From an uncultured Lachnospiraceae bacterium (GTDB taxonomy: Bacteria; Bacillota; Clostridia; Lachnospirales; Lachnospiraceae), in assembly GCA_947588005.1 (NCBI GenBank), contig CANPYE010000003.1:1-59435 (forward strand): a stretch of DNA of 59,435 bases. The letters are read 5' to 3'. The position numbers and the translations under genes are program-made. Below the pieces are notes generated by a model. The model was not told the origin of the DNA. It saw only the letters and a program-made list of their open reading frames with translations, and ran no database searches. This document shows, one piece after another, positions 1 through 59,435 of the stretch (positions within the stretch are counted from its first letter, which is position 1; each line of letters opens with the position of its first letter).

Positions 1-25
1 AAAAAAGCGGAAAAAGGAAGCCCCA

Positions 26-49
26 CCCCTCAAGATTGAGGGGCAGGGG
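26..49. other. GC-rich hairpin at window start
   Basis: Inverted repeat CCCCTC (26-31) and GAGGGG (38-43), extended by outer CCCC/GGGG runs. It lies directly before the terminator of an upstream unit that is cut off by the window edge. No function can be assigned. Confidence 0.4.
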
Positions 50-55
50 GAGTTG

Positions 56-76
56 AATAGGCGAAGCCTATTTTTT
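56..76 (+). terminator. Rho-independent terminator of an upstream unit
   Basis: Stem AATAGGC/GCCTATT with a 3-nt GAA loop followed by a T run. It would end the transcript entering from the left, so nrdD starts a new unit. Confidence 0.8.
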
Positions 77-129
77 ATACCCGGCACATCAATGCGAGAA
101 AAACCATAGGGAGCACTCTCTGCTCATTT

Positions 130-136
130 CCATACT
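130..136 (+). promoter_or_regulatory. CCATACT promoter-like motif of nrdD
   Basis: CCATACT followed by T, 67 bp before the nrdD start codon and downstream of the previous terminator. It is the first of 22 such motifs in the window. A small hairpin (GAGCC 159-163 / GGCTC 168-172) sits between it and the ribosome binding site. Confidence 0.6.
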
Positions 137-196
137 TCTTTTGACAAATCAAGGAATTGAGCCCATAGGCTCAGCCACAAGAAAGGAGAAAACAAA

Positions 197-3007
197 ATGA
201 TTCATGTAGTAAAACGCGATGGAAAGATCGCAGAATTCAATCTGAGTAAGATCTCAGAGGCAATCCGCAAGGCGTTCGAGGCCACAAAGAAGGCCTACAC
301 CACAGAAGTGCTGGAACTCCTGGCCCTGCGCGTGACCGCGGATTTCCAGTCAAAGATTAAGAGCGAAAAGGTATCCGTGGAGGAGATTCAGGACAGCGTA
401 GAGCACGTCCTGGAACAGTCCGGATACACGGATGTGGCGAAGGCGTACATCCTGTACCGCAAGCAGCGCGCCAACGTGCGTGAGATCGGCAAGAATGTGA
501 TCAGCCCCGCGAACCTGATGAACGGGTACCTGGGTTCCTCGGACTGGAGAGTAAAGGAGAACTCAACCGTCATGCATACGCTGGGCGGCCTGATCCTGAA
601 TAACTCCGGCGCGGTAACGGCCAACTACTGGCTGAATGAGATCTACGACGAGGAGATCATGAACGCACATAAGGACTGCCTGATCCATATTCACGACCTG
701 AGCATGCTTGCCGGGTACTGCGCGGGATGGAACTTAAAGCAGTTGATCCAGACCGGCATCGTCGGCGTGGCGAACCGCACGTCCTGCGGTCCCGCGAAGC
801 ATCTGGGTGTCCTGAGCAATCAGATGGTAAACTTCCTGGGGATTATGCAGAACGAATGGGCAGGCGCACAGGCGTTCTCGTCCTTCGACACCTACCTGGC
901 TCCGTACGTCAAGAAGGACAACCTTTCGTATAAGGAAGTCAAGCAGGCAATCCAGAACTTCGTGTTCGGAGTGAACATGCCGAGCCGGTGGGGGACCCAG
1001 GCGCCCTTCTCAAACATTACGCTCGACTGGGTGATCCCGGAAGATATGAAGGAGATGTCTGCGGTTGTCGGCGGAGAGGAAATGCCGTTTACCTATGGCG
1101 AGTGCCAGAAGGAAGCCGATATGGTCAACAAAGCCTTCCTGGAGGTAATGTTGGAAGGCGATTATAACGGAAGAGGATTCCAGTATCCCATGGATCTCGT
1201 GGCTTAACGGGGTGACCCGTTTCGAATAAAGAGTGTGAACCCGTAATTGCGGGGTGTGTACGCGACGTACAGGAAGCGCAGGAAATGGCGCCTAACGCGT
1301 ATGCTAACAGGGGATGGTAAACGGCAGTGATGGGCCGCATCCAAATCTCTGTGCTAAGCCGGCAGGCAAAGACAGGCGTGCCGGAAAGTTCAACGACTAT
1401 CCTGAAATAGGGGTGAAATTCCCCAATAGGAGTAGGGCCAGGATGAAATGCCTGGCGGGTGAAAGTCCCTTAATCCGAAGTGCCTCTCATCTCTGTATAT
1501 ATACACAGATGGTGATATAGTCTAGTCCGACTGCTCCGAGCAGTGTTAAAGTATCGCGAAAGCGACGGTAGATCGTCCCACCTATTCCATCACAAAGGAC
1601 TATGACTGGTCCGCGACTGAGAACAACAAACTGCTGTTTGAAATGGCCGCGAAGTACGGTTCTCCGTATTTCGCCAACTACGTAAACAGCGACATGAATC
1701 CCAGCGACGTGAGAAGCATGTGTTGCCGCTTGCGTCTGGACCTTCGTGACCTCAGACGTCGTAACGGCGGATTCTTCGGCGCCGGCGAATCCACGGGTTC
1801 CGTTGGGGTTGTCACCCTAAACCTGCCGCATATCGCCTACATCTCCAAAACGGAGGATGAGTTCTGGGCAAACCTGGATCATTACATGGACGTGGCGGCT
1901 CGTTCCCTGGATGTGAAGCGTGAGGTTATTACCAAGCTGCTGAACTCCGGGCTGTATCCCTACACAAAGGCATACCTTGGCAGCTTCGACAACCACTTTT
2001 CCACGATCGGACTGGTCGGCGGCAATGAGATGTGTCTCAACGCTGCGTGGCTCGGCAAGGACCTGACCCATTCGGAGTGCCAGGACTTCGTAGAGAAGCT
2101 GCTGAACCACATGCGCAACCGCCTGGCTGACTACCAGGAGAAGTACGCACCGGCGCTGTTCAACCTGGAGGCAACTCCGGCAGAGTCCACCGCGTACCGC
2201 TTTGCCAAGCATGACAAGGAGCGTTATCCTGACATCATCACGGCCAATGAGCATGGTACGCCGTACTACACGAACAGCACCAACCTGCCGGTAGGCACGA
2301 CGGACGACGTGTTCGACGCCCTGGATATCCAGGACCGTTTCCAGCCGCTGTATACATCAGGAACGGTATTCCATACCTTCCTGGGAGAAAAGCTTCCGTC
2401 CTGGGAGTCCGCAGCGCAGCTGGTACGGACCATCTGCTCCAACTACAAACTGCCGTACCTGAGCCTGACGCCGACCTATTCCATCTGTCCTGAGCACGGA
2501 TATATCGCGGGTGAGCATTTCACCTGCCCGAAGTGCGGCGGAGAGACAGAGGTGTACAGCCGTATTACCGGTTACTACCGTCCGATTAAGAACTGGAATG
2601 ACGGCAAAGCGCAGGAATTCAAGGACAGGAAAGAATATGTCCTTGGCAGCGGTAAAGCGGCAGCCAAAGCCATGACAGGACAAGACGCAGCGCAGGCCGG
2701 GTCTGAGGCCGTCTGTGAGTCCTGCAAGGTCGAGACCAACATTCCGGCGGAAACAGCCGGCGCAATATGCGGAGGAACAGATGGGGCAACGGCAGGTAAC
2801 CTGCTGTTCACGACCCCGACCTGCCCGAACTGCAAGACCGCGAAGGCAGCCCTAGATAAAAACGGAGTCACCTATACAGTGATCGATGCGACAGCGGATC
2901 CCGGGCTTGCGAGCAAGTACGGCGTGATGTCCGCTCCGACGCTGATCATGGCGGACGGGACAAAACTCACTGGGGCAGGCGCCATCCTTGGCAGCCTGAA
3001 ACAGTAA
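197..3007 (+). CDS. nrdD: Anaerobic (class III) ribonucleoside-triphosphate reductase, split by a group I intron, C-terminal redoxin domain
   Basis: Coding parts are 197-1191 and 1576-3007, joined in frame to give about 808 residues. The enzyme reduces NTPs to dNTPs by glycyl radical chemistry in anaerobes. Visible: N-terminal ATP cone (MIHVVKRDGK), the body with FGAGESTGSVGVVTLNLP, a C-terminal zinc site (CPEH...CPKC) and the glycyl radical loop RITGYYRP. After the radical domain comes a linker and a glutaredoxin/thioredoxin-like domain with TCPNCK and a SAPT cis-proline motif; this may supply electrons in cis. Across the joint the protein reads QYP-I-PTYSIT, as in uninterrupted NrdDs. The start has a good ribosome binding site (gaaaggag). 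No nrdG activase is in the window, so activation needs a gene elsewhere on the element or in the host. Family identification is very sure; the exact splice sites are inferred. Confidence 0.95.
1192..1575 (+). ncRNA. Group I self-splicing intron in nrdD, no homing endonuclease
   Basis: The nrdD frame stops at 1204-1206 and resumes at 1576. The interval carries group I hallmarks: P1 formed by exon CCAT (1188-1191) with GTGG (1199-1202), placing the conserved U-G pair at the 5' splice site; the R element gttcaacgacta (1388-1399) and the S element gatatagtct (1514-1523), forming P7 by GACTA (1395-1399) with TAGTC (1518-1522); and a terminal G at 1575. Other stems are 1207-1220, 1240-1253, 1410-1424 and 1437-1456. 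Removing it restores QYPIPTYSIT exactly. At 384 nt it has no room for an endonuclease gene. Phage T4 also has a group I intron in nrdD (established), which points to this gene as a preferred target. The subgroup was not determined. Confidence 0.9.
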
Positions 3008-3026
3008 GAAATGATGCAGCGATGCG

Positions 3027-3045
3027 GGGCAGGTTGAAACCTGCC
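3027..3045 (+). other. Hairpin after nrdD
   Basis: Perfect inverted repeat GGGCAGGTT / AACCTGCCT with a 2-nt loop just after the nrdD stop. It has no T run, so it is probably an mRNA 3' stability or processing element rather than a terminator. Confidence 0.4.
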
Positions 3046-3085
3046 TCGCGGTATGCCGCCGAAAACGAATCAGGCAGGGCCATAT

Positions 3086-3129
3086 AAACAGCAGCATGGG
3101 ATGGGATTTCCGTTCCGGCTGCTGTTTTT
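3086..3129 (+). terminator. Terminator of nrdD
   Basis: Stem AAACAGCAGC / GCTGCTGTTT followed directly by T5. It closes the nrdD unit. Confidence 0.8.
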
Positions 3130-3142
3130 ATATAAAAAACCT

Positions 3143-3150
3143 TATCCGCA
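3143..3150 (+). promoter_or_regulatory. TATCCGCA site (as TTATCCGCA)
   Basis: Exact copy of the recurrent 8-mer in intergenic DNA just after the nrdD terminator, 151 bp before the next CCATACT motif. This is the longest spacing seen. Confidence 0.45.
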
Positions 3151-3293
3151 AATCTTTGATTCGGATATAGAAGCCCGTATTACGGATACCTTTTGTAAAT
3201 TTAGAATCCTGGAGAATGGCTTTACTGCGTGCTTTGACACCTATCCTAAAGATTCGTATTTCGAAAATCGGACACAATGTCAATCACTGGATG

Positions 3294-3300
3294 CCATACT
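3294..3300 (+). promoter_or_regulatory. CCATACT promoter-like motif before the guanylate-kinase-like gene
   Basis: CCATACT followed by T, 178 bp upstream of the start at 3472. The leader holds a strong AAAGGAGG site, a three-codon reading frame (3339-3350) and a CCCGG/CCGGG hairpin. Confidence 0.5.
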
Positions 3301-3338
3301 TCCTTTGAAGCATCACATTAAGGTAAAGGAGGAACAGC

Positions 3339-3350
3339 ATGAAGCAGTAG
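3339..3350 (+). other. Three-codon leader reading frame
   Basis: An AAAGGAGG ribosome binding site is followed after 5-6 nt by ATG AAG CAG TAG, then a hairpin (CCCGG...CCGGG). The arrangement resembles a minimal leader peptide, but could be a decayed gene start. No function is proven. Confidence 0.25.
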
Positions 3351-3471
3351 AGTGCCCGGTGCGGACTGCCGGGTGTCAGACAACAACAGACAGAGAAGGA
3401 AGTCACCTTGCCGCTGGAGTCATTACCGCATGGTGCGAGTTCCGGATCTGTCATACGAAAGGAGAGAAAAA

Positions 3472-4071
3472 ATGAGCAATAACAAAAAGACAGTCATCTG
3501 CGTCCTTGGACGCTCTGCGAGCGGCAAAACTGCTCTCGCAAAAGAAGCCTGCGCAAGGAGCGGCCTGAAGATGGTCCGGTCCTATACAACAAGACCCCCC
3601 AGGGCGAACGAACTGGCAAACCCTGAGAAAAGCGACCACTATTTTGTCGATAAGACCACTTTCGACCGCATTATGGCCGAGGAGACACCAGTCGCGTACA
3701 CAAAGATCAACGGATACGAGTATTGTGCTACCAAGGCAGAATTTGCCAAATCTGACGTCTACGTCATTGACCCAGAAGGCTTTGACCGGCTGAAGGAGTG
3801 GGCCGGCGACCGCTATAACCTGCTGGCTCTTTATGTATCTACGAGCCGTGAGAACGCCATGAAACGTCTGGGTAACCGGCAGGAAAGCATAGAGGCACAG
3901 GCAGCAAGGTGGACAGCTGAGGACGAGCAGTTTGCCCGTTTTGAGAACGGGGCGGAATATGATATCTGCCTTTCCAATAACGGCACGTTCGAGAACGGTG
4001 TCAAATGCATGCAGACACTTCTGCTGGCCTTCATCGACGGCAATTCCCGTGACGGGGCCTGCAAAAGGTGA
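3472..4071 (+). CDS. Guanylate-kinase-like nucleotide kinase
   Basis: 199 residues. Starts with MSNNKKTVICVLGRSASGKT, where GRSASGKT is a P-loop, followed by RSYTTRPPRANE, the GMP-binding arm typical of guanylate kinases (SYTTR-PR), and a region with YEYCATKAEF matching the Y-G-T segment of the family. Guanylate kinase converts GMP to GDP; next to nrdD this fits nucleotide supply for element replication. The start is fixed by gaaaggag 8-10 nt upstream; the longer frame starting at 3352 lacks a ribosome binding site. The sequence is divergent (no canonical lid arginines that I can place), so the substrate could be another NMP or dNMP. Confidence 0.75.
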   Translation: MSNNKKTVICVLGRSASGKTALAKEACARSGLKMVRSYTTRPPRANELANPEKSDHYFVDKTTFDRIMAEETPVAYTKINGYEYCATKAEFAKSDVYVIDPEGFDRLKEWAGDRYNLLALYVSTSRENAMKRLGNRQESIEAQAARWTAEDEQFARFENGAEYDICLSNNGTFENGVKCMQTLLLAFIDGNSRDGACKR

Positions 4072-4116
4072 CGTCTGAAGGGCATGAATCAGTCAACAAA
4101 AAGGAGGAATTTCAAA

Positions 4117-4500
4117 ATGACAATTGCAACAGTTGGTTATATTGGATACTCAAACGGAGAAGTAGAGACCATCAAAAAGAATCTGGAGAAGATCGGTCAA
4201 TATTGCGCGACCCATTTCATCCCTAAGCTTGTTTCCGGGGACCTGTGGGTGTATATTGAAGATGAGCAGGAAAATGACCCGAACCGACATGCTTTGTTCC
4301 TCTCCGGAAAAGGGGAGGTATCATACACGCCAAAAGCAACACGCTATACCTTCGACAGTAAGAAACCGGATAACATCTACTCGCATTGGCGCGATGCCAT
4401 GCCGCTGATTGAGCACTGGCCCGAGGTTAAAAAGAATATCGAAAATGCGATCCAGGAGATGGATGGTGCGAAGCAGGCAATGCTGAATTTCCAGGTGTGA
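4117..4500 (+). CDS. Unknown small protein
   Basis: 127 residues beginning MTIATVGYIGYSNGE, with an aaggagg ribosome binding site ending 7-8 nt before the ATG. Mixed alpha/beta composition, no signal peptide, membrane segment or metal motif. It lies between the kinase and the recR operon and ends one base before the next unit's GTG/ATG start region, so it is probably co-transcribed. I do not recognise the family. Confidence 0.7.
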   Translation: MTIATVGYIGYSNGEVETIKKNLEKIGQYCATHFIPKLVSGDLWVYIEDEQENDPNRHALFLSGKGEVSYTPKATRYTFDSKKPDNIYSHWRDAMPLIEHWPEVKKNIENAIQEMDGAKQAMLNFQV

Positions 4501-4510
4501 GGTGACCAAT

Positions 4511-4963
4511 ATGCGTAAAATACTGAAAAGCGGGCCTGTATCCATGGGCGTCTGCGGTACACCGACGTCCCTGACTGACAGCTTTGGTGAAAAACTGTAT
4601 GTAGGTGACATTGTCGATGTCTGGTACGCAGAGCCGGCGCCGGAAGGCCGGAGCCTGAATGTCGAAGGCCCTGAGTTCGTTGTTCAGGATGAAGGAGAGG
4701 AAGCCTTCATCATGGGGATGAAAGGAAATTATCAGCTTCAGACACGATACTACCTGAATGGGGAAGAATCCAACGAGACTGATTATGATTATGCAGAATC
4801 CTATTACCAAAGTGAAGGCGGGTTCCTGTGGGTGATCAAAAAGATCAAGGACCATAAGGATACCGTCCACAGGGAGCGCTGGGGCAGCGGTAACGTCACG
4901 GTATTCCTGGAGAAGGAAACAGGCGACCCGGATGGGATTGACGGCCGGGAGGTGTCCGCATGA
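4511..4963 (+). CDS. Unknown protein, possibly YopX-like
   Basis: 150 residues. ATG 4511 is preferred over an in-frame GTG at 4502 because of the GAGGTG just upstream. It contains DSFGEKLYVGDIVDVW, which resembles the (D-x-G-x-x-Y-x-G-D-I-V) strand pattern of YopX-type phage and plasmid proteins; the rest is acidic and aromatic rich. Its stop overlaps the recR start (ATGA), so translation is coupled. Assignment to YopX is a guess from the motif. Confidence 0.65.
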   Translation: MRKILKSGPVSMGVCGTPTSLTDSFGEKLYVGDIVDVWYAEPAPEGRSLNVEGPEFVVQDEGEEAFIMGMKGNYQLQTRYYLNGEESNETDYDYAESYYQSEGGFLWVIKKIKDHKDTVHRERWGSGNVTVFLEKETGDPDGIDGREVSA

Positions 4964-5556
4964 AATACTACAGCGACTGTTTAAACCGCCTTGTCACGCA
5001 GCTGTCCATGCTGCCCGGAATCGGTCAGAAAACAGCGGAACGCCTTGCGTACTATATTGTGAAGCTCCCTAAGGAGCGCTCCACGGCACTGGCCGATGCC
5101 ATACGTGACGCTTCAGCGAATGTATCCTACTGCAAGATGTGCTACTGCACATCCGATACGGATACCTGCCCGATCTGCGCAAGCAAAAACCGGAACCATA
5201 GGGTCATCATGGTCGTAGAGACTGACGATGACCTTGCCCAAATGGAGCGCAGCGGCGCATACGACGGCGTTTACCATGTGCTTCAGGGTGCAATCGACCT
5301 GATGAAGGGCATCGGTCCTAACGATATCCGTATGAAAGAGCTGATCACCCGGCTCCGCGGAGAGGTGGATGAGGTGATCCTGGCGACCAGCGCAAGCATG
5401 GAAGGCGAGACCACGGCCACATATATCAGCCGCCTGATCAAGCCGACCGGGATTAAGGTAACACAGCTGGCATACGGCATCCCGATGGGTGCAGATATCC
5501 AGACGGTCGATTCGGCCACACTGGAACGGGCCTTCCGGAACAGAGGGTCTATGTGA
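4960..5556 (+). CDS. recR: Recombination protein RecR
   Basis: 198 residues, the usual length. Order of parts: helix-hairpin-helix (MLPGIGQKTAERLAYYIV), C4 zinc finger (CKMC...CPIC), Toprim domain (VVETDDDLAQMERSG, YHVLQGAID) and C-terminal GIPMGADIQTVDSATLERAF. RecR acts with RecO and RecF to load RecA on SSB-coated gaps. The usual dnaX and ybaB neighbours of chromosomal recR are absent, which shows this is an element-borne copy. Start overlaps the upstream stop by ATGA. Confidence 0.95.
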   Translation: MKYYSDCLNRLVTQLSMLPGIGQKTAERLAYYIVKLPKERSTALADAIRDASANVSYCKMCYCTSDTDTCPICASKNRNHRVIMVVETDDDLAQMERSGAYDGVYHVLQGAIDLMKGIGPNDIRMKELITRLRGEVDEVILATSASMEGETTATYISRLIKPTGIKVTQLAYGIPMGADIQTVDSATLERAFRNRGSM

Positions 5557-5595
5557 CAAAAGTAAGGAAAACGAAGTGGAAGCGAGGAATATTTG

Positions 5596-6654
5596 ATGAA
5601 AATCAACATGCTGTGGAGGAGGGCGCGGGCTTTGCCCGCCCTTCTTATCTCAATTTCGTTGCTTGCGGGATGCACAAACCTCAAGCTGAACGACAATCGA
5701 AACCCGGAAGTGCAGACCACTTCCGTAGACATAGACACGACGGCTGCTGAGCCGGCAGAAATGGATATCAACACCGGACAGGACGATACGGCTCGCAGTG
5801 AGACGTCCTATTTGGTGAAAACGGCTATCCTGTCGTGGAATCACCAGGATGTGATCCCTGAGTATACTGGGGGACCTTGGACAGAGGTCAACGGTAATGT
5901 CCCTTATTTTGCGGATAACGAAAAGATCCCCGTTGTCTTTGAGGAATATGCCGAACTGGACGGTCTCGGCCGGTGCGGCCAGGCATACGCCAGTATCTGC
6001 CAGGAACTGATGCCAACCGAAGACCGTGAGAATATCGGGCAGGTAAAGCCGAGCGGGTGGCATACCGTTAAGTACCCGGACCTGATCAGCGACCTGTATC
6101 TGTATAACCGATGTCACCTTATAGGGTTCCAGCTGGCAGGCGAAAATGCGAACGATAAAAACCTGATTACCGGCACGCGGTATTTAAACATCGAAGGAAT
6201 GCTGCCGTTCGAGAATGAGGTTGCGGATCATGTCAGGCGCACAGGACACCATGTCCTGTACCGGGCAACCCCTATATTTTTAGGTGATGACCTGGTCTGC
6301 CAGGGCGTCGAAATGGAAGCATTTTGTGTGGAAGATAACGGAGTAGCAGGCGAGCGTGGTATATCGTTCCATATATTTGCGTATAACGTCCAGCCAGGCA
6401 TCGAGATTGATTATACAACCGGCGACAGTTGGGCCGCGGAGGACGCTGTACCGGAATCTGTCGATGTAGTACCGGAGGACGAAACGGACTCAGGCGTCAG
6501 GGAGTATGCGCTCAATATCAACTCAATGAAGTTTCATTACCCTGACTGTGACAGCGTTGGACAGGCTAACCCCAAAAATATCAAATACTGGACCTGCTCA
6601 AGGGATGATCTGATCGAAGACGGGTATAGCCCGTGCGGTGTGTGTCAACCATAA
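5596..6654 (+). CDS. Lipoprotein DNA/RNA non-specific nuclease (EndA/NucA-like)
   Basis: 352 residues. A lipoprotein signal peptide ends in LLAGC (about residues 22-26). After a linker the nuclease core shows YNRCHLIGFQLAGENAN, matching the D-R-G-H-L-x-x-(Q/N)-x-x-x-x-x-N metal site of the family with N-R-C-H in place of D-R-G-H; His, the catalytic base, is kept. The C-terminus has a Cys/His-rich tail ending in GYSPCGVCQP, seen in several clostridial secreted nucleases. Membrane-anchored nucleases of this class degrade or process DNA at the cell surface (EndA in competence). On a conjugative element it could act on incoming or competing DNA. It follows recR after 39 bp with an AGGAAT ribosome binding site. 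Confidence 0.8.
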   Translation: MKINMLWRRARALPALLISISLLAGCTNLKLNDNRNPEVQTTSVDIDTTAAEPAEMDINTGQDDTARSETSYLVKTAILSWNHQDVIPEYTGGPWTEVNGNVPYFADNEKIPVVFEEYAELDGLGRCGQAYASICQELMPTEDRENIGQVKPSGWHTVKYPDLISDLYLYNRCHLIGFQLAGENANDKNLITGTRYLNIEGMLPFENEVADHVRRTGHHVLYRATPIFLGDDLVCQGVEMEAFCVEDNGVAGERGISFHIFAYNVQPGIEIDYTTGDSWAAEDAVPESVDVVPEDETDSGVREYALNINSMKFHYPDCDSVGQANPKNIKYWTCSRDDLIEDGYSPCGVCQP

Positions 6655-6717
6655 GGATGTTTATCGCGCAAACTGGCAATTAAGTAATCATTAAAGTATG
6701 TAAAAATAGATGATTCG

Positions 6718-6746
6718 TTGACAAAGTGCTACTATAATATTATAAT
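6718..6746 (+). promoter_or_regulatory. Consensus sigma-70 promoter
   Basis: TTGACA (6718-6723), exactly 17 bp, TATAAT (6741-6746). This is a perfect housekeeping promoter and differs from the CCATACT type used elsewhere, so the downstream pair would be transcribed by the host housekeeping polymerase. Confidence 0.85.
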
Positions 6747-6768
6747 AATCTTAGGGAGAATCCTATGT

Positions 6769-7314
6769 ATGATTAACGTAATTATTGATCAATTGACGCC
6801 GTGTTTGAAAGATGCTCACACTGGCGAAGTCGTCCCGACCGAAGTGATTCGAGTAAAAAGGAAATCTTTTTTACGAAAATACAATAAGAGGAATGGATGG
6901 TATACAAAATGGGACGACCTCGCGGATGAAAATGAAATCTATGCTTTGGTTATTGAAGGATCTATGGATATTCAGGGTTTAGTTGCTGTCACTCCAAACG
7001 ACGACATGCGGGCATTATATATAAGCTGGATGTGCGTTAATCCCGAAAGTAATAAACAGATTACTCGTAACATCAAATACCTGGGTATCGGAGGTCATTT
7101 GTTCGCTATAGCTGCCAAAAAATCGATTGATTACGGATATAATGGCTATATGTATGGTTTTGCAGCGAATCAAAAATTGTTAAAACATTACGTTCAAAGT
7201 TTCCACGGAGAAATTATCGCGATCCTACATCCATACCAGTTCGCAATAGATGAACAGGCAGCAAAGGAGCTTATGGAGGTATATGATTATGAATGGACAG
7301 ATGAGACGATATAA
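6769..7314 (+). CDS. Acetyltransferase-like (GNAT-fold) protein
   Basis: 181 residues from ATG 6769, 9 nt after AGGGAG. The strand-turn pattern LVAVTPNDDMRALYISWMCVNPESN followed by LGIGGHLFAIAAKKS resembles the beta4/acetyl-CoA-binding loop and following helix of GNAT proteins (R/Q-x-x-G-x-G/A); here the loop reads KYLGIGGHL. It overlaps a second small gene by 26 nt. GNAT-small protein pairs include toxin-antitoxin systems, but in those the antitoxin is usually upstream; here the partner is downstream. The family call is moderate. Confidence 0.65.
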   Translation: MINVIIDQLTPCLKDAHTGEVVPTEVIRVKRKSFLRKYNKRNGWYTKWDDLADENEIYALVIEGSMDIQGLVAVTPNDDMRALYISWMCVNPESNKQITRNIKYLGIGGHLFAIAAKKSIDYGYNGYMYGFAANQKLLKHYVQSFHGEIIAILHPYQFAIDEQAAKELMEVYDYEWTDETI

Positions 7315-7471
7315 AGAAAGTGTAGCCGCCACACCGGATCCGATCTTATTAAGCCGGTGTCCAAAAATCAAGATGGATTTACCTGGATTGATGAAATATG
7401 CGAAAGAAAAAGGTGTCCGTGTAGTAGATCTGTCAGAAAAGGAAAAACAAGCATTTATCAGAAGTCAGTGA
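7289..7471 (+). CDS. Small partner of the acetyltransferase-like protein
   Basis: 60 residues starting MNGQMRRYKES, 9 nt after GGAGG that lies inside the upstream gene, so the two are translationally coupled. It contains DLPGLMKYAKEKGVRVVDLS, an amphipathic helix plus strand, and ends KQAFIRSQ. The overlap with the upstream gene indicates joint function. No known domain recognised. Confidence 0.65.
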   Translation: MNGQMRRYKESVAATPDPILLSRCPKIKMDLPGLMKYAKEKGVRVVDLSEKEKQAFIRSQ

Positions 7472-7523
7472 ACGTAACCACTACAAAAACTCATGCATCA
7501 CAAAGGTTAAGCCTTTTTCAGCA

Positions 7524-7567
7524 GGGCATCAGCAACGAGATTTGCTTCTCATCTGATGCCCTTTTTT
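7524..7567 (+). terminator. Terminator after the acetyltransferase-like pair
   Basis: Stem GGGCATCAG / CTGATGCCC followed by T6. Right after it comes GACGAATTTTGTCGA, which recurs after the terminator at 10139. Confidence 0.85.
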
Positions 7568-7642
7568 GACGAATTTTGTCGATTCACAGCGGCATTTGCT
7601 GCATGCAACAGATGCTCGCTTCTATTTTCGTCCCAAAATAGC

Positions 7643-7650
7643 TATCCGCA
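7643..7650 (+). promoter_or_regulatory. TATCCGCA site
   Basis: Exact intergenic copy preceded by C, 36 bp upstream of a TCATACT motif. Confidence 0.5.
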
Positions 7651-7678
7651 GCCTATGCAGTATATTAGCATTCATTAT

Positions 7679-7685
7679 TCATACT
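7679..7685 (+). promoter_or_regulatory. TCATACT promoter-like motif
   Basis: One mismatch from CCATACT, followed by T, 75 bp before the small gene at 7754 and 36 bp after a TATCCGCA site. Confidence 0.4.
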
Positions 7686-7753
7686 TAGCGTGAACACTAA
7701 ACGATAACCGTTGTTGTCGATTCGTGAAATATGCGAGAAAGGGTATGGATGGC

Positions 7754-7948
7754 ATGGCAAGCATAGAAGAAAAGGTTGAGGATTATTACAAAGCACGTTT
7801 GCGCTCACTCGGCATCAAGGTTTTTAACAAGACAGATAATGTCAATAAGAGTATCGCAAACGCTTTGTTTGAGTCTGCGTCAAAATCAGGCGGCTCAGGT
7901 ATGAACTACCCTGACATTAAGCTCTTGCTCGACGACAACCGTCAATAA
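7754..7948 (+). pseudogene. Truncated N-terminal part of a nuclease-like protein
   Basis: 64 residues, start MASIEEKVEDYYKARL with a GAAAGGG site. The end SKSGGSGMNYPDIKLLLDD resembles the beginning of a PD-(D/E)XK-type nuclease core, where PDI would hold the first acidic residue, but the downstream E-x-K half is missing: the frame stops exactly where the hairpin at 7949 begins. It may be a gene cut off by insertion of the IscB island, or a short autonomous protein. The nuclease resemblance is from memory of similar sequences. Confidence 0.45.
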
Positions 7949-7977
7949 CCCCACCTGATTCAAAGAATCAGATGGGG
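7949..7977. repeat. Left hairpin of the IscB island
   Basis: Stem CCCCA / TGGGG, a C-A mismatch, then CTGATTC / GAATCAG with an AAA loop. It has the same architecture, with compensatory base changes, as the hairpin at 9872-9903 on the other side of iscB. It directly abuts the stop codon of the remnant at 7754. Confidence 0.6.
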
Positions 7978-8026
7978 CTTGCAAGAAAAAGCGAACAGGA
8001 AATATCTTGTTTCGCTTCTTGTAAGC
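7977..8026. other. Second left hairpin
   Basis: Imperfect inverted repeat: GCTT/AAGC, CAAGAA/TTCTTG and AGCGAACA/TGTTTCGCT arms around AGGAAATATCT. It lies between the first hairpin and the omega RNA region. Confidence 0.45.
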
Positions 8027-8039
8027 CCGGTTGATTAGC

Positions 8040-8333
8040 CTAAGTGACCTGCGCAAGTCTACGGAAACTACGCGGCGGGAACTACGTTATCCCGGAATAT
8101 ACAGGCACCGTCGGATGCTCCTCAAGTCTGGCGCTCTGCGGGCGCCTGTTAAACATCCCTGAGGGCAGGGGAAGTGCAGCCGCCACAAAACCCGGGACAA
8201 CATTGGCGAAGAGGACCACGCGGCCGGCCGTGCCGGGAACGGCGCGGAAGGCGCAGATGCCTGCCAGTACCCACGCATCCCCGTGATGCAGTGCGGCAAT
8301 GGCAGGGAGGGCGTAAGCCCGGAAAGGAACAAC
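8040..8333 (+). ncRNA. Omega (HEARO) RNA of the IscB system
   Basis: About 290 nt of GC-rich, non-coding, highly structured DNA directly upstream of iscB, the position of the HEARO/omega RNA in IscB loci (established). Paired elements can be seen: CCTGCGC...GCGGCGGG near 8050-8080, GGATG/CATCC and GGCGC/GCGCC near 8113-8160, GCCGGCCGTGCCGGGAACGGC near 8222-8242, and GGGC/GCCC just before the start codon. The guide is expected at the 5' end, near 8020-8045. Boundaries are estimates and the structure was not computed. Confidence 0.7.
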
Positions 8334-9770
8334 ATGGCAGCAGTTGTAAGCAACACCGGCAAACCCCTTATGCCGACAAGCCCGTACAGGGCGAGGAAAC
8401 TCTTAAAGTCGGGGCGCGCCAGGATCTACAGGCACAGGCCGTTCTTCACGATCATGATACTTGACCGCAGTGACGGCGATGTGCAGGACGTCGAGTACAA
8501 GAGCGACACAGGGTACCTGCACGTGGGTATCTCGGTCTGCTCGCAGAAGCATGAGTTCGTCCGTGAGCAGAGGGACCTTCTTGCTGATGAACAGGAGAAA
8601 CACAACGACCAGCGGAAATACCGCCGGACACGGCGGAACCGGAAACGCTACAGGGCGCCGCGGTTTGATAACCGCACCGGCAAGGTGCACAAGGCGGAGA
8701 AGGACGGCGGCGTATGGCTGGCCCCGTCTTTGGAGCATAAGGCCGAGGCGCAGCTTCGGCTCTTTACTGAGGCGTGCAGGGTCATGCCCATAACCAGCGC
8801 CGTATTCGAGATGGGTAAGTTCGACCTGGCGCTCATGAAGGCGATCGATACGGGCGGGCCGCTGCCGCAGGGCGAGGATTACCAGCATGGGGAGCGTTAC
8901 CGGATCGCCACGCTGAGGGCGGCAGTGTTCGCCCGTGACAACCACACCTGTGCGTTCTGCGGGCGTGGGATCAAGGACCACGCGATCCTTCACGCGCACC
9001 ACATCGGCTTTTGGCAGAAGGACCGCACTGACCGTCTTGGCAACCTGGCGACGTGCTGCGAGCATTGCCATACCCCGGAGAACCATAAGCCGGGAGGCCT
9101 GCTTTACGGGAAAAAGCCGAAGGTATCCAATATGGCCCCGGCGGCATATATGAACACCGTGCGCTTTGAGCTGCTGCGCAGGGTCAGGCAGGCGGTGCCG
9201 GAGGTGGGCATCCATATGCGCTATGGTACGCAGACCAGCGGAGTGCGCCGCGAACGCGCCATCCGCAAGAGCCATACCAATGACGCGTACTGCCTGGGAA
9301 AGTTCTTCCCGAAGCACCGCGCGGCAGAGGTTGTCCTGCGGAAGATCCGGAGGAACGACCGCATCCTGCAGAAGTTCTACGACGCGGTATACATTGACTC
9401 CCGCAGCGGCGACCTTAAGAAAGGCCGGGAGCTGACGAACGGCAGGATCAGCAGGAACCATAAGAAAGACCATGAGGACCTGCATCCATTCCGCGGCAGG
9501 AAGGCCAGCAAAGGGAGAGTTACCATCCGGAAGTCGCGCACGACGCTTAAGCCTGGCAGCCTGGTGGAATACGATGGGGAGATCCTGGCCGTGCATGGGA
9601 CGCATAAGAACCGGTATATCTCAAAAAGGACCGGGAAGCTGTCCGTGAGCGTCAACGTGGAATTCGAGCGCTCGTCCCGGACAGGCCGGAAGAGTGCGGC
9701 GCTGGGCAAGTGCAGGGTCATCAGCCAGGCGTATAACACAGGCTGGATAAAGGCCAACGCAGCAGCATAA
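8334..9770 (+). CDS. iscB: IscB RNA-guided nuclease (OMEGA system)
   Basis: 478 residues from ATG 8334 (GGAAAGG upstream). PLMP motif near residues 11-14 (GKPLMPTSP), RuvC-I aspartate near residue 58 (KSDTGYLHVGIS), arginine-rich bridge helix RRTRRNRKRYRAPRF, WLAPSLEHK, RuvC-II glutamate in AVFEMGKFD, an inserted HNH domain (HTCAFCGRG...AHHIGFW...CCEHCHTPENH) and RuvC-III SHTNDAY. All catalytic residues of both nuclease sites are kept, so it should be active. IscB uses an omega RNA to cut matching DNA and is the ancestor of Cas9. No IS200/IS605 TnpA is nearby, so any movement would need a transposase in trans. GC content is visibly higher than that of the flanks, a sign of transfer. RuvC-I is less canonical (D-T-G-Y) than the usual D-P-G-S. 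Confidence 0.9.
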   Translation: MAAVVSNTGKPLMPTSPYRARKLLKSGRARIYRHRPFFTIMILDRSDGDVQDVEYKSDTGYLHVGISVCSQKHEFVREQRDLLADEQEKHNDQRKYRRTRRNRKRYRAPRFDNRTGKVHKAEKDGGVWLAPSLEHKAEAQLRLFTEACRVMPITSAVFEMGKFDLALMKAIDTGGPLPQGEDYQHGERYRIATLRAAVFARDNHTCAFCGRGIKDHAILHAHHIGFWQKDRTDRLGNLATCCEHCHTPENHKPGGLLYGKKPKVSNMAPAAYMNTVRFELLRRVRQAVPEVGIHMRYGTQTSGVRRERAIRKSHTNDAYCLGKFFPKHRAAEVVLRKIRRNDRILQKFYDAVYIDSRSGDLKKGRELTNGRISRNHKKDHEDLHPFRGRKASKGRVTIRKSRTTLKPGSLVEYDGEILAVHGTHKNRYISKRTGKLSVSVNVEFERSSRTGRKSAALGKCRVISQAYNTGWIKANAAA

Positions 9771-9804
9771 TGAATCAATCAAAAAGCTTTGGGTGCATGG
9801 GGGT

Positions 9805-9864
9805 GCGCTAAGAACGGTATTCCTTTATCGAGATCTATTCCAACCTCGATAATACCTTCAGCGC
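9805..9864. other. Long hairpin downstream of iscB
   Basis: Arms GCGCT/AGCGC, GGTATT/AATACC and TATCGAG/CTCGATA around ATCTATTCCAAC, with short internal loops. It may be the 3' end of the iscB transcript or part of an element end. Confidence 0.5.
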
Positions 9865-9871
9865 ATTTCCT

Positions 9872-9903
9872 CCCCGCCTGAACACAGAATTGTTCAGACG
9901 GGG
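9872..9903. repeat. Right hairpin of the IscB island
   Basis: Stem CCCCG / CGGGG, a C-A mismatch, then CTGAAC / GTTCAG with an 8-nt loop. It matches the design of the left hairpin at 7949 with covarying bases, which suggests the two are recognised by the same factor. Confidence 0.55.
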
Positions 9904-9908
9904 TACCC

Positions 9909-10118
9909 ATGCGCATGTTGTTAATGGAATATGCAGGAGAACAGACCAGCGTTGAGCTGAACAAAACCTGCACACCAGGCGAGGAGCAAAAGTATTGCTG
10001 GAACGTCATTTGCACAGCAATGTCTTCAATCTATTTAATGAAAGAGGATTATAAAAAGGGCCGTTTTTGGCTGGACGCAGTACATGACCGCTCCATGATT
10101 TCAAAAGATAATTACTAA
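9909..10118 (+). CDS. Short unknown frame, possible gene remnant
   Basis: 69 residues (MRMLLMEYAGEQTSVELNK...). There is no convincing ribosome binding site and the frame opens only just inside the right hairpin, so it may be the tail of a gene interrupted by the IscB island. It is followed by a strong terminator. Coding status is uncertain. Confidence 0.35.
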   Translation: MRMLLMEYAGEQTSVELNKTCTPGEEQKYCWNVICTAMSSIYLMKEDYKKGRFWLDAVHDRSMISKDNY

Positions 10119-10138
10119 AACAACAAAACGGGATTCAG

Positions 10139-10188
10139 GAAAGGCATCGGCTATGAGACACATGTCTCAGCTGATGCCTTTCTTTTTT
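10139..10188 (+). terminator. Terminator closing the IscB island
   Basis: Stem AAAGGCATC / GATGCCTTT with an inner GAGAC/GTCTC arm, then a T run. It is followed by TGTCGAATTTTGTCGA, as after the terminator at 7524. Confidence 0.8.
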
Positions 10189-10325
10189 GTCTGTCGAATT
10201 TTGTCGAATTTTGCTAATCTTGCTCATCGAAGGATCAACATTCCATTTTCAAAAACTTTCGCTGTTTTATGCATGCGGCAAGACACACACGGTGATTTCC
10301 AGCCGTTCTGCACCATCCCATATAG

Positions 10326-10332
10326 ACATACT
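10326..10332 (+). promoter_or_regulatory. ACATACT promoter-like motif
   Basis: GACATACT variant 49 bp before the start at 10375. Three other units use the same GACATACT form (15729, 18678, 53751; the 53751 copy reads AGACATACT). Confidence 0.45.
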
Positions 10333-10374
10333 GAAATAAAGCGCATAGGAACTTACGGCGCGGGGAGGCACTCT

Positions 10375-11256
10375 ATGAAGAACCGGTTCGCTGTCCAACT
10401 AAATGCTGTAATGCTGGTAATCGGAATCAACTGCATGTATTCTCCTTATCCGTGCGTCATAAGCGCCGGTATACCCGCGATAGCAGCAGAACAGTCAACC
10501 TTGGTCAGGGGTGTTACGGAACCTTCTCCCGACCTAGAACTGTACTTTATTCAAGCGGATGCTGACGCCAAGGCGCTCCGTAGTGCCTGTATAGCATGCA
10601 TCAATGCGCTCGGAAACGCGGATGCTGCAATAAGCAGTGATTGCGTGGATACGGGATTCATTGGGACGTATGAAGAAGCCAGGAACGTATATGAGATTAG
10701 CAAGGACCTGTATCTCGGGGGAGCCGCATATTCCATGGATTATGTAAGGCTTACGGACGGCAGGGTACATCTGCTGCTCAAGACGGAAGGTGTGACACCA
10801 GAGCAGGCATATGAGCAGCATCTCGAAGCGAAAACCAGACTGCGGGACATAGCAGACCGCATAATAAAACCGGACAGAACGAATGGAGATCTGGCTGCCG
10901 CGATATACCACTGGGTCACAAGTCATATCTCCTACACTTCAGGAGCAGAATCGTGCAGTGCCGGAAAAAACGCTACTGCCTATAGCGCAATCATGAATGG
11001 AACTGCGACCTGTGACGGGATATCCACAATGATGCTCGCTTTGTTTGACGATTGTGGGATACCGGCCGCAAAGATACAAAACGGACGGCATGCTTATAAC
11101 ATCGCCTGGTCGAACGGACAGTGGATTCTCTATGATGCGGCAAGCGGTATATCGGGTAATCCCAGTGAACTTATGCAAAGATACGGAGACTGTTACACGC
11201 CTGAAGTGATCACATTGGGCTTTGCCGCAGGAAACGTGAGTCTGTGTTCCCAATGA
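10375..11256 (+). CDS. Secreted transglutaminase-like protein
   Basis: 293 residues from ATG 10375 (GGGGAGG upstream); a longer frame from 10153 runs through a terminator and is not real. N-terminal hydrophobic signal (residues 7-25). The C-terminal half has the papain-like transglutaminase/protease triad: Cys in GTATCDGIS, His in GRHAYNIAW and Asp in WILYDAASG. Such domains cleave or cross-link proteins outside the cell. A second protein of the same type is at 48707. The N-terminal 130 residues are not recognised. Confidence 0.8.
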   Translation: MKNRFAVQLNAVMLVIGINCMYSPYPCVISAGIPAIAAEQSTLVRGVTEPSPDLELYFIQADADAKALRSACIACINALGNADAAISSDCVDTGFIGTYEEARNVYEISKDLYLGGAAYSMDYVRLTDGRVHLLLKTEGVTPEQAYEQHLEAKTRLRDIADRIIKPDRTNGDLAAAIYHWVTSHISYTSGAESCSAGKNATAYSAIMNGTATCDGISTMMLALFDDCGIPAAKIQNGRHAYNIAWSNGQWILYDAASGISGNPSELMQRYGDCYTPEVITLGFAAGNVSLCSQ

Positions 11257-11338
11257 CTAGACAAGAACCCGGCATTGCTGATAATCGAAATATATGCGCC
11301 ATAATTCCTATAGATCCTGTCAGAAGGAGGTAGGGATA

Positions 11339-12073
11339 ATGATGAAGAAACAGGACCTTTATTATATCTACGACTCTGTATGGGCCGGTATGTATACTGA
11401 CTTTAAACCGTTCTATAACGAGAGCGACCAGCGGATGAATCCGGAAGATATCCTGGAGATATGCCGCTATGCTTTCCGGTACTATCTGCGTTGGAATCCT
11501 GACGCCGTACATAAGCGGCTTACGGAAGACATCCTGAAGCAGATGAAACTGACCAGTCTGATCAAAACTTACCCATTCCCGGAAGAAGTAAGTGACCCTA
11601 TGAAGATACCGTACCTGGTCGGAGTGCTGTATCCGCAGTATTACCATTTTGACCCTAAGCAGGCTGCCGAGCAGACATATTCAGATCTGGTGGAAGGGAG
11701 ACTGGATAAACCGCCAAAGGGGTTTTTTACGAACACGGATGAAGGACGGATGCGTGCTAAAATCTGTTTCCGCTATATGGTGAATAATTACAAAATCTTC
11801 GCTACAAAAGAAGAAACCTTCCGGTTCTTCAGCACTGTGGTGGGACGTAAGTTCCTGGGTAAATACAAGTTGAAGTACGTGGCCAAATATTTCGGAACAG
11901 ACATTGATTACGTCTATGAATCCTTATCAGATCTCGGGATGACGACTGAAGAACATGAGGAATGTCTCTACTGCCATGAAAAATACAAATCGAAGTTATT
12001 TATGGAAAAATATATCCGGAAAGTAAAAAAACAGCAGCGTGAAGAAAGGAAGTCAGTGAAATGCTTGGAATAA
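11339..12073 (+). CDS. Unknown conserved-looking protein at head of transfer block
   Basis: 244 residues, start MMKKQDLYYIYDSVW with AGAAGGAGG 5-8 nt upstream. Rich in aromatic and charged residues, no signal peptide or membrane helix, and a basic C-terminal tail (RKVKKQQREERK). It overlaps the next gene by 13 nt. It probably works with that protein; the family is unknown to me. Confidence 0.75.
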   Translation: MMKKQDLYYIYDSVWAGMYTDFKPFYNESDQRMNPEDILEICRYAFRYYLRWNPDAVHKRLTEDILKQMKLTSLIKTYPFPEEVSDPMKIPYLVGVLYPQYYHFDPKQAAEQTYSDLVEGRLDKPPKGFFTNTDEGRMRAKICFRYMVNNYKIFATKEETFRFFSTVVGRKFLGKYKLKYVAKYFGTDIDYVYESLSDLGMTTEEHEECLYCHEKYKSKLFMEKYIRKVKKQQREERKSVKCLE

Positions 12074-14037
12074 AGCAGATGTTCAGGAAAGAAGAAGGAA
12101 CATGCCCAATCTGCGATATTGCATATAAGCGCGTCAAGCGTGACCTGCGGGCTGATTGCTTTGATGCATCATATGTTATTACAGCCTGGACACTGCTGTG
12201 TCCCGAATGCGGATATTCACTGATCCTGCCGGGCATAGCAAAAATCGTTCCGATCGCGAAATCTACAGTACAAGCAGGCGCAACTGGACCTCATGATCTG
12301 CTATTGAACCCGATTCGGGAGGTGACGCAGGACGGTGATGCGGCAGATGCTTCAGTTGCTACTGCACACGCAGGGGATAATATCGAAGATAGTGAGGCTA
12401 TGGAATTATCAGGACATAAGGCCCTGGAGGGAGCACTGCCGCTTAATGAATATCTGAGAGAAGTCAAGACCATGGATCCTCCCGAAGAGGATGGTGGTGG
12501 ATCCCCCACAGAACCACGTCAGGGTACAGTTCCGCAGGAAAGCGCAAAGGAGAATCACCCGGCCGACATCCATACAGATACCCAGAGCCATGATGCATCT
12601 GATCATGAAGCTGTGGATAACGGAAAGAAGACTTCTGAGACAGGAAGATGTGAGACAGCCGATAAGACAAATGAAAAACGCATTCAGGGGCCAGGTGTAA
12701 AGACTGACGAGAAGAATGCCGCACCGGCCGACGTCAGGGATAATCGACAGGCTAAGCCGGAAAAGAACAGGCGTGAGAAGTCTGTGAATGAACGCAAGGC
12801 GCCTGTACTGCAGTCCACCGAAAAATCAGGAATGATCGGGCAAAATGTCCGTCCGACACCATCTTTACGTCAGACTGGCCCATTTTCGTCGGGAGGCATG
12901 GGAGGTTTTCCGACCGGAAGTATATTCCCAGCATCAGCGTTCGATAAATTGGACAGTGTGAAAGCATTTGTACAGGAACCTGAGAAGAAGCAAGGTATTC
13001 CCGGAAAAAATGACGCGGAAGCTCAGGCCAGTCAAAAAACTACTTTCGAAAAAAAGCATTCGTTAAATTCAAAGGATAGAACTGAAAATCTAAAAAAACG
13101 CGAACGGGCATCAACTGAGAAGGATAATAAGGAAAAGACAAATGATAAATCGACAAAAATCGACATATCCGCCAAAATTGATGATGGTGTACAGGATGTC
13201 GGGAATAAAAAGCCGACGAAGGCCTATGAAAATAAGGATGTCGGGAATAGTAAGCCTGAGACAACGACGTTTCAAAATAAGTTATCCGCAGAAAATAAGC
13301 CCGGTGTCATGGATCAGGGACAGGGCGGCGAAAAGAAGAACTTAGATGCACCAAAAAGTCTATCCGCAGATTCCGACACCTCGACTGCCCGTTTTCCGGA
13401 ACAGCACGCAGGCTCAGATGTCCCTAAAGACATGGAGGAATGTCCGGTAATGAATTCCGGCAGTCAAAAGGCATCGGACAAACAGGACGACGCCGCACAG
13501 ACCGAGGCAGCGGATTTATCTAAATCCGAAGCTGAAACGGGAACTCCGCAATCTGCGGATAGCGAAAACGTGCAGTCTGAGCCTGAGGATCAGAGCATAG
13601 ACGGGGGCATGAAGGGTGCTAAAGCCCAAGCCATAACGGCCGCAAGAAAGATTCACGAGAAGCTCCCTTCGGATATTGCAGACAGGATCCCCGTGATTGC
13701 ACAGATAGCCAAGCAGCAGAAACGCTCGATCTTCCTGAGTGAGGAAAAACGCTATTTGGAATCCCACGTGCCGCATATGCAGGCGATCATCAATGAAATG
13801 GTATACGATACGGATACCAGTGAGATGTTCCTGCGTGTTGAAGGACAGTACGGTCTTGATAACCCATGTGTACATTACAACTACCGCACCAAGAACGGCA
13901 ACTTCTTCAGGTGTACGGTTAAGTATAAATGTGAAGACTCCATCAGGGCGCTGGATACGTTTGAGGCCAAGCGTCTGCTGGAGGGTTATCCGGATCTATA
14001 TAAGAAGTTTTTCCCCGATTCCGTGTCTGACGCATGA
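12061..14037 (+). CDS. Zinc-ribbon protein with long disordered linker
   Basis: 658 residues. The N-terminal 60 residues hold a zinc ribbon (TCPIC and CPECG about 35 residues apart). Residues about 90-515 are low-complexity, charged and repetitive. The last 140 residues (from KIHEKLPSDIADRIP) form a folded domain containing HVPHMQAIINEMVYDTDTSEMFL. It overlaps the upstream gene. Three TATCCGCA/TGCGGATA copies lie in the linker-coding part (13283, 13361, 13554). Function unknown; a scaffold or DNA-associated transfer protein is possible. Confidence 0.7.
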   Translation: MLGIKQMFRKEEGTCPICDIAYKRVKRDLRADCFDASYVITAWTLLCPECGYSLILPGIAKIVPIAKSTVQAGATGPHDLLLNPIREVTQDGDAADASVATAHAGDNIEDSEAMELSGHKALEGALPLNEYLREVKTMDPPEEDGGGSPTEPRQGTVPQESAKENHPADIHTDTQSHDASDHEAVDNGKKTSETGRCETADKTNEKRIQGPGVKTDEKNAAPADVRDNRQAKPEKNRREKSVNERKAPVLQSTEKSGMIGQNVRPTPSLRQTGPFSSGGMGGFPTGSIFPASAFDKLDSVKAFVQEPEKKQGIPGKNDAEAQASQKTTFEKKHSLNSKDRTENLKKRERASTEKDNKEKTNDKSTKIDISAKIDDGVQDVGNKKPTKAYENKDVGNSKPETTTFQNKLSAENKPGVMDQGQGGEKKNLDAPKSLSADSDTSTARFPEQHAGSDVPKDMEECPVMNSGSQKASDKQDDAAQTEAADLSKSEAETGTPQSADSENVQSEPEDQSIDGGMKGAKAQAITAARKIHEKLPSDIADRIPVIAQIAKQQKRSIFLSEEKRYLESHVPHMQAIINEMVYDTDTSEMFLRVEGQYGLDNPCVHYNYRTKNGNFFRCTVKYKCEDSIRALDTFEAKRLLEGYPDLYKKFFPDSVSDA

Positions 14038-14095
14038 CGCCTGCTGACGGGAAGGGGACAGATCATATCACAAATCAATTTAGAAGGAGGATGTC

Positions 14096-15670
14096 ATGTC
14101 AGAATTAAGCATTGGAAGGAGCGCGGCAAAGGTTGGGTCTCAGGTGGTGGCCGCCATCTTCGACAGCCTGGACAGGATTGATGCCAACCGGTTTGCGTAC
14201 ACAAGAGTTGACGGGAAGGACGATATCATTGATCTGGCAGTGGGACCGGATGGGAGGCTTGACCCTGAGAAAGCTTCCCGGACGCTGATGATCTGTGAAG
14301 TAAATCCACAGCTGCTGCCGGATGTAAAGTCGGAATTTATCAAAGCCCGTATCCCGCTCGCCTGGCAGAGTTATGTGGAGCCTGCAAAAGACGGGGAAGA
14401 GTTTGCAAAGCTGCGTTCATTCCTGGTCTTTCCCAGGAGCGAGGAACGTGCAGCCAACGCTGCAATCGAGGATTATACCCGCATCAGGCCGGAACGCAGC
14501 CCGTTGGAACCGCAGGAACTGCTGTCGTGGATACGGTCGAATGAGGGCGGACGTACTATGGCGGCTGGCCTGGAGATAGACAAGGAGCTTTACGACTATA
14601 TCAGCCGCGCCGGACTGATCAATGTACCCCGGACGGAAATGGGCGAGAATGAAATCGACAAGACGATCCGCCTGCGGGTGCCGCTTGATATGGGAGACGG
14701 CGTTGCAGAAACAGTAAGGATGGCAGAGACGTTATATACCGCTGACTTCCGGCGCATCGAACAGGAACGTGAGACACGGCTTGAAAACACGATAGCACGC
14801 CTCCTGGCAGATTCGAAGAATGATATGCACAACAGCATTATTGTCAATGCGGAAGCCCCGTCACAGTATATACGCCTCGATCGTGACGGGTTCAAATACT
14901 TTATCGATACGGATGAAGGACCGAACCTGATGGCAAGTAGCGATCGGAACGACCGCGGTTATGAACAGGAACTCTATAATATTATACGGTCATTCGGCGA
15001 CTATAAGGAACTGACGGGTATGGATAAGGAACTGGAAGATGCCCTGCACTCAATGCAGAGGGAAGGCCAGCAGCTTACCGGTATCACAGTGGAAGAACGT
15101 GTGCATGAGCTGAAGAAAGAATATGTGGAGGATATCATGCGGGCATGTGAGATTGTCGGGACCACATACCAGCTTGCGTCCTCCCTGGAAGGCCAGTATA
15201 ACGATCATAGCCGGATGAAGGATGATGTAATTAAGATGGGGAACCGCCTGGATGACTTAAGCGCAATCGGCCTCGGGAACAGCGCTGCGGCAGGGGATCT
15301 GCGGGGAGATATGAGCCAGATCAAAGGAATGATCCTCTCTTCATTTGCGGCAGAAACATCCAAGGATATGTCTGACCTGTACGGCGCCCCCGGATGGGAT
15401 GACTTCCTGTCTACCAAGCTCTGCCTGAGCGCACATGAGGACCACTATAGGTCAGAGGCACTGGAACAGTTCCGAGAGATGAAAGAAGGCCTTTCCAAAG
15501 AAACACCTGAAGTACAGGAAGCATTCAGAGATGAGTTTTCCAGAACGATACATGAGATCTTCGAGATCAACTACCATTACCAGACGGAGCCGGCGCCTGT
15601 CATGGAAGTGGACCTCAGTGATGAGATCAGCGTACGCGGACGCGAAGCCGAGCTTACGATTACGAGGTAA
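14096..15670 (+). CDS. Unknown protein of the transfer block
   Basis: 524 residues, start MSELSIGRSAAKVGSQ with GAAGGAGG at ideal spacing. Mostly helical by composition, no signal peptide or membrane segment. The segment ERVHELKKEYVEDIMRACEIV and the C-terminal part look like helical bundles. Located between the zinc-ribbon protein and the signal peptidase/coupling protein. Not recognised. Confidence 0.75.
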   Translation: MSELSIGRSAAKVGSQVVAAIFDSLDRIDANRFAYTRVDGKDDIIDLAVGPDGRLDPEKASRTLMICEVNPQLLPDVKSEFIKARIPLAWQSYVEPAKDGEEFAKLRSFLVFPRSEERAANAAIEDYTRIRPERSPLEPQELLSWIRSNEGGRTMAAGLEIDKELYDYISRAGLINVPRTEMGENEIDKTIRLRVPLDMGDGVAETVRMAETLYTADFRRIEQERETRLENTIARLLADSKNDMHNSIIVNAEAPSQYIRLDRDGFKYFIDTDEGPNLMASSDRNDRGYEQELYNIIRSFGDYKELTGMDKELEDALHSMQREGQQLTGITVEERVHELKKEYVEDIMRACEIVGTTYQLASSLEGQYNDHSRMKDDVIKMGNRLDDLSAIGLGNSAAAGDLRGDMSQIKGMILSSFAAETSKDMSDLYGAPGWDDFLSTKLCLSAHEDHYRSEALEQFREMKEGLSKETPEVQEAFRDEFSRTIHEIFEINYHYQTEPAPVMEVDLSDEISVRGREAELTITR

Positions 15671-15685
15671 ACAGACTATATGGCG

Positions 15686-15707
15686 GAGGCCCGGGATGCC
15701 GGGCCTC
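15686..15707 (+). terminator. Probable terminator
   Basis: GAGGCCCGG / CCGGGCCTC with a GATG loop, followed by TTAACTTTT. A weak T run makes it a partial terminator. Confidence 0.6.
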
Positions 15708-15728
15708 TTAACTTTTGCTTTTCGTAAG

Positions 15729-15735
15729 ACATACT
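15729..15735 (+). promoter_or_regulatory. ACATACT promoter-like motif of the signal peptidase
   Basis: AAGACATACTATT, 63 bp before the start at 15792 and after the terminator at 15686. Confidence 0.45.
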
Positions 15736-15791
15736 ATTCTCAGATGACTGGCCGGCCCGAAAAACGGCAGCCCTAGAAGGGAGAACAAGGA

Positions 15792-16400
15792 ATGGACTGG
15801 GTAGCAATCCGTGATACAGCAAAAAACACATTACTGGATGTAATATCGATCCTGAAGACTGTTGTGATCGTTTACATAGTAATGACATTCTTAAATGGCT
15901 ATGTAATCGCAAATGCTGTCGTACCGACATCCTCGATGTCGCCGGCCATTGAACCGGGAGACAGGGTGGTCGGACTTCGGTTTCTGCGGGATTACAAACG
16001 CGGCGACATCATTGTATTCAACGATCCGGATACACCAGGACGTTACCTAATCAAACGGATCATAGGAATGCCTGGCGACAGGGTGACGTTCATGCCGGAA
16101 GAAAACGGTGCCTGCAGTGTTTGTATCAATGGCAAAAAACTTTCGGAACCGTACCTTCCAGAGGCGATGCTCAGAGATGCGGCGTTCACTGATCTTTCGC
16201 TGACAGTCCTCGAAGGATCGTATTTCTGTCTCGGTGATAACCGCAACAACTCCCTGGACGCAAGGTACTGGGAGCATAAGTTTATAGCTGAAGACGACGT
16301 GGTAGCAAAAGCTGCATTCCGGTATTGGCCGTTATCTCGCAGCGGACTGTTTAAGGATCCGCAATATGCCGTGGATACAGCAATCATTCCATATCAATAA
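15792..16400 (+). CDS. lepB: Type I signal peptidase
   Basis: 202 residues. One N-terminal membrane helix (about residues 18-40), then box B with the catalytic serine (PTSSMSPAIEPGDRV), box D with the catalytic lysine (YLIKRIIGMPGDRV) and box E (CLGDNRNNSLDARYW). The enzyme removes signal peptides at the membrane surface. An element-borne copy fits the many exported proteins encoded here, or may process a pilin or transfer protein. It is followed 20 bp later by the coupling protein in the same unit. Confidence 0.95.
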   Translation: MDWVAIRDTAKNTLLDVISILKTVVIVYIVMTFLNGYVIANAVVPTSSMSPAIEPGDRVVGLRFLRDYKRGDIIVFNDPDTPGRYLIKRIIGMPGDRVTFMPEENGACSVCINGKKLSEPYLPEAMLRDAAFTDLSLTVLEGSYFCLGDNRNNSLDARYWEHKFIAEDDVVAKAAFRYWPLSRSGLFKDPQYAVDTAIIPYQ

Positions 16401-16420
16401 GAAAGGAGCAGCAGAGGAAA

Positions 16421-18589
16421 ATGGCATCCAATTACATCGACAAGGACCGGGAGCACCAGAAACATATTCTATTCTTTATTTGCACAGCGGTTGCACTTAT
16501 GTTTATCGTTTATCTCTGTGCAAAAACTGCATATTTGGCGGAATCTGCACAAAGTGAGAATGTAACGATTGAGCACATTATGGCCGCGCTGTTCGTTATG
16601 ACATCGGAACCATTGCCAATCAGTTTTAATCCGGATTATTTTACTCCGGTTTTTGTACCGGTCTCCCTGATCGTGGCCTTCGCCGTATTCGGCGTATATG
16701 ACACGCAGGTCAGGGATAAGCATAAGACCGCATTTTCTCAGTATGGTACTGCTAAATTCATGACGACGAAAATGCTCTCCGAGTTTAATAGGGTCTTCAA
16801 CGAGCCTTTCGGCTCGACTGACAATACTTCCCAGGCCAACATCATCCTTTCTGAGAATACCAGGGTATCGATGAACTGCAAAAAACTGGGCAATAATAAC
16901 GTACTCGTCATCGGCGGTCCCGGTACCGGTAAATCCTGGGCCGTGGTACGTCCAAATCTGCTGCAGGAATATGGGTCGTACGTGATCACTGACCCGTCTG
17001 GCGAGCTGTTAGCTACGACTGGTAAGTTTTTTGAGGAGCGCAACTACCGGCTCAGGGTCTTTAACCTGGTGGATATGTCACACTCTAATACATACAATCC
17101 ATTCCGGTATATTGAGAAGGAAGAGGACGTCATGACCCTGATTAACTGCCTGATCAACTGTACGTCGGAGGGGCAGAAGTCCTCGGATCCGTTCTGGGAG
17201 AAATCCGAGACGGCGCTTCTTGAGGCGATCATATTTTACCTGATCCGTTACCGGCCACTGAAGAACCAAAACTTTTCCATGGTATCACGGATGCTCGCAG
17301 CAGCGAAAGCGGATAAGGAGGGCAACTCCCAACTCGATCAGACATTTAACGCTGTACGAAGGATCGACCCGGATGATATTTGCGTAAGACAGTATGATAT
17401 CTTCAAACAGGCGTCGGATAAAACCGCCCAGTCTATCCTGATCTCGGCAGCGGTACGGCTGTCGCCATTTAATATAGACGCAGTACAGAACCTGACGAAC
17501 ACGGACCAGATGGAACTGACGACGATCGGTGATACTCCGACTGTTACGTTCATCATTGTGCCGCAGGGCGATACCACATATTCATTCCTGGTCAACATGA
17601 TGTACAGCCAGATGTTTTCCACTCTTTATGAACATGCGGCCAAAACAGACCAGATCCCATTAAAATATCAGGTACGATTCATGCTCGATGAGTTCGCGAA
17701 CATCGGGGTGATACCGAACTTTCAGCAGAAGCTGACCACCATGCGTAAATATGGGCTGTCCTGTATGATCTTTATCCAGGCGATCGGTCAGATCAAAAAC
17801 TTATACAAAGACGACTGGGAGACGATCAAGGGCGCCTGTTCCATGATTCTTTATCTTGGCGGCAATGAAACGTCTACCCACGAGGAAATCGTCAAAATGG
17901 CCGGCAAGGAGACCATGAGGGTGAAGGATTCATCAACTTCCCGGAATGGGAAGGGCAGCGGCTCCGACAGTAAATCGTATAAGTACGCAGCACGTGACCT
18001 TATCACCATCGACGAGGTTCGTCGTCTTAAAAATGAACATGTGCTGTGCTTTGTATCAGGCCAGCAGCCGATTTATGAAAAACGTTATCCGACACAAAAA
18101 CACCCGAATGCCAAGTATCTTGGTAACCTGTCAAACGGGGAGCGCGTTTACCGGTTCACTTACTGTAATGCGCAGGCCAGCAGTATTGAACGGCTGGAAA
18201 GGAACCGTAAGCAGCTTAATGAAAAGCTGAAAGAACAGCAAAAGAGCAGGAATACCGATGCCAGACCGGTCACCACTCCGACCTCTCTGGATCCAAGGGC
18301 GATGCTCGAAATGGTGAATGACATCACAAAAAAGGATGATGTGCTGAAACAGATACCGAAAACCGGAATCAGCGAGAAGGATATGAAACAGTCCGGTACA
18401 ACTGCCGGCACCGTTGTAAAAGGACAGCGCTCAGAAACGTCCTATGTGATGCCAGGCCAGGTGACTGCACTTAAGCCATTGGGAACCGCCTCCGCGGCGA
18501 GCAGGGGAGTATCTGTGGCACCAAGGAATGATACAGCGGGGAACCAGGCGCTGGCTGATATAATGAACGCCCTTGAATCGTCGCAGTAG
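16421..18589 (+). CDS. Type IV secretion coupling protein (VirD4/TraG family)
   Basis: 722 residues. Two N-terminal membrane segments (about 16-40 and 75-92), Walker A GGPGTGKSWAVVRPN near residue 165, ITDPSGELL, Walker B RFMLDEFANIGVIPNF near residue 420, then a long disordered C-terminal tail. It powers and selects DNA substrates for conjugation, linking a relaxase-DNA complex to the mating channel. This is the clearest evidence that the element is conjugative. Relaxase, VirB4 and channel genes are not in the window. Ribosome binding site gaaaggag. Confidence 0.93.
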   Translation: MASNYIDKDREHQKHILFFICTAVALMFIVYLCAKTAYLAESAQSENVTIEHIMAALFVMTSEPLPISFNPDYFTPVFVPVSLIVAFAVFGVYDTQVRDKHKTAFSQYGTAKFMTTKMLSEFNRVFNEPFGSTDNTSQANIILSENTRVSMNCKKLGNNNVLVIGGPGTGKSWAVVRPNLLQEYGSYVITDPSGELLATTGKFFEERNYRLRVFNLVDMSHSNTYNPFRYIEKEEDVMTLINCLINCTSEGQKSSDPFWEKSETALLEAIIFYLIRYRPLKNQNFSMVSRMLAAAKADKEGNSQLDQTFNAVRRIDPDDICVRQYDIFKQASDKTAQSILISAAVRLSPFNIDAVQNLTNTDQMELTTIGDTPTVTFIIVPQGDTTYSFLVNMMYSQMFSTLYEHAAKTDQIPLKYQVRFMLDEFANIGVIPNFQQKLTTMRKYGLSCMIFIQAIGQIKNLYKDDWETIKGACSMILYLGGNETSTHEEIVKMAGKETMRVKDSSTSRNGKGSGSDSKSYKYAARDLITIDEVRRLKNEHVLCFVSGQQPIYEKRYPTQKHPNAKYLGNLSNGERVYRFTYCNAQASSIERLERNRKQLNEKLKEQQKSRNTDARPVTTPTSLDPRAMLEMVNDITKKDDVLKQIPKTGISEKDMKQSGTTAGTVVKGQRSETSYVMPGQVTALKPLGTASAASRGVSVAPRNDTAGNQALADIMNALESSQ

Positions 18590-18600
18590 CCTAAAATGGC

Positions 18601-18608
18601 TATCCGCA
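18601..18608 (+). promoter_or_regulatory. TATCCGCA site
   Basis: Exact intergenic copy, 77 bp before the ACATACT motif at 18678. Confidence 0.5.
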
Positions 18609-18677
18609 AAATAGAAAGTCTGCGGCAGATACAAAACTGCATGATCGCCATCATTGCTAAAAACTGATATTCATATG

Positions 18678-18684
18678 ACATACT
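18678..18684 (+). promoter_or_regulatory. ACATACT promoter-like motif
   Basis: ATGACATACTACA only 31 bp before the start at 18709. If it is a -10 element, the leader is under 20 nt and consists mainly of the AGGAGG site, which pins down the role of the motif as a -10. Confidence 0.5.
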
Positions 18685-18708
18685 ACAACAAAAGAGGAGG
18701 AAAATCTT

Positions 18709-19959
18709 ATGAAACAAATACGATATCGCGCAGTAGCGGCAGTAATCGCAGCAATTACACTTTGCGCGTCGAGCACGCAGGTAAAGCCGGTATATGCGTC
18801 CGATGAAGGCAGTGTTGTGAAGGTAACCGTCAAAAAGGAACTTGCCTTTCATGCTGATACCGAAACGGTCAGCGATAAAGACAAGAAATTCAGGACTGCG
18901 ATCACGTTTGAGTCGTATGATGATGCGGATACCGGATTCAACGACCGGACTGAATCCATCATGATCGGGGATACCAAATTCGTGCTGAACAGCATAGAAA
19001 ACCTGAAGATGACTGATGCATACACGCCGGAACGCCGGACCATGGAGACCATGACGGATACGTTCATCAAGGGCGAAGAAGATGGGTTCCTGCCGGACAC
19101 AACGGTAACAAAGGATGGAGTGACCTGGACGCTTACGGAAAAGACGCTGGTGGACAGCGAGATCGGGGATCGCACAAAGGAAGCTGTCGCGACCAAACGT
19201 TATGTAGGCGTTGAAAAGGGGGTTCCGGTACCGGACTCGATCGAATACACCTGCGAGGATGAATCGACCGGACTGACTGTGAACACAATGCTGCCATTAA
19301 CAGACCAGTCAGAGACTACCTGGCGCTGGGAGCCATTCGAGTTTCCTATCTCCATTTACGGGTACGGTGCGGATGTACTTGATCTGAATGGAACGGAAGT
19401 GCCTTCTGGCGCTCCGCTGATCGATTATGCCGATGAGTTCCTGAACCTTCTTGGCCTGAGTAAAGATTATTACAGGATCGACGCTATTGAATGGGACGGG
19501 GAGCCGTACGAGCAGAACGGTGAGATATACCGGGATGCGGTCGGAACAGGCGAAAAATATGTCACGGACATTGAAGCCGTATACTCTGCAACGATCGACC
19601 TGCCGCATCTGGACGGTGCAGCCTGGAATTGTCTTTACACGGAAGAACTTGACCCGTCCAGCAGCACTGTTTACACATATACAGCAGATGCAGTCTATAT
19701 CTCCACGGCTGAACAGACCCCGTTTGAACGGATCCTGGGTGTGATCTCTGCTTTCTACCACAGGATCATTGAGGCAATCCAGGATCATCCGGTGCTGGCC
19801 GCTTTGCAGATCGTGGTCATAGCTGCTTTGATCGTATTTCTGGTATCGCGGCGGAAGAAGAAATGTCTTTATGATGATTCTCGTAAATGTATATATGGGC
19901 GCGACTGCGCGAACTGCCCATATTATACGACCCTGTCCAAGGAGACTGCCAGCAAGTAG
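18709..19959 (+). CDS. Exported membrane-anchored protein with cytosolic Cys-rich tail
   Basis: 416 residues. Signal peptide (first about 30 residues), a beta-rich extracellular region, a membrane helix near the C-terminus (VLAALQIVVIAALIVFLV), a basic stop-transfer stretch (RRKKK) and then a short tail with four cysteines spaced C-x7-C-x5-C-x2-C. The tail could bind zinc inside the cell. Probable part of the transfer or envelope machinery; the family is not recognised. AGAGGAGG ribosome binding site. Confidence 0.8.
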   Translation: MKQIRYRAVAAVIAAITLCASSTQVKPVYASDEGSVVKVTVKKELAFHADTETVSDKDKKFRTAITFESYDDADTGFNDRTESIMIGDTKFVLNSIENLKMTDAYTPERRTMETMTDTFIKGEEDGFLPDTTVTKDGVTWTLTEKTLVDSEIGDRTKEAVATKRYVGVEKGVPVPDSIEYTCEDESTGLTVNTMLPLTDQSETTWRWEPFEFPISIYGYGADVLDLNGTEVPSGAPLIDYADEFLNLLGLSKDYYRIDAIEWDGEPYEQNGEIYRDAVGTGEKYVTDIEAVYSATIDLPHLDGAAWNCLYTEELDPSSSTVYTYTADAVYISTAEQTPFERILGVISAFYHRIIEAIQDHPVLAALQIVVIAALIVFLVSRRKKKCLYDDSRKCIYGRDCANCPYYTTLSKETASK

Positions 19960-19998
19960 ACGGACTTCATTTGTGGAATGATACAGCAGCAAAGGAAT

Positions 19999-20025
19999 CG
20001 GCTGGTTCGTCCCGGCCGTTTTTCT
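19999..20025 (+). terminator. Probable terminator
   Basis: Imperfect CGGCTGG / CCGGCCG stem followed by T5. Further inverted repeats GTCGGC/GCCGAC (20064-20080) and AAAATAGA/TCTATTTT (20092-20110) follow before the ssb promoter. Confidence 0.5.
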
Positions 20026-20143
20026 TCGGCAGGAAATCGTCACGGCAAGAGATGGTTCAACGCGTCGGCACAAAGCCGACATAAAAATCAAAAAATAGAC
20101 GATCTATTTTGTAAAAATGGCTTTATGGACCTGTATCACGTTT

Positions 20144-20150
20144 CCATACT
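20144..20150 (+). promoter_or_regulatory. CCATACT promoter-like motif of ssb
   Basis: TTTCCATACTCC, 79 bp before the ssb start. No TATCCGCA copy nearby. Confidence 0.6.
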
Positions 20151-20222
20151 CCTTGTGACGATATAGCGTAAGGAATCAGCAGACGTTGATTGTCAAACAA
20201 AAAAAGAAAAGGAGAACAAAAC

Positions 20223-20675
20223 ATGAACAAAGTTATTCTGATGGGAAGACTGACGAGGGACCCGGAGGTCCGCTACACGCAGGGAGAGCGTTCCATGGCG
20301 ATCGCCCGTTTTTCCCTGGCCGTTGACCGCAGAGGAGCACGCGGCAACAACACCAACGAGTCGCAGACAGATTTCATCAACTGCGTCGCTTTCGATAAGC
20401 GTGGCGAGTTTGTTGAGAAGTATTTCAAGAAGGGCATGAGGGTGCTCGTGTGTGGGAGGCTCCAGACTGGAAGCTACACCAACAAGGACGGTCAGAAGGT
20501 CCATACCACCGATGTGATCGTAGAAGAGCAGGAGTTTGCGGACAGCAGAACATCTGGTGGAAACAGTGGCGCGGGTGTTCAGGGCGGTAATATGCCCACC
20601 CCGTCGGATGCCGGTGATGGTTTCATGAACTTCCCGGACGGACTGGATGAACTCGATGGACTGCCTTTTAACTAA
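20223..20675 (+). CDS. ssb: Single-stranded DNA-binding protein
   Basis: 150 residues. Starts MNKVILMGRLTRDPEVRYT, the classic SSB OB fold, with FINCVAFDKRGEFVEKYFKKG and VCGRLQTGSY; a glycine-rich linker follows and the tail ends DELDGLPFN. The acidic tip that binds partner proteins is normally ...DDIPF, so this one has one extra Asn. It coats single strands during replication and transfer. AAAAGGAG ribosome binding site. Confidence 0.95.
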   Translation: MNKVILMGRLTRDPEVRYTQGERSMAIARFSLAVDRRGARGNNTNESQTDFINCVAFDKRGEFVEKYFKKGMRVLVCGRLQTGSYTNKDGQKVHTTDVIVEEQEFADSRTSGGNSGAGVQGGNMPTPSDAGDGFMNFPDGLDELDGLPFN

Positions 20676-20699
20676 GGCAGGATGCAACGTCTGACGAGT

Positions 20700-20734
20700 G
20701 ACGGTACGCGAAATGCGTGCCGTCTCTTTTTTTG
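20700..20734 (+). terminator. Terminator of ssb
   Basis: GACGGTACGC / GCGTGCCGTC stem followed by TCT7. Confidence 0.85.
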
Positions 20735-20740
20735 TCATAC

Positions 20741-20772
20741 AAAAAACCGCGTGGTTTCCCATGCGGTCTTTT
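20741..20772 (-). terminator. Terminator of the minus-strand sigma gene
   Basis: On the minus strand ACCGC...GCGGT is followed by T6. It faces the ssb terminator, separating convergent units. Confidence 0.75.
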
Positions 20773-20804
20773 GAGTGCGCGTTGATCAGATGCTCTTTCT
20801 TCGG

Positions 20805-21734
20805 TCAGTGTATCGTGTTAAGTCTCCTGGTATTTAAGTAGTCATGCTGAAGCTTCTGTATCGCGGCATTCGCCGTACGACGGACTGTTTCATCTGAGCA
20901 CCCAAGTTCCTTAGCGCATTGCCTCAAGGACATAGGCTCCCCTCCGACAAATCCGAAACGAAGCATGATCACACGTTGCTCGAACGGCTCCAGTTTCTTT
21001 ACAGCTGACATGATATCCGACAGAGACACACGTTTGACGGCCTCTTCTTCAACATCCTGTTCGGACGGGATCGCTTCGCCAAATACTAAATCGGATGTGT
21101 CGGTATCGGTCCGATCATCAGATACAGGTGCATCGAGAGAGAATGTATCCCTATGACGAAGATTCATGATAAACTGTACCTTACTTTCGGGCAAGCCCAT
21201 CAATTTAGCCAAAGTTTCCATAGATGGCTTTGATCCGGTATCTCTTTCCGATGCTTTCAGGATTTTATCCAGCTTGATCGCGAGCTTATGCACATAGTCA
21301 GGCAACCGGATTAAATCCTTTTTATAAATGAGTTCGGAACAGATTGTTTCCTCAATCCAGTATACTGCGTACGTTGAGAGTCTGGTTCCAGCCTTTATGT
21401 CGAAACGGTCGATGGCTTTGATAAGACCAATCACGCCATACGATACCACGTCATCCAAGCTGCAGATTTCACGAAATACGTACTTGCTGGCGACTTTAAC
21501 AACCAGTCTTAAATTACTCAGTACCAGTTTTTCCCTGGCTGCGGGCCATTCCGGCGTCCCTTTCATGTTGAACAGTTCCTGTATTTCTTCATGTGACAGT
21601 ATTGGGTTCCGGTTGATGATCGACCGGAACGAAAGACCTGGGTCATCGTCCGGCGATTTCGGCTTTCTTCCGGTTGCCGTCCGCTTTATCACTGGATCCA
21701 CTTCTGCTGCTGTTGCTTGATTATAAGCTGCCAT
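20805..21734 (-). CDS. Sigma-70 family RNA polymerase sigma factor
   Basis: 309 residues from ATG at 21734 (AAAGGAGG upstream on the minus strand); a longer frame to 21806 has no ribosome binding site and would cover the promoter. Region 2 (NLRLVVKVASKYVFREICSL, then GLIKAIDRFDIKAGTRLSTY and AVYWIEETI), region 3 (MLAKLMGLPE-like helix) and region 4 with a helix-turn-helix (MSLRQCAKELGCSDETVRR) are all present. Group 2/3-like, without region 1.1. It is preceded by the CCATACT motif found before most units, so it may recognise its own promoter. The strongest candidate for the element-specific initiation factor. Confidence 0.93.
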   Translation of the reverse strand: MAAYNQATAAEVDPVIKRTATGRKPKSPDDDPGLSFRSIINRNPILSHEEIQELFNMKGTPEWPAAREKLVLSNLRLVVKVASKYVFREICSLDDVVSYGVIGLIKAIDRFDIKAGTRLSTYAVYWIEETICSELIYKKDLIRLPDYVHKLAIKLDKILKASERDTGSKPSMETLAKLMGLPESKVQFIMNLRHRDTFSLDAPVSDDRTDTDTSDLVFGEAIPSEQDVEEEAVKRVSLSDIMSAVKKLEPFEQRVIMLRFGFVGGEPMSLRQCAKELGCSDETVRRTANAAIQKLQHDYLNTRRLNTIH

Positions 21735-21782
21735 GCGCGCATCCTCCTTTCTCTTTTCCTTAGTGGCTGTTCTGATGTTAAG

Positions 21783-21789
21783 AGTATGG
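21783..21789 (-). promoter_or_regulatory. CCATACT promoter-like motif of the sigma gene (minus strand)
   Basis: TTCCCATACTC on the minus strand, 55 bp before the sigma start. Confidence 0.6.
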
Positions 21790-21824
21790 GAATACGCAGG
21801 GGGCAAAAGATGCTTAAAACATTA

Positions 21825-21832
21825 TGCGGATA
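21825..21832 (-). promoter_or_regulatory. TATCCGCA site (minus strand)
   Basis: TTATCCGCA on the minus strand, 43 bp upstream of the CCATACT motif, in the same orientation as the sigma gene. Confidence 0.5.
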
Positions 21833-21835
21833 AAA

Positions 21836-21860
21836 AAAGGCCGGATAGAACGGCCTGATT
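21836..21860 (-). terminator. Terminator on minus strand
   Basis: AGGCCG / CGGCCT stem followed by a long T run when read on the minus strand. It ends the unit of the gene at 22022-22729. Confidence 0.7.
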
Positions 21861-21982
21861 AGTATAAACAGCAGGATTCAAACAGAAATACATCTTTTGA
21901 ACCGAAAGCTCCTTTTCAACGTCGGCGTTCGGATGGGGAGAGCCACGATATACCAGCTATCTAAAAATTGGACACAGAAAAC

Positions 21983-22014
21983 CCTGCTGCCTTTTTTCTC
22001 GGCGCAGGGCTCTG
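21983..22014 (-). terminator. Hairpin/terminator just after the minus-strand unknown gene
   Basis: On the minus strand AGCCCTGC...GCAGGG is followed by TTTT. Confidence 0.5.
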
Positions 22015-22021
22015 ATGATGC

Positions 22022-22729
22022 TTAGTCTTCTATGGAATATCCTCTGGAGTATTCCTGACAATACTTCTTGGCATTTTCTACATTGCCTTGGATCGTTTTG
22101 TTGCGACGTCCATGGTATTCTTTCTTCCATTCTTTAAATTGTTCGTATGCATAATCGCCTTCCATCCGGATTTGGGAGAGGACAGGACCTTCTGCCCATA
22201 CTTTATCGCGGATACCGTCATACTCAAACTGTGCATGCCCAAGTGTATCACGGTATTTCGTCTGTGGTGCCGGCAGATTTAATGGAAAGATTTTCGCATC
22301 GGGCAATGGCTGGTCATAGAGTTCCAAAAAACGGTCAACAATGTGACTGTCAAAATCAACAACGAAGTCATCTGGGCAGCTGGATACAAGTGCCAGGATG
22401 TCCCTGACACGCTGCCGACGGCTGTCCAGGATTGCGGCGCTGACTTTCTCCATATCCTCTGTCCGACACACGACGTCTCCAGGACCTGCTATCCCATCCA
22501 TTCGCATTCCGCCGTAGTGCTCGATCGCATTTGTGGCCGTGCGGATAGGAATATTGGACAATGCGCTGGTGTAACCGGGGATCAATTCACCCGCCGAAAC
22601 GGTCTCCGGTCGTTTATCGCCATCAAATAAAAGGTTCCCAAATATGAGCCGCAGGTTTTCAACAGCCTGCTTATCCGCAAACGTAGCTCCTTCCTGATTC
22701 GGTAAATAGCTGGTTGATATATCTGACAT
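22022..22729 (-). CDS. Unknown protein
   Basis: 235 residues starting MSDISTSYLPNQEGATF with GAGGAGG upstream. Soluble, acidic N-terminal half, no recognisable motif. It carries a TATCCGCA copy in its coding sequence (22672). Unlike most units no CCATACT lies before it; a TATAAT-like hexamer (minus strand, 22816-22811) may serve instead, without a clear -35. Confidence 0.75.
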   Translation of the reverse strand: MSDISTSYLPNQEGATFADKQAVENLRLIFGNLLFDGDKRPETVSAGELIPGYTSALSNIPIRTATNAIEHYGGMRMDGIAGPGDVVCRTEDMEKVSAAILDSRRQRVRDILALVSSCPDDFVVDFDSHIVDRFLELYDQPLPDAKIFPLNLPAPQTKYRDTLGHAQFEYDGIRDKVWAEGPVLSQIRMEGDYAYEQFKEWKKEYHGRRNKTIQGNVENAKKYCQEYSRGYSIED

Positions 22730-22859
22730 TTTTATTCCTCCTCTGTCTAATGATTATTGCAATCTGCCGGGATCAATCCCGGATGAGTATTTGTTTTGTT
22801 TTCTATTCGTATTATAGTACATGAGCAGAATAATGCCACATGAAAAATTAAATGTTTTC

Positions 22860-22867
22860 TATCCGCA
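22860..22867 (+). promoter_or_regulatory. TATCCGCA site
   Basis: Exact intergenic copy preceded by C, 71 bp before the CCATACT motif at 22931. Confidence 0.5.
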
Positions 22868-22930
22868 ACATTTTACCGGTCATGAAACGGAAATAGCTGG
22901 AGATCGAAGTTGGATACCTACGGGCAATAT

Positions 22931-22937
22931 CCATACT
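22931..22937 (+). promoter_or_regulatory. CCATACT promoter-like motif
   Basis: TATCCATACTTT, 51 bp before the start at 22982. Confidence 0.6.
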
Positions 22938-22981
22938 TTCTATGGAATCATCCAAAAGGAAGCAGAGAAAGGAGAGGAAGA

Positions 22982-23413
22982 ATGGCAGATATCAACACCC
23001 AGCACAAAACCATCATACATGTACAGGCGGCAGCCAATAGCAGTGTATCCGGATATGTTGTCATGTGCAAGTACGACCCGTTCGGGTTTATACCAGGGGA
23101 AAAAATATACCTGGGAAAAAAGGAACGTTATGACCAGAAGGGAAATTATGACAATTCCGACGGTTCAGCTATTTATGTATCCGATAACGGACATATGTTT
23201 TCCTTCCTGGACGCGAGTCCGGGATGGGTCCTTTCGCAGTCGCAGATGCTTCAGGAAGGGCTCACCAAGGCTGATTACCTGGAATATGCCAGGATCCTGA
23301 AAACACTGACCAAGCAGTTCCCGGACATGCAGGTAAAAAAGTTTTCGGTCCGGCCAAGCAAGAAGGGAAGCGGCCTGCCGTTCCAGGCCGATTTGTGCGA
23401 TACTGCACAGTGA
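22982..23413 (+). CDS. Unknown small protein
   Basis: 143 residues (MADINTQHKTIIHVQAAANS...), start set by AAAGGAGAGG. Soluble; includes YDPFGFIPGEKIYLGKKERY, and a basic C-terminal segment. Paired with the gene 17 bp downstream. Not recognised. Confidence 0.75.
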   Translation: MADINTQHKTIIHVQAAANSSVSGYVVMCKYDPFGFIPGEKIYLGKKERYDQKGNYDNSDGSAIYVSDNGHMFSFLDASPGWVLSQSQMLQEGLTKADYLEYARILKTLTKQFPDMQVKKFSVRPSKKGSGLPFQADLCDTAQ

Positions 23414-23429
23414 CGCGGAGGTGCGCTGC

Positions 23430-23660
23430 ATGGATATCAGCGGAATTTTTAAATCACACGAGGAAGCAGGCACTGCAATGCAGATCATCACAGTCTCGCT
23501 CGGGGACGGCTTATACGTAGATGTCATGCACAGGGGCGATCTGTGGTATGTGATGGAGAACAGCGACGGCACGTTGGCTTATACTGCAGACGGGACATCA
23601 GAAGAACTGGTTGATGAGGCCGCCGTACTGCGGTTTGTGAAAAAACAGATCTCGGCATAA
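23430..23660 (+). CDS. Unknown small protein
   Basis: 76 residues (MDISGIFKSHEEAGTAM...). ATG 23430 has GGAGG 8 nt upstream; the in-frame GTG at 23421 is too close to it. Acidic, compact alpha/beta composition. Same unit as 22982-23413 and closed by a terminator. Confidence 0.65.
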   Translation: MDISGIFKSHEEAGTAMQIITVSLGDGLYVDVMHRGDLWYVMENSDGTLAYTADGTSEELVDEAAVLRFVKKQISA

Positions 23661-23681
23661 ACCACCAAAACCCCTCTCAGA

Positions 23682-23716
23682 AAGGCCTACGGACATACAG
23701 CCCGCAGGTCTTTTTC
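23682..23716 (+). terminator. Terminator
   Basis: AAGGCCTACGG / CCGCAGGTCTT imperfect stem followed by T5. Confidence 0.65.
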
Positions 23717-23741
23717 TTTCTCTTTCGATCCTTCCGGGTAT

Positions 23742-23748
23742 CCATACT
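23742..23748 (+). promoter_or_regulatory. CCATACT promoter-like motif of the MoxR/VWA unit
   Basis: TATCCATACTTTA, 64 bp before the start at 23806. Confidence 0.6.
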
Positions 23749-23805
23749 TTATGCGAAAAGATATTAAGGCAAAGCTGCTAATGCGACCAAGAGAAAGGAG
23801 AATGT

Positions 23806-25470
23806 ATGGGAAACAGTCAAAAAGTAAACCTGATAGAGATCTCGCAGAAATCGATTTCTCTAACGTTGCCCCTCATCAGTATGTTCGGTAATGAAGCGCT
23901 GATAGGGTACATTTCGCGGAAGTACCAGATGAGTGCCGCACATCTTGAAAAGATTGCATCCATTGGAAACAATAATTCAGCCTCAGTTCGCAAAACGACG
24001 AGGCTGGAGACAAGCGCGTACCTGCTGCAGAATGTCGCGGATCAAACCATTAAGGCTGTGATGAATGAAGAAAAAAACGATGTGTACTTGACTTTCAGAA
24101 ATGAAAAGGGCGAGGAAATCGCCTGCAGGGCTTTCATACAGGCACCGAGTGCGGTCATCCATTTGCAGTACAAGAAAATCCCGCATGACAATACGTCTCT
24201 GTTGATCGCAGCAGCTGCGCTGGCAGTTGTTACTGTCAAGTCGTGCAGGGATGTCTATGACACCTTTGTAAAAAAGGGGGAGATCGGGACTGTATACCGC
24301 TTTTGTGATGAAGTGCAGTATGCGTTCCTCCAGAAGACTGGCGGGATGGCATCCGTATCAGATGACCTGAACATGGAAATGATCAGTCAGGCAGTGGACT
24401 CCGGTTTTTATACGGCGTTCCCATCCCTGGAAAGTCCTGTACAAGGGAACGGACATCCGAGAAAAGCGTCTGCTATAGCTGCAGTAAAGACGGAAGAAGC
24501 CGGCCTAGACCTCAGCAGCTACCGTAACGGAGAGCATATCATCAGGCATGAATGGGAACCGGATCAGGCAAAGCGGATTATTCCGCCCAGCTTTCTGGAC
24601 ACATTCGTACCGGTCCCTGAGTTTTTCCGGCTGATGAACAAGCTGGATAAACGCATCGGCTTTAATATGGTCACGCAGGAGGAATGCGGCCTGACTGATC
24701 CAGAGGATATCCGACGGGATGTGGTGAACGTGCTGCTGTACGGGAACCCAGGTACGGGCAAAACTGTACTGGCGCATGCGCTTTCCGCTGCGACCGGAAT
24801 GCCGTTATACGAAGTCAAGTTTGATAAGTATACGGAATCCGACGAGGTGGAAGGCAAGAACAAGATCATAGCAGGCAAGCTGGCATTTACGCAGACCGAT
24901 TTTCTGGAAGGTTACGAGAAGGGCGGTATCCTCCTGCTGGAGGAGATCAACTGTGCCGACCAGAACGTGATCACAGGCACCCTGAACAATGCCATTGAGT
25001 ACCCGTTCTTTATAATGAAGGACGGTTACCAGAAAGTGTCCCGTAACCCCTTCACGGTCATTATCGCGACCATGAATGTCGGTACGGAGGGCACTATGTG
25101 GCTGAACCAGTCGTTTGCGAGCCGGTTTAAGCAGAAATACCGCGTAGCTGACCCGTCCAGGGAGGATTTCATCCATTTCCTGACAAACTACGGATACGAA
25201 CGTGATGCCGCCGAATACGTCCATGACGCTTATACAAAGGTCATGGGTCTGCTGACATCGAATCGGGCAACGGCGGAATACGCCATGAACTTAAGTACCA
25301 GGGCATGCCTTGGCGCTTTGGAGAACATGAGCGAGGGGGACGACGCGAAAACAGCGCTGCTGGATACGATCGTCGGCGCGATCGGGATTGTGGATCCACA
25401 GACGGCCACGGATATCGAGAAAAACGTGATCGCAAACCTACCGGCATTCAAAAAGAGAGGGAAAAGATGA
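23806..25470 (+). CDS. MoxR/CobS-like AAA+ ATPase
   Basis: 554 residues. The first 230 residues are a separate domain; the AAA+ core starts near residue 280 with Walker A GNPGTGKTVLAHAL (about 312) and Walker B GGILLLEEINCAD (about 373-385), followed by sensor I (VIIATMNVG) and a C-terminal helical lid. ATPases of this kind remodel partners together with VWA-domain proteins. The stop overlaps the start of such a VWA gene (ATGA), so the two form a functional pair. Similar cobS/cobT-like pairs occur in large phages and plasmids; the actual substrate is unknown. Confidence 0.88.
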   Translation: MGNSQKVNLIEISQKSISLTLPLISMFGNEALIGYISRKYQMSAAHLEKIASIGNNNSASVRKTTRLETSAYLLQNVADQTIKAVMNEEKNDVYLTFRNEKGEEIACRAFIQAPSAVIHLQYKKIPHDNTSLLIAAAALAVVTVKSCRDVYDTFVKKGEIGTVYRFCDEVQYAFLQKTGGMASVSDDLNMEMISQAVDSGFYTAFPSLESPVQGNGHPRKASAIAAVKTEEAGLDLSSYRNGEHIIRHEWEPDQAKRIIPPSFLDTFVPVPEFFRLMNKLDKRIGFNMVTQEECGLTDPEDIRRDVVNVLLYGNPGTGKTVLAHALSAATGMPLYEVKFDKYTESDEVEGKNKIIAGKLAFTQTDFLEGYEKGGILLLEEINCADQNVITGTLNNAIEYPFFIMKDGYQKVSRNPFTVIIATMNVGTEGTMWLNQSFASRFKQKYRVADPSREDFIHFLTNYGYERDAAEYVHDAYTKVMGLLTSNRATAEYAMNLSTRACLGALENMSEGDDAKTALLDTIVGAIGIVDPQTATDIEKNVIANLPAFKKRGKR

Positions 25471-27875
25471 ACGACACAGGAACAACCGTCCGGATGTTCG
25501 AATCGCAACTCAGCGATGCGGAATGGGCTGCAGAACGACGGGCGATGGAGACCCTGGATTCTTCCTTAACGGGCAGGCATATCATCGTAGCAGATGTGGA
25601 GCCCTCCCAGCTTTCAGAGCTCGGGTATACTTCACAGGGCTCCGTGATCCATGTTGCACGCGACCATGCGTATTACCAGAAACTATCCAGGGAAGAAGCG
25701 GCAGTGTTCCGCTTTGGGGTAAACGTACATGAAGCCATGCATCAGGTATATACTGATTTTGATTCATTCCATCAGGCAGTCGAATCCATCTATGGGAGTC
25801 ATGAAAAATTCATGTTTTCACAGATCTGCAATCTGATCGAGGATCCAGCCATTGAGAACTTCGCCGACCAGGCGGTCGGCGGGTTCGCCCTGGATGCTTT
25901 GTATTATATGATCGAAACGCTCTATGAGGAAGCAGCTCCGGTATCCGGACCGCAGAACCATGGGCAGGCCCTGAACGAGTATATTGAGGCCCTGATCCAG
26001 TTTGGTGACCGCGGGATCATTAAAGGAGGCTTTTCCTCTGATAAGGCTAGGGAGTATTTTAACCGGACAGCGTCGATCATTTATCGGGCTATCAATGAGC
26101 CGAATGGTGCTGAACGCATCCGGTTGTCTATGGAAGTCTACAATATCGTCAAGGGGCTGTGGGCCGGAAAACCAGAGAACGCGGTCCAACAGATGACTAA
26201 GGCAGTCGCAGGACGTTACGGAAAGTCTGCCACGGATGGGTCAGGCAGCGGCAAGTCCCCGCAGAAGGTAGAAGACGTCCGAAATGACGAACGGAAGCAG
26301 CAGATGGATGAACAGAAAGAGAAGGAACTGGATGCCCTGAGAAAGGACGCCGGGCTTGACAATGGGAATGGTGAAAATACCAACGACCAGAACGATGGCA
26401 GCGGCAGAGAAAACCAGGATAAGCAGGATGGAACCTCCGATACCGACAACAAAAAAAACGCCGGCAAAGAAATCGGTAATGAAACCGGAGCCAATAACGC
26501 GGACCAAAACGGAAACGGGAATACTCCTGAGGACGGGAATGGCAGCGGGAATGGTAAAGAACAGGCTGATGATGATCTAAGATCAGACAACGGCACAGGG
26601 AATGGTAATGCCAGCGGTGACGGGTCGGAAGGACAGGAAAACAGGAAGGACGGCAAAGGCTCCGGCAGTTGTGACGGAGCAAGCGACAACCAAACTGATG
26701 ATATAGATGAAGGCAGCGGAAATGTACAAAAATACGTATCCGCAGAAAAAACAGAGGATGCAGAGGCACAGGACGGAAGTCCTGCGTCAGGAGAGGATCC
26801 TTCAGATGAAAATAGTTATCAGCTGGGTAAAAAAACAGCGGATAGCGATTTTTCGGAAAACCCACAGTATCCGGAAGGTGACAGCGGTACAGAAGACAAA
26901 GAAAACTACAGCGATAAACGGATATTCAGGTATAACCCGGATATCGTCTCCGAGTTTGCAAAGGCCATGCAGCAGTTCATGGAACAGCAGGAAGGAAACA
27001 TATCCTCGCAGAACCAGGACGAGACCGCAGCTCCTGAATCGTTCTCCAGGGTGATCGTATCCCAGAACCGTCAATTCAATGGCGTAACAGAAATGAATGT
27101 TGTAGCGCCGTCTGAAGGCTATGAGGACGCATACGCTGACATACTTAATCAGGCAGCGTGGATCATTGGTCCGCTCACAAACCAACTGAAGAAGATCTTT
27201 TCCGATGACCGCGGCGGCAAAGCATATACCCAGCGCGGTAAGGTAAGCCTGAAGCGTGCTGCTTCTGGCAGGGTGACGACACGGATGTTTGAACGGCGGA
27301 TCATGCCGGGAGACAAGGCGGATATGTGCCTTATGCTCCTGATGGACCTATCCGGATCCATGAGAGGAACCAAGGAACAGGCGGCTAAGCTTACGGCTAT
27401 TGTACTCAGCGAGACATTCGCCTGTTTCGGCACACCGGTCTACTGTATGGGATTTCAGCATATGCACGGTGCAGACGCGTACCAGACGCACTTTGTCCGG
27501 TGGCGTAATACACCTGCAGAACGTATAAGCATCCTGTCAGTGAAGCCTAATGGCAATAACTTTGACGCGTACAGCATCCGGTACGCTACGCAGCTGCTGC
27601 GCAAGAGGGCCGAAAAGCACAAATTGCTTTGTGTGATCTCGGACGGACTGCCTTCGCATTACTTTTACGGTGAGCAGGGCATCGCGGAAAATGCGCTTGC
27701 CATACAGGATGCAAGGATGGCTGGAATAAATGTATTCGGCGCGGCAATCGCCGCGAACGAGCCTGACAAGTTCCTGCAGATGTATGGACAGGACTATTTC
27801 ATCAATATTCTAAAACCGCAGGATCTGGCTGACCAGACTGCCGGACTTATCAAAACAGTCGTGAGAGACTGGTAA
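25467..27875 (+). CDS. VWA-domain protein with HExxH motif (CobT-like partner of the ATPase)
   Basis: 802 residues. Near residue 88 NVHEAMHQVYTDFD gives a zincin-type HExxH. Residues about 245-510 are a very long Asp/Gly/Asn/Glu-rich linker. The C-terminal von Willebrand A domain has the MIDAS start DLSGSMRG (near 625) and follow-up motifs SDGLPSH. Pairing with a MoxR-type ATPase by an ATGA overlap supports a chaperone-protease or metal-insertase-like complex. One TATCCGCA copy (26737) and one near-copy lie in the linker-coding part. Confidence 0.85.
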   Translation: MNDTGTTVRMFESQLSDAEWAAERRAMETLDSSLTGRHIIVADVEPSQLSELGYTSQGSVIHVARDHAYYQKLSREEAAVFRFGVNVHEAMHQVYTDFDSFHQAVESIYGSHEKFMFSQICNLIEDPAIENFADQAVGGFALDALYYMIETLYEEAAPVSGPQNHGQALNEYIEALIQFGDRGIIKGGFSSDKAREYFNRTASIIYRAINEPNGAERIRLSMEVYNIVKGLWAGKPENAVQQMTKAVAGRYGKSATDGSGSGKSPQKVEDVRNDERKQQMDEQKEKELDALRKDAGLDNGNGENTNDQNDGSGRENQDKQDGTSDTDNKKNAGKEIGNETGANNADQNGNGNTPEDGNGSGNGKEQADDDLRSDNGTGNGNASGDGSEGQENRKDGKGSGSCDGASDNQTDDIDEGSGNVQKYVSAEKTEDAEAQDGSPASGEDPSDENSYQLGKKTADSDFSENPQYPEGDSGTEDKENYSDKRIFRYNPDIVSEFAKAMQQFMEQQEGNISSQNQDETAAPESFSRVIVSQNRQFNGVTEMNVVAPSEGYEDAYADILNQAAWIIGPLTNQLKKIFSDDRGGKAYTQRGKVSLKRAASGRVTTRMFERRIMPGDKADMCLMLLMDLSGSMRGTKEQAAKLTAIVLSETFACFGTPVYCMGFQHMHGADAYQTHFVRWRNTPAERISILSVKPNGNNFDAYSIRYATQLLRKRAEKHKLLCVISDGLPSHYFYGEQGIAENALAIQDARMAGINVFGAAIAANEPDKFLQMYGQDYFINILKPQDLADQTAGLIKTVVRDW

Positions 27876-27914
27876 ATATAGATCTATCAATCAGAAAGAA
27901 TGGAGGAGAAGTAC

Positions 27915-28718
27915 ATGAAAAATATCAGGATCCTGGAAGATGGGAACAGGCTGATCGTGGTTCTGGAAGGCTATGACAAGAGCGCCATCGGTGCGCTGAT
28001 GGAAGTGCTCGGAACGGATTCTTCGCCGCTTGAGCATATCCGTCCGCATACCGGGGAAACGCAGTTCCATCTGAAGGGGACGGAAAAGGAAGTACAGGTG
28101 ACGACACAGGCGCCAATCAAGCCCCCTGCCTTCGTAGAAAAGGTACAGGCTGAGGAAGCGGCCGTGAAGCAAAACCAGAAGTCTGCGGCCACACGTCCTG
28201 CCGCCAGGCAGAATGCGGCGCAGGCTGCAGCAACGGCGGTAAAGGCGGCTCCCGCAGCAAGAAAGCCCACGCCGGCTCCCGCAAAGAACACAACGGACGC
28301 GCAGAAGCCTGCCGATCAGGCTCAGACATCACCGAAGCCTGCCACAACAAAGGCTACGCCCGCAGCAAAAACGGCAATGCCGGCTGTGCAGGCACCCCAG
28401 GCGAAAACCGCAGCAGCAAAAGCCGCAGATGCGCCGGCAGCAACCGCTATAATTTCAGAGAAGGCGGCGCCCGCACCCATGGCCGTTCCGCCTGCATCCA
28501 CCGCAACGGAGCCTGTGCCGACTCCAGTGCCGAACACTCCTTTAAAGCCGATCGAGATGATGAATCCCTTCGAACTGAAGGACATTATCCGGCAGGCCGA
28601 CAGGAAAAAACTTGCAGTTGTTGCAAAAAAGATCGGGGCTTACAATACGGTAACCTCGATCCTGAACTCTGACACCCGGACACTCCGTGAGTTTGTAAAG
28701 CGTCTCCGGACAGCATAA
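27915..28718 (+). CDS. Ala/Pro/Lys-rich linker protein
   Basis: 267 residues from ATG 27915 (GGAGGAG upstream). The N-terminal 65 residues form a small domain (MKNIRILEDGNRLIVVLEGY), residues about 75-210 are low-complexity Ala/Pro/Lys, and the last 55 residues are a basic helical segment (NPFELKDIIRQADRKKL). It may tether two partners or bind DNA. Follows the VWA gene in the same unit and is closed by a terminator. Not recognised. Confidence 0.7.
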   Translation: MKNIRILEDGNRLIVVLEGYDKSAIGALMEVLGTDSSPLEHIRPHTGETQFHLKGTEKEVQVTTQAPIKPPAFVEKVQAEEAAVKQNQKSAATRPAARQNAAQAAATAVKAAPAARKPTPAPAKNTTDAQKPADQAQTSPKPATTKATPAAKTAMPAVQAPQAKTAAAKAADAPAATAIISEKAAPAPMAVPPASTATEPVPTPVPNTPLKPIEMMNPFELKDIIRQADRKKLAVVAKKIGAYNTVTSILNSDTRTLREFVKRLRTA

Positions 28719-28732
28719 AGGCCCATACCATG

Positions 28733-28762
28733 AAAGCCATCCTTCTGCGGATGGCTTTTTTT
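28733..28762 (+). terminator. Terminator
   Basis: AAAGCCATCC / GGATGGCTTT stem followed by T5 more. Confidence 0.9.
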
Positions 28763-28863
28763 GTGCCCAATTCATTGGTTCAGCGATTGTTACGCCTGTC
28801 AGTGAAGGATGTGTCTGTGAAATGTGCGTCGAAATTCATGGATAGAATCGGCCGGTCTCATCT

Positions 28864-28870
28864 CCATACT
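28864..28870 (+). promoter_or_regulatory. CCATACT promoter-like motif of dnaE
   Basis: TCTCCATACTTCC, 44 bp before the dnaE start. Confidence 0.6.
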
Positions 28871-28907
28871 TCCAGCAGAAAAACATATTAAGTCAAAGGA
28901 GATAAAC

Positions 28908-31900
28908 ATGATGGGAAACAATGAGAATGATATGGGGAGTGCAGCCGTTCCGCAGGTGAAATACGGCCTGCTCCACAACCATACGGAAAACTCTATCCGC
29001 GATTCTGCCATGAGCGTGGAACGTCTGGTAGCCCGTGCCAAAGAGCTCGGAGCACCGGCACTTGCCCTTACGGACCACGGCGTCATGACGGGCTATATCA
29101 GTTTCATGCGCTGTTGCGAGGACAATGGGATTAAGCCGATCCTGGGCGTGGAGTTTTACGTTGAGGAAGAACATGAGGGGCGTAAACATCTCATTGTCAT
29201 GGCGAAGAATAAGGAAGGTTTCCATGCACTGGCAAAAGCTGTGAGCGCTACCGGCGCCCGTGTTCATAACGGGTATTCGAGGGCGAATAAGGCGATGCTG
29301 AATCAGTTCTTCGGACCCGGGTCTGCCGGCCACGGAAACGTGATCGGAACGAGCGCGTGCGTAAGCGGTGTGCTGGCTGCGATCGTACTGGCGAATCAGT
29401 CCGTGGAGGCTGACATCGAGGCTCTGAAGGCAGAGCAGGCGAATCTGGTAAGCCCGGATTCCCCTGCATACAAAAACAACCTCGCGAAGCGCGACGCCCT
29501 GGATACAGAGCAGAAGGCGCTTGCCGAGACTATCGTGGAACTTAAGAAAGCGGCCACGAGAAGCACAAAAGGCCTGCTCCGGAAGGCAGAGACCGCCAAA
29601 GACATGACGAAGCGCCTGGAAGCCCGCGCCGAGTATGAAGCGGCAGAAGCGGAGAAGGCAAAGGCAGTAGCGGAACTGGAGAAGGCAAAAGCCGTATCTG
29701 ATAAAAATGCTGAGGCGCTGAAGATCGTTAAGTCGCATATAGCGGCTGATGAGAAGGAGATTGCCAAGTGGATGCAGCGGGAACGCCGCATCCAGGACAT
29801 CAGGGCACACTACGTCAGCGACCAGTCCTTAAACGACCGTCTGGCCGAGGAAGGAAGATGGTACGACCAGCTGTTCGGACATGGGGATTTCTATATCGAG
29901 CTGCAGAACCACGGGCTTGATATGGAAAAGGAAGTGTATTCCAAGCTGGCATGGCTGTCCGATATCCTGGGTATCCCGGTAGTTGCGGCCAATGACGCGC
30001 ATATCCCGGACAGGGAGCCGGACTCCGTGCTCGCAAGGGCGATCGTGCAGTCCACTAGGTTCCAGTATCAGAAATGGTTCGCGCCGGAAGCCGCTGATTG
30101 GGAGATGTACCTGAAAAGTGACTCGGAGCTCTATAAGAGCCTCTGCCAGATCATCCCGGAAGAAAAGGCTCAGGAAGCCATGGAGAACGTCGGCCGTATC
30201 GTTGATGCCTGCGGCTTCACGCTTGAGAAGGAAAACCATTACCCAAAGTTCCAGACGCCCGACGGTTCCACACCGGAGGAATATCTCCGCAGGAACGCTT
30301 ACAACGGGATCAAGAGCCATTACCCGGACGGTGATTTCACTGATTACGAGCGGCTGGAACATGAACTTAACGTCATCTGTTCCATGGGTTACGCAGATTA
30401 CCTGTGTATCGTGGAGGACTTCCTCCGGTATGCGCGGGCGGCCGGGAAACTGGACCTGTCCAACCCAAAGGAACTGGAACTTGCGCTGACCTACGATACA
30501 AACCGTATTGAGAAATATACGGAGGGACGCGTGGGAGAGTACGTTGGACCCGGTCGTGGTTCGGCAGCCGGCAGCCTGGTCTGCTACCTGATCGGGATCA
30601 CCAACCTTGATCCATTGAAATACGGTCTGCTGTTTGAGCGTTTCCTGAACCCGGACCGCGTATCGATGCCCGACATCGATTGCGATCTTGAAACTTGTAT
30701 CCGGCCATTCGTTATCGGGTACGTGAAGCACAAATATGGCGAAGAAGCTGTATGCGGCATCATGACCAGAGGCGCACAGAAAGGCAAGGCGGCGCTGATT
30801 ACTGGTGCAAAGACTTACGCACTGAAGCGCGGTTTCGATTCCATGCACTTTATGGCGCTGGAGAAAGAGATCGCAAAAAAAGCAGCAGAACTGGGCGGAG
30901 ACGAACAGAACCTTGATATCCACGCTATCGCTGATGACTTTACAATCGCTACAACGGATGAGAAGACAGGCAAAAGGACAGAACGGAGCGTCGAGGGCCT
31001 GAAAAAGGCCTTCGCAAAGGACCGGGATGCCCTGGAAATTATCCACTTCGCCCTGTGCGTGGAAGGCACTGTCACACAGTTCGGCCAGCACGCCGCAGGC
31101 GTGATCGTGACGGATGGGAAGCCGGTGGACGACTACGTCCCTCTGATCCGGTCAAGCAAGGAGATCATGATGACATCCTGCGACATGGTGCAGGCGGAAG
31201 AGATCGGCCTTCTGAAGATCGACTTCCTGGGTCTGAAGAACCTGACCATCATCTCCAACACGGTCAAGGAAATCTACCGTGAGACCGGCAAGGCAATCGA
31301 CCTCGACAAGATACCGATGGATGACGCGGACGTGTACCGGGAGATCTTCTCCAAAGCGAACACGAACAGTGTATTCCAGTTCGAGTCTGAGGGCATGAAG
31401 AACATGTTGAAAGGCTTTAAGCCGGAAAGCATCTTTGACATCACCCTGCTGTCCGCTATGTACCGGCCTGGACCCATGCAGTTTTTGGGCGACGTCATCG
31501 ACGTCAAATCCGGAAAAAAGAAAGCAGTGTACCTGACACCTGAGCTGAAGCCGATTCTGGAAGGAACCTACGGCGCCATCGCATATCAGGAGCAGGTGCA
31601 GGAGATTTTCAAGCAGCTGGCCGGGTATTCCCTGGGTCAGGCGGACCTGGTGCGCCGCGCTATGTCCAAGAAGAAAGAAAAACTCCTGAAGGCGGAAAGG
31701 GAAGCCTTTATCAACGGCGATCCGAAGCGTAATATCGCCGGGTGCGTGGCGAACGGTATCAGCGCCGAGATCGCAAACACCATCTTTGATGAGGTTATGG
31801 ATTTCTCCCGGTACGCGTTCAATAAGAGCCACGCGGCGTGCTACGCGGTTGTGGCTTACCAGACGGCATGGTTGAAGTACCATTACCCGGCGCAGTATAT

Positions 31901-33005
31901 GTGTGCAGTGCTGAATGACACCGATTTCGACGGCGTGCAGAAGCTGTGCGGGGACTTAAACCGCATGGGGATCCCATTCGAAGGCCCGGATGTCAATATA
32001 TCCAGACAGTGTTTCACCATCCACGACGGCAAGATCTACTTCGGACTTGGCTCCATCAAGGGCATGGGTGCGGCGACTGCAGGGATCACACAGGAACGTG
32101 CCGCTAACGGCGCATACTGTTCCGTTGGTGATTTCATGGCGCGAACACTGTCGTCCAAGAAGATTTATGACGCATTCGTTAAGACAGGGGCGTTCGACCG
32201 CTTCTGTTCCAACCGCAAGGCGCTGGCAGCCCTGACCGATGATTTCGACAAGGGCGTAAAGGCAGTCAATGCGGCCTTAAGGAAAGCAGACGCTGAGCCG
32301 GACGGTGCAAAACGGGCAAAGATCCTTGACAGGGCCCGCAACAAGCGGGATCAGCTGGAGCATATCGCCATTGATGATTCGGTGTGCGACAATGAACTCG
32401 GTAACCTGAAGATCGAGCGGGAACTGCTTGGAAGTTATGTATCCGGGCATCCTCTGAACCTGTACCAGGCACCTGACAAGCTCAAGGCATCCACGGCAGC
32501 TGATATCGCAGGGTTCCCTGACGGCAGCCGTGTACGTATGATCGGGATTGTGACCAATTACCGGGAGAAAGGGCGTAAGAAGGACGGCAAGAAAATGGCG
32601 TTCTTTGACCTGGCCGACCAGACCGGGACTATGCCGGCATGCTGCTTCACAACCGCATTCGCCAAGTACGGGGAACTGCTCGCGGAAGACGCGGTAGTAC
32701 TCGTGGAAGGCAAGGTCATGGCGGATGACTACGACGACCGCGACGACGCGGAAGTCAAGATCTCCGTCGATAAGGTGTACGAGATGCAGCCGGAGAAGGA
32801 CGTGATCATTATTTACGATTCCGACCCCGACACATGGCAGACCACGACACTCCGGAAGGTGAAACCGTATATCAGCAAGGACGGCAATCCCGCGCAGGTG
32901 TATTTCTCCCTGTTCGGAGAGATGCGTGAGACCGACCTGAAGTTGAATCCGGTGATCCTGAAAGACCAGACGGTACAGTGTACTATCCAGAAGATGCGAG
33001 TGTGA
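28908..33005 (+). CDS. dnaE: Replicative DNA polymerase III alpha subunit with coiled-coil insertion
   Basis: 1365 residues. PHP domain (LLHNHTENS near 21-29, LTDHGVMTG, GVEFYV) keeps its metal ligands. A Lys/Glu/Ala-rich coiled coil of about 130 residues (about 170-300) is inserted into the PHP domain before LYIELQNHG-type sequence (FYIELQNHGLD). The polymerase core has GPGRGSAAGSLVCYLIGIT, the catalytic MPDIDCDLE (near 586) and the third aspartate in KIDFLGLKN (near 771); a helix-hairpin-helix region and a C-terminal OB domain (from about 1205) follow. It copies the element DNA. ATG 28908 or 28911 are both possible; AAAGGAG precedes. Identification as DnaE is certain; the insertion is unusual. 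Confidence 0.96.
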   Translation: MMGNNENDMGSAAVPQVKYGLLHNHTENSIRDSAMSVERLVARAKELGAPALALTDHGVMTGYISFMRCCEDNGIKPILGVEFYVEEEHEGRKHLIVMAKNKEGFHALAKAVSATGARVHNGYSRANKAMLNQFFGPGSAGHGNVIGTSACVSGVLAAIVLANQSVEADIEALKAEQANLVSPDSPAYKNNLAKRDALDTEQKALAETIVELKKAATRSTKGLLRKAETAKDMTKRLEARAEYEAAEAEKAKAVAELEKAKAVSDKNAEALKIVKSHIAADEKEIAKWMQRERRIQDIRAHYVSDQSLNDRLAEEGRWYDQLFGHGDFYIELQNHGLDMEKEVYSKLAWLSDILGIPVVAANDAHIPDREPDSVLARAIVQSTRFQYQKWFAPEAADWEMYLKSDSELYKSLCQIIPEEKAQEAMENVGRIVDACGFTLEKENHYPKFQTPDGSTPEEYLRRNAYNGIKSHYPDGDFTDYERLEHELNVICSMGYADYLCIVEDFLRYARAAGKLDLSNPKELELALTYDTNRIEKYTEGRVGEYVGPGRGSAAGSLVCYLIGITNLDPLKYGLLFERFLNPDRVSMPDIDCDLETCIRPFVIGYVKHKYGEEAVCGIMTRGAQKGKAALITGAKTYALKRGFDSMHFMALEKEIAKKAAELGGDEQNLDIHAIADDFTIATTDEKTGKRTERSVEGLKKAFAKDRDALEIIHFALCVEGTVTQFGQHAAGVIVTDGKPVDDYVPLIRSSKEIMMTSCDMVQAEEIGLLKIDFLGLKNLTIISNTVKEIYRETGKAIDLDKIPMDDADVYREIFSKANTNSVFQFESEGMKNMLKGFKPESIFDITLLSAMYRPGPMQFLGDVIDVKSGKKKAVYLTPELKPILEGTYGAIAYQEQVQEIFKQLAGYSLGQADLVRRAMSKKKEKLLKAEREAFINGDPKRNIAGCVANGISAEIANTIFDEVMDFSRYAFNKSHAACYAVVAYQTAWLKYHYPAQYMCAVLNDTDFDGVQKLCGDLNRMGIPFEGPDVNISRQCFTIHDGKIYFGLGSIKGMGAATAGITQERAANGAYCSVGDFMARTLSSKKIYDAFVKTGAFDRFCSNRKALAALTDDFDKGVKAVNAALRKADAEPDGAKRAKILDRARNKRDQLEHIAIDDSVCDNELGNLKIERELLGSYVSGHPLNLYQAPDKLKASTAADIAGFPDGSRVRMIGIVTNYREKGRKKDGKKMAFFDLADQTGTMPACCFTTAFAKYGELLAEDAVVLVEGKVMADDYDDRDDAEVKISVDKVYEMQPEKDVIIIYDSDPDTWQTTTLRKVKPYISKDGNPAQVYFSLFGEMRETDLKLNPVILKDQTVQCTIQKMRV

Positions 33006-33025
33006 TAAAATCTGTTTCCTGTTCG

Positions 33026-33059
33026 AACCGTGCCATTTTTTATATAGCACGGTTTTTTT
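33026..33059 (+). terminator. Terminator of dnaE
   Basis: AACCGTGC / GCACGGTT stem followed by T7. Confidence 0.9.
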
Positions 33060-33084
33060 GGTCACAAAAGTCTTTAACTCGAAT

Positions 33085-33091
33085 CCATACT
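33085..33091 (+). promoter_or_regulatory. CCATACT promoter-like motif
   Basis: AATCCATACTTG, 58 bp before the start at 33143. A perfect GAGGT/ACCTC hairpin (33116-33127) touches the ribosome binding site. Confidence 0.6.
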
Positions 33092-33142
33092 TGAAATGAA
33101 ACCAAAAAAGACACAGAGGTGAACCTCAGAAAGGACGGAACT

Positions 33143-34504
33143 ATGAAAGTAACGATGACTAACGGAAAGACCGCAGAAATCCAGGCAAAGACCTTGAACG
33201 GCACGACCTACGTGTCCCATCAGGACCTGAAGAACGCAATGTATGAGGATGGAGTCGAATTTGACTTCCCGCATGTGGGTACGGCAGGTACTGACATCTA
33301 CACCGTGTGCGTTGTCTGCGCACCCACCGGCGCACGCCGCTTTGGTACGGGGCAGGCGCCGACCATTGGACAGGCTGCGAACCTGGCACTGGATAACGCC
33401 CTGATCGACCTCTACAAGATCAACGCGCAGAGCTGCGTGGAAGTGGAGATCGCCCAGGCTGCCAAGAAAGCTGCGGAAGAGGCTGCTGCCGCCGCAAAGA
33501 AAACCGCTGATAAAGCTGCTGCGGAAGCGACGAAGCAGAAAGCTGACGAGGAAGCGGCCGAAAAGAAGAAAGCTGTGGAAGAAAAAGCCCGTAAGGAGCA
33601 GGAAGAGGCCGACCGCATAGCCAAGGAAGAGGCTGACCGTAAGGCTAAGGAAGACGAGGATCGCAAGGCCGAGGAGAAACGCAAAGCCGAGGCTGAGAAG
33701 GCCCTCAAGGACAAGGAAGAGGCGGATCGCAAAGCTGAGGAAGCGCGCCTGGCCGAGGAGCAGCGTAAAGCCGAGACTGAGAAGGCTCGTCGGGACAAGG
33801 AAGAGGCCGACCGCAAGGCTGAGGAAGCGCGCCTGGCCGAGGAGCAGCGTAAAGCTGAGGAAGAAAAAGCCCGCCAGGAACAGGAAGAGGCTGACCGTAA
33901 GGCCAAGGAAGAGGCCGAGAAAGCCCGCAAGGAGCAGGAAGAGGCGGATCGCAAAGCCAAAGAAGAGGCTGATCGCAAAGCCAAAGAAGAGGCCGACCGT
34001 AAAGCCAAGGAAGATGCTGACCGCAAGGCTCAGGAAGAGGCTGACCGTAAGGCTAAGGAAGAGGAAGCCAAGAAAAAAGCGGCTGAAGAGAAAGCTGCCG
34101 CACAGAAGAAAGAGGAGGAGGCTGCCGCAAAGAAAAATGCTCCAGCCAAAGTTCAGCAGGGGACGACACCGGATGCGGTAGGATGTTTCAGCTACGCCAA
34201 TGACCCGGACTGGGTCGGATGCCGCAGCCTTACGCCTGATGACCCGTCTGATGTGCTTATTGACTATGGCCCGTTTAAACCGAACGCCGATCCGAATGTG
34301 CGCAAGCCCGGCCCGAGATACTTAAGCCAGGTGCTGAAGTTCCGTAGTGACTTTATTGAGAAATTGATTGAGCTTCAGCCGCCGGCGTACATTTCGCGCA
34401 TCCCGCAGATTCTGACGTATTGCGCAAACCAGAATATCGGCCTGCACGCGAAGAATGACCTGGCTCACAGCACTCTGATGCAGTACGGAGTACGCGAGCT
34501 GTAA
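33143..34504 (+). CDS. Protein with a long charged single helix
   Basis: 453 residues. N-terminal domain of about 95 residues with VGTAGTDIYTVCVVCAPTGARRFGTG, pieces of which look like a ligand- or nucleic-acid-binding fold. Residues about 100-340 are an uninterrupted Glu/Lys/Ala/Arg helix built of imperfect repeats such as EEADRKAKEEADRKAKE, typical of single alpha helices or TolA-like spacers. The C-terminal 115 residues (from DAVGCFSYANDPDW) form a second domain. The repeats are degenerate at DNA level. It lies between dnaE and the exonuclease gene, so a role in replication or as a spacer tether is plausible. Not recognised as a family. Confidence 0.8.
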   Translation: MKVTMTNGKTAEIQAKTLNGTTYVSHQDLKNAMYEDGVEFDFPHVGTAGTDIYTVCVVCAPTGARRFGTGQAPTIGQAANLALDNALIDLYKINAQSCVEVEIAQAAKKAAEEAAAAAKKTADKAAAEATKQKADEEAAEKKKAVEEKARKEQEEADRIAKEEADRKAKEDEDRKAEEKRKAEAEKALKDKEEADRKAEEARLAEEQRKAETEKARRDKEEADRKAEEARLAEEQRKAEEEKARQEQEEADRKAKEEAEKARKEQEEADRKAKEEADRKAKEEADRKAKEDADRKAQEEADRKAKEEEAKKKAAEEKAAAQKKEEEAAAKKNAPAKVQQGTTPDAVGCFSYANDPDWVGCRSLTPDDPSDVLIDYGPFKPNADPNVRKPGPRYLSQVLKFRSDFIEKLIELQPPAYISRIPQILTYCANQNIGLHAKNDLAHSTLMQYGVREL

Positions 34505-34540
34505 TTCAGAAAGCGTAATTCAGAAAGGAGGATAGGCAGG

Positions 34541-35422
34541 ATGTATTTCACACCCACCATCCTGACTGCGTTCGCCGACTTCCTTCATTTTGATGAGGAT
34601 ATTATCGTGTATGACTGTGAAACAACCGGCCTGACTCCAGTACAAAAGGGGTCGGAGCCGGCATGCCACATCATACAGCTGTCAGCGATCCGCTTATCGC
34701 ATGAATATGTGAACGGATTTGTAGAAATCGAAGAACGGGAATGGTACATCAAGCCAGTCGAGTCGATTCCTGATAAAATTGCAGAATTGACCGGCATTAC
34801 GGATGAATTCCTGGCGGATAAGCCGACAGAGGACGAAGTTTTTGATGATATCCGTACTTTTTTCTCAGATACAGCCGTAGCCGGTTATAACAACCGCAGT
34901 TTCGATGATCTGTTCATGGACGAGATGTATAAAAGGCACGGGATGCGGTTCAAGCCGTACCTGTCGTTGGATATCTACCCGATTTCGCAGAATATGGTCA
35001 GTCCCAAAGATGTCAAAAACTACAAGCTTGCGACCGTCGCCGCCCATTACGGGTTCGGCGATGAAATATTCCATGACGCTTCTAATGATGCTCGGATCAC
35101 CATGGAGCTGATGAAGCTATATGCGGATGCTCTGCTGGACCGGGAAGAAAAAACAGGTAGCATGATTCCGGATTACGATGCAGGTATCAAGGTTCGGGTA
35201 ACAGGAATATCCCGTTATGAGCGGGGCAGGATGCGCCGCATCTATGTGAACACCGTAGACAGGAACGTTTCCTTCTATATGGACACATACAACCTGGGGT
35301 GGTCATGTAAGGATAAAAACATGAGCACTGACCGATTTAATATGCCGGACATGATCTCGCAGGCCCTGAGGGCTGCAAAAGTCAGCTCTGAACGGGAACT
35401 GGCCCAATACGGCAAGTCATAG
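34541..35422 (+). CDS. DnaQ-like DEDDh 3'-5' exonuclease
   Basis: 293 residues. Exo I YDCETTGLTP with D and E, Exo II NNRSFDDLFM, Exo III HDASNDARITMELM with the H-x-x-x-x-D pattern. DEDDh enzymes proofread for replicative polymerases; with dnaE just upstream it is the likely proofreading partner, or a general nuclease. The C-terminal 100 residues are extra relative to a minimal exonuclease domain. AAAGGAGG ribosome binding site. Confidence 0.9.
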   Translation: MYFTPTILTAFADFLHFDEDIIVYDCETTGLTPVQKGSEPACHIIQLSAIRLSHEYVNGFVEIEEREWYIKPVESIPDKIAELTGITDEFLADKPTEDEVFDDIRTFFSDTAVAGYNNRSFDDLFMDEMYKRHGMRFKPYLSLDIYPISQNMVSPKDVKNYKLATVAAHYGFGDEIFHDASNDARITMELMKLYADALLDREEKTGSMIPDYDAGIKVRVTGISRYERGRMRRIYVNTVDRNVSFYMDTYNLGWSCKDKNMSTDRFNMPDMISQALRAAKVSSERELAQYGKS

Positions 35423-35455
35423 TATAATCATTCATTGTCCTAACAAGGAGAAACG

Positions 35456-35481
35456 CCCCGCGCAGAAGCGCGGGGTTTTTT
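35456..35481 (+). terminator. Terminator
   Basis: CCCCGCGC / GCGCGGGG with AGAA loop, T6. Confidence 0.9.
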
Positions 35482-35548
35482 CTGCTCTCAAATGAAGAAA
35501 TAATGACGAAATATTATATTTCTGGTACAAAAAAAGACAATACAGTAT

Positions 35549-35555
35549 CCATACT
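35549..35555 (+). promoter_or_regulatory. CCATACT promoter-like motif
   Basis: TATCCATACTTC, 49 bp before the start at 35598. Confidence 0.6.
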
Positions 35556-35597
35556 TCAAGTGATCGACAATAAGGAACATAGAAGGAGGAAAGGGAA

Positions 35598-35810
35598 GTG
35601 AACAAAAAACTCATGTTCGTCGAAGCAGCTCCGCTGATCTCGGTTCTTTATGCCAGGTCAGCACTCACAGCAGACGAAAAGAAGGATATCCTGATTTCGC
35701 TTAGAGGCGATCCGGAGAACAGACAGGCCAGGGCGATCCTTGCCAGGAAACTTCTGGAATGCCCGGATGAGACGGATATCCGGATGCTGTATGAAAAGAT
35801 CCGTGAATGA
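35598..35810 (+). CDS. Unknown small protein, GTG start
   Basis: 70 residues, starting at GTG 35598 behind AGGAGG. Helical, charged (DEKKDILISLRGDPENRQAR). It opens the unit that continues through the SMC-like ATPase. Not recognised. Confidence 0.65.
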   Translation: MNKKLMFVEAAPLISVLYARSALTADEKKDILISLRGDPENRQARAILARKLLECPDETDIRMLYEKIRE

Positions 35811-35835
35811 TCATCAAACAAGAAAGGAGAAAACA

Positions 35836-37422
35836 ATGCAAAGAGTAATCAAAACAGACGAAGACATCGAGGTAGCCCTGCAGGGACTGCTCCTGAATGA
35901 CTTCTCCGTCTATGGCAATGATGCAGAATTGTTTGCCAAGACACAGGAAGAAATCTCCGGTAACACGTTTTCGGTTGTTACGCCTATGCGTTATATCAAC
36001 GTCTTAAGTGTGCTGCCGGATGATGAACAGCCGAAAAACGGGAAACTTGCCGTCTATGCTATCAAGGCAGGCGGTATCAGCAATATCTTCCTGAACGTAA
36101 ATCTGTATACAGGCAAGCTTGTATTGCCCGAAGCAGACAGTACTGGCAAGGACAAGCAGACGGATAAGGATGCAATATTCCTGAATGCCGTTGGTAAAAT
36201 GGGATGCTGTATGATCCCTGAATCCAGCTTTTTCCCGGTAATCAAGGGAAAGAAAGTGGATAATCGTGAAGTGCTTGATGAGCTGCGGCGCGATCGGCTT
36301 ATGATCCAGGCCGGCGGGGGTACCTATATCGTCAGTCCTTATGCACTGCCGACACTTGGGCAGAGGATTGATCTGAAAGGCCGTGCCATGCAGGAACCAA
36401 GCCTGGAGCGTGATATTTTTATTTCAAAAAGGTTTGATTCCAATAAGAACATTCAGTTCATCATGAAGAAAGCGAACGGCATGGCAAAAGCTTTCATGGC
36501 CGCAAGCGAGAATTACCGCCCGCTTTCCATGACAACAATCGAGCGTATCTATCATACGTTCGGGCAGGAGGATGGACTGGGTCAGATGCGCTGCGAAGGT
36601 TGGTGGATCGACCACAGTATCTCACGGATCCGATTTGTCTTTGAGAATTTCGAGAAGACGCAGGATCTCGCGTGCCTGTACGGACTGTCAGCCGAAGAAA
36701 TGCCGGTCCCCGGTGTAGAAATTACATCGTCGGATATCGGCGATTGTGCTTTCACGATCCGCGGGTTCTGGCGTTTAAAGCGCGGGTTTCTGTATGCAGA
36801 TGAGGTGTCCCGAAAGCATTCGGGTGATATCGACGAGGAGAAGATCGTCGACGAAGTAAGACACACGATCTTCGAGAAGTACACGCTTCTGCCTGATCGT
36901 TTCATGGAACTGCTGGATATCGACATTACGCCGGCAAGTGTCAGTGAAGCGGCCGTTGCATTAACAGATGCACAGAAAGCAGCTATGGATGCCAAGGCTG
37001 TAGGCGGAGCGGATGCAGCTGCTGCCATGGAAGCACTGAAAAAAGCCGAGAAAGCAGCCAATCGCCAGTTCAAGGACCATACAAGGCTTTTGAAGGAAAT
37101 GATAAAACGGGTCATGAAAGAGATTGCGACTACCTCCCTCCAGTATAAGAAAGACTGGACAGAGCGCGTGACAGATGATCTGAACCCGTCTACTCCCTAT
37201 ACCGCATACGACCTAATGTCAATTATCCTGGATACCCAGGATATGACCAAGTGCGATGATACAGCAGAAAAGATGCGGAAATCGATGATCCGCCTCCCGT
37301 ACCTTGATTACGCGAAGTACAGGGACGTCATTATCCAAAAGTTCGCTCTTTTCGGCACAAGGGAGACTGAGAAAGTGACAGCAGATGCGGTCACAAACGA
37401 CGCTGCTGAAGATGCGGCGTAA
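35836..37422 (+). CDS. Unknown protein of the replication/repair unit
   Basis: 528 residues from ATG 35836 (AAAGGAG). Two-part layout: a beta-rich N-terminal half with AIKAGGISNIFLNVNLYTG and a helical C-terminal half including KKAEKAANRQFKDHTRLLKE. No catalytic motif that I can name. Position before the OB-fold protein and SMC-like ATPase suggests a DNA-related role. Confidence 0.75.
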   Translation: MQRVIKTDEDIEVALQGLLLNDFSVYGNDAELFAKTQEEISGNTFSVVTPMRYINVLSVLPDDEQPKNGKLAVYAIKAGGISNIFLNVNLYTGKLVLPEADSTGKDKQTDKDAIFLNAVGKMGCCMIPESSFFPVIKGKKVDNREVLDELRRDRLMIQAGGGTYIVSPYALPTLGQRIDLKGRAMQEPSLERDIFISKRFDSNKNIQFIMKKANGMAKAFMAASENYRPLSMTTIERIYHTFGQEDGLGQMRCEGWWIDHSISRIRFVFENFEKTQDLACLYGLSAEEMPVPGVEITSSDIGDCAFTIRGFWRLKRGFLYADEVSRKHSGDIDEEKIVDEVRHTIFEKYTLLPDRFMELLDIDITPASVSEAAVALTDAQKAAMDAKAVGGADAAAAMEALKKAEKAANRQFKDHTRLLKEMIKRVMKEIATTSLQYKKDWTERVTDDLNPSTPYTAYDLMSIILDTQDMTKCDDTAEKMRKSMIRLPYLDYAKYRDVIIQKFALFGTRETEKVTADAVTNDAAEDAA

Positions 37423-37439
37423 TAAGAAGTACAGTATAC

Positions 37440-37461
37440 GGGTCCGCCAGAAGGCGGACCC
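37440..37461. promoter_or_regulatory. Intercistronic hairpin at ribosome binding site
   Basis: Perfect 9-bp stem GGGTCCGCC / GGCGGACCC with AGAA loop, ending 2-3 nt before AAAGGAG and 16 nt before the ATG at 37477. No T run. It may set translation or protect the downstream part of the mRNA. Confidence 0.6.
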
Positions 37462-37476
37462 AGAAAGGAGAAACAG

Positions 37477-38280
37477 ATGGTAAACGCAAATTTGGGAGTG
37501 ATCCTGACAATTAATCAGGAAAGCGGCTATGTAGTCATAGCCGGCGTTGTTGCCGGTCTTTCAGAAGGAAAGAAAGGCAATGATGAGTGGGTTGACATCA
37601 GGCTCCGCTACCAGGATGAAGGCCGGATGAAGGAGACGGAGATCTACTTCTGGAACGATTCAGAAGCGGATGATTACCGCCGTTACCTGGCAGACAAGGT
37701 AAAGCGCAAAAACCTTGAGGAAGGGAGCGCCATCGTTGCACGGTGCCGGTTCAGAGATAGCTCAAAGAAAGAGGCAACAGGCTACGGTGTATATTACAGC
37801 GGCCTGATCCATATTCGCCCTGACACTGAGCATGAAAAAGATGACCGGAGTGTCCTGGTGGGAACTGTGACATCGATGAAGGATGTAACCGTCAAAGGCC
37901 AGGATGCACTTCGCCTCAATGTGTATGTGGGGAAGGCTCCAACATCCGATGGGAAGGTCATCTACCAGAATGTTTCGGTCACACTATTTGGCAATCAGGC
38001 AATTATGGCACGTACGGATCTTGCTGAAACGAGACTCAGTAACGGCACTGTGATCCGTAAAAAAGCGGTCTTTCGCTGTGGTGCCGTTCGAACTTTCTAT
38101 ATGTCTTCCGAATGTCCCGTATGTTACGAAACCATGCAGTATGACGCTTCAACCGGTAAGATGTTGTGTCCTGAGTGCGGGGCCCAGATCGACCCGAGCC
38201 CTGATTGCAAACGAGAAGCAGTATATGCGTATGACTATATTGTTATGGAAGACAGGGAGTTAAGGAGGTACGGTGCATGA
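37477..38280 (+). CDS. OB-fold-like protein with zinc ribbon, probable ssDNA-binding
   Basis: 267 residues. Beta-strand patterns MVNANLGVILTINQESGYVVIAG and RSVLVGTVTSMKDVTVKG look like two OB-type barrels; near the C-terminus ECPVCYETM...LCPECGAQ is a zinc ribbon. This recalls large RPA-type subunits. It overlaps the next gene by ATGA. Function inferred from shape and context only. Confidence 0.65.
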   Translation: MVNANLGVILTINQESGYVVIAGVVAGLSEGKKGNDEWVDIRLRYQDEGRMKETEIYFWNDSEADDYRRYLADKVKRKNLEEGSAIVARCRFRDSSKKEATGYGVYYSGLIHIRPDTEHEKDDRSVLVGTVTSMKDVTVKGQDALRLNVYVGKAPTSDGKVIYQNVSVTLFGNQAIMARTDLAETRLSNGTVIRKKAVFRCGAVRTFYMSSECPVCYETMQYDASTGKMLCPECGAQIDPSPDCKREAVYAYDYIVMEDRELRRYGA

Positions 38281-40055
38281 AACTGTCAAAGATCCGCGTC
38301 ATAAATTGGAAGGGCAAAAGCTTTGAGTTTGCACCCGGGAAACTGAATTACTGCTTCCATGAGAACGGCTACGGCAAGACCTCACTGCTGGACGCCATCC
38401 GGTATGGACTGACGGGCAGCCTGCCCGCATACGATGCGGATGGCTGTGCCGCAGAGATTGTGGAAGCATCCAGCGGACTGGATATCTATCGCGCAAGGGC
38501 CGGAAAGTCAACAGCATGCAGGCTAGGGGGACCTGAAGGGAAGGCAGCTACGGAGAAAGCTGTAAATAAAGCATTGGCTGATATCAGCAGCATTTCTACG
38601 GATAATATGAAGCTATTGTCATCAGGGGATATATTTTCCCGGATGAAGCCTGATGACTTCTTGTCTCTGCTGCTGGAATTCATCCCAGAGCAGCTGACTT
38701 ATGAGACCGTCACGTCTTATATCGACGGTTTTACAGAAGACATGGACCTGTTGCTGGAGTTTTACTTACCCAACGAAGGTACATTTGGCATCCAGGCAAT
38801 CGAAGACTGCGCAACGACGCTGACCGAGGCAAGAAAGGGCTTAAAGGCAAACTTAGTCCAGAATAAGCAGATCCTCGCCTCCCTGAAAACAGGGGAGGCG
38901 ACCCGCACCCTGGAAGAAATTGAATCAGAACTGGTTGATATCCAGGTGTCGGAGCGCATGGCCGAAGACATAGAAAAGAAGCAGAAAGAATTCGAGATGA
39001 TTTCGGCCAAGCGTGCAAAGCAGGAAAAGCAGATTCAGGATCGTAAAGCATGGTTGGAAACCAACCAGATCCAAAAAACGGATCCTGCAGCATTTGCCGC
39101 ATGGAAAAAGGAGCGTGAAGAAAAGGACGCGGAAAGAAAGCGGCTCATTGCTAACCAGGCAATGGTAGCAGCAGCAATAACGAACCTGGAGAAAAGCCTC
39201 AAGTACCTGGACCTTCCCACCTGCGTCATCTCAAAAACAATCGCCTGCACAACTGATAAGAGCAAGGCGCGCGGGGAAGTGGTGGAAGCCTTGGACAACA
39301 ATAAGAAACTGTTGGCAAAATACCAGGCTGATATTGCACTCTGCGAAGCAAGGATCGCTGAAATCGGTACGTTGATCGACGGATACTATGCCGCGGATAA
39401 ACGTTATAATATGTACCAGCGCGTCATCAACGAATTGAAGACACTGGAAGATGCTCTCGTTGCCTTGCCTGAAAAGCCGGCTGTATGCCGGAAGGCAGAC
39501 CTGGCTGAACGGAAGAAAAAGCTGGAGGAAGAAAAGGAGTTGGTAAAAGCAGGCATCTACCGGCGTAAGCTGGAGGGCATGAACCGGACCCTTGAGGCAG
39601 ATATTACGACGTATACGGCACTCATTGACGCGCTCGCCGATAAGGGGCCCGTCAAAACCGGAATCATCGATTATTATGTCAAGGAGTTCGGACGGGCGTG
39701 CAATACCCATGCCGTACAGGCAAAAGGGTTTGAGATAACGTTCATACCAGATGACGGCGTCAAGGTATATGCCAAAACGCCTGCCTCCTCTGAACCGATC
39801 TATTATACCGGGCTTTCCAGCGGTGAGAAGATCATGGTGTCCTTCCTCGTGCTTGATATGCTGAACCAGCTGACCGGGATGCGCATGGCGTTTCTTGATA
39901 ACCTGGAGCAGCTTGACCGACGTTCCCTGGAATACGTCCACAGTATTCTGACTTCGGAAGAATTTCTGGAATCCTACGACCACATCTTTGTATGTGGGGT
40001 GGATAATCAGGATATTAAAGAGATCTTCGCAAGCGATCATGCTGTGCGAATTTGA
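38277..40055 (+). CDS. SMC/RecF/SbcC-type ATPase
   Basis: 592 residues. Walker A HENGYGKTSLLDAIRYGLTG (near 26-45), long coiled coils (about 175-280 and 330-440) with a Cys pair in LPTCVISKTIACTTDK where Rad50 proteins carry a zinc hook, then the ABC signature GLSSGEKIMVSFLVLD (near 511) and Walker B MRMAFLDNLEQLD. Proteins of this type act at DNA ends with a nuclease. No SbcD/Mre11-like nuclease is encoded next to it. Short coiled coils compared with cellular SbcC resemble phage versions. Confidence 0.85.
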   Translation: MKLSKIRVINWKGKSFEFAPGKLNYCFHENGYGKTSLLDAIRYGLTGSLPAYDADGCAAEIVEASSGLDIYRARAGKSTACRLGGPEGKAATEKAVNKALADISSISTDNMKLLSSGDIFSRMKPDDFLSLLLEFIPEQLTYETVTSYIDGFTEDMDLLLEFYLPNEGTFGIQAIEDCATTLTEARKGLKANLVQNKQILASLKTGEATRTLEEIESELVDIQVSERMAEDIEKKQKEFEMISAKRAKQEKQIQDRKAWLETNQIQKTDPAAFAAWKKEREEKDAERKRLIANQAMVAAAITNLEKSLKYLDLPTCVISKTIACTTDKSKARGEVVEALDNNKKLLAKYQADIALCEARIAEIGTLIDGYYAADKRYNMYQRVINELKTLEDALVALPEKPAVCRKADLAERKKKLEEEKELVKAGIYRRKLEGMNRTLEADITTYTALIDALADKGPVKTGIIDYYVKEFGRACNTHAVQAKGFEITFIPDDGVKVYAKTPASSEPIYYTGLSSGEKIMVSFLVLDMLNQLTGMRMAFLDNLEQLDRRSLEYVHSILTSEEFLESYDHIFVCGVDNQDIKEIFASDHAVRI

Positions 40056-40075
40056 ACATAAAACATCCCTCCTCC

Positions 40076-40107
40076 AAAACCCGTCCCTTTGTGGGCGGGT
40101 TTTATTT
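40076..40107 (+). terminator. Terminator of the ATPase unit
   Basis: AAACCCG / CGGGTTT stem followed by TATTTT. Confidence 0.8.
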
Positions 40108-40137
40108 TGGTGCTGTCCAAAAAATTGTAAAAATGCT

Positions 40138-40145
40138 TATCCGCA
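40138..40145 (+). promoter_or_regulatory. TATCCGCA site
   Basis: TTATCCGCA lying in the middle of an imperfect inverted repeat (ATTGTAAAAAT...ATTTTTAACAAT), 81 bp before the CCATACT motif at 40219. Confidence 0.5.
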
Positions 40146-40218
40146 ATTTTTAACAATGTGGAAAAGCGTATAATGTTCTGATTCATTTTATATTGTGACA
40201 ATAGCCAGCATGCATATT

Positions 40219-40225
40219 CCATACT
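40219..40225 (+). promoter_or_regulatory. CCATACT promoter-like motif
   Basis: ATTCCATACTTA, 159 bp before the start at 40378; the leader in between is GC-rich and non-coding. Confidence 0.55.
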
Positions 40226-40377
40226 TAAAGTAAGGGCATGGACCGGACGCGGCCTGTGTATTCCTGTGCCGGATTGGTGCCGACGGGGCGGGAAGACTGG
40301 GGGTGTCAGACAGCCTTCAAAAAAAGCGGATTTATAACATCCTAAAAAAAATCAAAAAAAGAAAGGGTAAAATGACT

Positions 40378-41271
40378 ATGGCAAGACAAGAAAATGTACG
40401 TGAACCGATGAATGAAGTATATCTCAGAGGAAGGATCTCCCACATTTACGGGAACGAGCGTTTCGGTTCCCTGACTGTACCGTACAGCATGATTAATGCA
40501 AAACGTGTACGTGGCGAGAATGGCAAAACGCAGTTTGAACAGTCCGTGGAAACGTATTTCCCGGAGGCAATGTTTAACAGTTCCACCAGGACAAAAGGAA
40601 TCATTCAGTCCTTCCGCGAGGGGGACCATGTGCTGATTAAGGGCTACCTTGGGGCGTATTCGTTCCAGTCCGGTGCCGGCTACACGGAACGCACTGTGAT
40701 CTATATCGACGAAATTGAACATGACGGGACCCGCATGGAGCAAATGCTTGGCATCAATGGCTTCGGAGGAAGATACGTGGACGCTGCCAATGAAATCCGG
40801 CTGGAGGCGAAGATTAATGGCCTGACCAAAAGGCGTGACGATATTTATGAGATCCGCATGGAGACCATGAAGGACGGAAGGACCTATACCGTATCCGGAA
40901 TGTATTTCCGTGCGCCGCAGGGTTTGGATCAGAAGATTCATCTGGGCGACACGGTGTACGTTATCGGAGCAATGGAAAGCTCCCGTACCGAATACCGCGG
41001 CAAAGTGTATTTCTCGCAGACCTTTGTGATCCAGGAACTGGTCACGCAGAATGATTTTGTGGCCCGATACAATGCAGCTGCGAAAGCGCAGCGGAAGGAG
41101 GAGGCGCCAGATGAAGAGGAAACCGAAGAAACAGTGGCCGGTGAAACTGCATCTCCGGTGTCGAATCCAGTAGATGACACCGCATCAGAGGACGTGACCG
41201 ATGAACCTGCGGTTGAGGAAAGCGCAGCAAGTTCTGACGCCCCAGATACGGAGAAAACGGATATTCTGTAA
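40378..41271 (+). CDS. Double OB-fold SSB-like protein
   Basis: 297 residues. Two tandem segments of similar layout, NEVYLRGRISHIYGNERFG...KGYLGAY and NEIRLEAKINGLTKRRDD...VIGAMES, each like an SSB/PriB OB fold. The last 50 residues are strongly acidic (EEETEETVAGE... ending EKTDIL), like an SSB tail. Start at ATG 40378, 10 nt after GAAAGGG; ATG 40372 is also possible. Likely coats single-stranded DNA of the element alongside the standard SSB at 20223. Confidence 0.7.
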   Translation: MARQENVREPMNEVYLRGRISHIYGNERFGSLTVPYSMINAKRVRGENGKTQFEQSVETYFPEAMFNSSTRTKGIIQSFREGDHVLIKGYLGAYSFQSGAGYTERTVIYIDEIEHDGTRMEQMLGINGFGGRYVDAANEIRLEAKINGLTKRRDDIYEIRMETMKDGRTYTVSGMYFRAPQGLDQKIHLGDTVYVIGAMESSRTEYRGKVYFSQTFVIQELVTQNDFVARYNAAAKAQRKEEAPDEEETEETVAGETASPVSNPVDDTASEDVTDEPAVEESAASSDAPDTEKTDIL

Positions 41272-41292
41272 CTCAGATCAAAGCGGCACCGG

Positions 41293-41320
41293 ATGCAGGC
41301 AGAAAAACTGCCTGCATTTT
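41293..41320 (+). terminator. Terminator
   Basis: ATGCAGGCAG / CTGCCTGCAT with A5 loop, then TTT. Confidence 0.8.
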
Positions 41321-41323
41321 CAT

Positions 41324-41331
41324 TATCCGCA
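41324..41331 (+). promoter_or_regulatory. TATCCGCA site
   Basis: TTATCCGCA directly after the terminator, 32 bp before the CCATACT motif. Confidence 0.55.
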
Positions 41332-41355
41332 AAAGGATGACATCAAAAAAAATTT

Positions 41356-41362
41356 CCATACT
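41356..41362 (+). promoter_or_regulatory. CCATACT promoter-like motif of the parM unit
   Basis: TTTCCATACTTA, 67 bp before the TTG start at 41423. Confidence 0.6.
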
Positions 41363-41422
41363 TACATATAGAAACTGTAGCGCTGCATATTGCGGTGTAA
41401 ATGATAGGAGGGGATTCATATC

Positions 41423-42619
41423 TTGAAGACAATCGACTACCGCACACGGACAGAACTGAAGGCGGAGAAACATGCCACATGCCAGAGCCGGTGGCCTATT
41501 GCACTGGACATCGGCTATTCCGGCGTAAAGGGATATTCTCCAAACAGTCTGTTCTGCTTTCCGTCATATGCCAAAAAAATCGGGAAGAGAAAGGACGTTA
41601 TCGGGACACCCAGCCATGAGGAGATCCTGTACCACGACCTGGAAACGGATGATGTCTGGAGAGTGGGTGCATCCGCACAACGATCTGCCAGCATGAATGA
41701 CACGAGTGATTCCCAGGCGGAACTGTTCGGCAGGCACCGGTATACCGGCAGCCTGTTCAAGGTACTTGCCAGAACCGGCTTGGGTCTGGGAATGATGAAC
41801 ACTTCATGTGGGGCATATAACAAGCTCCCGTGTTATTTACAGACTGGCCTTCCGCCTGCATATTTGAAGGGACCGGATCGGCAGGAACTGATTGAGGTTC
41901 TGGCCGGACGGCATCACTTCATGCTGCAGATAGGCGAGAGGACCGTTTCATACGACTTCACGCTGAAAGCAGACGATATCGACGTCATGGCGCAACCGGA
42001 AGGCACTCTGATGAGCCTAAGTATGGACGACAACTGCAGGAGTGTCCGCGCAGCCAGGGACTATTTTTCATCCAACTTATTGATCGCGGATGCTGGGTTC
42101 GAAACACTCGACCTGTATGAGCTATATAACCGTGTCATTCGTGGCCGTGAGACCTTCACCAATTTCGGCATGAGAGAAATCCTGGCGCGCACGTGTACGA
42201 GGATGAATGAGAAGTACCGCCTTTCCCTGGATCAGACATCCATCCAGAATGTCCTGGAAGCTGGGGAAGCTGTCCGTTATATGTCAACGCCGGAAGATCC
42301 ACGGCCACACAAGGTTTCCTTCCCGGTCAATGATATCCTGAAGGAGGTCGTACGCGAGGTGTGCATGGAAGCAGTCGGTAAGATCATGGTGACGTTTGAC
42401 GGTCTCAGTGAATATAAGTATCTGGTACTTACAGGTGGGACATTTGCACCCTGGGAAGTTATGATACGTGATTATTTCAGCGGTATGGACAGCTTAAAAG
42501 TCCTGATGGGGAACGAGAACTGCCGTGAACATACTGATTTGATTTACACGAACGCCAGGGGGTATTATCTTTGCATGGTCAGCCGTCTGCGTAGGATGGA
42601 AGCGGGTGGACGAGGATGA
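41423..42619 (+). CDS. parM: ParM-like actin-family segregation ATPase
   Basis: 398 residues from TTG 41423, 9 nt after AGGAGGGG; no in-frame ATG fits. Actin-fold motifs: phosphate 1 ALDIGYSGVKGYS, phosphate 2 LLIADAGFETLDLY and adenosine site YLVLTGGTFAP. ParM filaments push plasmid copies apart, so the element is probably a low-copy plasmid. The symbol marks family membership (ParM/StbA type), not orthology. The following gene overlaps by ATGA and is a candidate adaptor. Confidence 0.85.
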   Translation: MKTIDYRTRTELKAEKHATCQSRWPIALDIGYSGVKGYSPNSLFCFPSYAKKIGKRKDVIGTPSHEEILYHDLETDDVWRVGASAQRSASMNDTSDSQAELFGRHRYTGSLFKVLARTGLGLGMMNTSCGAYNKLPCYLQTGLPPAYLKGPDRQELIEVLAGRHHFMLQIGERTVSYDFTLKADDIDVMAQPEGTLMSLSMDDNCRSVRAARDYFSSNLLIADAGFETLDLYELYNRVIRGRETFTNFGMREILARTCTRMNEKYRLSLDQTSIQNVLEAGEAVRYMSTPEDPRPHKVSFPVNDILKEVVREVCMEAVGKIMVTFDGLSEYKYLVLTGGTFAPWEVMIRDYFSGMDSLKVLMGNENCREHTDLIYTNARGYYLCMVSRLRRMEAGGRG

Positions 42620-43380
42620 TCTTCCATGTAAGGCTGTATCTGCATCATGATAATGACCTGATTCAGCTTCATTTAAACGGCGTGCGGCTGGGAGATCTGT
42701 TTGCAAAAGCTCTGGAGGCACATTATAAAAAGGAACAGATCCGATTCATTCTTCCAGGAGGGCTGGAACTTAAGCAGCATAAAGGAAGGATTTACCGCAT
42801 TAAAGTCACCCTTAATGATAAGTCACAAAAAGATCTGATCAAATGGGTCCTGGCGTTTCCGGAGCAGTATAAATGTCACTGCATAAAAAATATCGCCCGG
42901 TCATACTTAGGAACGGCTGCTATCGACTTCCTTAACGGCATGATGTCGGATGGTACATGGAGCCCGGAAACAGGAAGTGCGCCTACTGAAGTGAAGACAG
43001 TCCAAATCCGGAAAAAGGATAAGGATAAGACTGGCGGCATCAGCCTAGGTGAGTGGCTGGATCAGGTTAGTGCCAGCCGGCTCAAGACAAAGGAGCAAAA
43101 GGAGCAGATCGCGGCAGAGGCAGAAAAGATTCGTAACCTTCCGGTCGAGGCAATACTGGGCACAGGGTCCATTGACGCTGCAGAAAATGTTTCAGAGGAC
43201 CGCGCACAACATGGCCAACGGCCGAATACGGCCGAAAGCATCCAGCAACGAGCAGACACTGACACAGGCTGGCACGTGGAAGGTGATGCCAGCGGTATAG
43301 TTACGTCATCTGACGGCGATGATGACGGCAGTGATGATTTCGACGCGTCTCTGTTTTTTGAACAAATAAGGGCACAATGA
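42616..43380 (+). CDS. Candidate partner of the ParM-like protein
   Basis: 254 residues starting MIFHVRLYLHHDNDLIQLHL, with start overlapping the parM stop. The N-terminal 110 residues are basic and could bind DNA; the C-terminal 90 residues are acidic and disordered (DGDDDGSDDFDASLFFEQIRAQ), suitable for binding a filament end as ParR tails do. No sequence match to ParR is recognised; the role is inferred from coupling. Confidence 0.6.
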   Translation: MIFHVRLYLHHDNDLIQLHLNGVRLGDLFAKALEAHYKKEQIRFILPGGLELKQHKGRIYRIKVTLNDKSQKDLIKWVLAFPEQYKCHCIKNIARSYLGTAAIDFLNGMMSDGTWSPETGSAPTEVKTVQIRKKDKDKTGGISLGEWLDQVSASRLKTKEQKEQIAAEAEKIRNLPVEAILGTGSIDAAENVSEDRAQHGQRPNTAESIQQRADTDTGWHVEGDASGIVTSSDGDDDGSDDFDASLFFEQIRAQ

Positions 43381-43459
43381 CCATTACTGGTATAGGCATA
43401 CAACGACGTAATGGCAATAGTCCTAACCGGTGATTATGTATAAGGAGGAAAAATGCGCA

Positions 43460-44185
43460 ATGAAGGAAACCATTTTTGATTTAAGCGCGGAATTGCCGAA
43501 AATAATGAAAGAAAACGGGGGACAGCAGTTCTTCCGCGAGCTGAATGCGGCACGTATTCCATTTTTCTTCGCTGCTGCCGTCAAGAACACAGCAAAGGAA
43601 ACAGAATACTATTGTGAAGCTATCACGCCCGGTTCTATGGGGTTGCAGCTTGCGGATGACAAATTTGTTGATTTTCTTGATATCCGTAACAATGGGTTCG
43701 TGGCGGTTCTGAGTACCGATCTCACATCAGAAGGTGCTCAAGCGCTGAAAATGCTTGATCAGACACGGAAGGATGGCAGCTTCTATGATGGGGCTCTCGC
43801 TGACTTTGCAAAGGCCAACGGGATTGAGATCGTAGAAAATGATGATCTGGACGATGATTTAGAGGACGCTCACACGCTTAACAGTAATGCTGATGCACTT
43901 ATCGGATCGATCATGAAGTATGCAATCTCTGATAGACAAAACAATCCAAAGGAGGACGTTAATATGGTAACATCCGGGATCCAGACAACAGATCTTGATA
44001 TCGTATGGGGAGACGGCGGAAAGCCACATATCTTTGGTGAGTCATTTGACAAAATCCATGAGAGGCATGAAGGGATTCTAAAGGGGAGCGAGGCTTATCT
44101 GCTCGAAAAGGATCGCGAGGTCGCTTCCGGTCTCAAGACTGTAGCATCCGCACCTGAGGGCGGATCTGATGGAGAAGACGTGTAA
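43460..44185 (+). CDS. Unknown acidic protein
   Basis: 241 residues from ATG 43460 (AAGGAGG upstream; the longer frame to 43430 lacks one). Acidic with DDLDDDLEDAHTLN in the middle; ends SAPEGGSDGEDV. No motif. Same direction as the parM unit. Confidence 0.7.
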   Translation: MKETIFDLSAELPKIMKENGGQQFFRELNAARIPFFFAAAVKNTAKETEYYCEAITPGSMGLQLADDKFVDFLDIRNNGFVAVLSTDLTSEGAQALKMLDQTRKDGSFYDGALADFAKANGIEIVENDDLDDDLEDAHTLNSNADALIGSIMKYAISDRQNNPKEDVNMVTSGIQTTDLDIVWGDGGKPHIFGESFDKIHERHEGILKGSEAYLLEKDREVASGLKTVASAPEGGSDGEDV

Positions 44186-44253
44186 GCTGTACTCGTAATA
44201 CTTTTCATAAGATTTGTGGATAGCACTCTTATATTTCTCCGAGAAAAAAACGC

Positions 44254-44261
44254 TATCCGCA
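44254..44261 (+). promoter_or_regulatory. TATCCGCA site
   Basis: Exact intergenic copy preceded by C, 70 bp before the CCATACT motif. Confidence 0.55.
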
Positions 44262-44323
44262 AAAGTGATTATACAAGCGCATAGAGTGTGAGTTGCCGAT
44301 TCCAAGAAAGGATGAAGGATGCT

Positions 44324-44330
44324 CCATACT
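44324..44330 (+). promoter_or_regulatory. CCATACT promoter-like motif of the adhesin gene
   Basis: GCTCCATACTTT, 70 bp before the start at 44394. A leader hairpin AGGACCC/GGGTCCT (44343-44369) precedes the ribosome binding site. Confidence 0.6.
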
Positions 44331-44393
44331 TTATATTGAAAGAGGACCCTGCGTGTCTACCGGGGTCCTAAAAAATGAAAGGAGAGGTTTCTC

Positions 44394-46937
44394 ATGGTAA
44401 GAAAACGCACAAAGATCATGGCAGTCGCGTTATGCTGCATTCTTGCAGCGACTTCGCCGCTCCATTCAATTGCGGCAACAAAGCCTGCTTTTGAGGAGAA
44501 TGGCATCAAGTACGGGAACTACGGTGAAGGTGGTTCCAATGGGTACAGTGTTTTAGGGGTAGATGACTCAGCACTGGTTGACGGTACTCTTACGATTCCG
44601 GATATGGCTGATGGGAAAAGTGTCATCTATTTACAGGAACGGTTCATCGCCAATTCAGATGCGACAAAGGTAGTACTTGGGCAGAATATCAAGGGACTTG
44701 ATTATGACGCTTTTTTTGAAGCGAAAAACCTGAGCGAAATTTCTGTCACATCAAAAAATGTATTTGTGGTATCAGATGGGGACCCGTCGCTGTATACCAA
44801 GAACCATAACTATCTCTGCGATTATCCATCTGCTGCCTCAAATGGCGGCGATTATACAGTAAATGAAGCCACATCGACCATTTTTTCAATGGACAATACG
44901 AACTTCAATACACTGAATCTCAACAAGACAAATACCATGGCAAGGCATGTATTGTCAGGTTCAACGGTCAATGAACTAATTCTTTCGGATAATGTCAGAA
45001 CTACCACCAACCCCAGAGGCGTAAACAGTCAACTGGAGCTTCCTGGACTGCATGCTGGTAAATTCACCTTGATGCCGGCGCAGGGCGGGAAGGGATCCTA
45101 TTTGAAAACGGATGGGAATATTCTTTATACCCAGGATGGCACACTAATTAAAATCGCAAGCGGAGTAGAAGACGGTATTGACTGGAGTCAGATCAAGAAG
45201 ATTGATTCGAATGCATTTGACTCAATGGAACAGTATTGGTCACTGACGAGTAGTATGCCGACGGAACTGCAGACGAATCAGGTATTTCACTTCTATAATC
45301 AGAATAACGGCGTATTCATCGTGAACGGGCAGACAGCTTTCTGTTACAACAGCGATAAGCATATCCCTGACAGCGTGACCAAAAGCGCGGATTTCAGCGA
45401 AGTCGGTGGCGACAATTATAAAAAAGTAAGCGCCGTCATGTTTGTTGGAGTCCCATATAACGGCACTGGGCTGTTTGAGCAGATTTTCGGCGTCAGCTAT
45501 GAGGAAGCTGTAAGAGATACGCAGATGTCGGGCAACGCGGCGCTGAATGCAGTAAGCTCTATGGTTTGGGAAATCGTGGATGGCAAACCTTCCGATGTGA
45601 TTCAGGGAATTGGAGGCACTGACTATTTTACTAAGGAAAACGTGGATGCGTATACTGCAGCGCTGAGGACCGCAGCCAATAACGCTGACGCATACACGTT
45701 CACGCCGACTTTCGAGATCAATGGCGATATGCTGATTTTCCGCGAACAGGACAACGGCGTTTTCCTCAGCGATCCATTTAAAGTGGCAGCCGTTAATGGG
45801 AAAGGCGAGGTCGACAATAACTACAAGATCCATATGACATTGTCTGGCAGTGGATTCAGTATCAAAGACAGAAGCAGTATGGACTTTAATACCGGCGAGA
45901 CAATTCAGCTTGAATCGCAGACAAGGCCGGAGGGACAACCCCTTTCCTTTACTTATAAGAAGGGCACGCTGACGTATTACACGCCCGGCAATCCGGACGA
46001 TGAACAGAACCTGCTTGTCTCGGGTACAAAAGAGGAGACCGCATCGATCCTGTATTCCCTCGAAATCAGACCATCCAAGGGCGAACTCATGATTTCAAAG
46101 CGTGCTATTGGCGGTTCCAGTGAATTACAGGGAGCAAGGTTACAGCTTACGAACGAAAACGGCGAATTAATTGACCAGTGGATTTCCGAAAGTACGCCGC
46201 ATTTTATCGACATGCCGGCGGATGGTACATATGTCCTGACAGAGATCACAGCCCCATATGGATATGAGATTGCGGAGTCTATTACATTCGTGATCCGGGA
46301 CCGACAGGTTGAAGGTGGTGCAGTCATCATGTATGATAAGCCAATAGAACCGACTGGAACTGCCACACCGTCGGAGGCCACACCATCAGAGCCTACTGAT
46401 CATTCATTCACAATTTCAAAACGCGATGCAACAAACTCCAATGAACTTCCTGGAGCAAAACTGCAGATTAAAGATGTGAATGGAAATATCGTGGAAGAAT
46501 GGACATCATCCGATACCCCGCATAAGGTTCGGGGACTGCAGGATGGCACGTATACCCTGACCGAAATGACCGCTCCGAACGGATACGATATAGCGGAGAC
46601 CATTACTTTTACAGTCAAAGATGGAACTGTCGAAGGTGGAACGGTGATCATGTACGATCAGCCGACCCCAAGCCGGCCGAGCGGAGGTGGCGGGAGCAGC
46701 AGTGGCAGTTCAAGCCACACATCATCGAGCAGCCCAACAAGCGGACCTATCGTCACGCCTGTTCCGGAAAGCAATTCTACGCCGCGACCCGTTGAGCCCG
46801 TGCCGCAGCCGGTATCGGATCTTCCGAAGACCGAGGATCTGCCTTCATCGGTACTGGTATTTTGGGCGGCAGTATTAACCTTCGCCGGGCTCTTTGGCGG
46901 TGGGAAGAAAAAGCGGATGCTTGAATCAACCGAATAA
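44394..46937 (+). CDS. Cell-wall-anchored adhesin with thioester-like and SpaA domains
   Basis: 847 residues. Signal peptide to about residue 28. A long N-terminal part includes a region with FCYNSDKHIP (Cys near 313) and RDTQMSGNAALNAVSSMVW (Gln near 374), the Cys and Thr-Gln pattern of thioester domains that bond covalently to host ligands. Two similar SpaA/Cna-B-type domains follow (about 560-650 and 670-757; each with ISKR...GA-LQ and GTY-LTE-APYGY/APNGY), then a Gly/Ser/Pro stalk, the sorting signal LPKTE (near 809), a membrane helix and a basic tail GGGKKKRM. Sortase would link it to the wall. Role: attachment to host or to mating partners. The thioester call rests on motif pattern only. 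Confidence 0.85.
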   Translation: MVRKRTKIMAVALCCILAATSPLHSIAATKPAFEENGIKYGNYGEGGSNGYSVLGVDDSALVDGTLTIPDMADGKSVIYLQERFIANSDATKVVLGQNIKGLDYDAFFEAKNLSEISVTSKNVFVVSDGDPSLYTKNHNYLCDYPSAASNGGDYTVNEATSTIFSMDNTNFNTLNLNKTNTMARHVLSGSTVNELILSDNVRTTTNPRGVNSQLELPGLHAGKFTLMPAQGGKGSYLKTDGNILYTQDGTLIKIASGVEDGIDWSQIKKIDSNAFDSMEQYWSLTSSMPTELQTNQVFHFYNQNNGVFIVNGQTAFCYNSDKHIPDSVTKSADFSEVGGDNYKKVSAVMFVGVPYNGTGLFEQIFGVSYEEAVRDTQMSGNAALNAVSSMVWEIVDGKPSDVIQGIGGTDYFTKENVDAYTAALRTAANNADAYTFTPTFEINGDMLIFREQDNGVFLSDPFKVAAVNGKGEVDNNYKIHMTLSGSGFSIKDRSSMDFNTGETIQLESQTRPEGQPLSFTYKKGTLTYYTPGNPDDEQNLLVSGTKEETASILYSLEIRPSKGELMISKRAIGGSSELQGARLQLTNENGELIDQWISESTPHFIDMPADGTYVLTEITAPYGYEIAESITFVIRDRQVEGGAVIMYDKPIEPTGTATPSEATPSEPTDHSFTISKRDATNSNELPGAKLQIKDVNGNIVEEWTSSDTPHKVRGLQDGTYTLTEMTAPNGYDIAETITFTVKDGTVEGGTVIMYDQPTPSRPSGGGGSSSGSSSHTSSSSPTSGPIVTPVPESNSTPRPVEPVPQPVSDLPKTEDLPSSVLVFWAAVLTFAGLFGGGKKKRMLESTE

Positions 46938-46966
46938 TTCGATATACGAACAGTAATTGAAGTCGA

Positions 46967-47003
46967 AAACAGTCCGAGGATATCTCCCCGGGCTGTTTTT
47001 TTG
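46967..47003 (+). terminator. Terminator of the adhesin gene
   Basis: ACAGTCCG / CGGGCTGT imperfect stem followed by T7. Confidence 0.75.
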
Positions 47004-47055
47004 CTGCGAGGTATGCAAATTTGTAAAAATAGCCTTTTTACATTGAAATGTATCT

Positions 47056-47062
47056 CCATACT
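47056..47062 (+). promoter_or_regulatory. CCATACT promoter-like motif with long leader
   Basis: TCTCCATACTAT, 384 bp upstream of the next convincing start (47440). The leader is non-coding. Confidence 0.5.
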
Positions 47063-47063
47063 A

Positions 47064-47439
47064 TCTGTGATTAGATATACAAGGAATGGTAGTGAATCTC
47101 AAAACGTTACTTTGCAAAATGGCAACAAGCATTTTCTCAAGGCATCAGTAGCCTCAACATGCGAGGCGAGAATCTTTGAATATCCGGTACATTGCAAGGG
47201 GATAGATCATTCAAGCTTAACATATTGGCGTTTATGTGAAGTCTCTTACGTGTAGAAGGAATCGCATGCTTTTGCCGGAACCTCGGTTCCCCTAAACCCG
47301 AAGGATGTCGGGATCCAAAATAGATTTAACACTATAAATATAAAATAATCATAGACAAAACTGAATATTGAAGAAACACCACAAAAAAATTACATAAGGA
47401 GAGCCTCGTAGCGTTGACTACGGGGCACACAAGGAGAAT
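47064..47439 (+). promoter_or_regulatory. Long structured 5' leader of the wall protein gene
   Basis: About 370 nt without a credible gene. Hairpins: GGAACC/GGTTCC (47277-47290), CCCGA/TCGGG (47297-47312) and GCCTCGTA/TACGGGGC (47403-47426), the last ending just before AAGGAG. An 84-codon frame (47001-47255) starts upstream of the motif and has no ribosome binding site. A regulatory RNA leader is possible. Confidence 0.4.
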
Positions 47440-48531
47440 ATGAATAAGATGATCAAAGTTGTCGTTACGGCGACAATGTTGTCCCTGATGGCTGCTTTCA
47501 GCAGCCATGCAGAAGAAATCGCCACCCCGTCAGATGCAACAGAGGTGGTGACAGATAACAATGACATTGTCGTCAGCAATAACGACGACGATCATATCGA
47601 AGTTATTGATTCGGTAGACTCAGGAGCGAAGGATGGCGGTGACGGAGGTATCTTCTTCCCGGATGAACCCGAAGAGCCGGAAATCCCTGAACAGCCGGAA
47701 GAACCGGAAATCCCAGTTGCAACTCCCAGCGAGCCGCAGCGGATTCCGACCCATGTTGTTGTGACTGTTACGATCCCGACTATTCCGGATGAACCGGACG
47801 ACGTTCCTGTCGCCACTCCAAGTGAGCCTGAGAAGCCGGAAGAACCAGATGTTCCAGTATCTACACCGAGTGAACCTGAGAAACCGGAAGAGCCGGATGT
47901 TCCAGTAGCGACACCGAGTGAACCTGAGAAACCGGAAGAACCGGATGTTCCGGTTGCTACACCAAGTGAACCTGAGAAGCCGGAAATCCCCGAAACACCA
48001 GTGACACCGGTAGCTACGCCTAGTGAGCCTGAGAGGGTTCCGGAGCAGCCTGAGAAGCCATTTACGCCGGAGCAGCCCAAAACGTCTGAGCATCGGGTCC
48101 CTGTGGTATATATTCCTTCCGAACCTGTGCCGGCGTCTGCAGAATCCATCGATATGAGCCCAATTTATCCGGGCGTTCTCGAAGACGATCATACGGCACT
48201 AATTGATTCTGAGGAAGCAGCACCACTGTATCCCGCAGGAACAATTCCGAAGACCGGCGATGAAACACCTCTGTATCCGGTGTTTTTCTTCTTCGCTTCA
48301 CTAATCGGCATGATAATTACCGCGATCGGTATGCGTAATGCAGATGACTCCGAGTCAGCAGTTGTACACGTAGCGGCAAATCATGGTGAGGTCAATACGG
48401 CCATGGCGAGCGCGAGTGCCAATAGCATTGCCAACAGCTTATATTCAAAAAATAATATGATAATGTTAATCAAACGCGAGGGCTTCCCCCCGTTTGAAAC
48501 CAGGGCGGATAACATCCATCCGCCCGCGTAA
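47440..48531 (+). CDS. Proline-rich repeat wall protein with IPKTG-type signal
   Basis: 363 residues. Signal peptide (first about 24 residues), acidic segment, then a Pro/Glu-rich region of about five copies of a 16-residue repeat (core VATPSEPEKPEEPDVP), a stalk typical of wall-spanning proteins. Near residue 270 IPKTGDE is followed by a membrane helix (FFFFASLIGMIITAIGM). Unusually, about 65 more residues follow the helix, so this is not a standard C-terminal sorting signal; it may be a plain membrane anchor or a late loss of the original stop. ACAAGGAG ribosome binding site. Confidence 0.8.
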   Translation: MNKMIKVVVTATMLSLMAAFSSHAEEIATPSDATEVVTDNNDIVVSNNDDDHIEVIDSVDSGAKDGGDGGIFFPDEPEEPEIPEQPEEPEIPVATPSEPQRIPTHVVVTVTIPTIPDEPDDVPVATPSEPEKPEEPDVPVSTPSEPEKPEEPDVPVATPSEPEKPEEPDVPVATPSEPEKPEIPETPVTPVATPSEPERVPEQPEKPFTPEQPKTSEHRVPVVYIPSEPVPASAESIDMSPIYPGVLEDDHTALIDSEEAAPLYPAGTIPKTGDETPLYPVFFFFASLIGMIITAIGMRNADDSESAVVHVAANHGEVNTAMASASANSIANSLYSKNNMIMLIKREGFPPFETRADNIHPPA

Positions 48532-48544
48532 GTAATGTTTGAGT

Positions 48545-48578
48545 GAGCACGGTTCCTTTGGAGCCGTGCTTTTTTAAC
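48545..48578 (+). terminator. Terminator
   Basis: AGCACGGTTC / GGAGCCGTGCT stem followed by T6. Confidence 0.85.
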
Positions 48579-48596
48579 TTTGGGCTGATAAAAAAC

Positions 48597-48604
48597 AGCG
48601 GATA
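48597..48604 (-). promoter_or_regulatory. TATCCGCA-like site (one mismatch, reversed)
   Basis: AGCGGATA on the plus strand, 72 bp before the CTATACT motif, matching the spacing class of about 70 bp. Confidence 0.35.
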
Positions 48605-48668
48605 ATGATTACAGATTAACATTAAGATAATTGTAATAAATCAGGTGTGGCATCGGTAGAATCTTGTC

Positions 48669-48675
48669 CTATACT
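48669..48675 (+). promoter_or_regulatory. CTATACT promoter-like motif
   Basis: One mismatch from CCATACT; 38 bp before the start at 48707. Confidence 0.45.
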
Positions 48676-48706
48676 CCCATTAAGTAAAGAAAAGGAGATG
48701 TATCTA

Positions 48707-49591
48707 ATGAATAAGAATCTCAATCAGTATTTATTAAGGTTTGTAGCTGTAGTAACCTGTGCCAGCACCATGTTAACCACCGTAACGCCTTACACGGCAT
48801 ATGCCAATCCTGTCAATGCCAGCGACAATGTTTATTATACGGAAGTCTCTGGTATCGTGACTGACTTGACTGCGAACTTCAAAGATGAGAAGGAGCGGGA
48901 TTGTTGCTACAGCGCCATGATGACCGGAGTTTTCGGAGAGCATTTTAACAACTGGGATTATAACCGTGCGAACAATGACCTGATTTATGTAATTGACGCC
49001 AATGAGCCGAACCTACTGCTGAGTGAATTCGCTGCGATCAACGGCAGGGTAAAGTACGTTGACTTCAAAACAGGGAAACATTACTATTGTTCGCTTACTA
49101 AAATCCCGCTTAACGAAGACGGCATTAATGAGCAGAATTATGCATGCCTGAAATCCGTTTATCAGGCCGCTGTCACGTTGAAGGCACAGACCGAAGGTAT
49201 GAACGTCACGGACAAAGCGAAAGTAATTCACGATTACATGGTCGCACGGTACACTCCGGGTTCTGAGCAAGATCTGAACGCACACAGTGCTTTCTATATG
49301 GAAGCAACTGGACAGGGTATTTGCTCTGCATACATGGTCATGTTTCTGCTGCTCGGCCGCTATTGTGGACTGGATGTAGGATCAGTGGAATACTGGACTT
49401 CGAGCGGTATCCTGCATACCTTCGATACGGTTATGCTTGAAAACGGTGAAACGCGATGCATTGATGTGATGTGGGATGACATCGAAAACGGATACGCGTA
49501 TTTTATGGAGACCGAAAGCGCGAACCTGATCTCTCATCCGCGTATGGAGGGCATGGCAGCCGGCCGTTACGCTATAAAACTCTCAAAATAA
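48707..49591 (+). CDS. Secreted transglutaminase-like protein
   Basis: 294 residues from ATG 48707 (AAAAGGAG upstream). Signal peptide ending near TAYA (residues 28-31). Transglutaminase-like triad: Cys in GQGICSAYMVMF, His in SGILHTFDTVML and Asp in RCIDVMWDD; KAKVIHDYMVARYTP precedes, as in family members. Likely a secreted protease or cross-linking enzyme acting at the cell wall or on the neighbouring wall proteins. Confidence 0.85.
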   Translation: MNKNLNQYLLRFVAVVTCASTMLTTVTPYTAYANPVNASDNVYYTEVSGIVTDLTANFKDEKERDCCYSAMMTGVFGEHFNNWDYNRANNDLIYVIDANEPNLLLSEFAAINGRVKYVDFKTGKHYYCSLTKIPLNEDGINEQNYACLKSVYQAAVTLKAQTEGMNVTDKAKVIHDYMVARYTPGSEQDLNAHSAFYMEATGQGICSAYMVMFLLLGRYCGLDVGSVEYWTSSGILHTFDTVMLENGETRCIDVMWDDIENGYAYFMETESANLISHPRMEGMAAGRYAIKLSK

Positions 49592-49598
49592 CAATCCT

Positions 49599-49606
49599 TG
49601 CGGATA
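49599..49606 (-). promoter_or_regulatory. TATCCGCA site (reversed)
   Basis: TGCGGATA on the plus strand, 73 bp before the CCATACT motif at 49672. Confidence 0.5.
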
Positions 49607-49611
49607 CACAA

Positions 49612-49647
49612 AAAAGCCTTTCCCTGATATAAGGGAAGGGCTTTTTC
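49612..49647 (+). terminator. Terminator
   Basis: AAAGCCTTTCCCT / AGGGAAGGGCTTT stem with T run. Confidence 0.85.
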
Positions 49648-49671
49648 GCTAAAAATCATGTTTCCATGTAT

Positions 49672-49678
49672 CCATACT
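49672..49678 (+). promoter_or_regulatory. CCATACT promoter-like motif
   Basis: TATCCATACTGT, 104 bp before the start at 49776. The leader has a CTCGG/CCGAG hairpin (49704-49724) with a CATTCAATG core, resembling CATTGAATG in the hairpin at 59209. Confidence 0.6.
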
Positions 49679-49775
49679 GTATTAGGATAGCTAAGCGGGA
49701 ATCCTCGGTCATTCAATGTCCGAGTAGTTCACGCACACAGAATTTCATTGCAGTTCTGGCAGAAAGGAGATTACG

Positions 49776-51950
49776 ATGAGTGAAGAAATGGAAATGATGG
49801 CAGGACAGGAAACGAATACTTCATCAATCCCTGCGAGTCAAATGCACGCGCAAGAGGATATACAGGGAAATGCGGATAATAAAATTGAGCAGACGCAGGC
49901 AGGACCGATGTCAGATGGCCGCGCGGATCAACCCGGAGAAGAACAGACTAAACAGCCATCTTCTGCGGATAGCAGATCCTCCGGCATTACGGCCGAGCAG
50001 GATAGGGAAAAACTCAATCGCGCTCAGGCCGAGTATGATGCCAGGAATAAAGCCGTTCGCGACAGGCAAACAGCAGTCCGCAAGAATGATGCAGAACATA
50101 GAGGAAAGCCCGAAGAACGGCCTCGTGGTTTGTTCGCCAGCTTGCGGGATTTCGTCATCCGTGCGTACCATCGTGCAAAACATTTGATAGAGCAAGCGAT
50201 CGGCCGGGGACGCATCCTCGCGCATCCGGTTATAAACAGGGTTGATTTTCAAAGATCTGCCATGGGCCAGCCGTCAAAAGGGGACCCATCTGTAGATAGA
50301 GACACTCAAAACATAACGAACAATCAAGAAAAGGGCAGAAACTGGGGGAACTTGCTGTACCATGGATTCGCCAGACGGATCCTCGGCAAGGACGCCTATA
50401 TGTACGCAGTCACACAGGCAGAGAAGCAAGAAAACGCTGGACGTAATGGAATAACCCATGAATCGGTGCAAACAAGCTTCACACAGCCAAATGCGGCCGG
50501 CAAAGAGAACGGAGCTACGCAAGCAACCGAACCAGCAAAAAACAATAACCAGACGAAGTCAATCAATCAGGAAGAAATGAAAGGAAAGTTCAATGCCCTA
50601 CATAAGATCGTTACAAGTGATCTTGAAGACAGGTTTTCGAACGCAAAGGAAGCCAAAGAGGCGTACCTGAATCATTACGCACAACTGCTTCAAACGAAAT
50701 TGACTGAAATAAATAATGGGGAACCGGTACAGGTATCGGCATCCAGAACGGAAGGCAAACTGGAGATCCGGATCAACGATCAGGCCGATAAATTCGGCGG
50801 ATACCCGTCCTTTATGGGATGTTCCAAAATCCGGATCGAAATAGACGGACACCTGAATGTTACATCTGCTGAAGCGTTCGTGCCTACAAAGCAAAACGCT
50901 GACGGGAAAGTAGTCGGAAAGCGAATCGATGTCTCTGACACGCTCGGGATGTACGTGGTTTCTGACTTGGCGAGAAATTTCCGGGAAGATTATAACCGGG
51001 GAGCGGAATCCTATAACCTCACGAGCAGGAATGAGTTTGAAAAAACAATACGGGACGCTGTCGCTAAGGGCGACGGACGTTTCTCCATCGATAACATCAC
51101 TTATACGATATCGGTAAAAGACAAACAGATCCAGATCAGCCGGACTGACGGGGACCGAACGTTCAGCATCGCCATGGACGCCAACTTGGAGAAACCGTCG
51201 GCGGCAAAACAGGAGCACGAAAACAAAGTATCTGCTTTACAGAATGCGGAGCAGCGGCTGCATGCAGCTGAAGCACGCTATAATGAATTAATGTCCGAAC
51301 TGGGGCAGAAGCAGGAAGCATGTAAACAGGCTCTCGCAAAAGCGATGGATGCGGCACAGACAAAGAAAGATTTGGATGATGCACTGAAATATACACGCAC
51401 AAAGTTATCCGGGGAATATCCGGGATCTGAAAAGATGGCAGAACTGAAGCAACAGGAGAAAGATCTCCTGAAGTCATCCAGGGATGCGTTCAAGAATAAT
51501 CAAAAAGCCGGAAACGCTAAAAACATGGCGTTAATGGAACAGGAAGAACTAAATAAAACTATCAAAGACGTACAGGTACAGATAGATGCATTAAAAAGCG
51601 AAACGGCGTCATTAAGGAGCGCCTGTGAGGGAACACAAAAAGAGGTCGAAGCCGCTTCGCAACAGCATAATGCGGACATAAATGAAGTATACCAAGCCCA
51701 TGTAAAGAGCGTGACGGAAGACCGTCAGTTAATAATCCATGCCTTTGAGGATGTCCTGCCGGGCTATAAAAACGAGCTTGGCTGCAGACTTGGATTGGAA
51801 GACTTGAATATGACCATGGAAGGAACCGGCAGAACCTACATGGAGGAAGCCCTGAATGAGCAAACAGCTGACGCACACGAAGAACTGTCTATCAGGCAGG
51901 AGGATAGCGAACGGCAGGCAGTACAGGATCTAAGCGAAGAACGCGAGTAA
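49776..51950 (+). CDS. Large unknown protein with disordered head and coiled-coil tail
   Basis: 724 residues. Residues 1-250 are disordered and charged; residues about 265-475 look folded (beta strands SRTEGKLEIRIND, CSKIRIEIDGHLNV, DNITYTISVKDKQIQISR); residues about 480-650 are coiled coil; the end is acidic. No catalytic motif. Two TGCGGATA copies (49871, 49964) lie in the disordered head. AAAGGAG ribosome binding site. A structural role is possible. Confidence 0.75.
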   Translation: MSEEMEMMAGQETNTSSIPASQMHAQEDIQGNADNKIEQTQAGPMSDGRADQPGEEQTKQPSSADSRSSGITAEQDREKLNRAQAEYDARNKAVRDRQTAVRKNDAEHRGKPEERPRGLFASLRDFVIRAYHRAKHLIEQAIGRGRILAHPVINRVDFQRSAMGQPSKGDPSVDRDTQNITNNQEKGRNWGNLLYHGFARRILGKDAYMYAVTQAEKQENAGRNGITHESVQTSFTQPNAAGKENGATQATEPAKNNNQTKSINQEEMKGKFNALHKIVTSDLEDRFSNAKEAKEAYLNHYAQLLQTKLTEINNGEPVQVSASRTEGKLEIRINDQADKFGGYPSFMGCSKIRIEIDGHLNVTSAEAFVPTKQNADGKVVGKRIDVSDTLGMYVVSDLARNFREDYNRGAESYNLTSRNEFEKTIRDAVAKGDGRFSIDNITYTISVKDKQIQISRTDGDRTFSIAMDANLEKPSAAKQEHENKVSALQNAEQRLHAAEARYNELMSELGQKQEACKQALAKAMDAAQTKKDLDDALKYTRTKLSGEYPGSEKMAELKQQEKDLLKSSRDAFKNNQKAGNAKNMALMEQEELNKTIKDVQVQIDALKSETASLRSACEGTQKEVEAASQQHNADINEVYQAHVKSVTEDRQLIIHAFEDVLPGYKNELGCRLGLEDLNMTMEGTGRTYMEEALNEQTADAHEELSIRQEDSERQAVQDLSEERE

Positions 51951-52077
51951 TCGATCCTACAATCACAACCATACGAATGCAACACTAAAATCTAAATGAA
52001 TGAGACATAATTAATTAAGAAAATGCCGGCGCCGCCGGAAACATAGGATAGTGTAAACAGGAAAGGAGATTAAGGTT

Positions 52078-52773
52078 ATGAATGTCAATGATATCATCCA
52101 TGCCCTTTGGGATAAGGACGAACACGGTGATAACCTCACCGTAATACAGTTCTCGCTGGAGCGGATGGACGAACAGACAGGTGAAACAACAGAACAGATC
52201 AGTGAACTGACTACCAGGGACCCATTGGTGTCCCTGGCCGATATCGGCGGATACACCACTATCAGAATTACTTACCATTACAGCAGCGCGAGCGATTTCA
52301 ATCGCATGCGCATGATCGCTGAAGACTATTCGAAAATAATGACGGAGTTTATGCATGCCGGTAACGATACCGGTGTACCATGCTTCCGCATCACGATCAG
52401 GCCAATGAGTATAGCCGGCGCGATGATCGCGGCGGTCAACCCGATTTTTTATAACATACAGCCGCATGATCCGATGTATACAGAATGTAACGAGATCCAG
52501 TTCCTGTTTCTCCCGGAGAATGTCGGCTTTTACGAAGCGGCGAACTTTGATGAAAATGCGATATCCGACCAAGTACGTGCGGAGATAACCGCAGAACAGG
52601 CCGCAGAGAGAAACGCCCAGAAGAAACAGGAAGAAGCTGAAGCGTATCAGCGGGAACGCGAAAAAGAGATGGAGCAGAATCTTTCTGACCGATATGACGT
52701 ACATGGTGGACATGTTATCCAGAATGCATACCATGGATTCGGAAAAGACTTCAATTCCTCAGAAAATAAATAA
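52078..52773 (+). CDS. Unknown protein with charged C-terminal helix
   Basis: 231 residues (MNVNDIIHALWDKDEHGDN...). N-terminal 150 residues look folded; residues about 170-205 form a Glu/Gln/Lys helix (AERNAQKKQEEAEAYQRERE). Probably continues the unit of 49776. A weak CCATACG lies near 51969, not counted as a promoter. Not recognised. Confidence 0.75.
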   Translation: MNVNDIIHALWDKDEHGDNLTVIQFSLERMDEQTGETTEQISELTTRDPLVSLADIGGYTTIRITYHYSSASDFNRMRMIAEDYSKIMTEFMHAGNDTGVPCFRITIRPMSIAGAMIAAVNPIFYNIQPHDPMYTECNEIQFLFLPENVGFYEAANFDENAISDQVRAEITAEQAAERNAQKKQEEAEAYQREREKEMEQNLSDRYDVHGGHVIQNAYHGFGKDFNSSENK

Positions 52774-52791
52774 GATGTCTATAATACAAAA

Positions 52792-52827
52792 AGGAGTACC
52801 GATGCGTCAAGCAGGTACTCTTTTTGT
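52792..52827 (+). terminator. Terminator
   Basis: GGAGTACC / GGTACTC stem followed by T5; it separates the convergent sigma gene. Confidence 0.75.
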
Positions 52828-52831
52828 TTGC

Positions 52832-53572
52832 TCAGGAGAAACTTTCGCGATTAAGCCCCTTTCGTTCCATTACTCTTTTTAGGGCGGCCTTGCCCTTTAT
52901 AATTGTTTTAGAAACGGTCGGCTGAGTTACGTGAAATTTAGCGGCAATAGCTCGTTGTGATTCGGGTTGCCCCTTGCGGCATGTACTGAGAAAATACTTC
53001 CAAATTTCTTTCCTTATTCCGTCATGCATGGAAAGTAAGGATCGTGTCAGGCATTCATCCAGTACAGCGTCCAATTCGTTACTTGATTCAGCTTCCAGAT
53101 ACCCTCGTTCCTCAATTCCCACTGTATCCCCAATTGTACCGATATAGTCTTCTGACCGCTCATCGTATATCGGCTGATCAAGGCGCAGGGTAAACTTTGA
53201 GTTCAGGATCATGTAATATTCCTCTGCTGTGATACCCAGTTTCGTTAAAGCATCTGTTTCTTCGTACCCGAGAGTAAGCAATCGGAGAAATTGTACATAC
53301 AGGTCATATAGATGCCTGGGAAGCCGAATACCGGAATGGATCTGTTCGCGGCGGTAGCGTTTGATATATCCGGATATGTACGAAACAGCATATGTTGAAA
53401 ATTGAGTCCCATTATTTTCACTATACCGTTTGGCAGCGAGAACAAGCGCAGCCATTCCTTCCTGCGCAAGGTCCTGGTATTCCGGATCGCTTTGAGGCAC
53501 GCGGAGAAGCGTCTGCAGGACGTAATGAACAAGATCCATGTTTTGTTCCGCGAGCTCCTTGTAATCACTCAT
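52832..53572 (-). CDS. Second sigma-70 family sigma factor
   Basis: 246 residues. Region 2 (YQDLAQEGMAALVLAAKRYS, QFSTYAVSYISGYIKRYRREQ) and region 4 with a helix-turn-helix (SQRAIAAKFHVTQPTVSKTI). Shorter than the factor at 20805 and with a long acidic linker between regions. It too is preceded by a minus-strand CCATACT motif and a TATCCGCA site 33 bp further upstream, so it belongs to the same regulatory network. Sporulation- or phage-type sigma factors are similar in size. Confidence 0.9.
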   Translation of the reverse strand: MSDYKELAEQNMDLVHYVLQTLLRVPQSDPEYQDLAQEGMAALVLAAKRYSENNGTQFSTYAVSYISGYIKRYRREQIHSGIRLPRHLYDLYVQFLRLLTLGYEETDALTKLGITAEEYYMILNSKFTLRLDQPIYDERSEDYIGTIGDTVGIEERGYLEAESSNELDAVLDECLTRSLLSMHDGIRKEIWKYFLSTCRKGQPESQRAIAAKFHVTQPTVSKTIIKGKAALKRVMERKGLNRESFS

Positions 53573-53658
53573 TCGATCTATTGCCCCCGTTCTAATCTAT
53601 AACATAATATACGGATCTCACAATTGACATCTGCATCATCAGGGGATCCTCTGATTAA

Positions 53659-53665
53659 AGTATGG
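53659..53665 (-). promoter_or_regulatory. CCATACT promoter-like motif of the second sigma gene (minus strand)
   Basis: CAGCCATACTTT on the minus strand, 93 bp before the sigma start. Confidence 0.6.
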
Positions 53666-53690
53666 CTGATACGCACACAGATTTGGTTCA

Positions 53691-53698
53691 TGCGGATA
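53691..53698 (-). promoter_or_regulatory. TATCCGCA site shared by divergent promoters
   Basis: Exact copy on the minus strand, 33 bp upstream of the sigma promoter motif and 60 bp upstream of the plus-strand motif at 53751. Confidence 0.55.
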
Positions 53699-53750
53699 GA
53701 CATTTTGAAACATATCCAAAACCATGTTTCGGAGAAATCAGAGAAATCAG

Positions 53751-53757
53751 ACATACT
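53751..53757 (+). promoter_or_regulatory. ACATACT promoter-like motif
   Basis: CAGACATACTATA, 102 bp before the start at 53853; divergent from the sigma promoter. Confidence 0.45.
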
Positions 53758-53852
53758 ATATGAGAGCGGACCGACAGTCATGGAGCAGGCTGGCGGATCA
53801 CTGATAGGAAAGGAGGCTATTGCTCAGGTATGGCCTGAGATCAATGGGGATA

Positions 53853-54260
53853 ATGGTTGAGTATATAAAATTGAAGGATCTGGAAACGATCCTCAGGTAC
53901 GCCAGAATTTATGGCCTTGCCAATGGAAGAAAGGATATCCTGGCCCGATGCAGGATATTTGGGAGAAAACTTAGCGGACGTTCACCAAACGAGAAGATTG
54001 GACTCAACACGAACGAAGGAATCTCACTCGGCAAGCTTTGCCTGTATGCCGTTGCAAGCGCAGGCTCGTGCGGGGAAGCGGGTAAAGATGTCTGCCGGAT
54101 TGCTCGGGAACATTCAAAGCTTATGAATAAGGATGACCGGGCATCCGCCATGGCGATCGCAGATATGCTCAAAGACGCAGAAAAAGGCGATGACTGCCCA
54201 TTTTATGTGCTGTATCAGTTTCTGGAAAAGGAGGAAACGGGCGAACTGGCCCGCAATTGA
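53853..54260 (+). CDS. Unknown protein
   Basis: 135 residues if started at ATG 53853 (MVEYIKLKDLETILRYARIY); ATG 53844 and TTG 53820 are alternatives, the latter only 3 nt after AGGAGG. Helical, with ISLGKLCLYAVASAGSCGEAGKDV. It ends 4 nt before the start of the next gene. Not recognised. Confidence 0.55.
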   Translation: MVEYIKLKDLETILRYARIYGLANGRKDILARCRIFGRKLSGRSPNEKIGLNTNEGISLGKLCLYAVASAGSCGEAGKDVCRIAREHSKLMNKDDRASAMAIADMLKDAEKGDDCPFYVLYQFLEKEETGELARN

Positions 54261-54264
54261 TGGC

Positions 54265-55131
54265 ATGAGGAAAAGTACAGTAATAATCGCAACACTTGCA
54301 TACGTGTTTTCGTTCTCCATTATGGCTTTTGGAGCGGCGCCATCATTCGGCCAGGAAACAGTTGTGGACCAGGATGCATCGGCAACATTAGAAGACCATG
54401 ATGGCGACAACACAGAGGACGTTGATAGCATGGGCCAGTATGAGGTCCAAAGCAGGGAAAACGGCATAGGCGGCGAGAGCGAGGAAACAGCCTTGACAGG
54501 CGCAGACGAAACTGTTCCTGAGGACGATGGAACCACATCAACGGGTTTTGCCGATGAAAACATCGAAGCTGGAAATGAAGATGATATGCCGGACAGTACG
54601 AATGACAGTGTGGTACTTCCAGCCTATGTGACGGAGCAGGAAACGGCGACAGTGACTGCAGGCGAAGAACAGGAAGTGGTTGCCGGAGTGATACCGAATG
54701 CGCCCTCCTACAGCGCTCCGGAAGACGAACAGCACGTGCGTGTAAGCTTCCATTTCGAAGAAGCGTCAACTTCCGCGTACTTTTCGGATCTGACTTATCC
54801 GCTGACACTGAGATTAAAGGAAGTGGATACCGGACGCAAGCTGACTCTGACTATTAAATCGGATGGACAGATTCTGGAAGTGGAAAAAGGCGATTACTCC
54901 GTCCAGTCTTTAAAGGACAGTGGCAAGGTACCCCTGACTGTTGCAGGGGATATACTGCACCTGTACCAAAACACGGAGTATCCTGTGCGTTTTTCTGCGA
55001 ACAACGGCTTAAAGATGTTTATGGATTTCCTTGCGGATAACGTTTTATTGGTGGTTTTCTTTGTCTTTGCAGCCTTGTTTTACAAAGCGGTTATCATTCC
55101 ACGGTTCGCAAGCGATATCAGAAGACACTAA
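54265..55131 (+). CDS. Exported membrane-anchored protein
   Basis: 288 residues. Signal peptide (MRKSTVIIATLAYVFSFSIM), long acidic low-complexity region to about residue 140, a beta-rich domain (VRVSFHFEE...LTLTIKSDGQILEVEKG), then a C-terminal membrane helix (NVLLVVFFVFAALFYKAVII). Architecture like the protein at 18709 but shorter. Translation is probably coupled to the upstream gene since no clear ribosome binding site is present. Confidence 0.7.
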   Translation: MRKSTVIIATLAYVFSFSIMAFGAAPSFGQETVVDQDASATLEDHDGDNTEDVDSMGQYEVQSRENGIGGESEETALTGADETVPEDDGTTSTGFADENIEAGNEDDMPDSTNDSVVLPAYVTEQETATVTAGEEQEVVAGVIPNAPSYSAPEDEQHVRVSFHFEEASTSAYFSDLTYPLTLRLKEVDTGRKLTLTIKSDGQILEVEKGDYSVQSLKDSGKVPLTVAGDILHLYQNTEYPVRFSANNGLKMFMDFLADNVLLVVFFVFAALFYKAVIIPRFASDIRRH

Positions 55132-55138
55132 AAATTGC

Positions 55139-55146
55139 TATCCGCA
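55139..55146 (+). promoter_or_regulatory. TATCCGCA site
   Basis: Exact intergenic copy preceded by C, 32 bp before the CCATACT motif of the topoisomerase gene. Confidence 0.55.
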
Positions 55147-55170
55147 AAAACCTCGCGGCGCAAACATAAG

Positions 55171-55177
55171 CCATACT
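55171..55177 (+). promoter_or_regulatory. CCATACT promoter-like motif of the topoisomerase unit
   Basis: AAGCCATACTGT, 52 bp before the start at 55223. Confidence 0.6.
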
Positions 55178-55222
55178 GTAAAGGAGTACTACTAGATTCA
55201 TTTCACAGCGAGGTAATTCTTT

Positions 55223-57421
55223 ATGAAGTATCTTTTCATCGCCGAAAAGGCTGATGTGATGAAAAAAGTTGAAGCTGTTTACAAAAAGAACAAGCCGCAG
55301 ATCGACCGTTCTATTGGTGAAATCGATTTTGTCGCATTGACCGGTCATGTGTGCCGGTACCTGGAACCGAAGGAATACACGGACTGGCAGGGTTTGAAAT
55401 GGAGCGAAATGAACCTTCCCCTTGTCCCGGCCACTTTCGAGGTAACCGAAATCGATAATGATTTTAAGAAAAAAAAGTTACATGGCGTGATAGCCGCCCT
55501 TAAAGCGAAAAAATACGACGGTATCATCGTCGGAACGGATGCTGATACCGAGGGGAACGGGATATACTATCTGTTATGCCAGAAGCTGAAGCTGGGCCGC
55601 TACAAAACACTTAGATTTTATGAGGAGTCACTGACAGAGCGCGAGATTCTTAAATCCCTTACGACTATGACGGACTTCTACAAGGAACCGCGGGACCTGA
55701 GGATGACCGATGCCTTCCTGCTGCGAAGCCGTTTCGACTGGCTCCTAGGTATGAACGGCACGATTGCCGTAACCCGGAAAGCACACGCACTTTTCAAGGT
55801 TGGGCGCGTCAAAGCAGAGACTATGAACATCGTGTACGAGAACAGTAATGCCTGCGATAATTTCGTACCGCACTCGGACTTCGAGGTTCATGCGATCTAC
55901 CACGAAGGTTTCTCCGGTGTCATGACCGGCGAGGACGGAAAGCCTGTATCGTTTGAAAAGCCAGAAGATGCCAGACGGTATATTGCGGACAACCTGGCCG
56001 GGCAAAAAACGGCAATTGTCAAAACCGTAGAACGTAAGAAGGTTCGGACACCTCCGCCACAAGTATATAAGCTTTCAACGCTTCAGGCTGATGCCGGTTC
56101 AAAGTTGAACCTGTCGCCGCAGGAAGTCCTGAACCTCGTCCAGTCGTTATATGAAAAGGGGTATGTTTCATATCCAAGGACGGACGGAGAGTATATCTCC
56201 ACACAGAAGGCAAAGGAACTCCCAATGCTGGTGAAGGCTGCCGAAAAGGTGCCGGAACTGACACCTTTTATACAGGCTTTCAAGAAGGCAGACCTGGAAC
56301 GGGCGCTACAAAACAAGCGGTTCGTGAATGATGTGGAAGTCAAGAATGCGTCCCATGACGCACTACTGCCCACCGCGACGAATTTCGACATAAACAGTCT
56401 GCCTCCTATGGAACGGGCAATTTACTCCCTGATCTGCAGGCGCCTGGTCGCTCAGTTCCTGCCGGAATTGGAAGAAGAAAAGTCTGTACTGGATGCAGAT
56501 ATAGACGGCATGACGTTCCATTCCACCGGCAGCATGGTCTTGGAGCCCGGATGGACCGCACTGATCCCTAAAAAAGTAACGGCCGGCGTGATCCCGTCGG
56601 GGATTCGGAACGGAGACACCCTCAATGTGGATGCGTTTGAAGCACATGAAAAGAAGGCCGCTCCGCCTAAACGCCTGACACTTGCAACTCTGGTGTCTGC
56701 GATGGAGGGAATCGCAAAGTTTGTTTCGGATAAGACGCTCAAGAAGGTGTTTATCCAGGCGAAGGGTATCGGCACACCGGCAACCAGGGGCGCCATCATC
56801 GATGACCTGATCTCGTCCGGATACATAGAGGCAAAAGGTAAGAACAATCTCCTGTATATCACGGACAGCGGAAGGGCCTATATCAAAGCCCTGTCTGGAC
56901 TGAGTATAATCCGACCGGAACAGGCCGCAGAGTGGGAGAGTTATTTCCAGGCCGTCAAAACCGGTGCCATGACGCTGTCGGAGGGAGAAAAACTCTGTTT
57001 CGGGTATGTCTATGACATGATCGTCGAGGTTGACCGGATGCCGGAGGCACCCATGGCGCCAACCAGGCAGACAACCAAGTTTGTGTGTCCTTACTGTAAA
57101 AAGCCGGTCGTGGATGATAAATGGAGTTTTCACTGTGAAGCATATAAGAATGGATGCAACTTCTCCGTCAATAAGGCAGACGGAAGGTTCAAAGAAAAGC
57201 ACCTGGAGGAACTCCTGAAAAACGGCAAAACAGGGCTTATTAAAAAGATCGTCCATTCGGCCAAGACAGGAAAGGATTATGATGCGGCTGTCGTGCTGGA
57301 ACCGGCAGGTTCACAGTATGCGACGCGGATGGAATTTCCAAAACCATGGGAGAATGGGTCAAACAGAAAGAGCCCGAAAAGCAGCGCTACAAAGAGTAGT
57401 TCTACAAAAGGGCAGCGATAG
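55223..57421 (+). CDS. topB: Type IA DNA topoisomerase (topoisomerase III-like)
   Basis: 732 residues. Toprim domain with FIAEKADVMKK and the acidic triad in GTDADTEGNGIYYL (near 104; D-x-D-x-E kept, though the usual R-E-G-E reads T-E-G-N), active-site tyrosine in GYVSYPRTDGEYIS (near 317), and a C-terminal zinc finger (CPYCKKP...C...C) from about residue 621. It relaxes or decatenates DNA by single-strand passage; topoisomerase III genes are common on Gram-positive conjugative plasmids. Start set by frame and GCGAGG. Confidence 0.92.
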   Translation: MKYLFIAEKADVMKKVEAVYKKNKPQIDRSIGEIDFVALTGHVCRYLEPKEYTDWQGLKWSEMNLPLVPATFEVTEIDNDFKKKKLHGVIAALKAKKYDGIIVGTDADTEGNGIYYLLCQKLKLGRYKTLRFYEESLTEREILKSLTTMTDFYKEPRDLRMTDAFLLRSRFDWLLGMNGTIAVTRKAHALFKVGRVKAETMNIVYENSNACDNFVPHSDFEVHAIYHEGFSGVMTGEDGKPVSFEKPEDARRYIADNLAGQKTAIVKTVERKKVRTPPPQVYKLSTLQADAGSKLNLSPQEVLNLVQSLYEKGYVSYPRTDGEYISTQKAKELPMLVKAAEKVPELTPFIQAFKKADLERALQNKRFVNDVEVKNASHDALLPTATNFDINSLPPMERAIYSLICRRLVAQFLPELEEEKSVLDADIDGMTFHSTGSMVLEPGWTALIPKKVTAGVIPSGIRNGDTLNVDAFEAHEKKAAPPKRLTLATLVSAMEGIAKFVSDKTLKKVFIQAKGIGTPATRGAIIDDLISSGYIEAKGKNNLLYITDSGRAYIKALSGLSIIRPEQAAEWESYFQAVKTGAMTLSEGEKLCFGYVYDMIVEVDRMPEAPMAPTRQTTKFVCPYCKKPVVDDKWSFHCEAYKNGCNFSVNKADGRFKEKHLEELLKNGKTGLIKKIVHSAKTGKDYDAAVVLEPAGSQYATRMEFPKPWENGSNRKSPKSSATKSSSTKGQR

Positions 57422-57436
57422 GGAGGAGAAAAAATT

Positions 57437-59158
57437 ATGAAGAAAAGCTATGTGTTCTTCGCAGCAGTATTAACAGTGTTATCAGTCATAACGTCAGGCT
57501 GTAAGCAGGAGGTAACGGAGCCGGAGGGACCTGTGGAACAGGCCTTGACAGCATTGACAGTGAATGACCTGCAGTCAGGCAGTTATTACGTCAAAACCGG
57601 AAGTGATTTTTACGAACTGCCTATCGAAGGGTTGAATTATGACCCGACCCAGGTCGCTGAAACGACCACAATGGAGCCAAATGGAATCATACGGAATAAG
57701 TCGCGCATTGTCGATTACGTGTACAAAGACAGCGCGATCCCGACCCTGTATAAAAACGACCAGTTGGTATTTAAGGCATCCGGGAATGTCCCGTCCTTTA
57801 CGTGGGAGCGCTTCCTGGACCAGGGGTACTCGATTGGATTGTATGGCCTGACCGCTTCGCCGGCCGGAAAGATCCAATTTGAAAACGGAATATCCGGCAA
57901 CGAAGGTTCCGCCAGTATCACAGCCGCGATCGCGGCAAGCCTGGCAGAAGGAATGACTCTGGATAATGGCTTTGTACTGGATAAAGTGAACGGGGCATCG
58001 CTGACCGGGAGTAATTTGCGTGACGGCGGTATTGTTGCGGGGCTTTCAAAAGATGCTTTAGCAAACTGTGATATCTATGTAGGGACGACTTTGATATCCG
58101 CGTCAGCCACGGCGGATATGCGTGCCTTTACTTCATTTGAACTGTACACGACTGACCTGTATAACAACTCACCGGACGGATACGCGATCATAGATATACC
58201 TGAGTACCTGAAATCGGGATACTATTTCATCAACAACTCCGGCATGGTCAAGTATTACAATGTGGACAGGGGGACCGACACAAACGATCTTGTTCTCGAT
58301 GAACCTTACTATTACGAGGATAGTTCCGGCAACGTAATGACGTATTATGAATATATGGAAATGAAAGGCGCCATTAACCAGAACACAGAAATTGCGGGAG
58401 GCGCGGCGGCATTGGACGAAACACCGGACACTATGGACCTGAATACTGACGTGACTCAGTCCGGGCTCACATTCGATATTTCCTATAGATACCAGACGAA
58501 GGAGGACGAGACGGCTGCGAAGCAGAACGGTAAGTTTCCACGTGTCGTACTTGTCTCGCCAACCGGAACCGCGACCGAGCTCGCATCAAAGAGCGGGGGT
58601 ACGGACGATGAATGGATGCATATGAGCGGTTCAGTGGAAGGAGCAGTCGCCGGGACTTGGCAGCTTCGTTTTTATAATTTTGAGAAGCTGTACCGAACGG
58701 TGAGCACGGGCATCTCCAGCGGCAACGCAAAATCCTTTGTTCAGACCGGCACGAGCGGCCAGATCACTGTACATTTCGACGCATCGTCTTCAGCTAACGA
58801 TATCACGGTTACTTGGCAGAATGCGGACCACGCGGCGGATGTGGAGATCCGAACACCCGATGGAACGGAATACTCCAAAGCGAAGACGCCGGGCAATGTG
58901 ATGCTTGACGAATATGGGAAGGTCGTGTTTAAGCTTCCGTACCTGGTCGATGGCGATTACCAGTTCCGAATCCAGGGCAAGGATCTCGGTCGTGTATGGG
59001 TCGATAACGAAGAATCCGTTTCCCTTGGTGGAAACAGTGGAGTGCCCGCGGACGTTACACAACCGGCTGGTGAGACGGATATATCTGCAGAAACGCCAGT
59101 TGTCACCGAAGGAGCAGAAGACGGCCAAGCTCCTGGCGCAGAGGGAGAAGCCTCTTAA
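57437..59158 (+). CDS. Large secreted lipoprotein
   Basis: 573 residues. Lipobox VITSGC (Cys near 22). Several beta-rich modules: VNDLQSGSYYVKTGSDFYELP early, a similar LKSGYYFINNSGMVKYY near 270, and a C-terminal part (from about 335) with FDISYRYQTKEDE and HMSGSVEGAVAGTWQLRFYNF resembling carbohydrate-binding or peptidase C-terminal folds. Acidic tail. It follows topB by 15 bp with GGGAGGAG, so it is in the same unit. Probable surface protein; family not recognised. Confidence 0.8.
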   Translation: MKKSYVFFAAVLTVLSVITSGCKQEVTEPEGPVEQALTALTVNDLQSGSYYVKTGSDFYELPIEGLNYDPTQVAETTTMEPNGIIRNKSRIVDYVYKDSAIPTLYKNDQLVFKASGNVPSFTWERFLDQGYSIGLYGLTASPAGKIQFENGISGNEGSASITAAIAASLAEGMTLDNGFVLDKVNGASLTGSNLRDGGIVAGLSKDALANCDIYVGTTLISASATADMRAFTSFELYTTDLYNNSPDGYAIIDIPEYLKSGYYFINNSGMVKYYNVDRGTDTNDLVLDEPYYYEDSSGNVMTYYEYMEMKGAINQNTEIAGGAAALDETPDTMDLNTDVTQSGLTFDISYRYQTKEDETAAKQNGKFPRVVLVSPTGTATELASKSGGTDDEWMHMSGSVEGAVAGTWQLRFYNFEKLYRTVSTGISSGNAKSFVQTGTSGQITVHFDASSSANDITVTWQNADHAADVEIRTPDGTEYSKAKTPGNVMLDEYGKVVFKLPYLVDGDYQFRIQGKDLGRVWVDNEESVSLGGNSGVPADVTQPAGETDISAETPVVTEGAEDGQAPGAEGEAS

Positions 59159-59200
59159 ACTACGGTGACTGAAGGATAACAACAGATTTTATGTGAAGAG

Positions 59201-59288
59201 TCAACCAACCCGGCCATTGAATGACCGGGCATGAGGGAGCGGCCCTCCGGGGCAGTTCCCAAATGCAAGGGCATTCATGGGAGGTTGA
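59201..59288 (+). ncRNA. Cloverleaf-like structured element
   Basis: Outer stem TCAACC (59201-59206) / GGTTGA (59283-59288) encloses three hairpins: CCCGG/CCGGG (59209-59229), GAGGG/CCCTC (59233-59247) and a two-part arm TCCCA-AATGC/GCATT-TGGGA (59257-59282). All stems are perfect. There are no tRNA hallmarks. It lies right after the lipoprotein gene and right before the tandem array, so it may be an RNA or a DNA structure connected with the array. Unknown class. Confidence 0.5.
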
Positions 59289-59308
59289 GCAGCACTTGGC
59301 CACCGGAT

Positions 59309-59435
59309 ATCTTGCCTCAGCTACGCTGAGACTGGACATCTTGGCTCAGCTACGCTGAGACTGGACATCTTGGCTCAGCTACGCTGAGACTGGGTACTCT
59401 TGGCTCAGCTATGCTGAGACTGGACATCTTGGCTC
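59309..59435. repeat. 29-bp tandem hairpin repeat array, runs off the window
   Basis: Four full units (59309-59337, 59338-59366, 59367-59395, 59396-59425; the last is 30 bp) and part of a fifth. Each contains CTCAGC-TAY-GCTGAG, a 6-bp stem with a 3-nt loop, spaced by CTTGGC and ACTGGACAT. Changes between units spare the stem. The unit length is not a multiple of 3 and stops occur, so it is not coding. Candidates are plasmid iterons, a centromere-like site or a hairpin RNA array. Confidence 0.75.

Follow-up and report, generated by a model that had tools for sequence, protein, structure and literature searches.

A candidate promoter class centred on CCATACT and its putative sigma factor in a conjugation-type element family of Lachnospiraceae

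Why does one short sequence, CCATACT, stand in front of nearly every transcription unit of a stretch of Lachnospiraceae DNA, and what reads it? The stretch analysed here (the window, 59,435 nucleotides from an uncultured bacterium of this family) carries 22 sites listed in a first-pass annotation, which had proposed an element-specific class of promoters with CATACT as the most likely -10 hexamer. All 22 are present where stated and on the strand of the gene that they precede, 16 as exact CCATACT and six as one-base variants (Table 1). Their distance to the start codon is mostly 31-104 nt, as had been noted, with longer leaders at 40219 (153 nt), 3294 (178 nt) and 47056 (384 nt). The same annotation proposed no sigma factor to read the motif.

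The window encodes a VirD4-type coupling protein, which we took as the mark of a conjugative element (Table 1); no relaxase or VirB4-type ATPase was found among the window proteins scanned, and the window probably holds part of the element. No integration junction was seen for this copy. In genome G459, element DNA adjoins both halves of sigG, one of them next to a serine recombinase that is matched neither on the window nor on C20 and C55 (two further contigs of the window's genome, with the same promoters as the window), nor on contigs C59 of G015 and C30 of G459. Like the window, large plasmids of Ruminococcus albus 7 (NC_014824) and Butyrivibrio proteoclasticus (NC_014389) encode an actin-like protein of the ParM/StbA family (34-35% identical). 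The contigs examined from G165, G398 and G456, which encode a similar actin-like protein and have a lower G+C content (30-41%), hold neither sigma 1 (the sigma-70 factor at 20805-21734) nor the upstream motif set (one upstream copy in 246 kb). Searches of viral_contigs with sigma 1, the AAA ATPase and the actin-like protein confirmed no relative, the protein at 14096 had no match among plasmids, and an Rfam search of 1150-1700 gave two matches, both far under the gathering scores.

Table 1. Motif sites and associated features of the window. C59 is a contig of G015; C4 and C30 are contigs of G459. Numbers in brackets are gene starts.
Feature	Position	Strand	Predicted +1	Downstream gene	Remarks
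CCATACT core	130..136	+	143	NrdD part 1 (197)	kept in C30 (NrdD 27% identical)
CCATACT core	3294..3300	+	3307	guanylate-kinase-like (3472)	no orthologue found in search
TCATACT variant core	7679..7685	+	7692	small ORF (7745)	context fits; no orthologue found in search
ACATACT variant core	10326..10332	+	10339	transglutaminase-like (10375)	C/ACATACT kept in C4, C30
ACATACT variant core	15729..15735	+	15742	signal peptidase I (15792)	ACATACT kept in C4, C30
VirD4/TraG-type conjugation coupling ATPase	16421..18589	+			NF045973 457 bits (cut-off 250); marks element type
ACATACT variant core	18678..18684	+	18691	no Pfam match (18709)	
CCATACT core	20144..20150	+	20157	ORF (20190)	kept in G015, C4, C30
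Sigma-70 factor 1 (regions 2, 3, 4)	20805..21734	-			proposed motif reader
CCATACT core	21783..21789	-	21776	sigma 1	sigma 1 gene's promoter
Conserved sigma 1 neighbour gene	22022..22729	-			
CCATACT core	22931..22937	+	22944		downstream protein: no tblastn match in other element contigs
CCATACT core	23742..23748	+	23755	AAA ATPase (23806)	kept in G015, C4
CCATACT core	28864..28870	+	28877	DNA polymerase III alpha (28908)	kept in G015, C4, C30
CCATACT core	33085..33091	+	33098	gene (33143)	kept in G015, C4
CCATACT core	35549..35555	+	35562	gene (35598)	kept in G015, C4
CCATACT core	40219..40225	+	40232	gene (40372)	kept in G015, C4, C41
Class B upstream box TATCCGCAAAAG	41324..41335	+			core start 20 nt past box
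CCATACT core (class B)	41356..41362	+	41369 (T)	actin-like, partition-type (41423)	kept in G015, C4
CCATACT core	44324..44330	+	44337 (T, then G)	thioester/SpaA-fold surface protein (44394)	kept in G015, C4, C41
CCATACT core	47056..47062	+	47069	gene (47440)	long leader
CTATACT (one-base variant)	48669..48675	+			first-pass site; probably not real
CCATACT core	49672..49678	+	49685	gene (49776)	found by hand in C4, C41
Second sigma-70-family protein	52832..53572	-			behind site 53665-
CCATACT core	53659..53665	-	53652	second sigma-70 gene	no orthologue found in search
Class B upstream box TATCCGCATGAA	53687..53698	-			core 21 nt past box
ACATACT variant core	53751..53757	+	53764	gene (53820)	TCATACT in C4, CCATACT in C41
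Class B upstream box TATCCGCAAAAA	55139..55150	+			core start 20 nt past box
CCATACT core (class B)	55171..55177	+	55184	topoisomerase (55223)	ACATACT in C4

The window has 20 exact copies of CCATACT where 5.2 are expected (s.d. 2.17; the largest count in 100 shuffles was 10), and the four copies beyond those listed lie inside called genes (16740-, 22196+, 42020-, 45876-). In a count made without fixing the motif beforehand, of 7-mers present in at least four of 30 intergenic regions (50-400 nt, 5' of called genes; order-2 Markov model; three doubtful ORFs taken out of the gene list by hand), CCATACT ranked first, with 14 regions against 0.36 expected (uncorrected P ~6e-18). Upstream of co-directional genes it occurs 75 times on six element contigs (340 kb), where the reversed 7-mer does not occur once, as against two such copies in host DNA (12 stretches, 240 kb in all). 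These 12 belong to a set of 20 own-genome stretches, three of which (C20, C55) count as element, while five (C105, C11, C27, C2; 77 kb with no upstream, two other intergenic and 13 coding copies) were kept outside the main host count because they had been picked for holding the core CCATACTT. In the own genome (3.05 Mb) that core is found 69 times, 13 of them on the window contig and seven on C20 and C55, and its backwards-read control 94 times. Contig C41, outside the 75-site count, has three upstream, one other and eight coding copies (reversed control, none upstream); gene calls follow our own heuristic, by which some likely true sites are scored as coding (on C41, 3 of 12 copies are upstream). 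L114, a viral_contigs stretch from a scan for TTTCCATACTTCCNRTGAA, contains CCATACT once and matches none of the window proteins, and was taken as chance. Among the paper titles listed for CCATACT, none looked relevant.

The motif is also kept between elements. An orthologous gene or similar region exists in another element for 18 of the 22 window sites, and NCATACT is kept in 17 of these; for the other four sites no counterpart was found. As a chance level, 13 of 222 host genes have NCATACT in the 350 nt that precede them. The automatic orthologue search missed 33085 in C4 and 49672, both of which, together with 47056, were matched by hand; at 47056 the comparison uses not gene 47440 but the region 47013-47255, which has similar counterparts in G015 and C4. 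The one comparable site that fails is CTATACT at 48669, listed in the first-pass annotation and not kept at the orthologues in G015 or C4; it is probably a chance occurrence. At 18678, the core is kept in C4 and C30 directly 5' of the ribosome-binding site, and the G015 copy lies farther upstream.

When CATACT is taken as a -10 hexamer, a purine falls at the predicted +1 in 73 of 75 upstream sites compared to 29 of 47 coding copies, and a pyrimidine-purine step at -1/+1 in 61 of 75 compared to 21 of 47. These 75 sites were chosen by location only, and the claim rests on them because two other sets, one of 101 sites and one of 81 class A sites, were context-scored. Within the window, the purine is present at 20 of 22 sites (the exceptions are 41356 and 44324), and the pyrimidine-purine step is present at 15 and absent at seven. 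An A-rich stretch follows the core. No position from -36 to -21 exceeds the 99.9% null in the 75 sites; no -35 hexamer is seen, as already remarked, but a second conserved box, missed in the first-pass annotation, lies at -46 to -34 in a subset of sites. It is unlikely that CCATACTT is instead the operator of an element-encoded regulator, placed near promoters for the host housekeeping sigma. Some copies do form the palindrome GTATCCATAC (23742, 35549, 49672), and sigma-A-type promoters do precede some genes: the exact TTGACA-17-TATAAT reported earlier exists at 6718-6746, and its gene (6769) lacks the CCATACT motif, and the gene at 22022 is a further case. However, the palindromic form is not kept across orthologues, the core sits at the -10 place at a fixed distance from the purine, and sigma-A-like sites in 20001-40000 are at chance level (18 found, 17.9 expected).

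The second upstream element defines class B promoters, which carry AAAAACGCTATCCGCAGAAA, an extra box of 20 bp that spans about -53 to -34 and keeps a fixed spacing to the core. In a set of 46 boxes, selected by at most one mismatch and at least three A in the preceding eight bases and not conditioned on the core, CATACT is exact at the expected place in 14, has one mismatch in none, two mismatches in two and three or four in 30; a core downstream of the box is all-or-none. A broad search returned 39 class B rows, 25 of them at a spacing of 32-35 and 19 of those at 33, although some of the 39 are chance, since spacings of 18-58 and up to three mismatches were allowed. The 12-bp form of the box (at most one mismatch) occurs 61 times in 367 kb of element DNA, eight times in the 240 kb of the host control and four times in 246 kb from the sigma-less relatives, a weaker contrast than that of the 18-bp form. 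The box probably binds an activator that would touch polymerase from the -40 region.

A candidate reader of the core is encoded in the window itself. Sigma 1 scores above the curated cut-offs of PF04542 (44.5 bits against 24), PF04545 (40.6 against 24.1), PF04539 (27.3 against 25.3) and TIGR02937 (101.4 against 42.9), and is a member of the sigma-70 family. Its top scores are on RpoD-type models, yet under their cut-offs (TIGR02393, 147.8 bits against 354), and its region 4.2 helix differs from that of three host RpoD-like proteins; on neither count does it qualify as a primary sigma (RpoD/SigA). The four copies of sigma 1 differ from these three proteins (of five host rows, L054 and L022 had been read in a wrong frame and were left out) in the helices that, with their residue-to-base assignments, we take to contact the bases of the -10 and -35. 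No other region-2 sigma is common to all four element copies (the window, C59, C4 and C30), and all four copies of its gene have CCATACTC in the promoter. Among 26 genomes of the genus and 397 of the family (own included), its matches score 4e-173 in G015 and next 1.6e-46 and 3e-50; with sigma 1 present in only three genomes, its co-occurrence with the motif rests on one lineage. Matches in plasmids and phages are all below 60% identity, the best listed at about 28-36%. The G015 element contig is partial. The neighbouring gene 22022..22729 has a sigma-A-type TATAAT upstream in the three elements where it is found, and has no homologue on C30.

We consider it probable, at roughly four in five, that a promoter class private to this element family has CCATACTT as its -10 region, read by sigma 1 without a -35 hexamer, with the class B box bound by an activator. 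The proposal of a -10 hexamer and an element-specific class is supported by the purine spacing, the conservation at orthologues, the near-absence from host DNA and the motif in front of the sigma gene. CATACT would occupy -12 to -7, flanked by a C (-13) and a T (-6); core RNA polymerase carrying sigma 1 would recognise this sequence, and transcription in the cell would start at the purine 7 nt after the hexamer. Because the same core lies in the promoter of the sigma 1 gene, positive feedback is expected.

The -10 reading could hold with another cognate factor, either the second sigma or a host alternative sigma, which we regard as improbable. The second sigma gene likewise lies behind CCATACT (53665-), and region-2 sigma matches are numerous in the host genomes (15 in G000, 27 in G015 and 24 in G459); the remaining motif-rich contigs (C59, C4, C30, C20 and C55, some of them partial), however, showed no match to the second sigma, and the motif is nearly absent upstream of host genes. 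A role at the RNA level (conserved leader, processing element), to which the A-rich stretch 3' of the core might be suited, is very unlikely, given that the conserved purine follows the core, that the class B box is locked upstream of it and that the core at 18678 stands just 31 nt from the ATG. Phage-type polymerases use private promoters, but we give almost no credence to an element-encoded single-subunit RNA polymerase as the reader, for the window proteins scanned against Pfam include no polymerase and PF00940 has no match in G000, G015 or G459 (a weak point, as the control matched in 0 of 14 genomes).

The reading of the core by sigma 1 would have parallels. Sigma factors of phages, for instance gp28 of SPO1 and gp55 of T4, redirect the host core polymerase to private promoters, and T4 late promoters have no -35; the present system resembles them as a mobile-element sigma with private promoters, likewise lacking a -35 in the case of T4, and differs in its conjugation-type element and its -10 sequence. 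SigN (ZpdN) of the Bacillus subtilis plasmid pBS32 is described as a plasmid-encoded sigma weakly homologous to ECF factors, with its own consensus of -35 and -10 regions, a self-activated promoter, a LexA-repressed sigma-A promoter at its gene, and a regulon of more than 20 promoters mostly confined to pBS32, two examples of which contain ATATAAT (PMC6751061, PMC10601692). The likeness lies in a mobile-element sigma whose own promoter bears the motif that it reads, or in our case would read. Upstream motif sites are here confined to the element (75 in 340 kb, against two in 240 kb of host DNA); a regulon confined in the same way would be a putative further likeness. SigN is set apart by its description as ECF-like, whereas sigma 1 possesses a region 3 and its best scores are on RpoD-type models, and by its -35 plus -10 consensus, in contrast to a CATACT -10 without a -35. 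There is precedent for a plasmid-borne sigma that governs its own regulon; the sigma type and promoter here differ. We found no report of an integrative and conjugative element with an encoded sigma factor, and nothing on the present system among the matches listed.

More tentatively, and at somewhat less than even odds in our estimate, this may be a transcriptionally autonomous conjugative element, in which one self-activating sigma and a private, -35-less promoter would serve the replication, partition, transfer, surface and integration genes, silent and then switched on as a whole, and the dispersed, DnaA-box-like 20-bp box would tie a subset of these promoters to another signal, for instance replication or segregation. 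If the promoter reading is true, a class of large gut mobile elements would be recognisable, and its start sites predictable, from a 7-bp signal. Sigma 1 would be another mobile-element sigma with a private regulon beside SigN, now on a conjugation-type element, and would form with its promoter an orthogonal pair whose consensus is clear and lacks a -35; the unit-wise switching-on of such elements would become testable.

All 22 motif positions that the first-pass annotation had placed before transcription units of the window hold (16 are CCATACT and six are one-base variants), and the window contains 20 exact copies of CCATACT compared to 5.2 expected. Without preselection of the motif, CCATACT ranked first among 7-mers upstream of genes (14/30 regions, compared to 0.36 expected), followed by shifted forms of itself, the ribosome-binding site and TATCCGCA. 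In the draft assembly of the window's own genome (3.05 Mb in 232 contigs, the window being C3), CCATACTT occurs 69 times compared to 94 for the backwards-read control, and 20 of the 69 copies fall on C3 and two further contigs, C20 and C55. Using our own heuristic gene calls on draft genomes and partial contigs, we assigned motif copies to upstream, other intergenic and coding DNA, and counted 75, 13 and 47, respectively, in six element contigs or contig parts (339.6 kb), versus 2, 2 and 15 in 12 host stretches (240 kb). The reversed 7-mer has no upstream copy in the same element DNA and one in the host DNA, and 246 kb from the sigma-less relatives G165, G398 and G456 hold a single upstream motif copy. 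The contrast of 75 versus two upstream copies supports the proposal that the motif is specific to the element.

With CATACT numbered as -12 to -7, a purine is found at +1 in 73 of the 75 sites picked by location, compared to 29 of 47 coding copies, which is consistent with the suggested role of CATACT as a -10 hexamer. A pyrimidine-purine step at -1/+1 is present in 61/75 located sites versus 21/47 coding copies, and T occupies -6 in 81% of the 75. Farther upstream, only -43 to -41 (A/T), -37, -20 and -17 to -14 rise above the null and no position does so from -36 to -21, in line with the reading by eye that no -35 is shared. A subset of sites (class B) carries CTATCCGCAGAAA at -46 to -34, with an A tract upstream of it, at a spacing of 32-35 in 25 of 39 rows (33 in 19). 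When this box was taken alone, an exact CATACT stood at the expected place in 14/46 cases and a one-mismatch core in 0/46, so the core downstream of the box is all-or-none. For an 18-bp form of the box (at most three mismatches), 367 kb of element DNA yielded 51 copies, versus none in 240 kb of host DNA or in 246 kb of the sigma-less relatives; its scrambled version gave no copies. Many box copies stand without a promoter core, some of them in tandem, and we take the class B box to resemble a DnaA box. In its 20-bp form, AAAAACGYTATCCGCAGAAA, the box is dispersed in related elements without a core, some copies standing in tandem upstream of the 40372-type gene at intervals of about 50 nt; a partition or replication protein could bind it.

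Of the 22 window sites, 18 could be compared with another element through an orthologous gene or a similar stretch (three matches were made by hand), the others being 3294, 7679, 22931 and 53665 (minus strand). NCATACT is kept at 17 of these 18 while flanking bases differ, the sole exception being 48669, at whose orthologous position it is not kept; the chance level is 13 of 222 host genes with NCATACT at most 350 nt upstream.

Sigma 1, which contains regions 2, 3 and 4, shares 41-44% identity with the homologues of the other elements and 29-31% with three host RpoD-like proteins. Region 2.4 reads WWIRQAITRAI or WWIRQSVTRAL in the host proteins versus YWIEETICSEL (window), YWILQEIRDNL (G015) and QWI(Q/L)QEIRDGL (G459) in the element sigmas, and in the region 4.2 helix the host TRERIRQ is replaced by SDETVRR, SIEGCRQ, SAESCRR or SPESCRR. 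These positions, which we take to read the -12 and -35 bases, carry changes that would fit C for T at -12 and the absent -35. Because sigma 1 co-occurs with the motif and has it in its own promoter, we infer that sigma 1, rather than another factor, would be its reader. The second sigma had no match on other element contigs. A neighbour gene of sigma 1 was found in three elements and is preceded by TATAAT in each of them; it may be read by the host and expressed early.

A search of 99 related genomes, including the own genome, with sigma 1 revealed one close homologue, in G015 (46% identity, E 1.7e-74; next match 8e-39), and 26 genus and 397 family genomes yielded no further close relative, the weaker matches presumably being RpoD-like. 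Synteny with window 16421-49591 extends to the G015 contig (C59), at 37-83% protein identity, and 11 of the 14 CCATACT copies on C59 correspond to window sites, as judged from orthologous genes or regions. An AAA-protein scan of genome contigs returned two loci, G015 again and G459, which carries two element copies (C4 and C30; C41 is probably part of the second). G165, G398 and G456 have the actin-like protein (35-39% identity), and sigma 1 matched nothing on those of their contigs that were examined. Here the element family is represented by a single lineage, found in three genomes.

The forespore sigma gene sigG, open in the own genome and G015, is split near codon 95 in G459, the 3' part lying beside a serine recombinase gene behind a class B CCATACT promoter and the 5' part abutting element DNA. 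At the opposite end of the element-bearing stretch, recombinase genes adjoin host-like genes, which may reflect another integration module or a join introduced by the assembly.

By Pfam and PHROGs gene content the window belongs to a conjugation-type element. Motif sites on C20 and C55 share the context of window sites, which makes both contigs probable further parts of its element; a short stretch near the C55 end resembles the tandem repeat at the window's right end, so the two contigs may adjoin. The gene behind the window's only exact TTGACA-(15-19)-TATAAT promoter had no match in five other element contigs tested and is possibly recent cargo. The RRXRR/HNH protein with its HEARO RNA looks like an IscB-type nuclease with guide-RNA scaffold, and a 75% identical protein lies at a different place in the G459 C4 element. 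The insert in the ribonucleotide reductase gene looks intron-like by eye and had no above-threshold Rfam match.

Features of the window and of related elements
Feature	Location	Basis or detail
VirD4/TraG coupling ATPase	window	Pfam/PHROGs
DNA polymerase III alpha	window	Pfam/PHROGs
Actin-like partition protein	window	Pfam/PHROGs
Topoisomerase	window	Pfam/PHROGs
Anaerobic ribonucleotide reductase	window	Pfam/PHROGs
RecR	window	Pfam/PHROGs
Signal peptidase	window	Pfam/PHROGs
Thioester/SpaA surface protein	window	Pfam/PHROGs
Two sigma-70 proteins (sigma 1; second sigma)	window 20805-21734 (-); 52832-53572 (-)	Pfam/PHROGs
Neighbour gene of sigma 1	window 22022-22729	
Insert in ribonucleotide reductase gene	window 1208-1642	~435 nt; two ORFs
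TTGACA-(15-19)-TATAAT region; gene	window 6718-7314; 6769-7314	
HEARO RNA directly 5' of RRXRR/HNH protein	window 7941-9770 (protein 8334-9770)	Rfam RF02033, 115 bits, E 4.6e-23
Tandem repeat	window 59310-59435	~30 bp, CATCTTGGCTCAGCTACGCTGAGACTGG...
Dispersed 20-bp boxes (examples)	G459:C4:175767, 175816, 175866	
sigG 3' part with adjacent serine recombinase gene	G459:C4:49163-51335	
Class B promoter of sigG-3'/serine recombinase unit	G459:C4:51447 (-)	
sigG 5' part	G459:C41:10712-10993	
HTH protein and two tyrosine recombinase genes	G459:C4:206622-209808	

Our literature searches found no paper on a CCATACT-type motif. The nearest known system is SigN of pBS32, which two papers describe as a plasmid-encoded, self-activating sigma factor whose regulon lies predominantly on the plasmid (PMC6751061) and comprises over 20 promoters (PMC10601692). 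With this precedent the principle of a mobile-element sigma factor with its own regulon is already known. The window's system differs from SigN in sigma type, in its CATACT -10 without a -35 and in its fixed upstream box.
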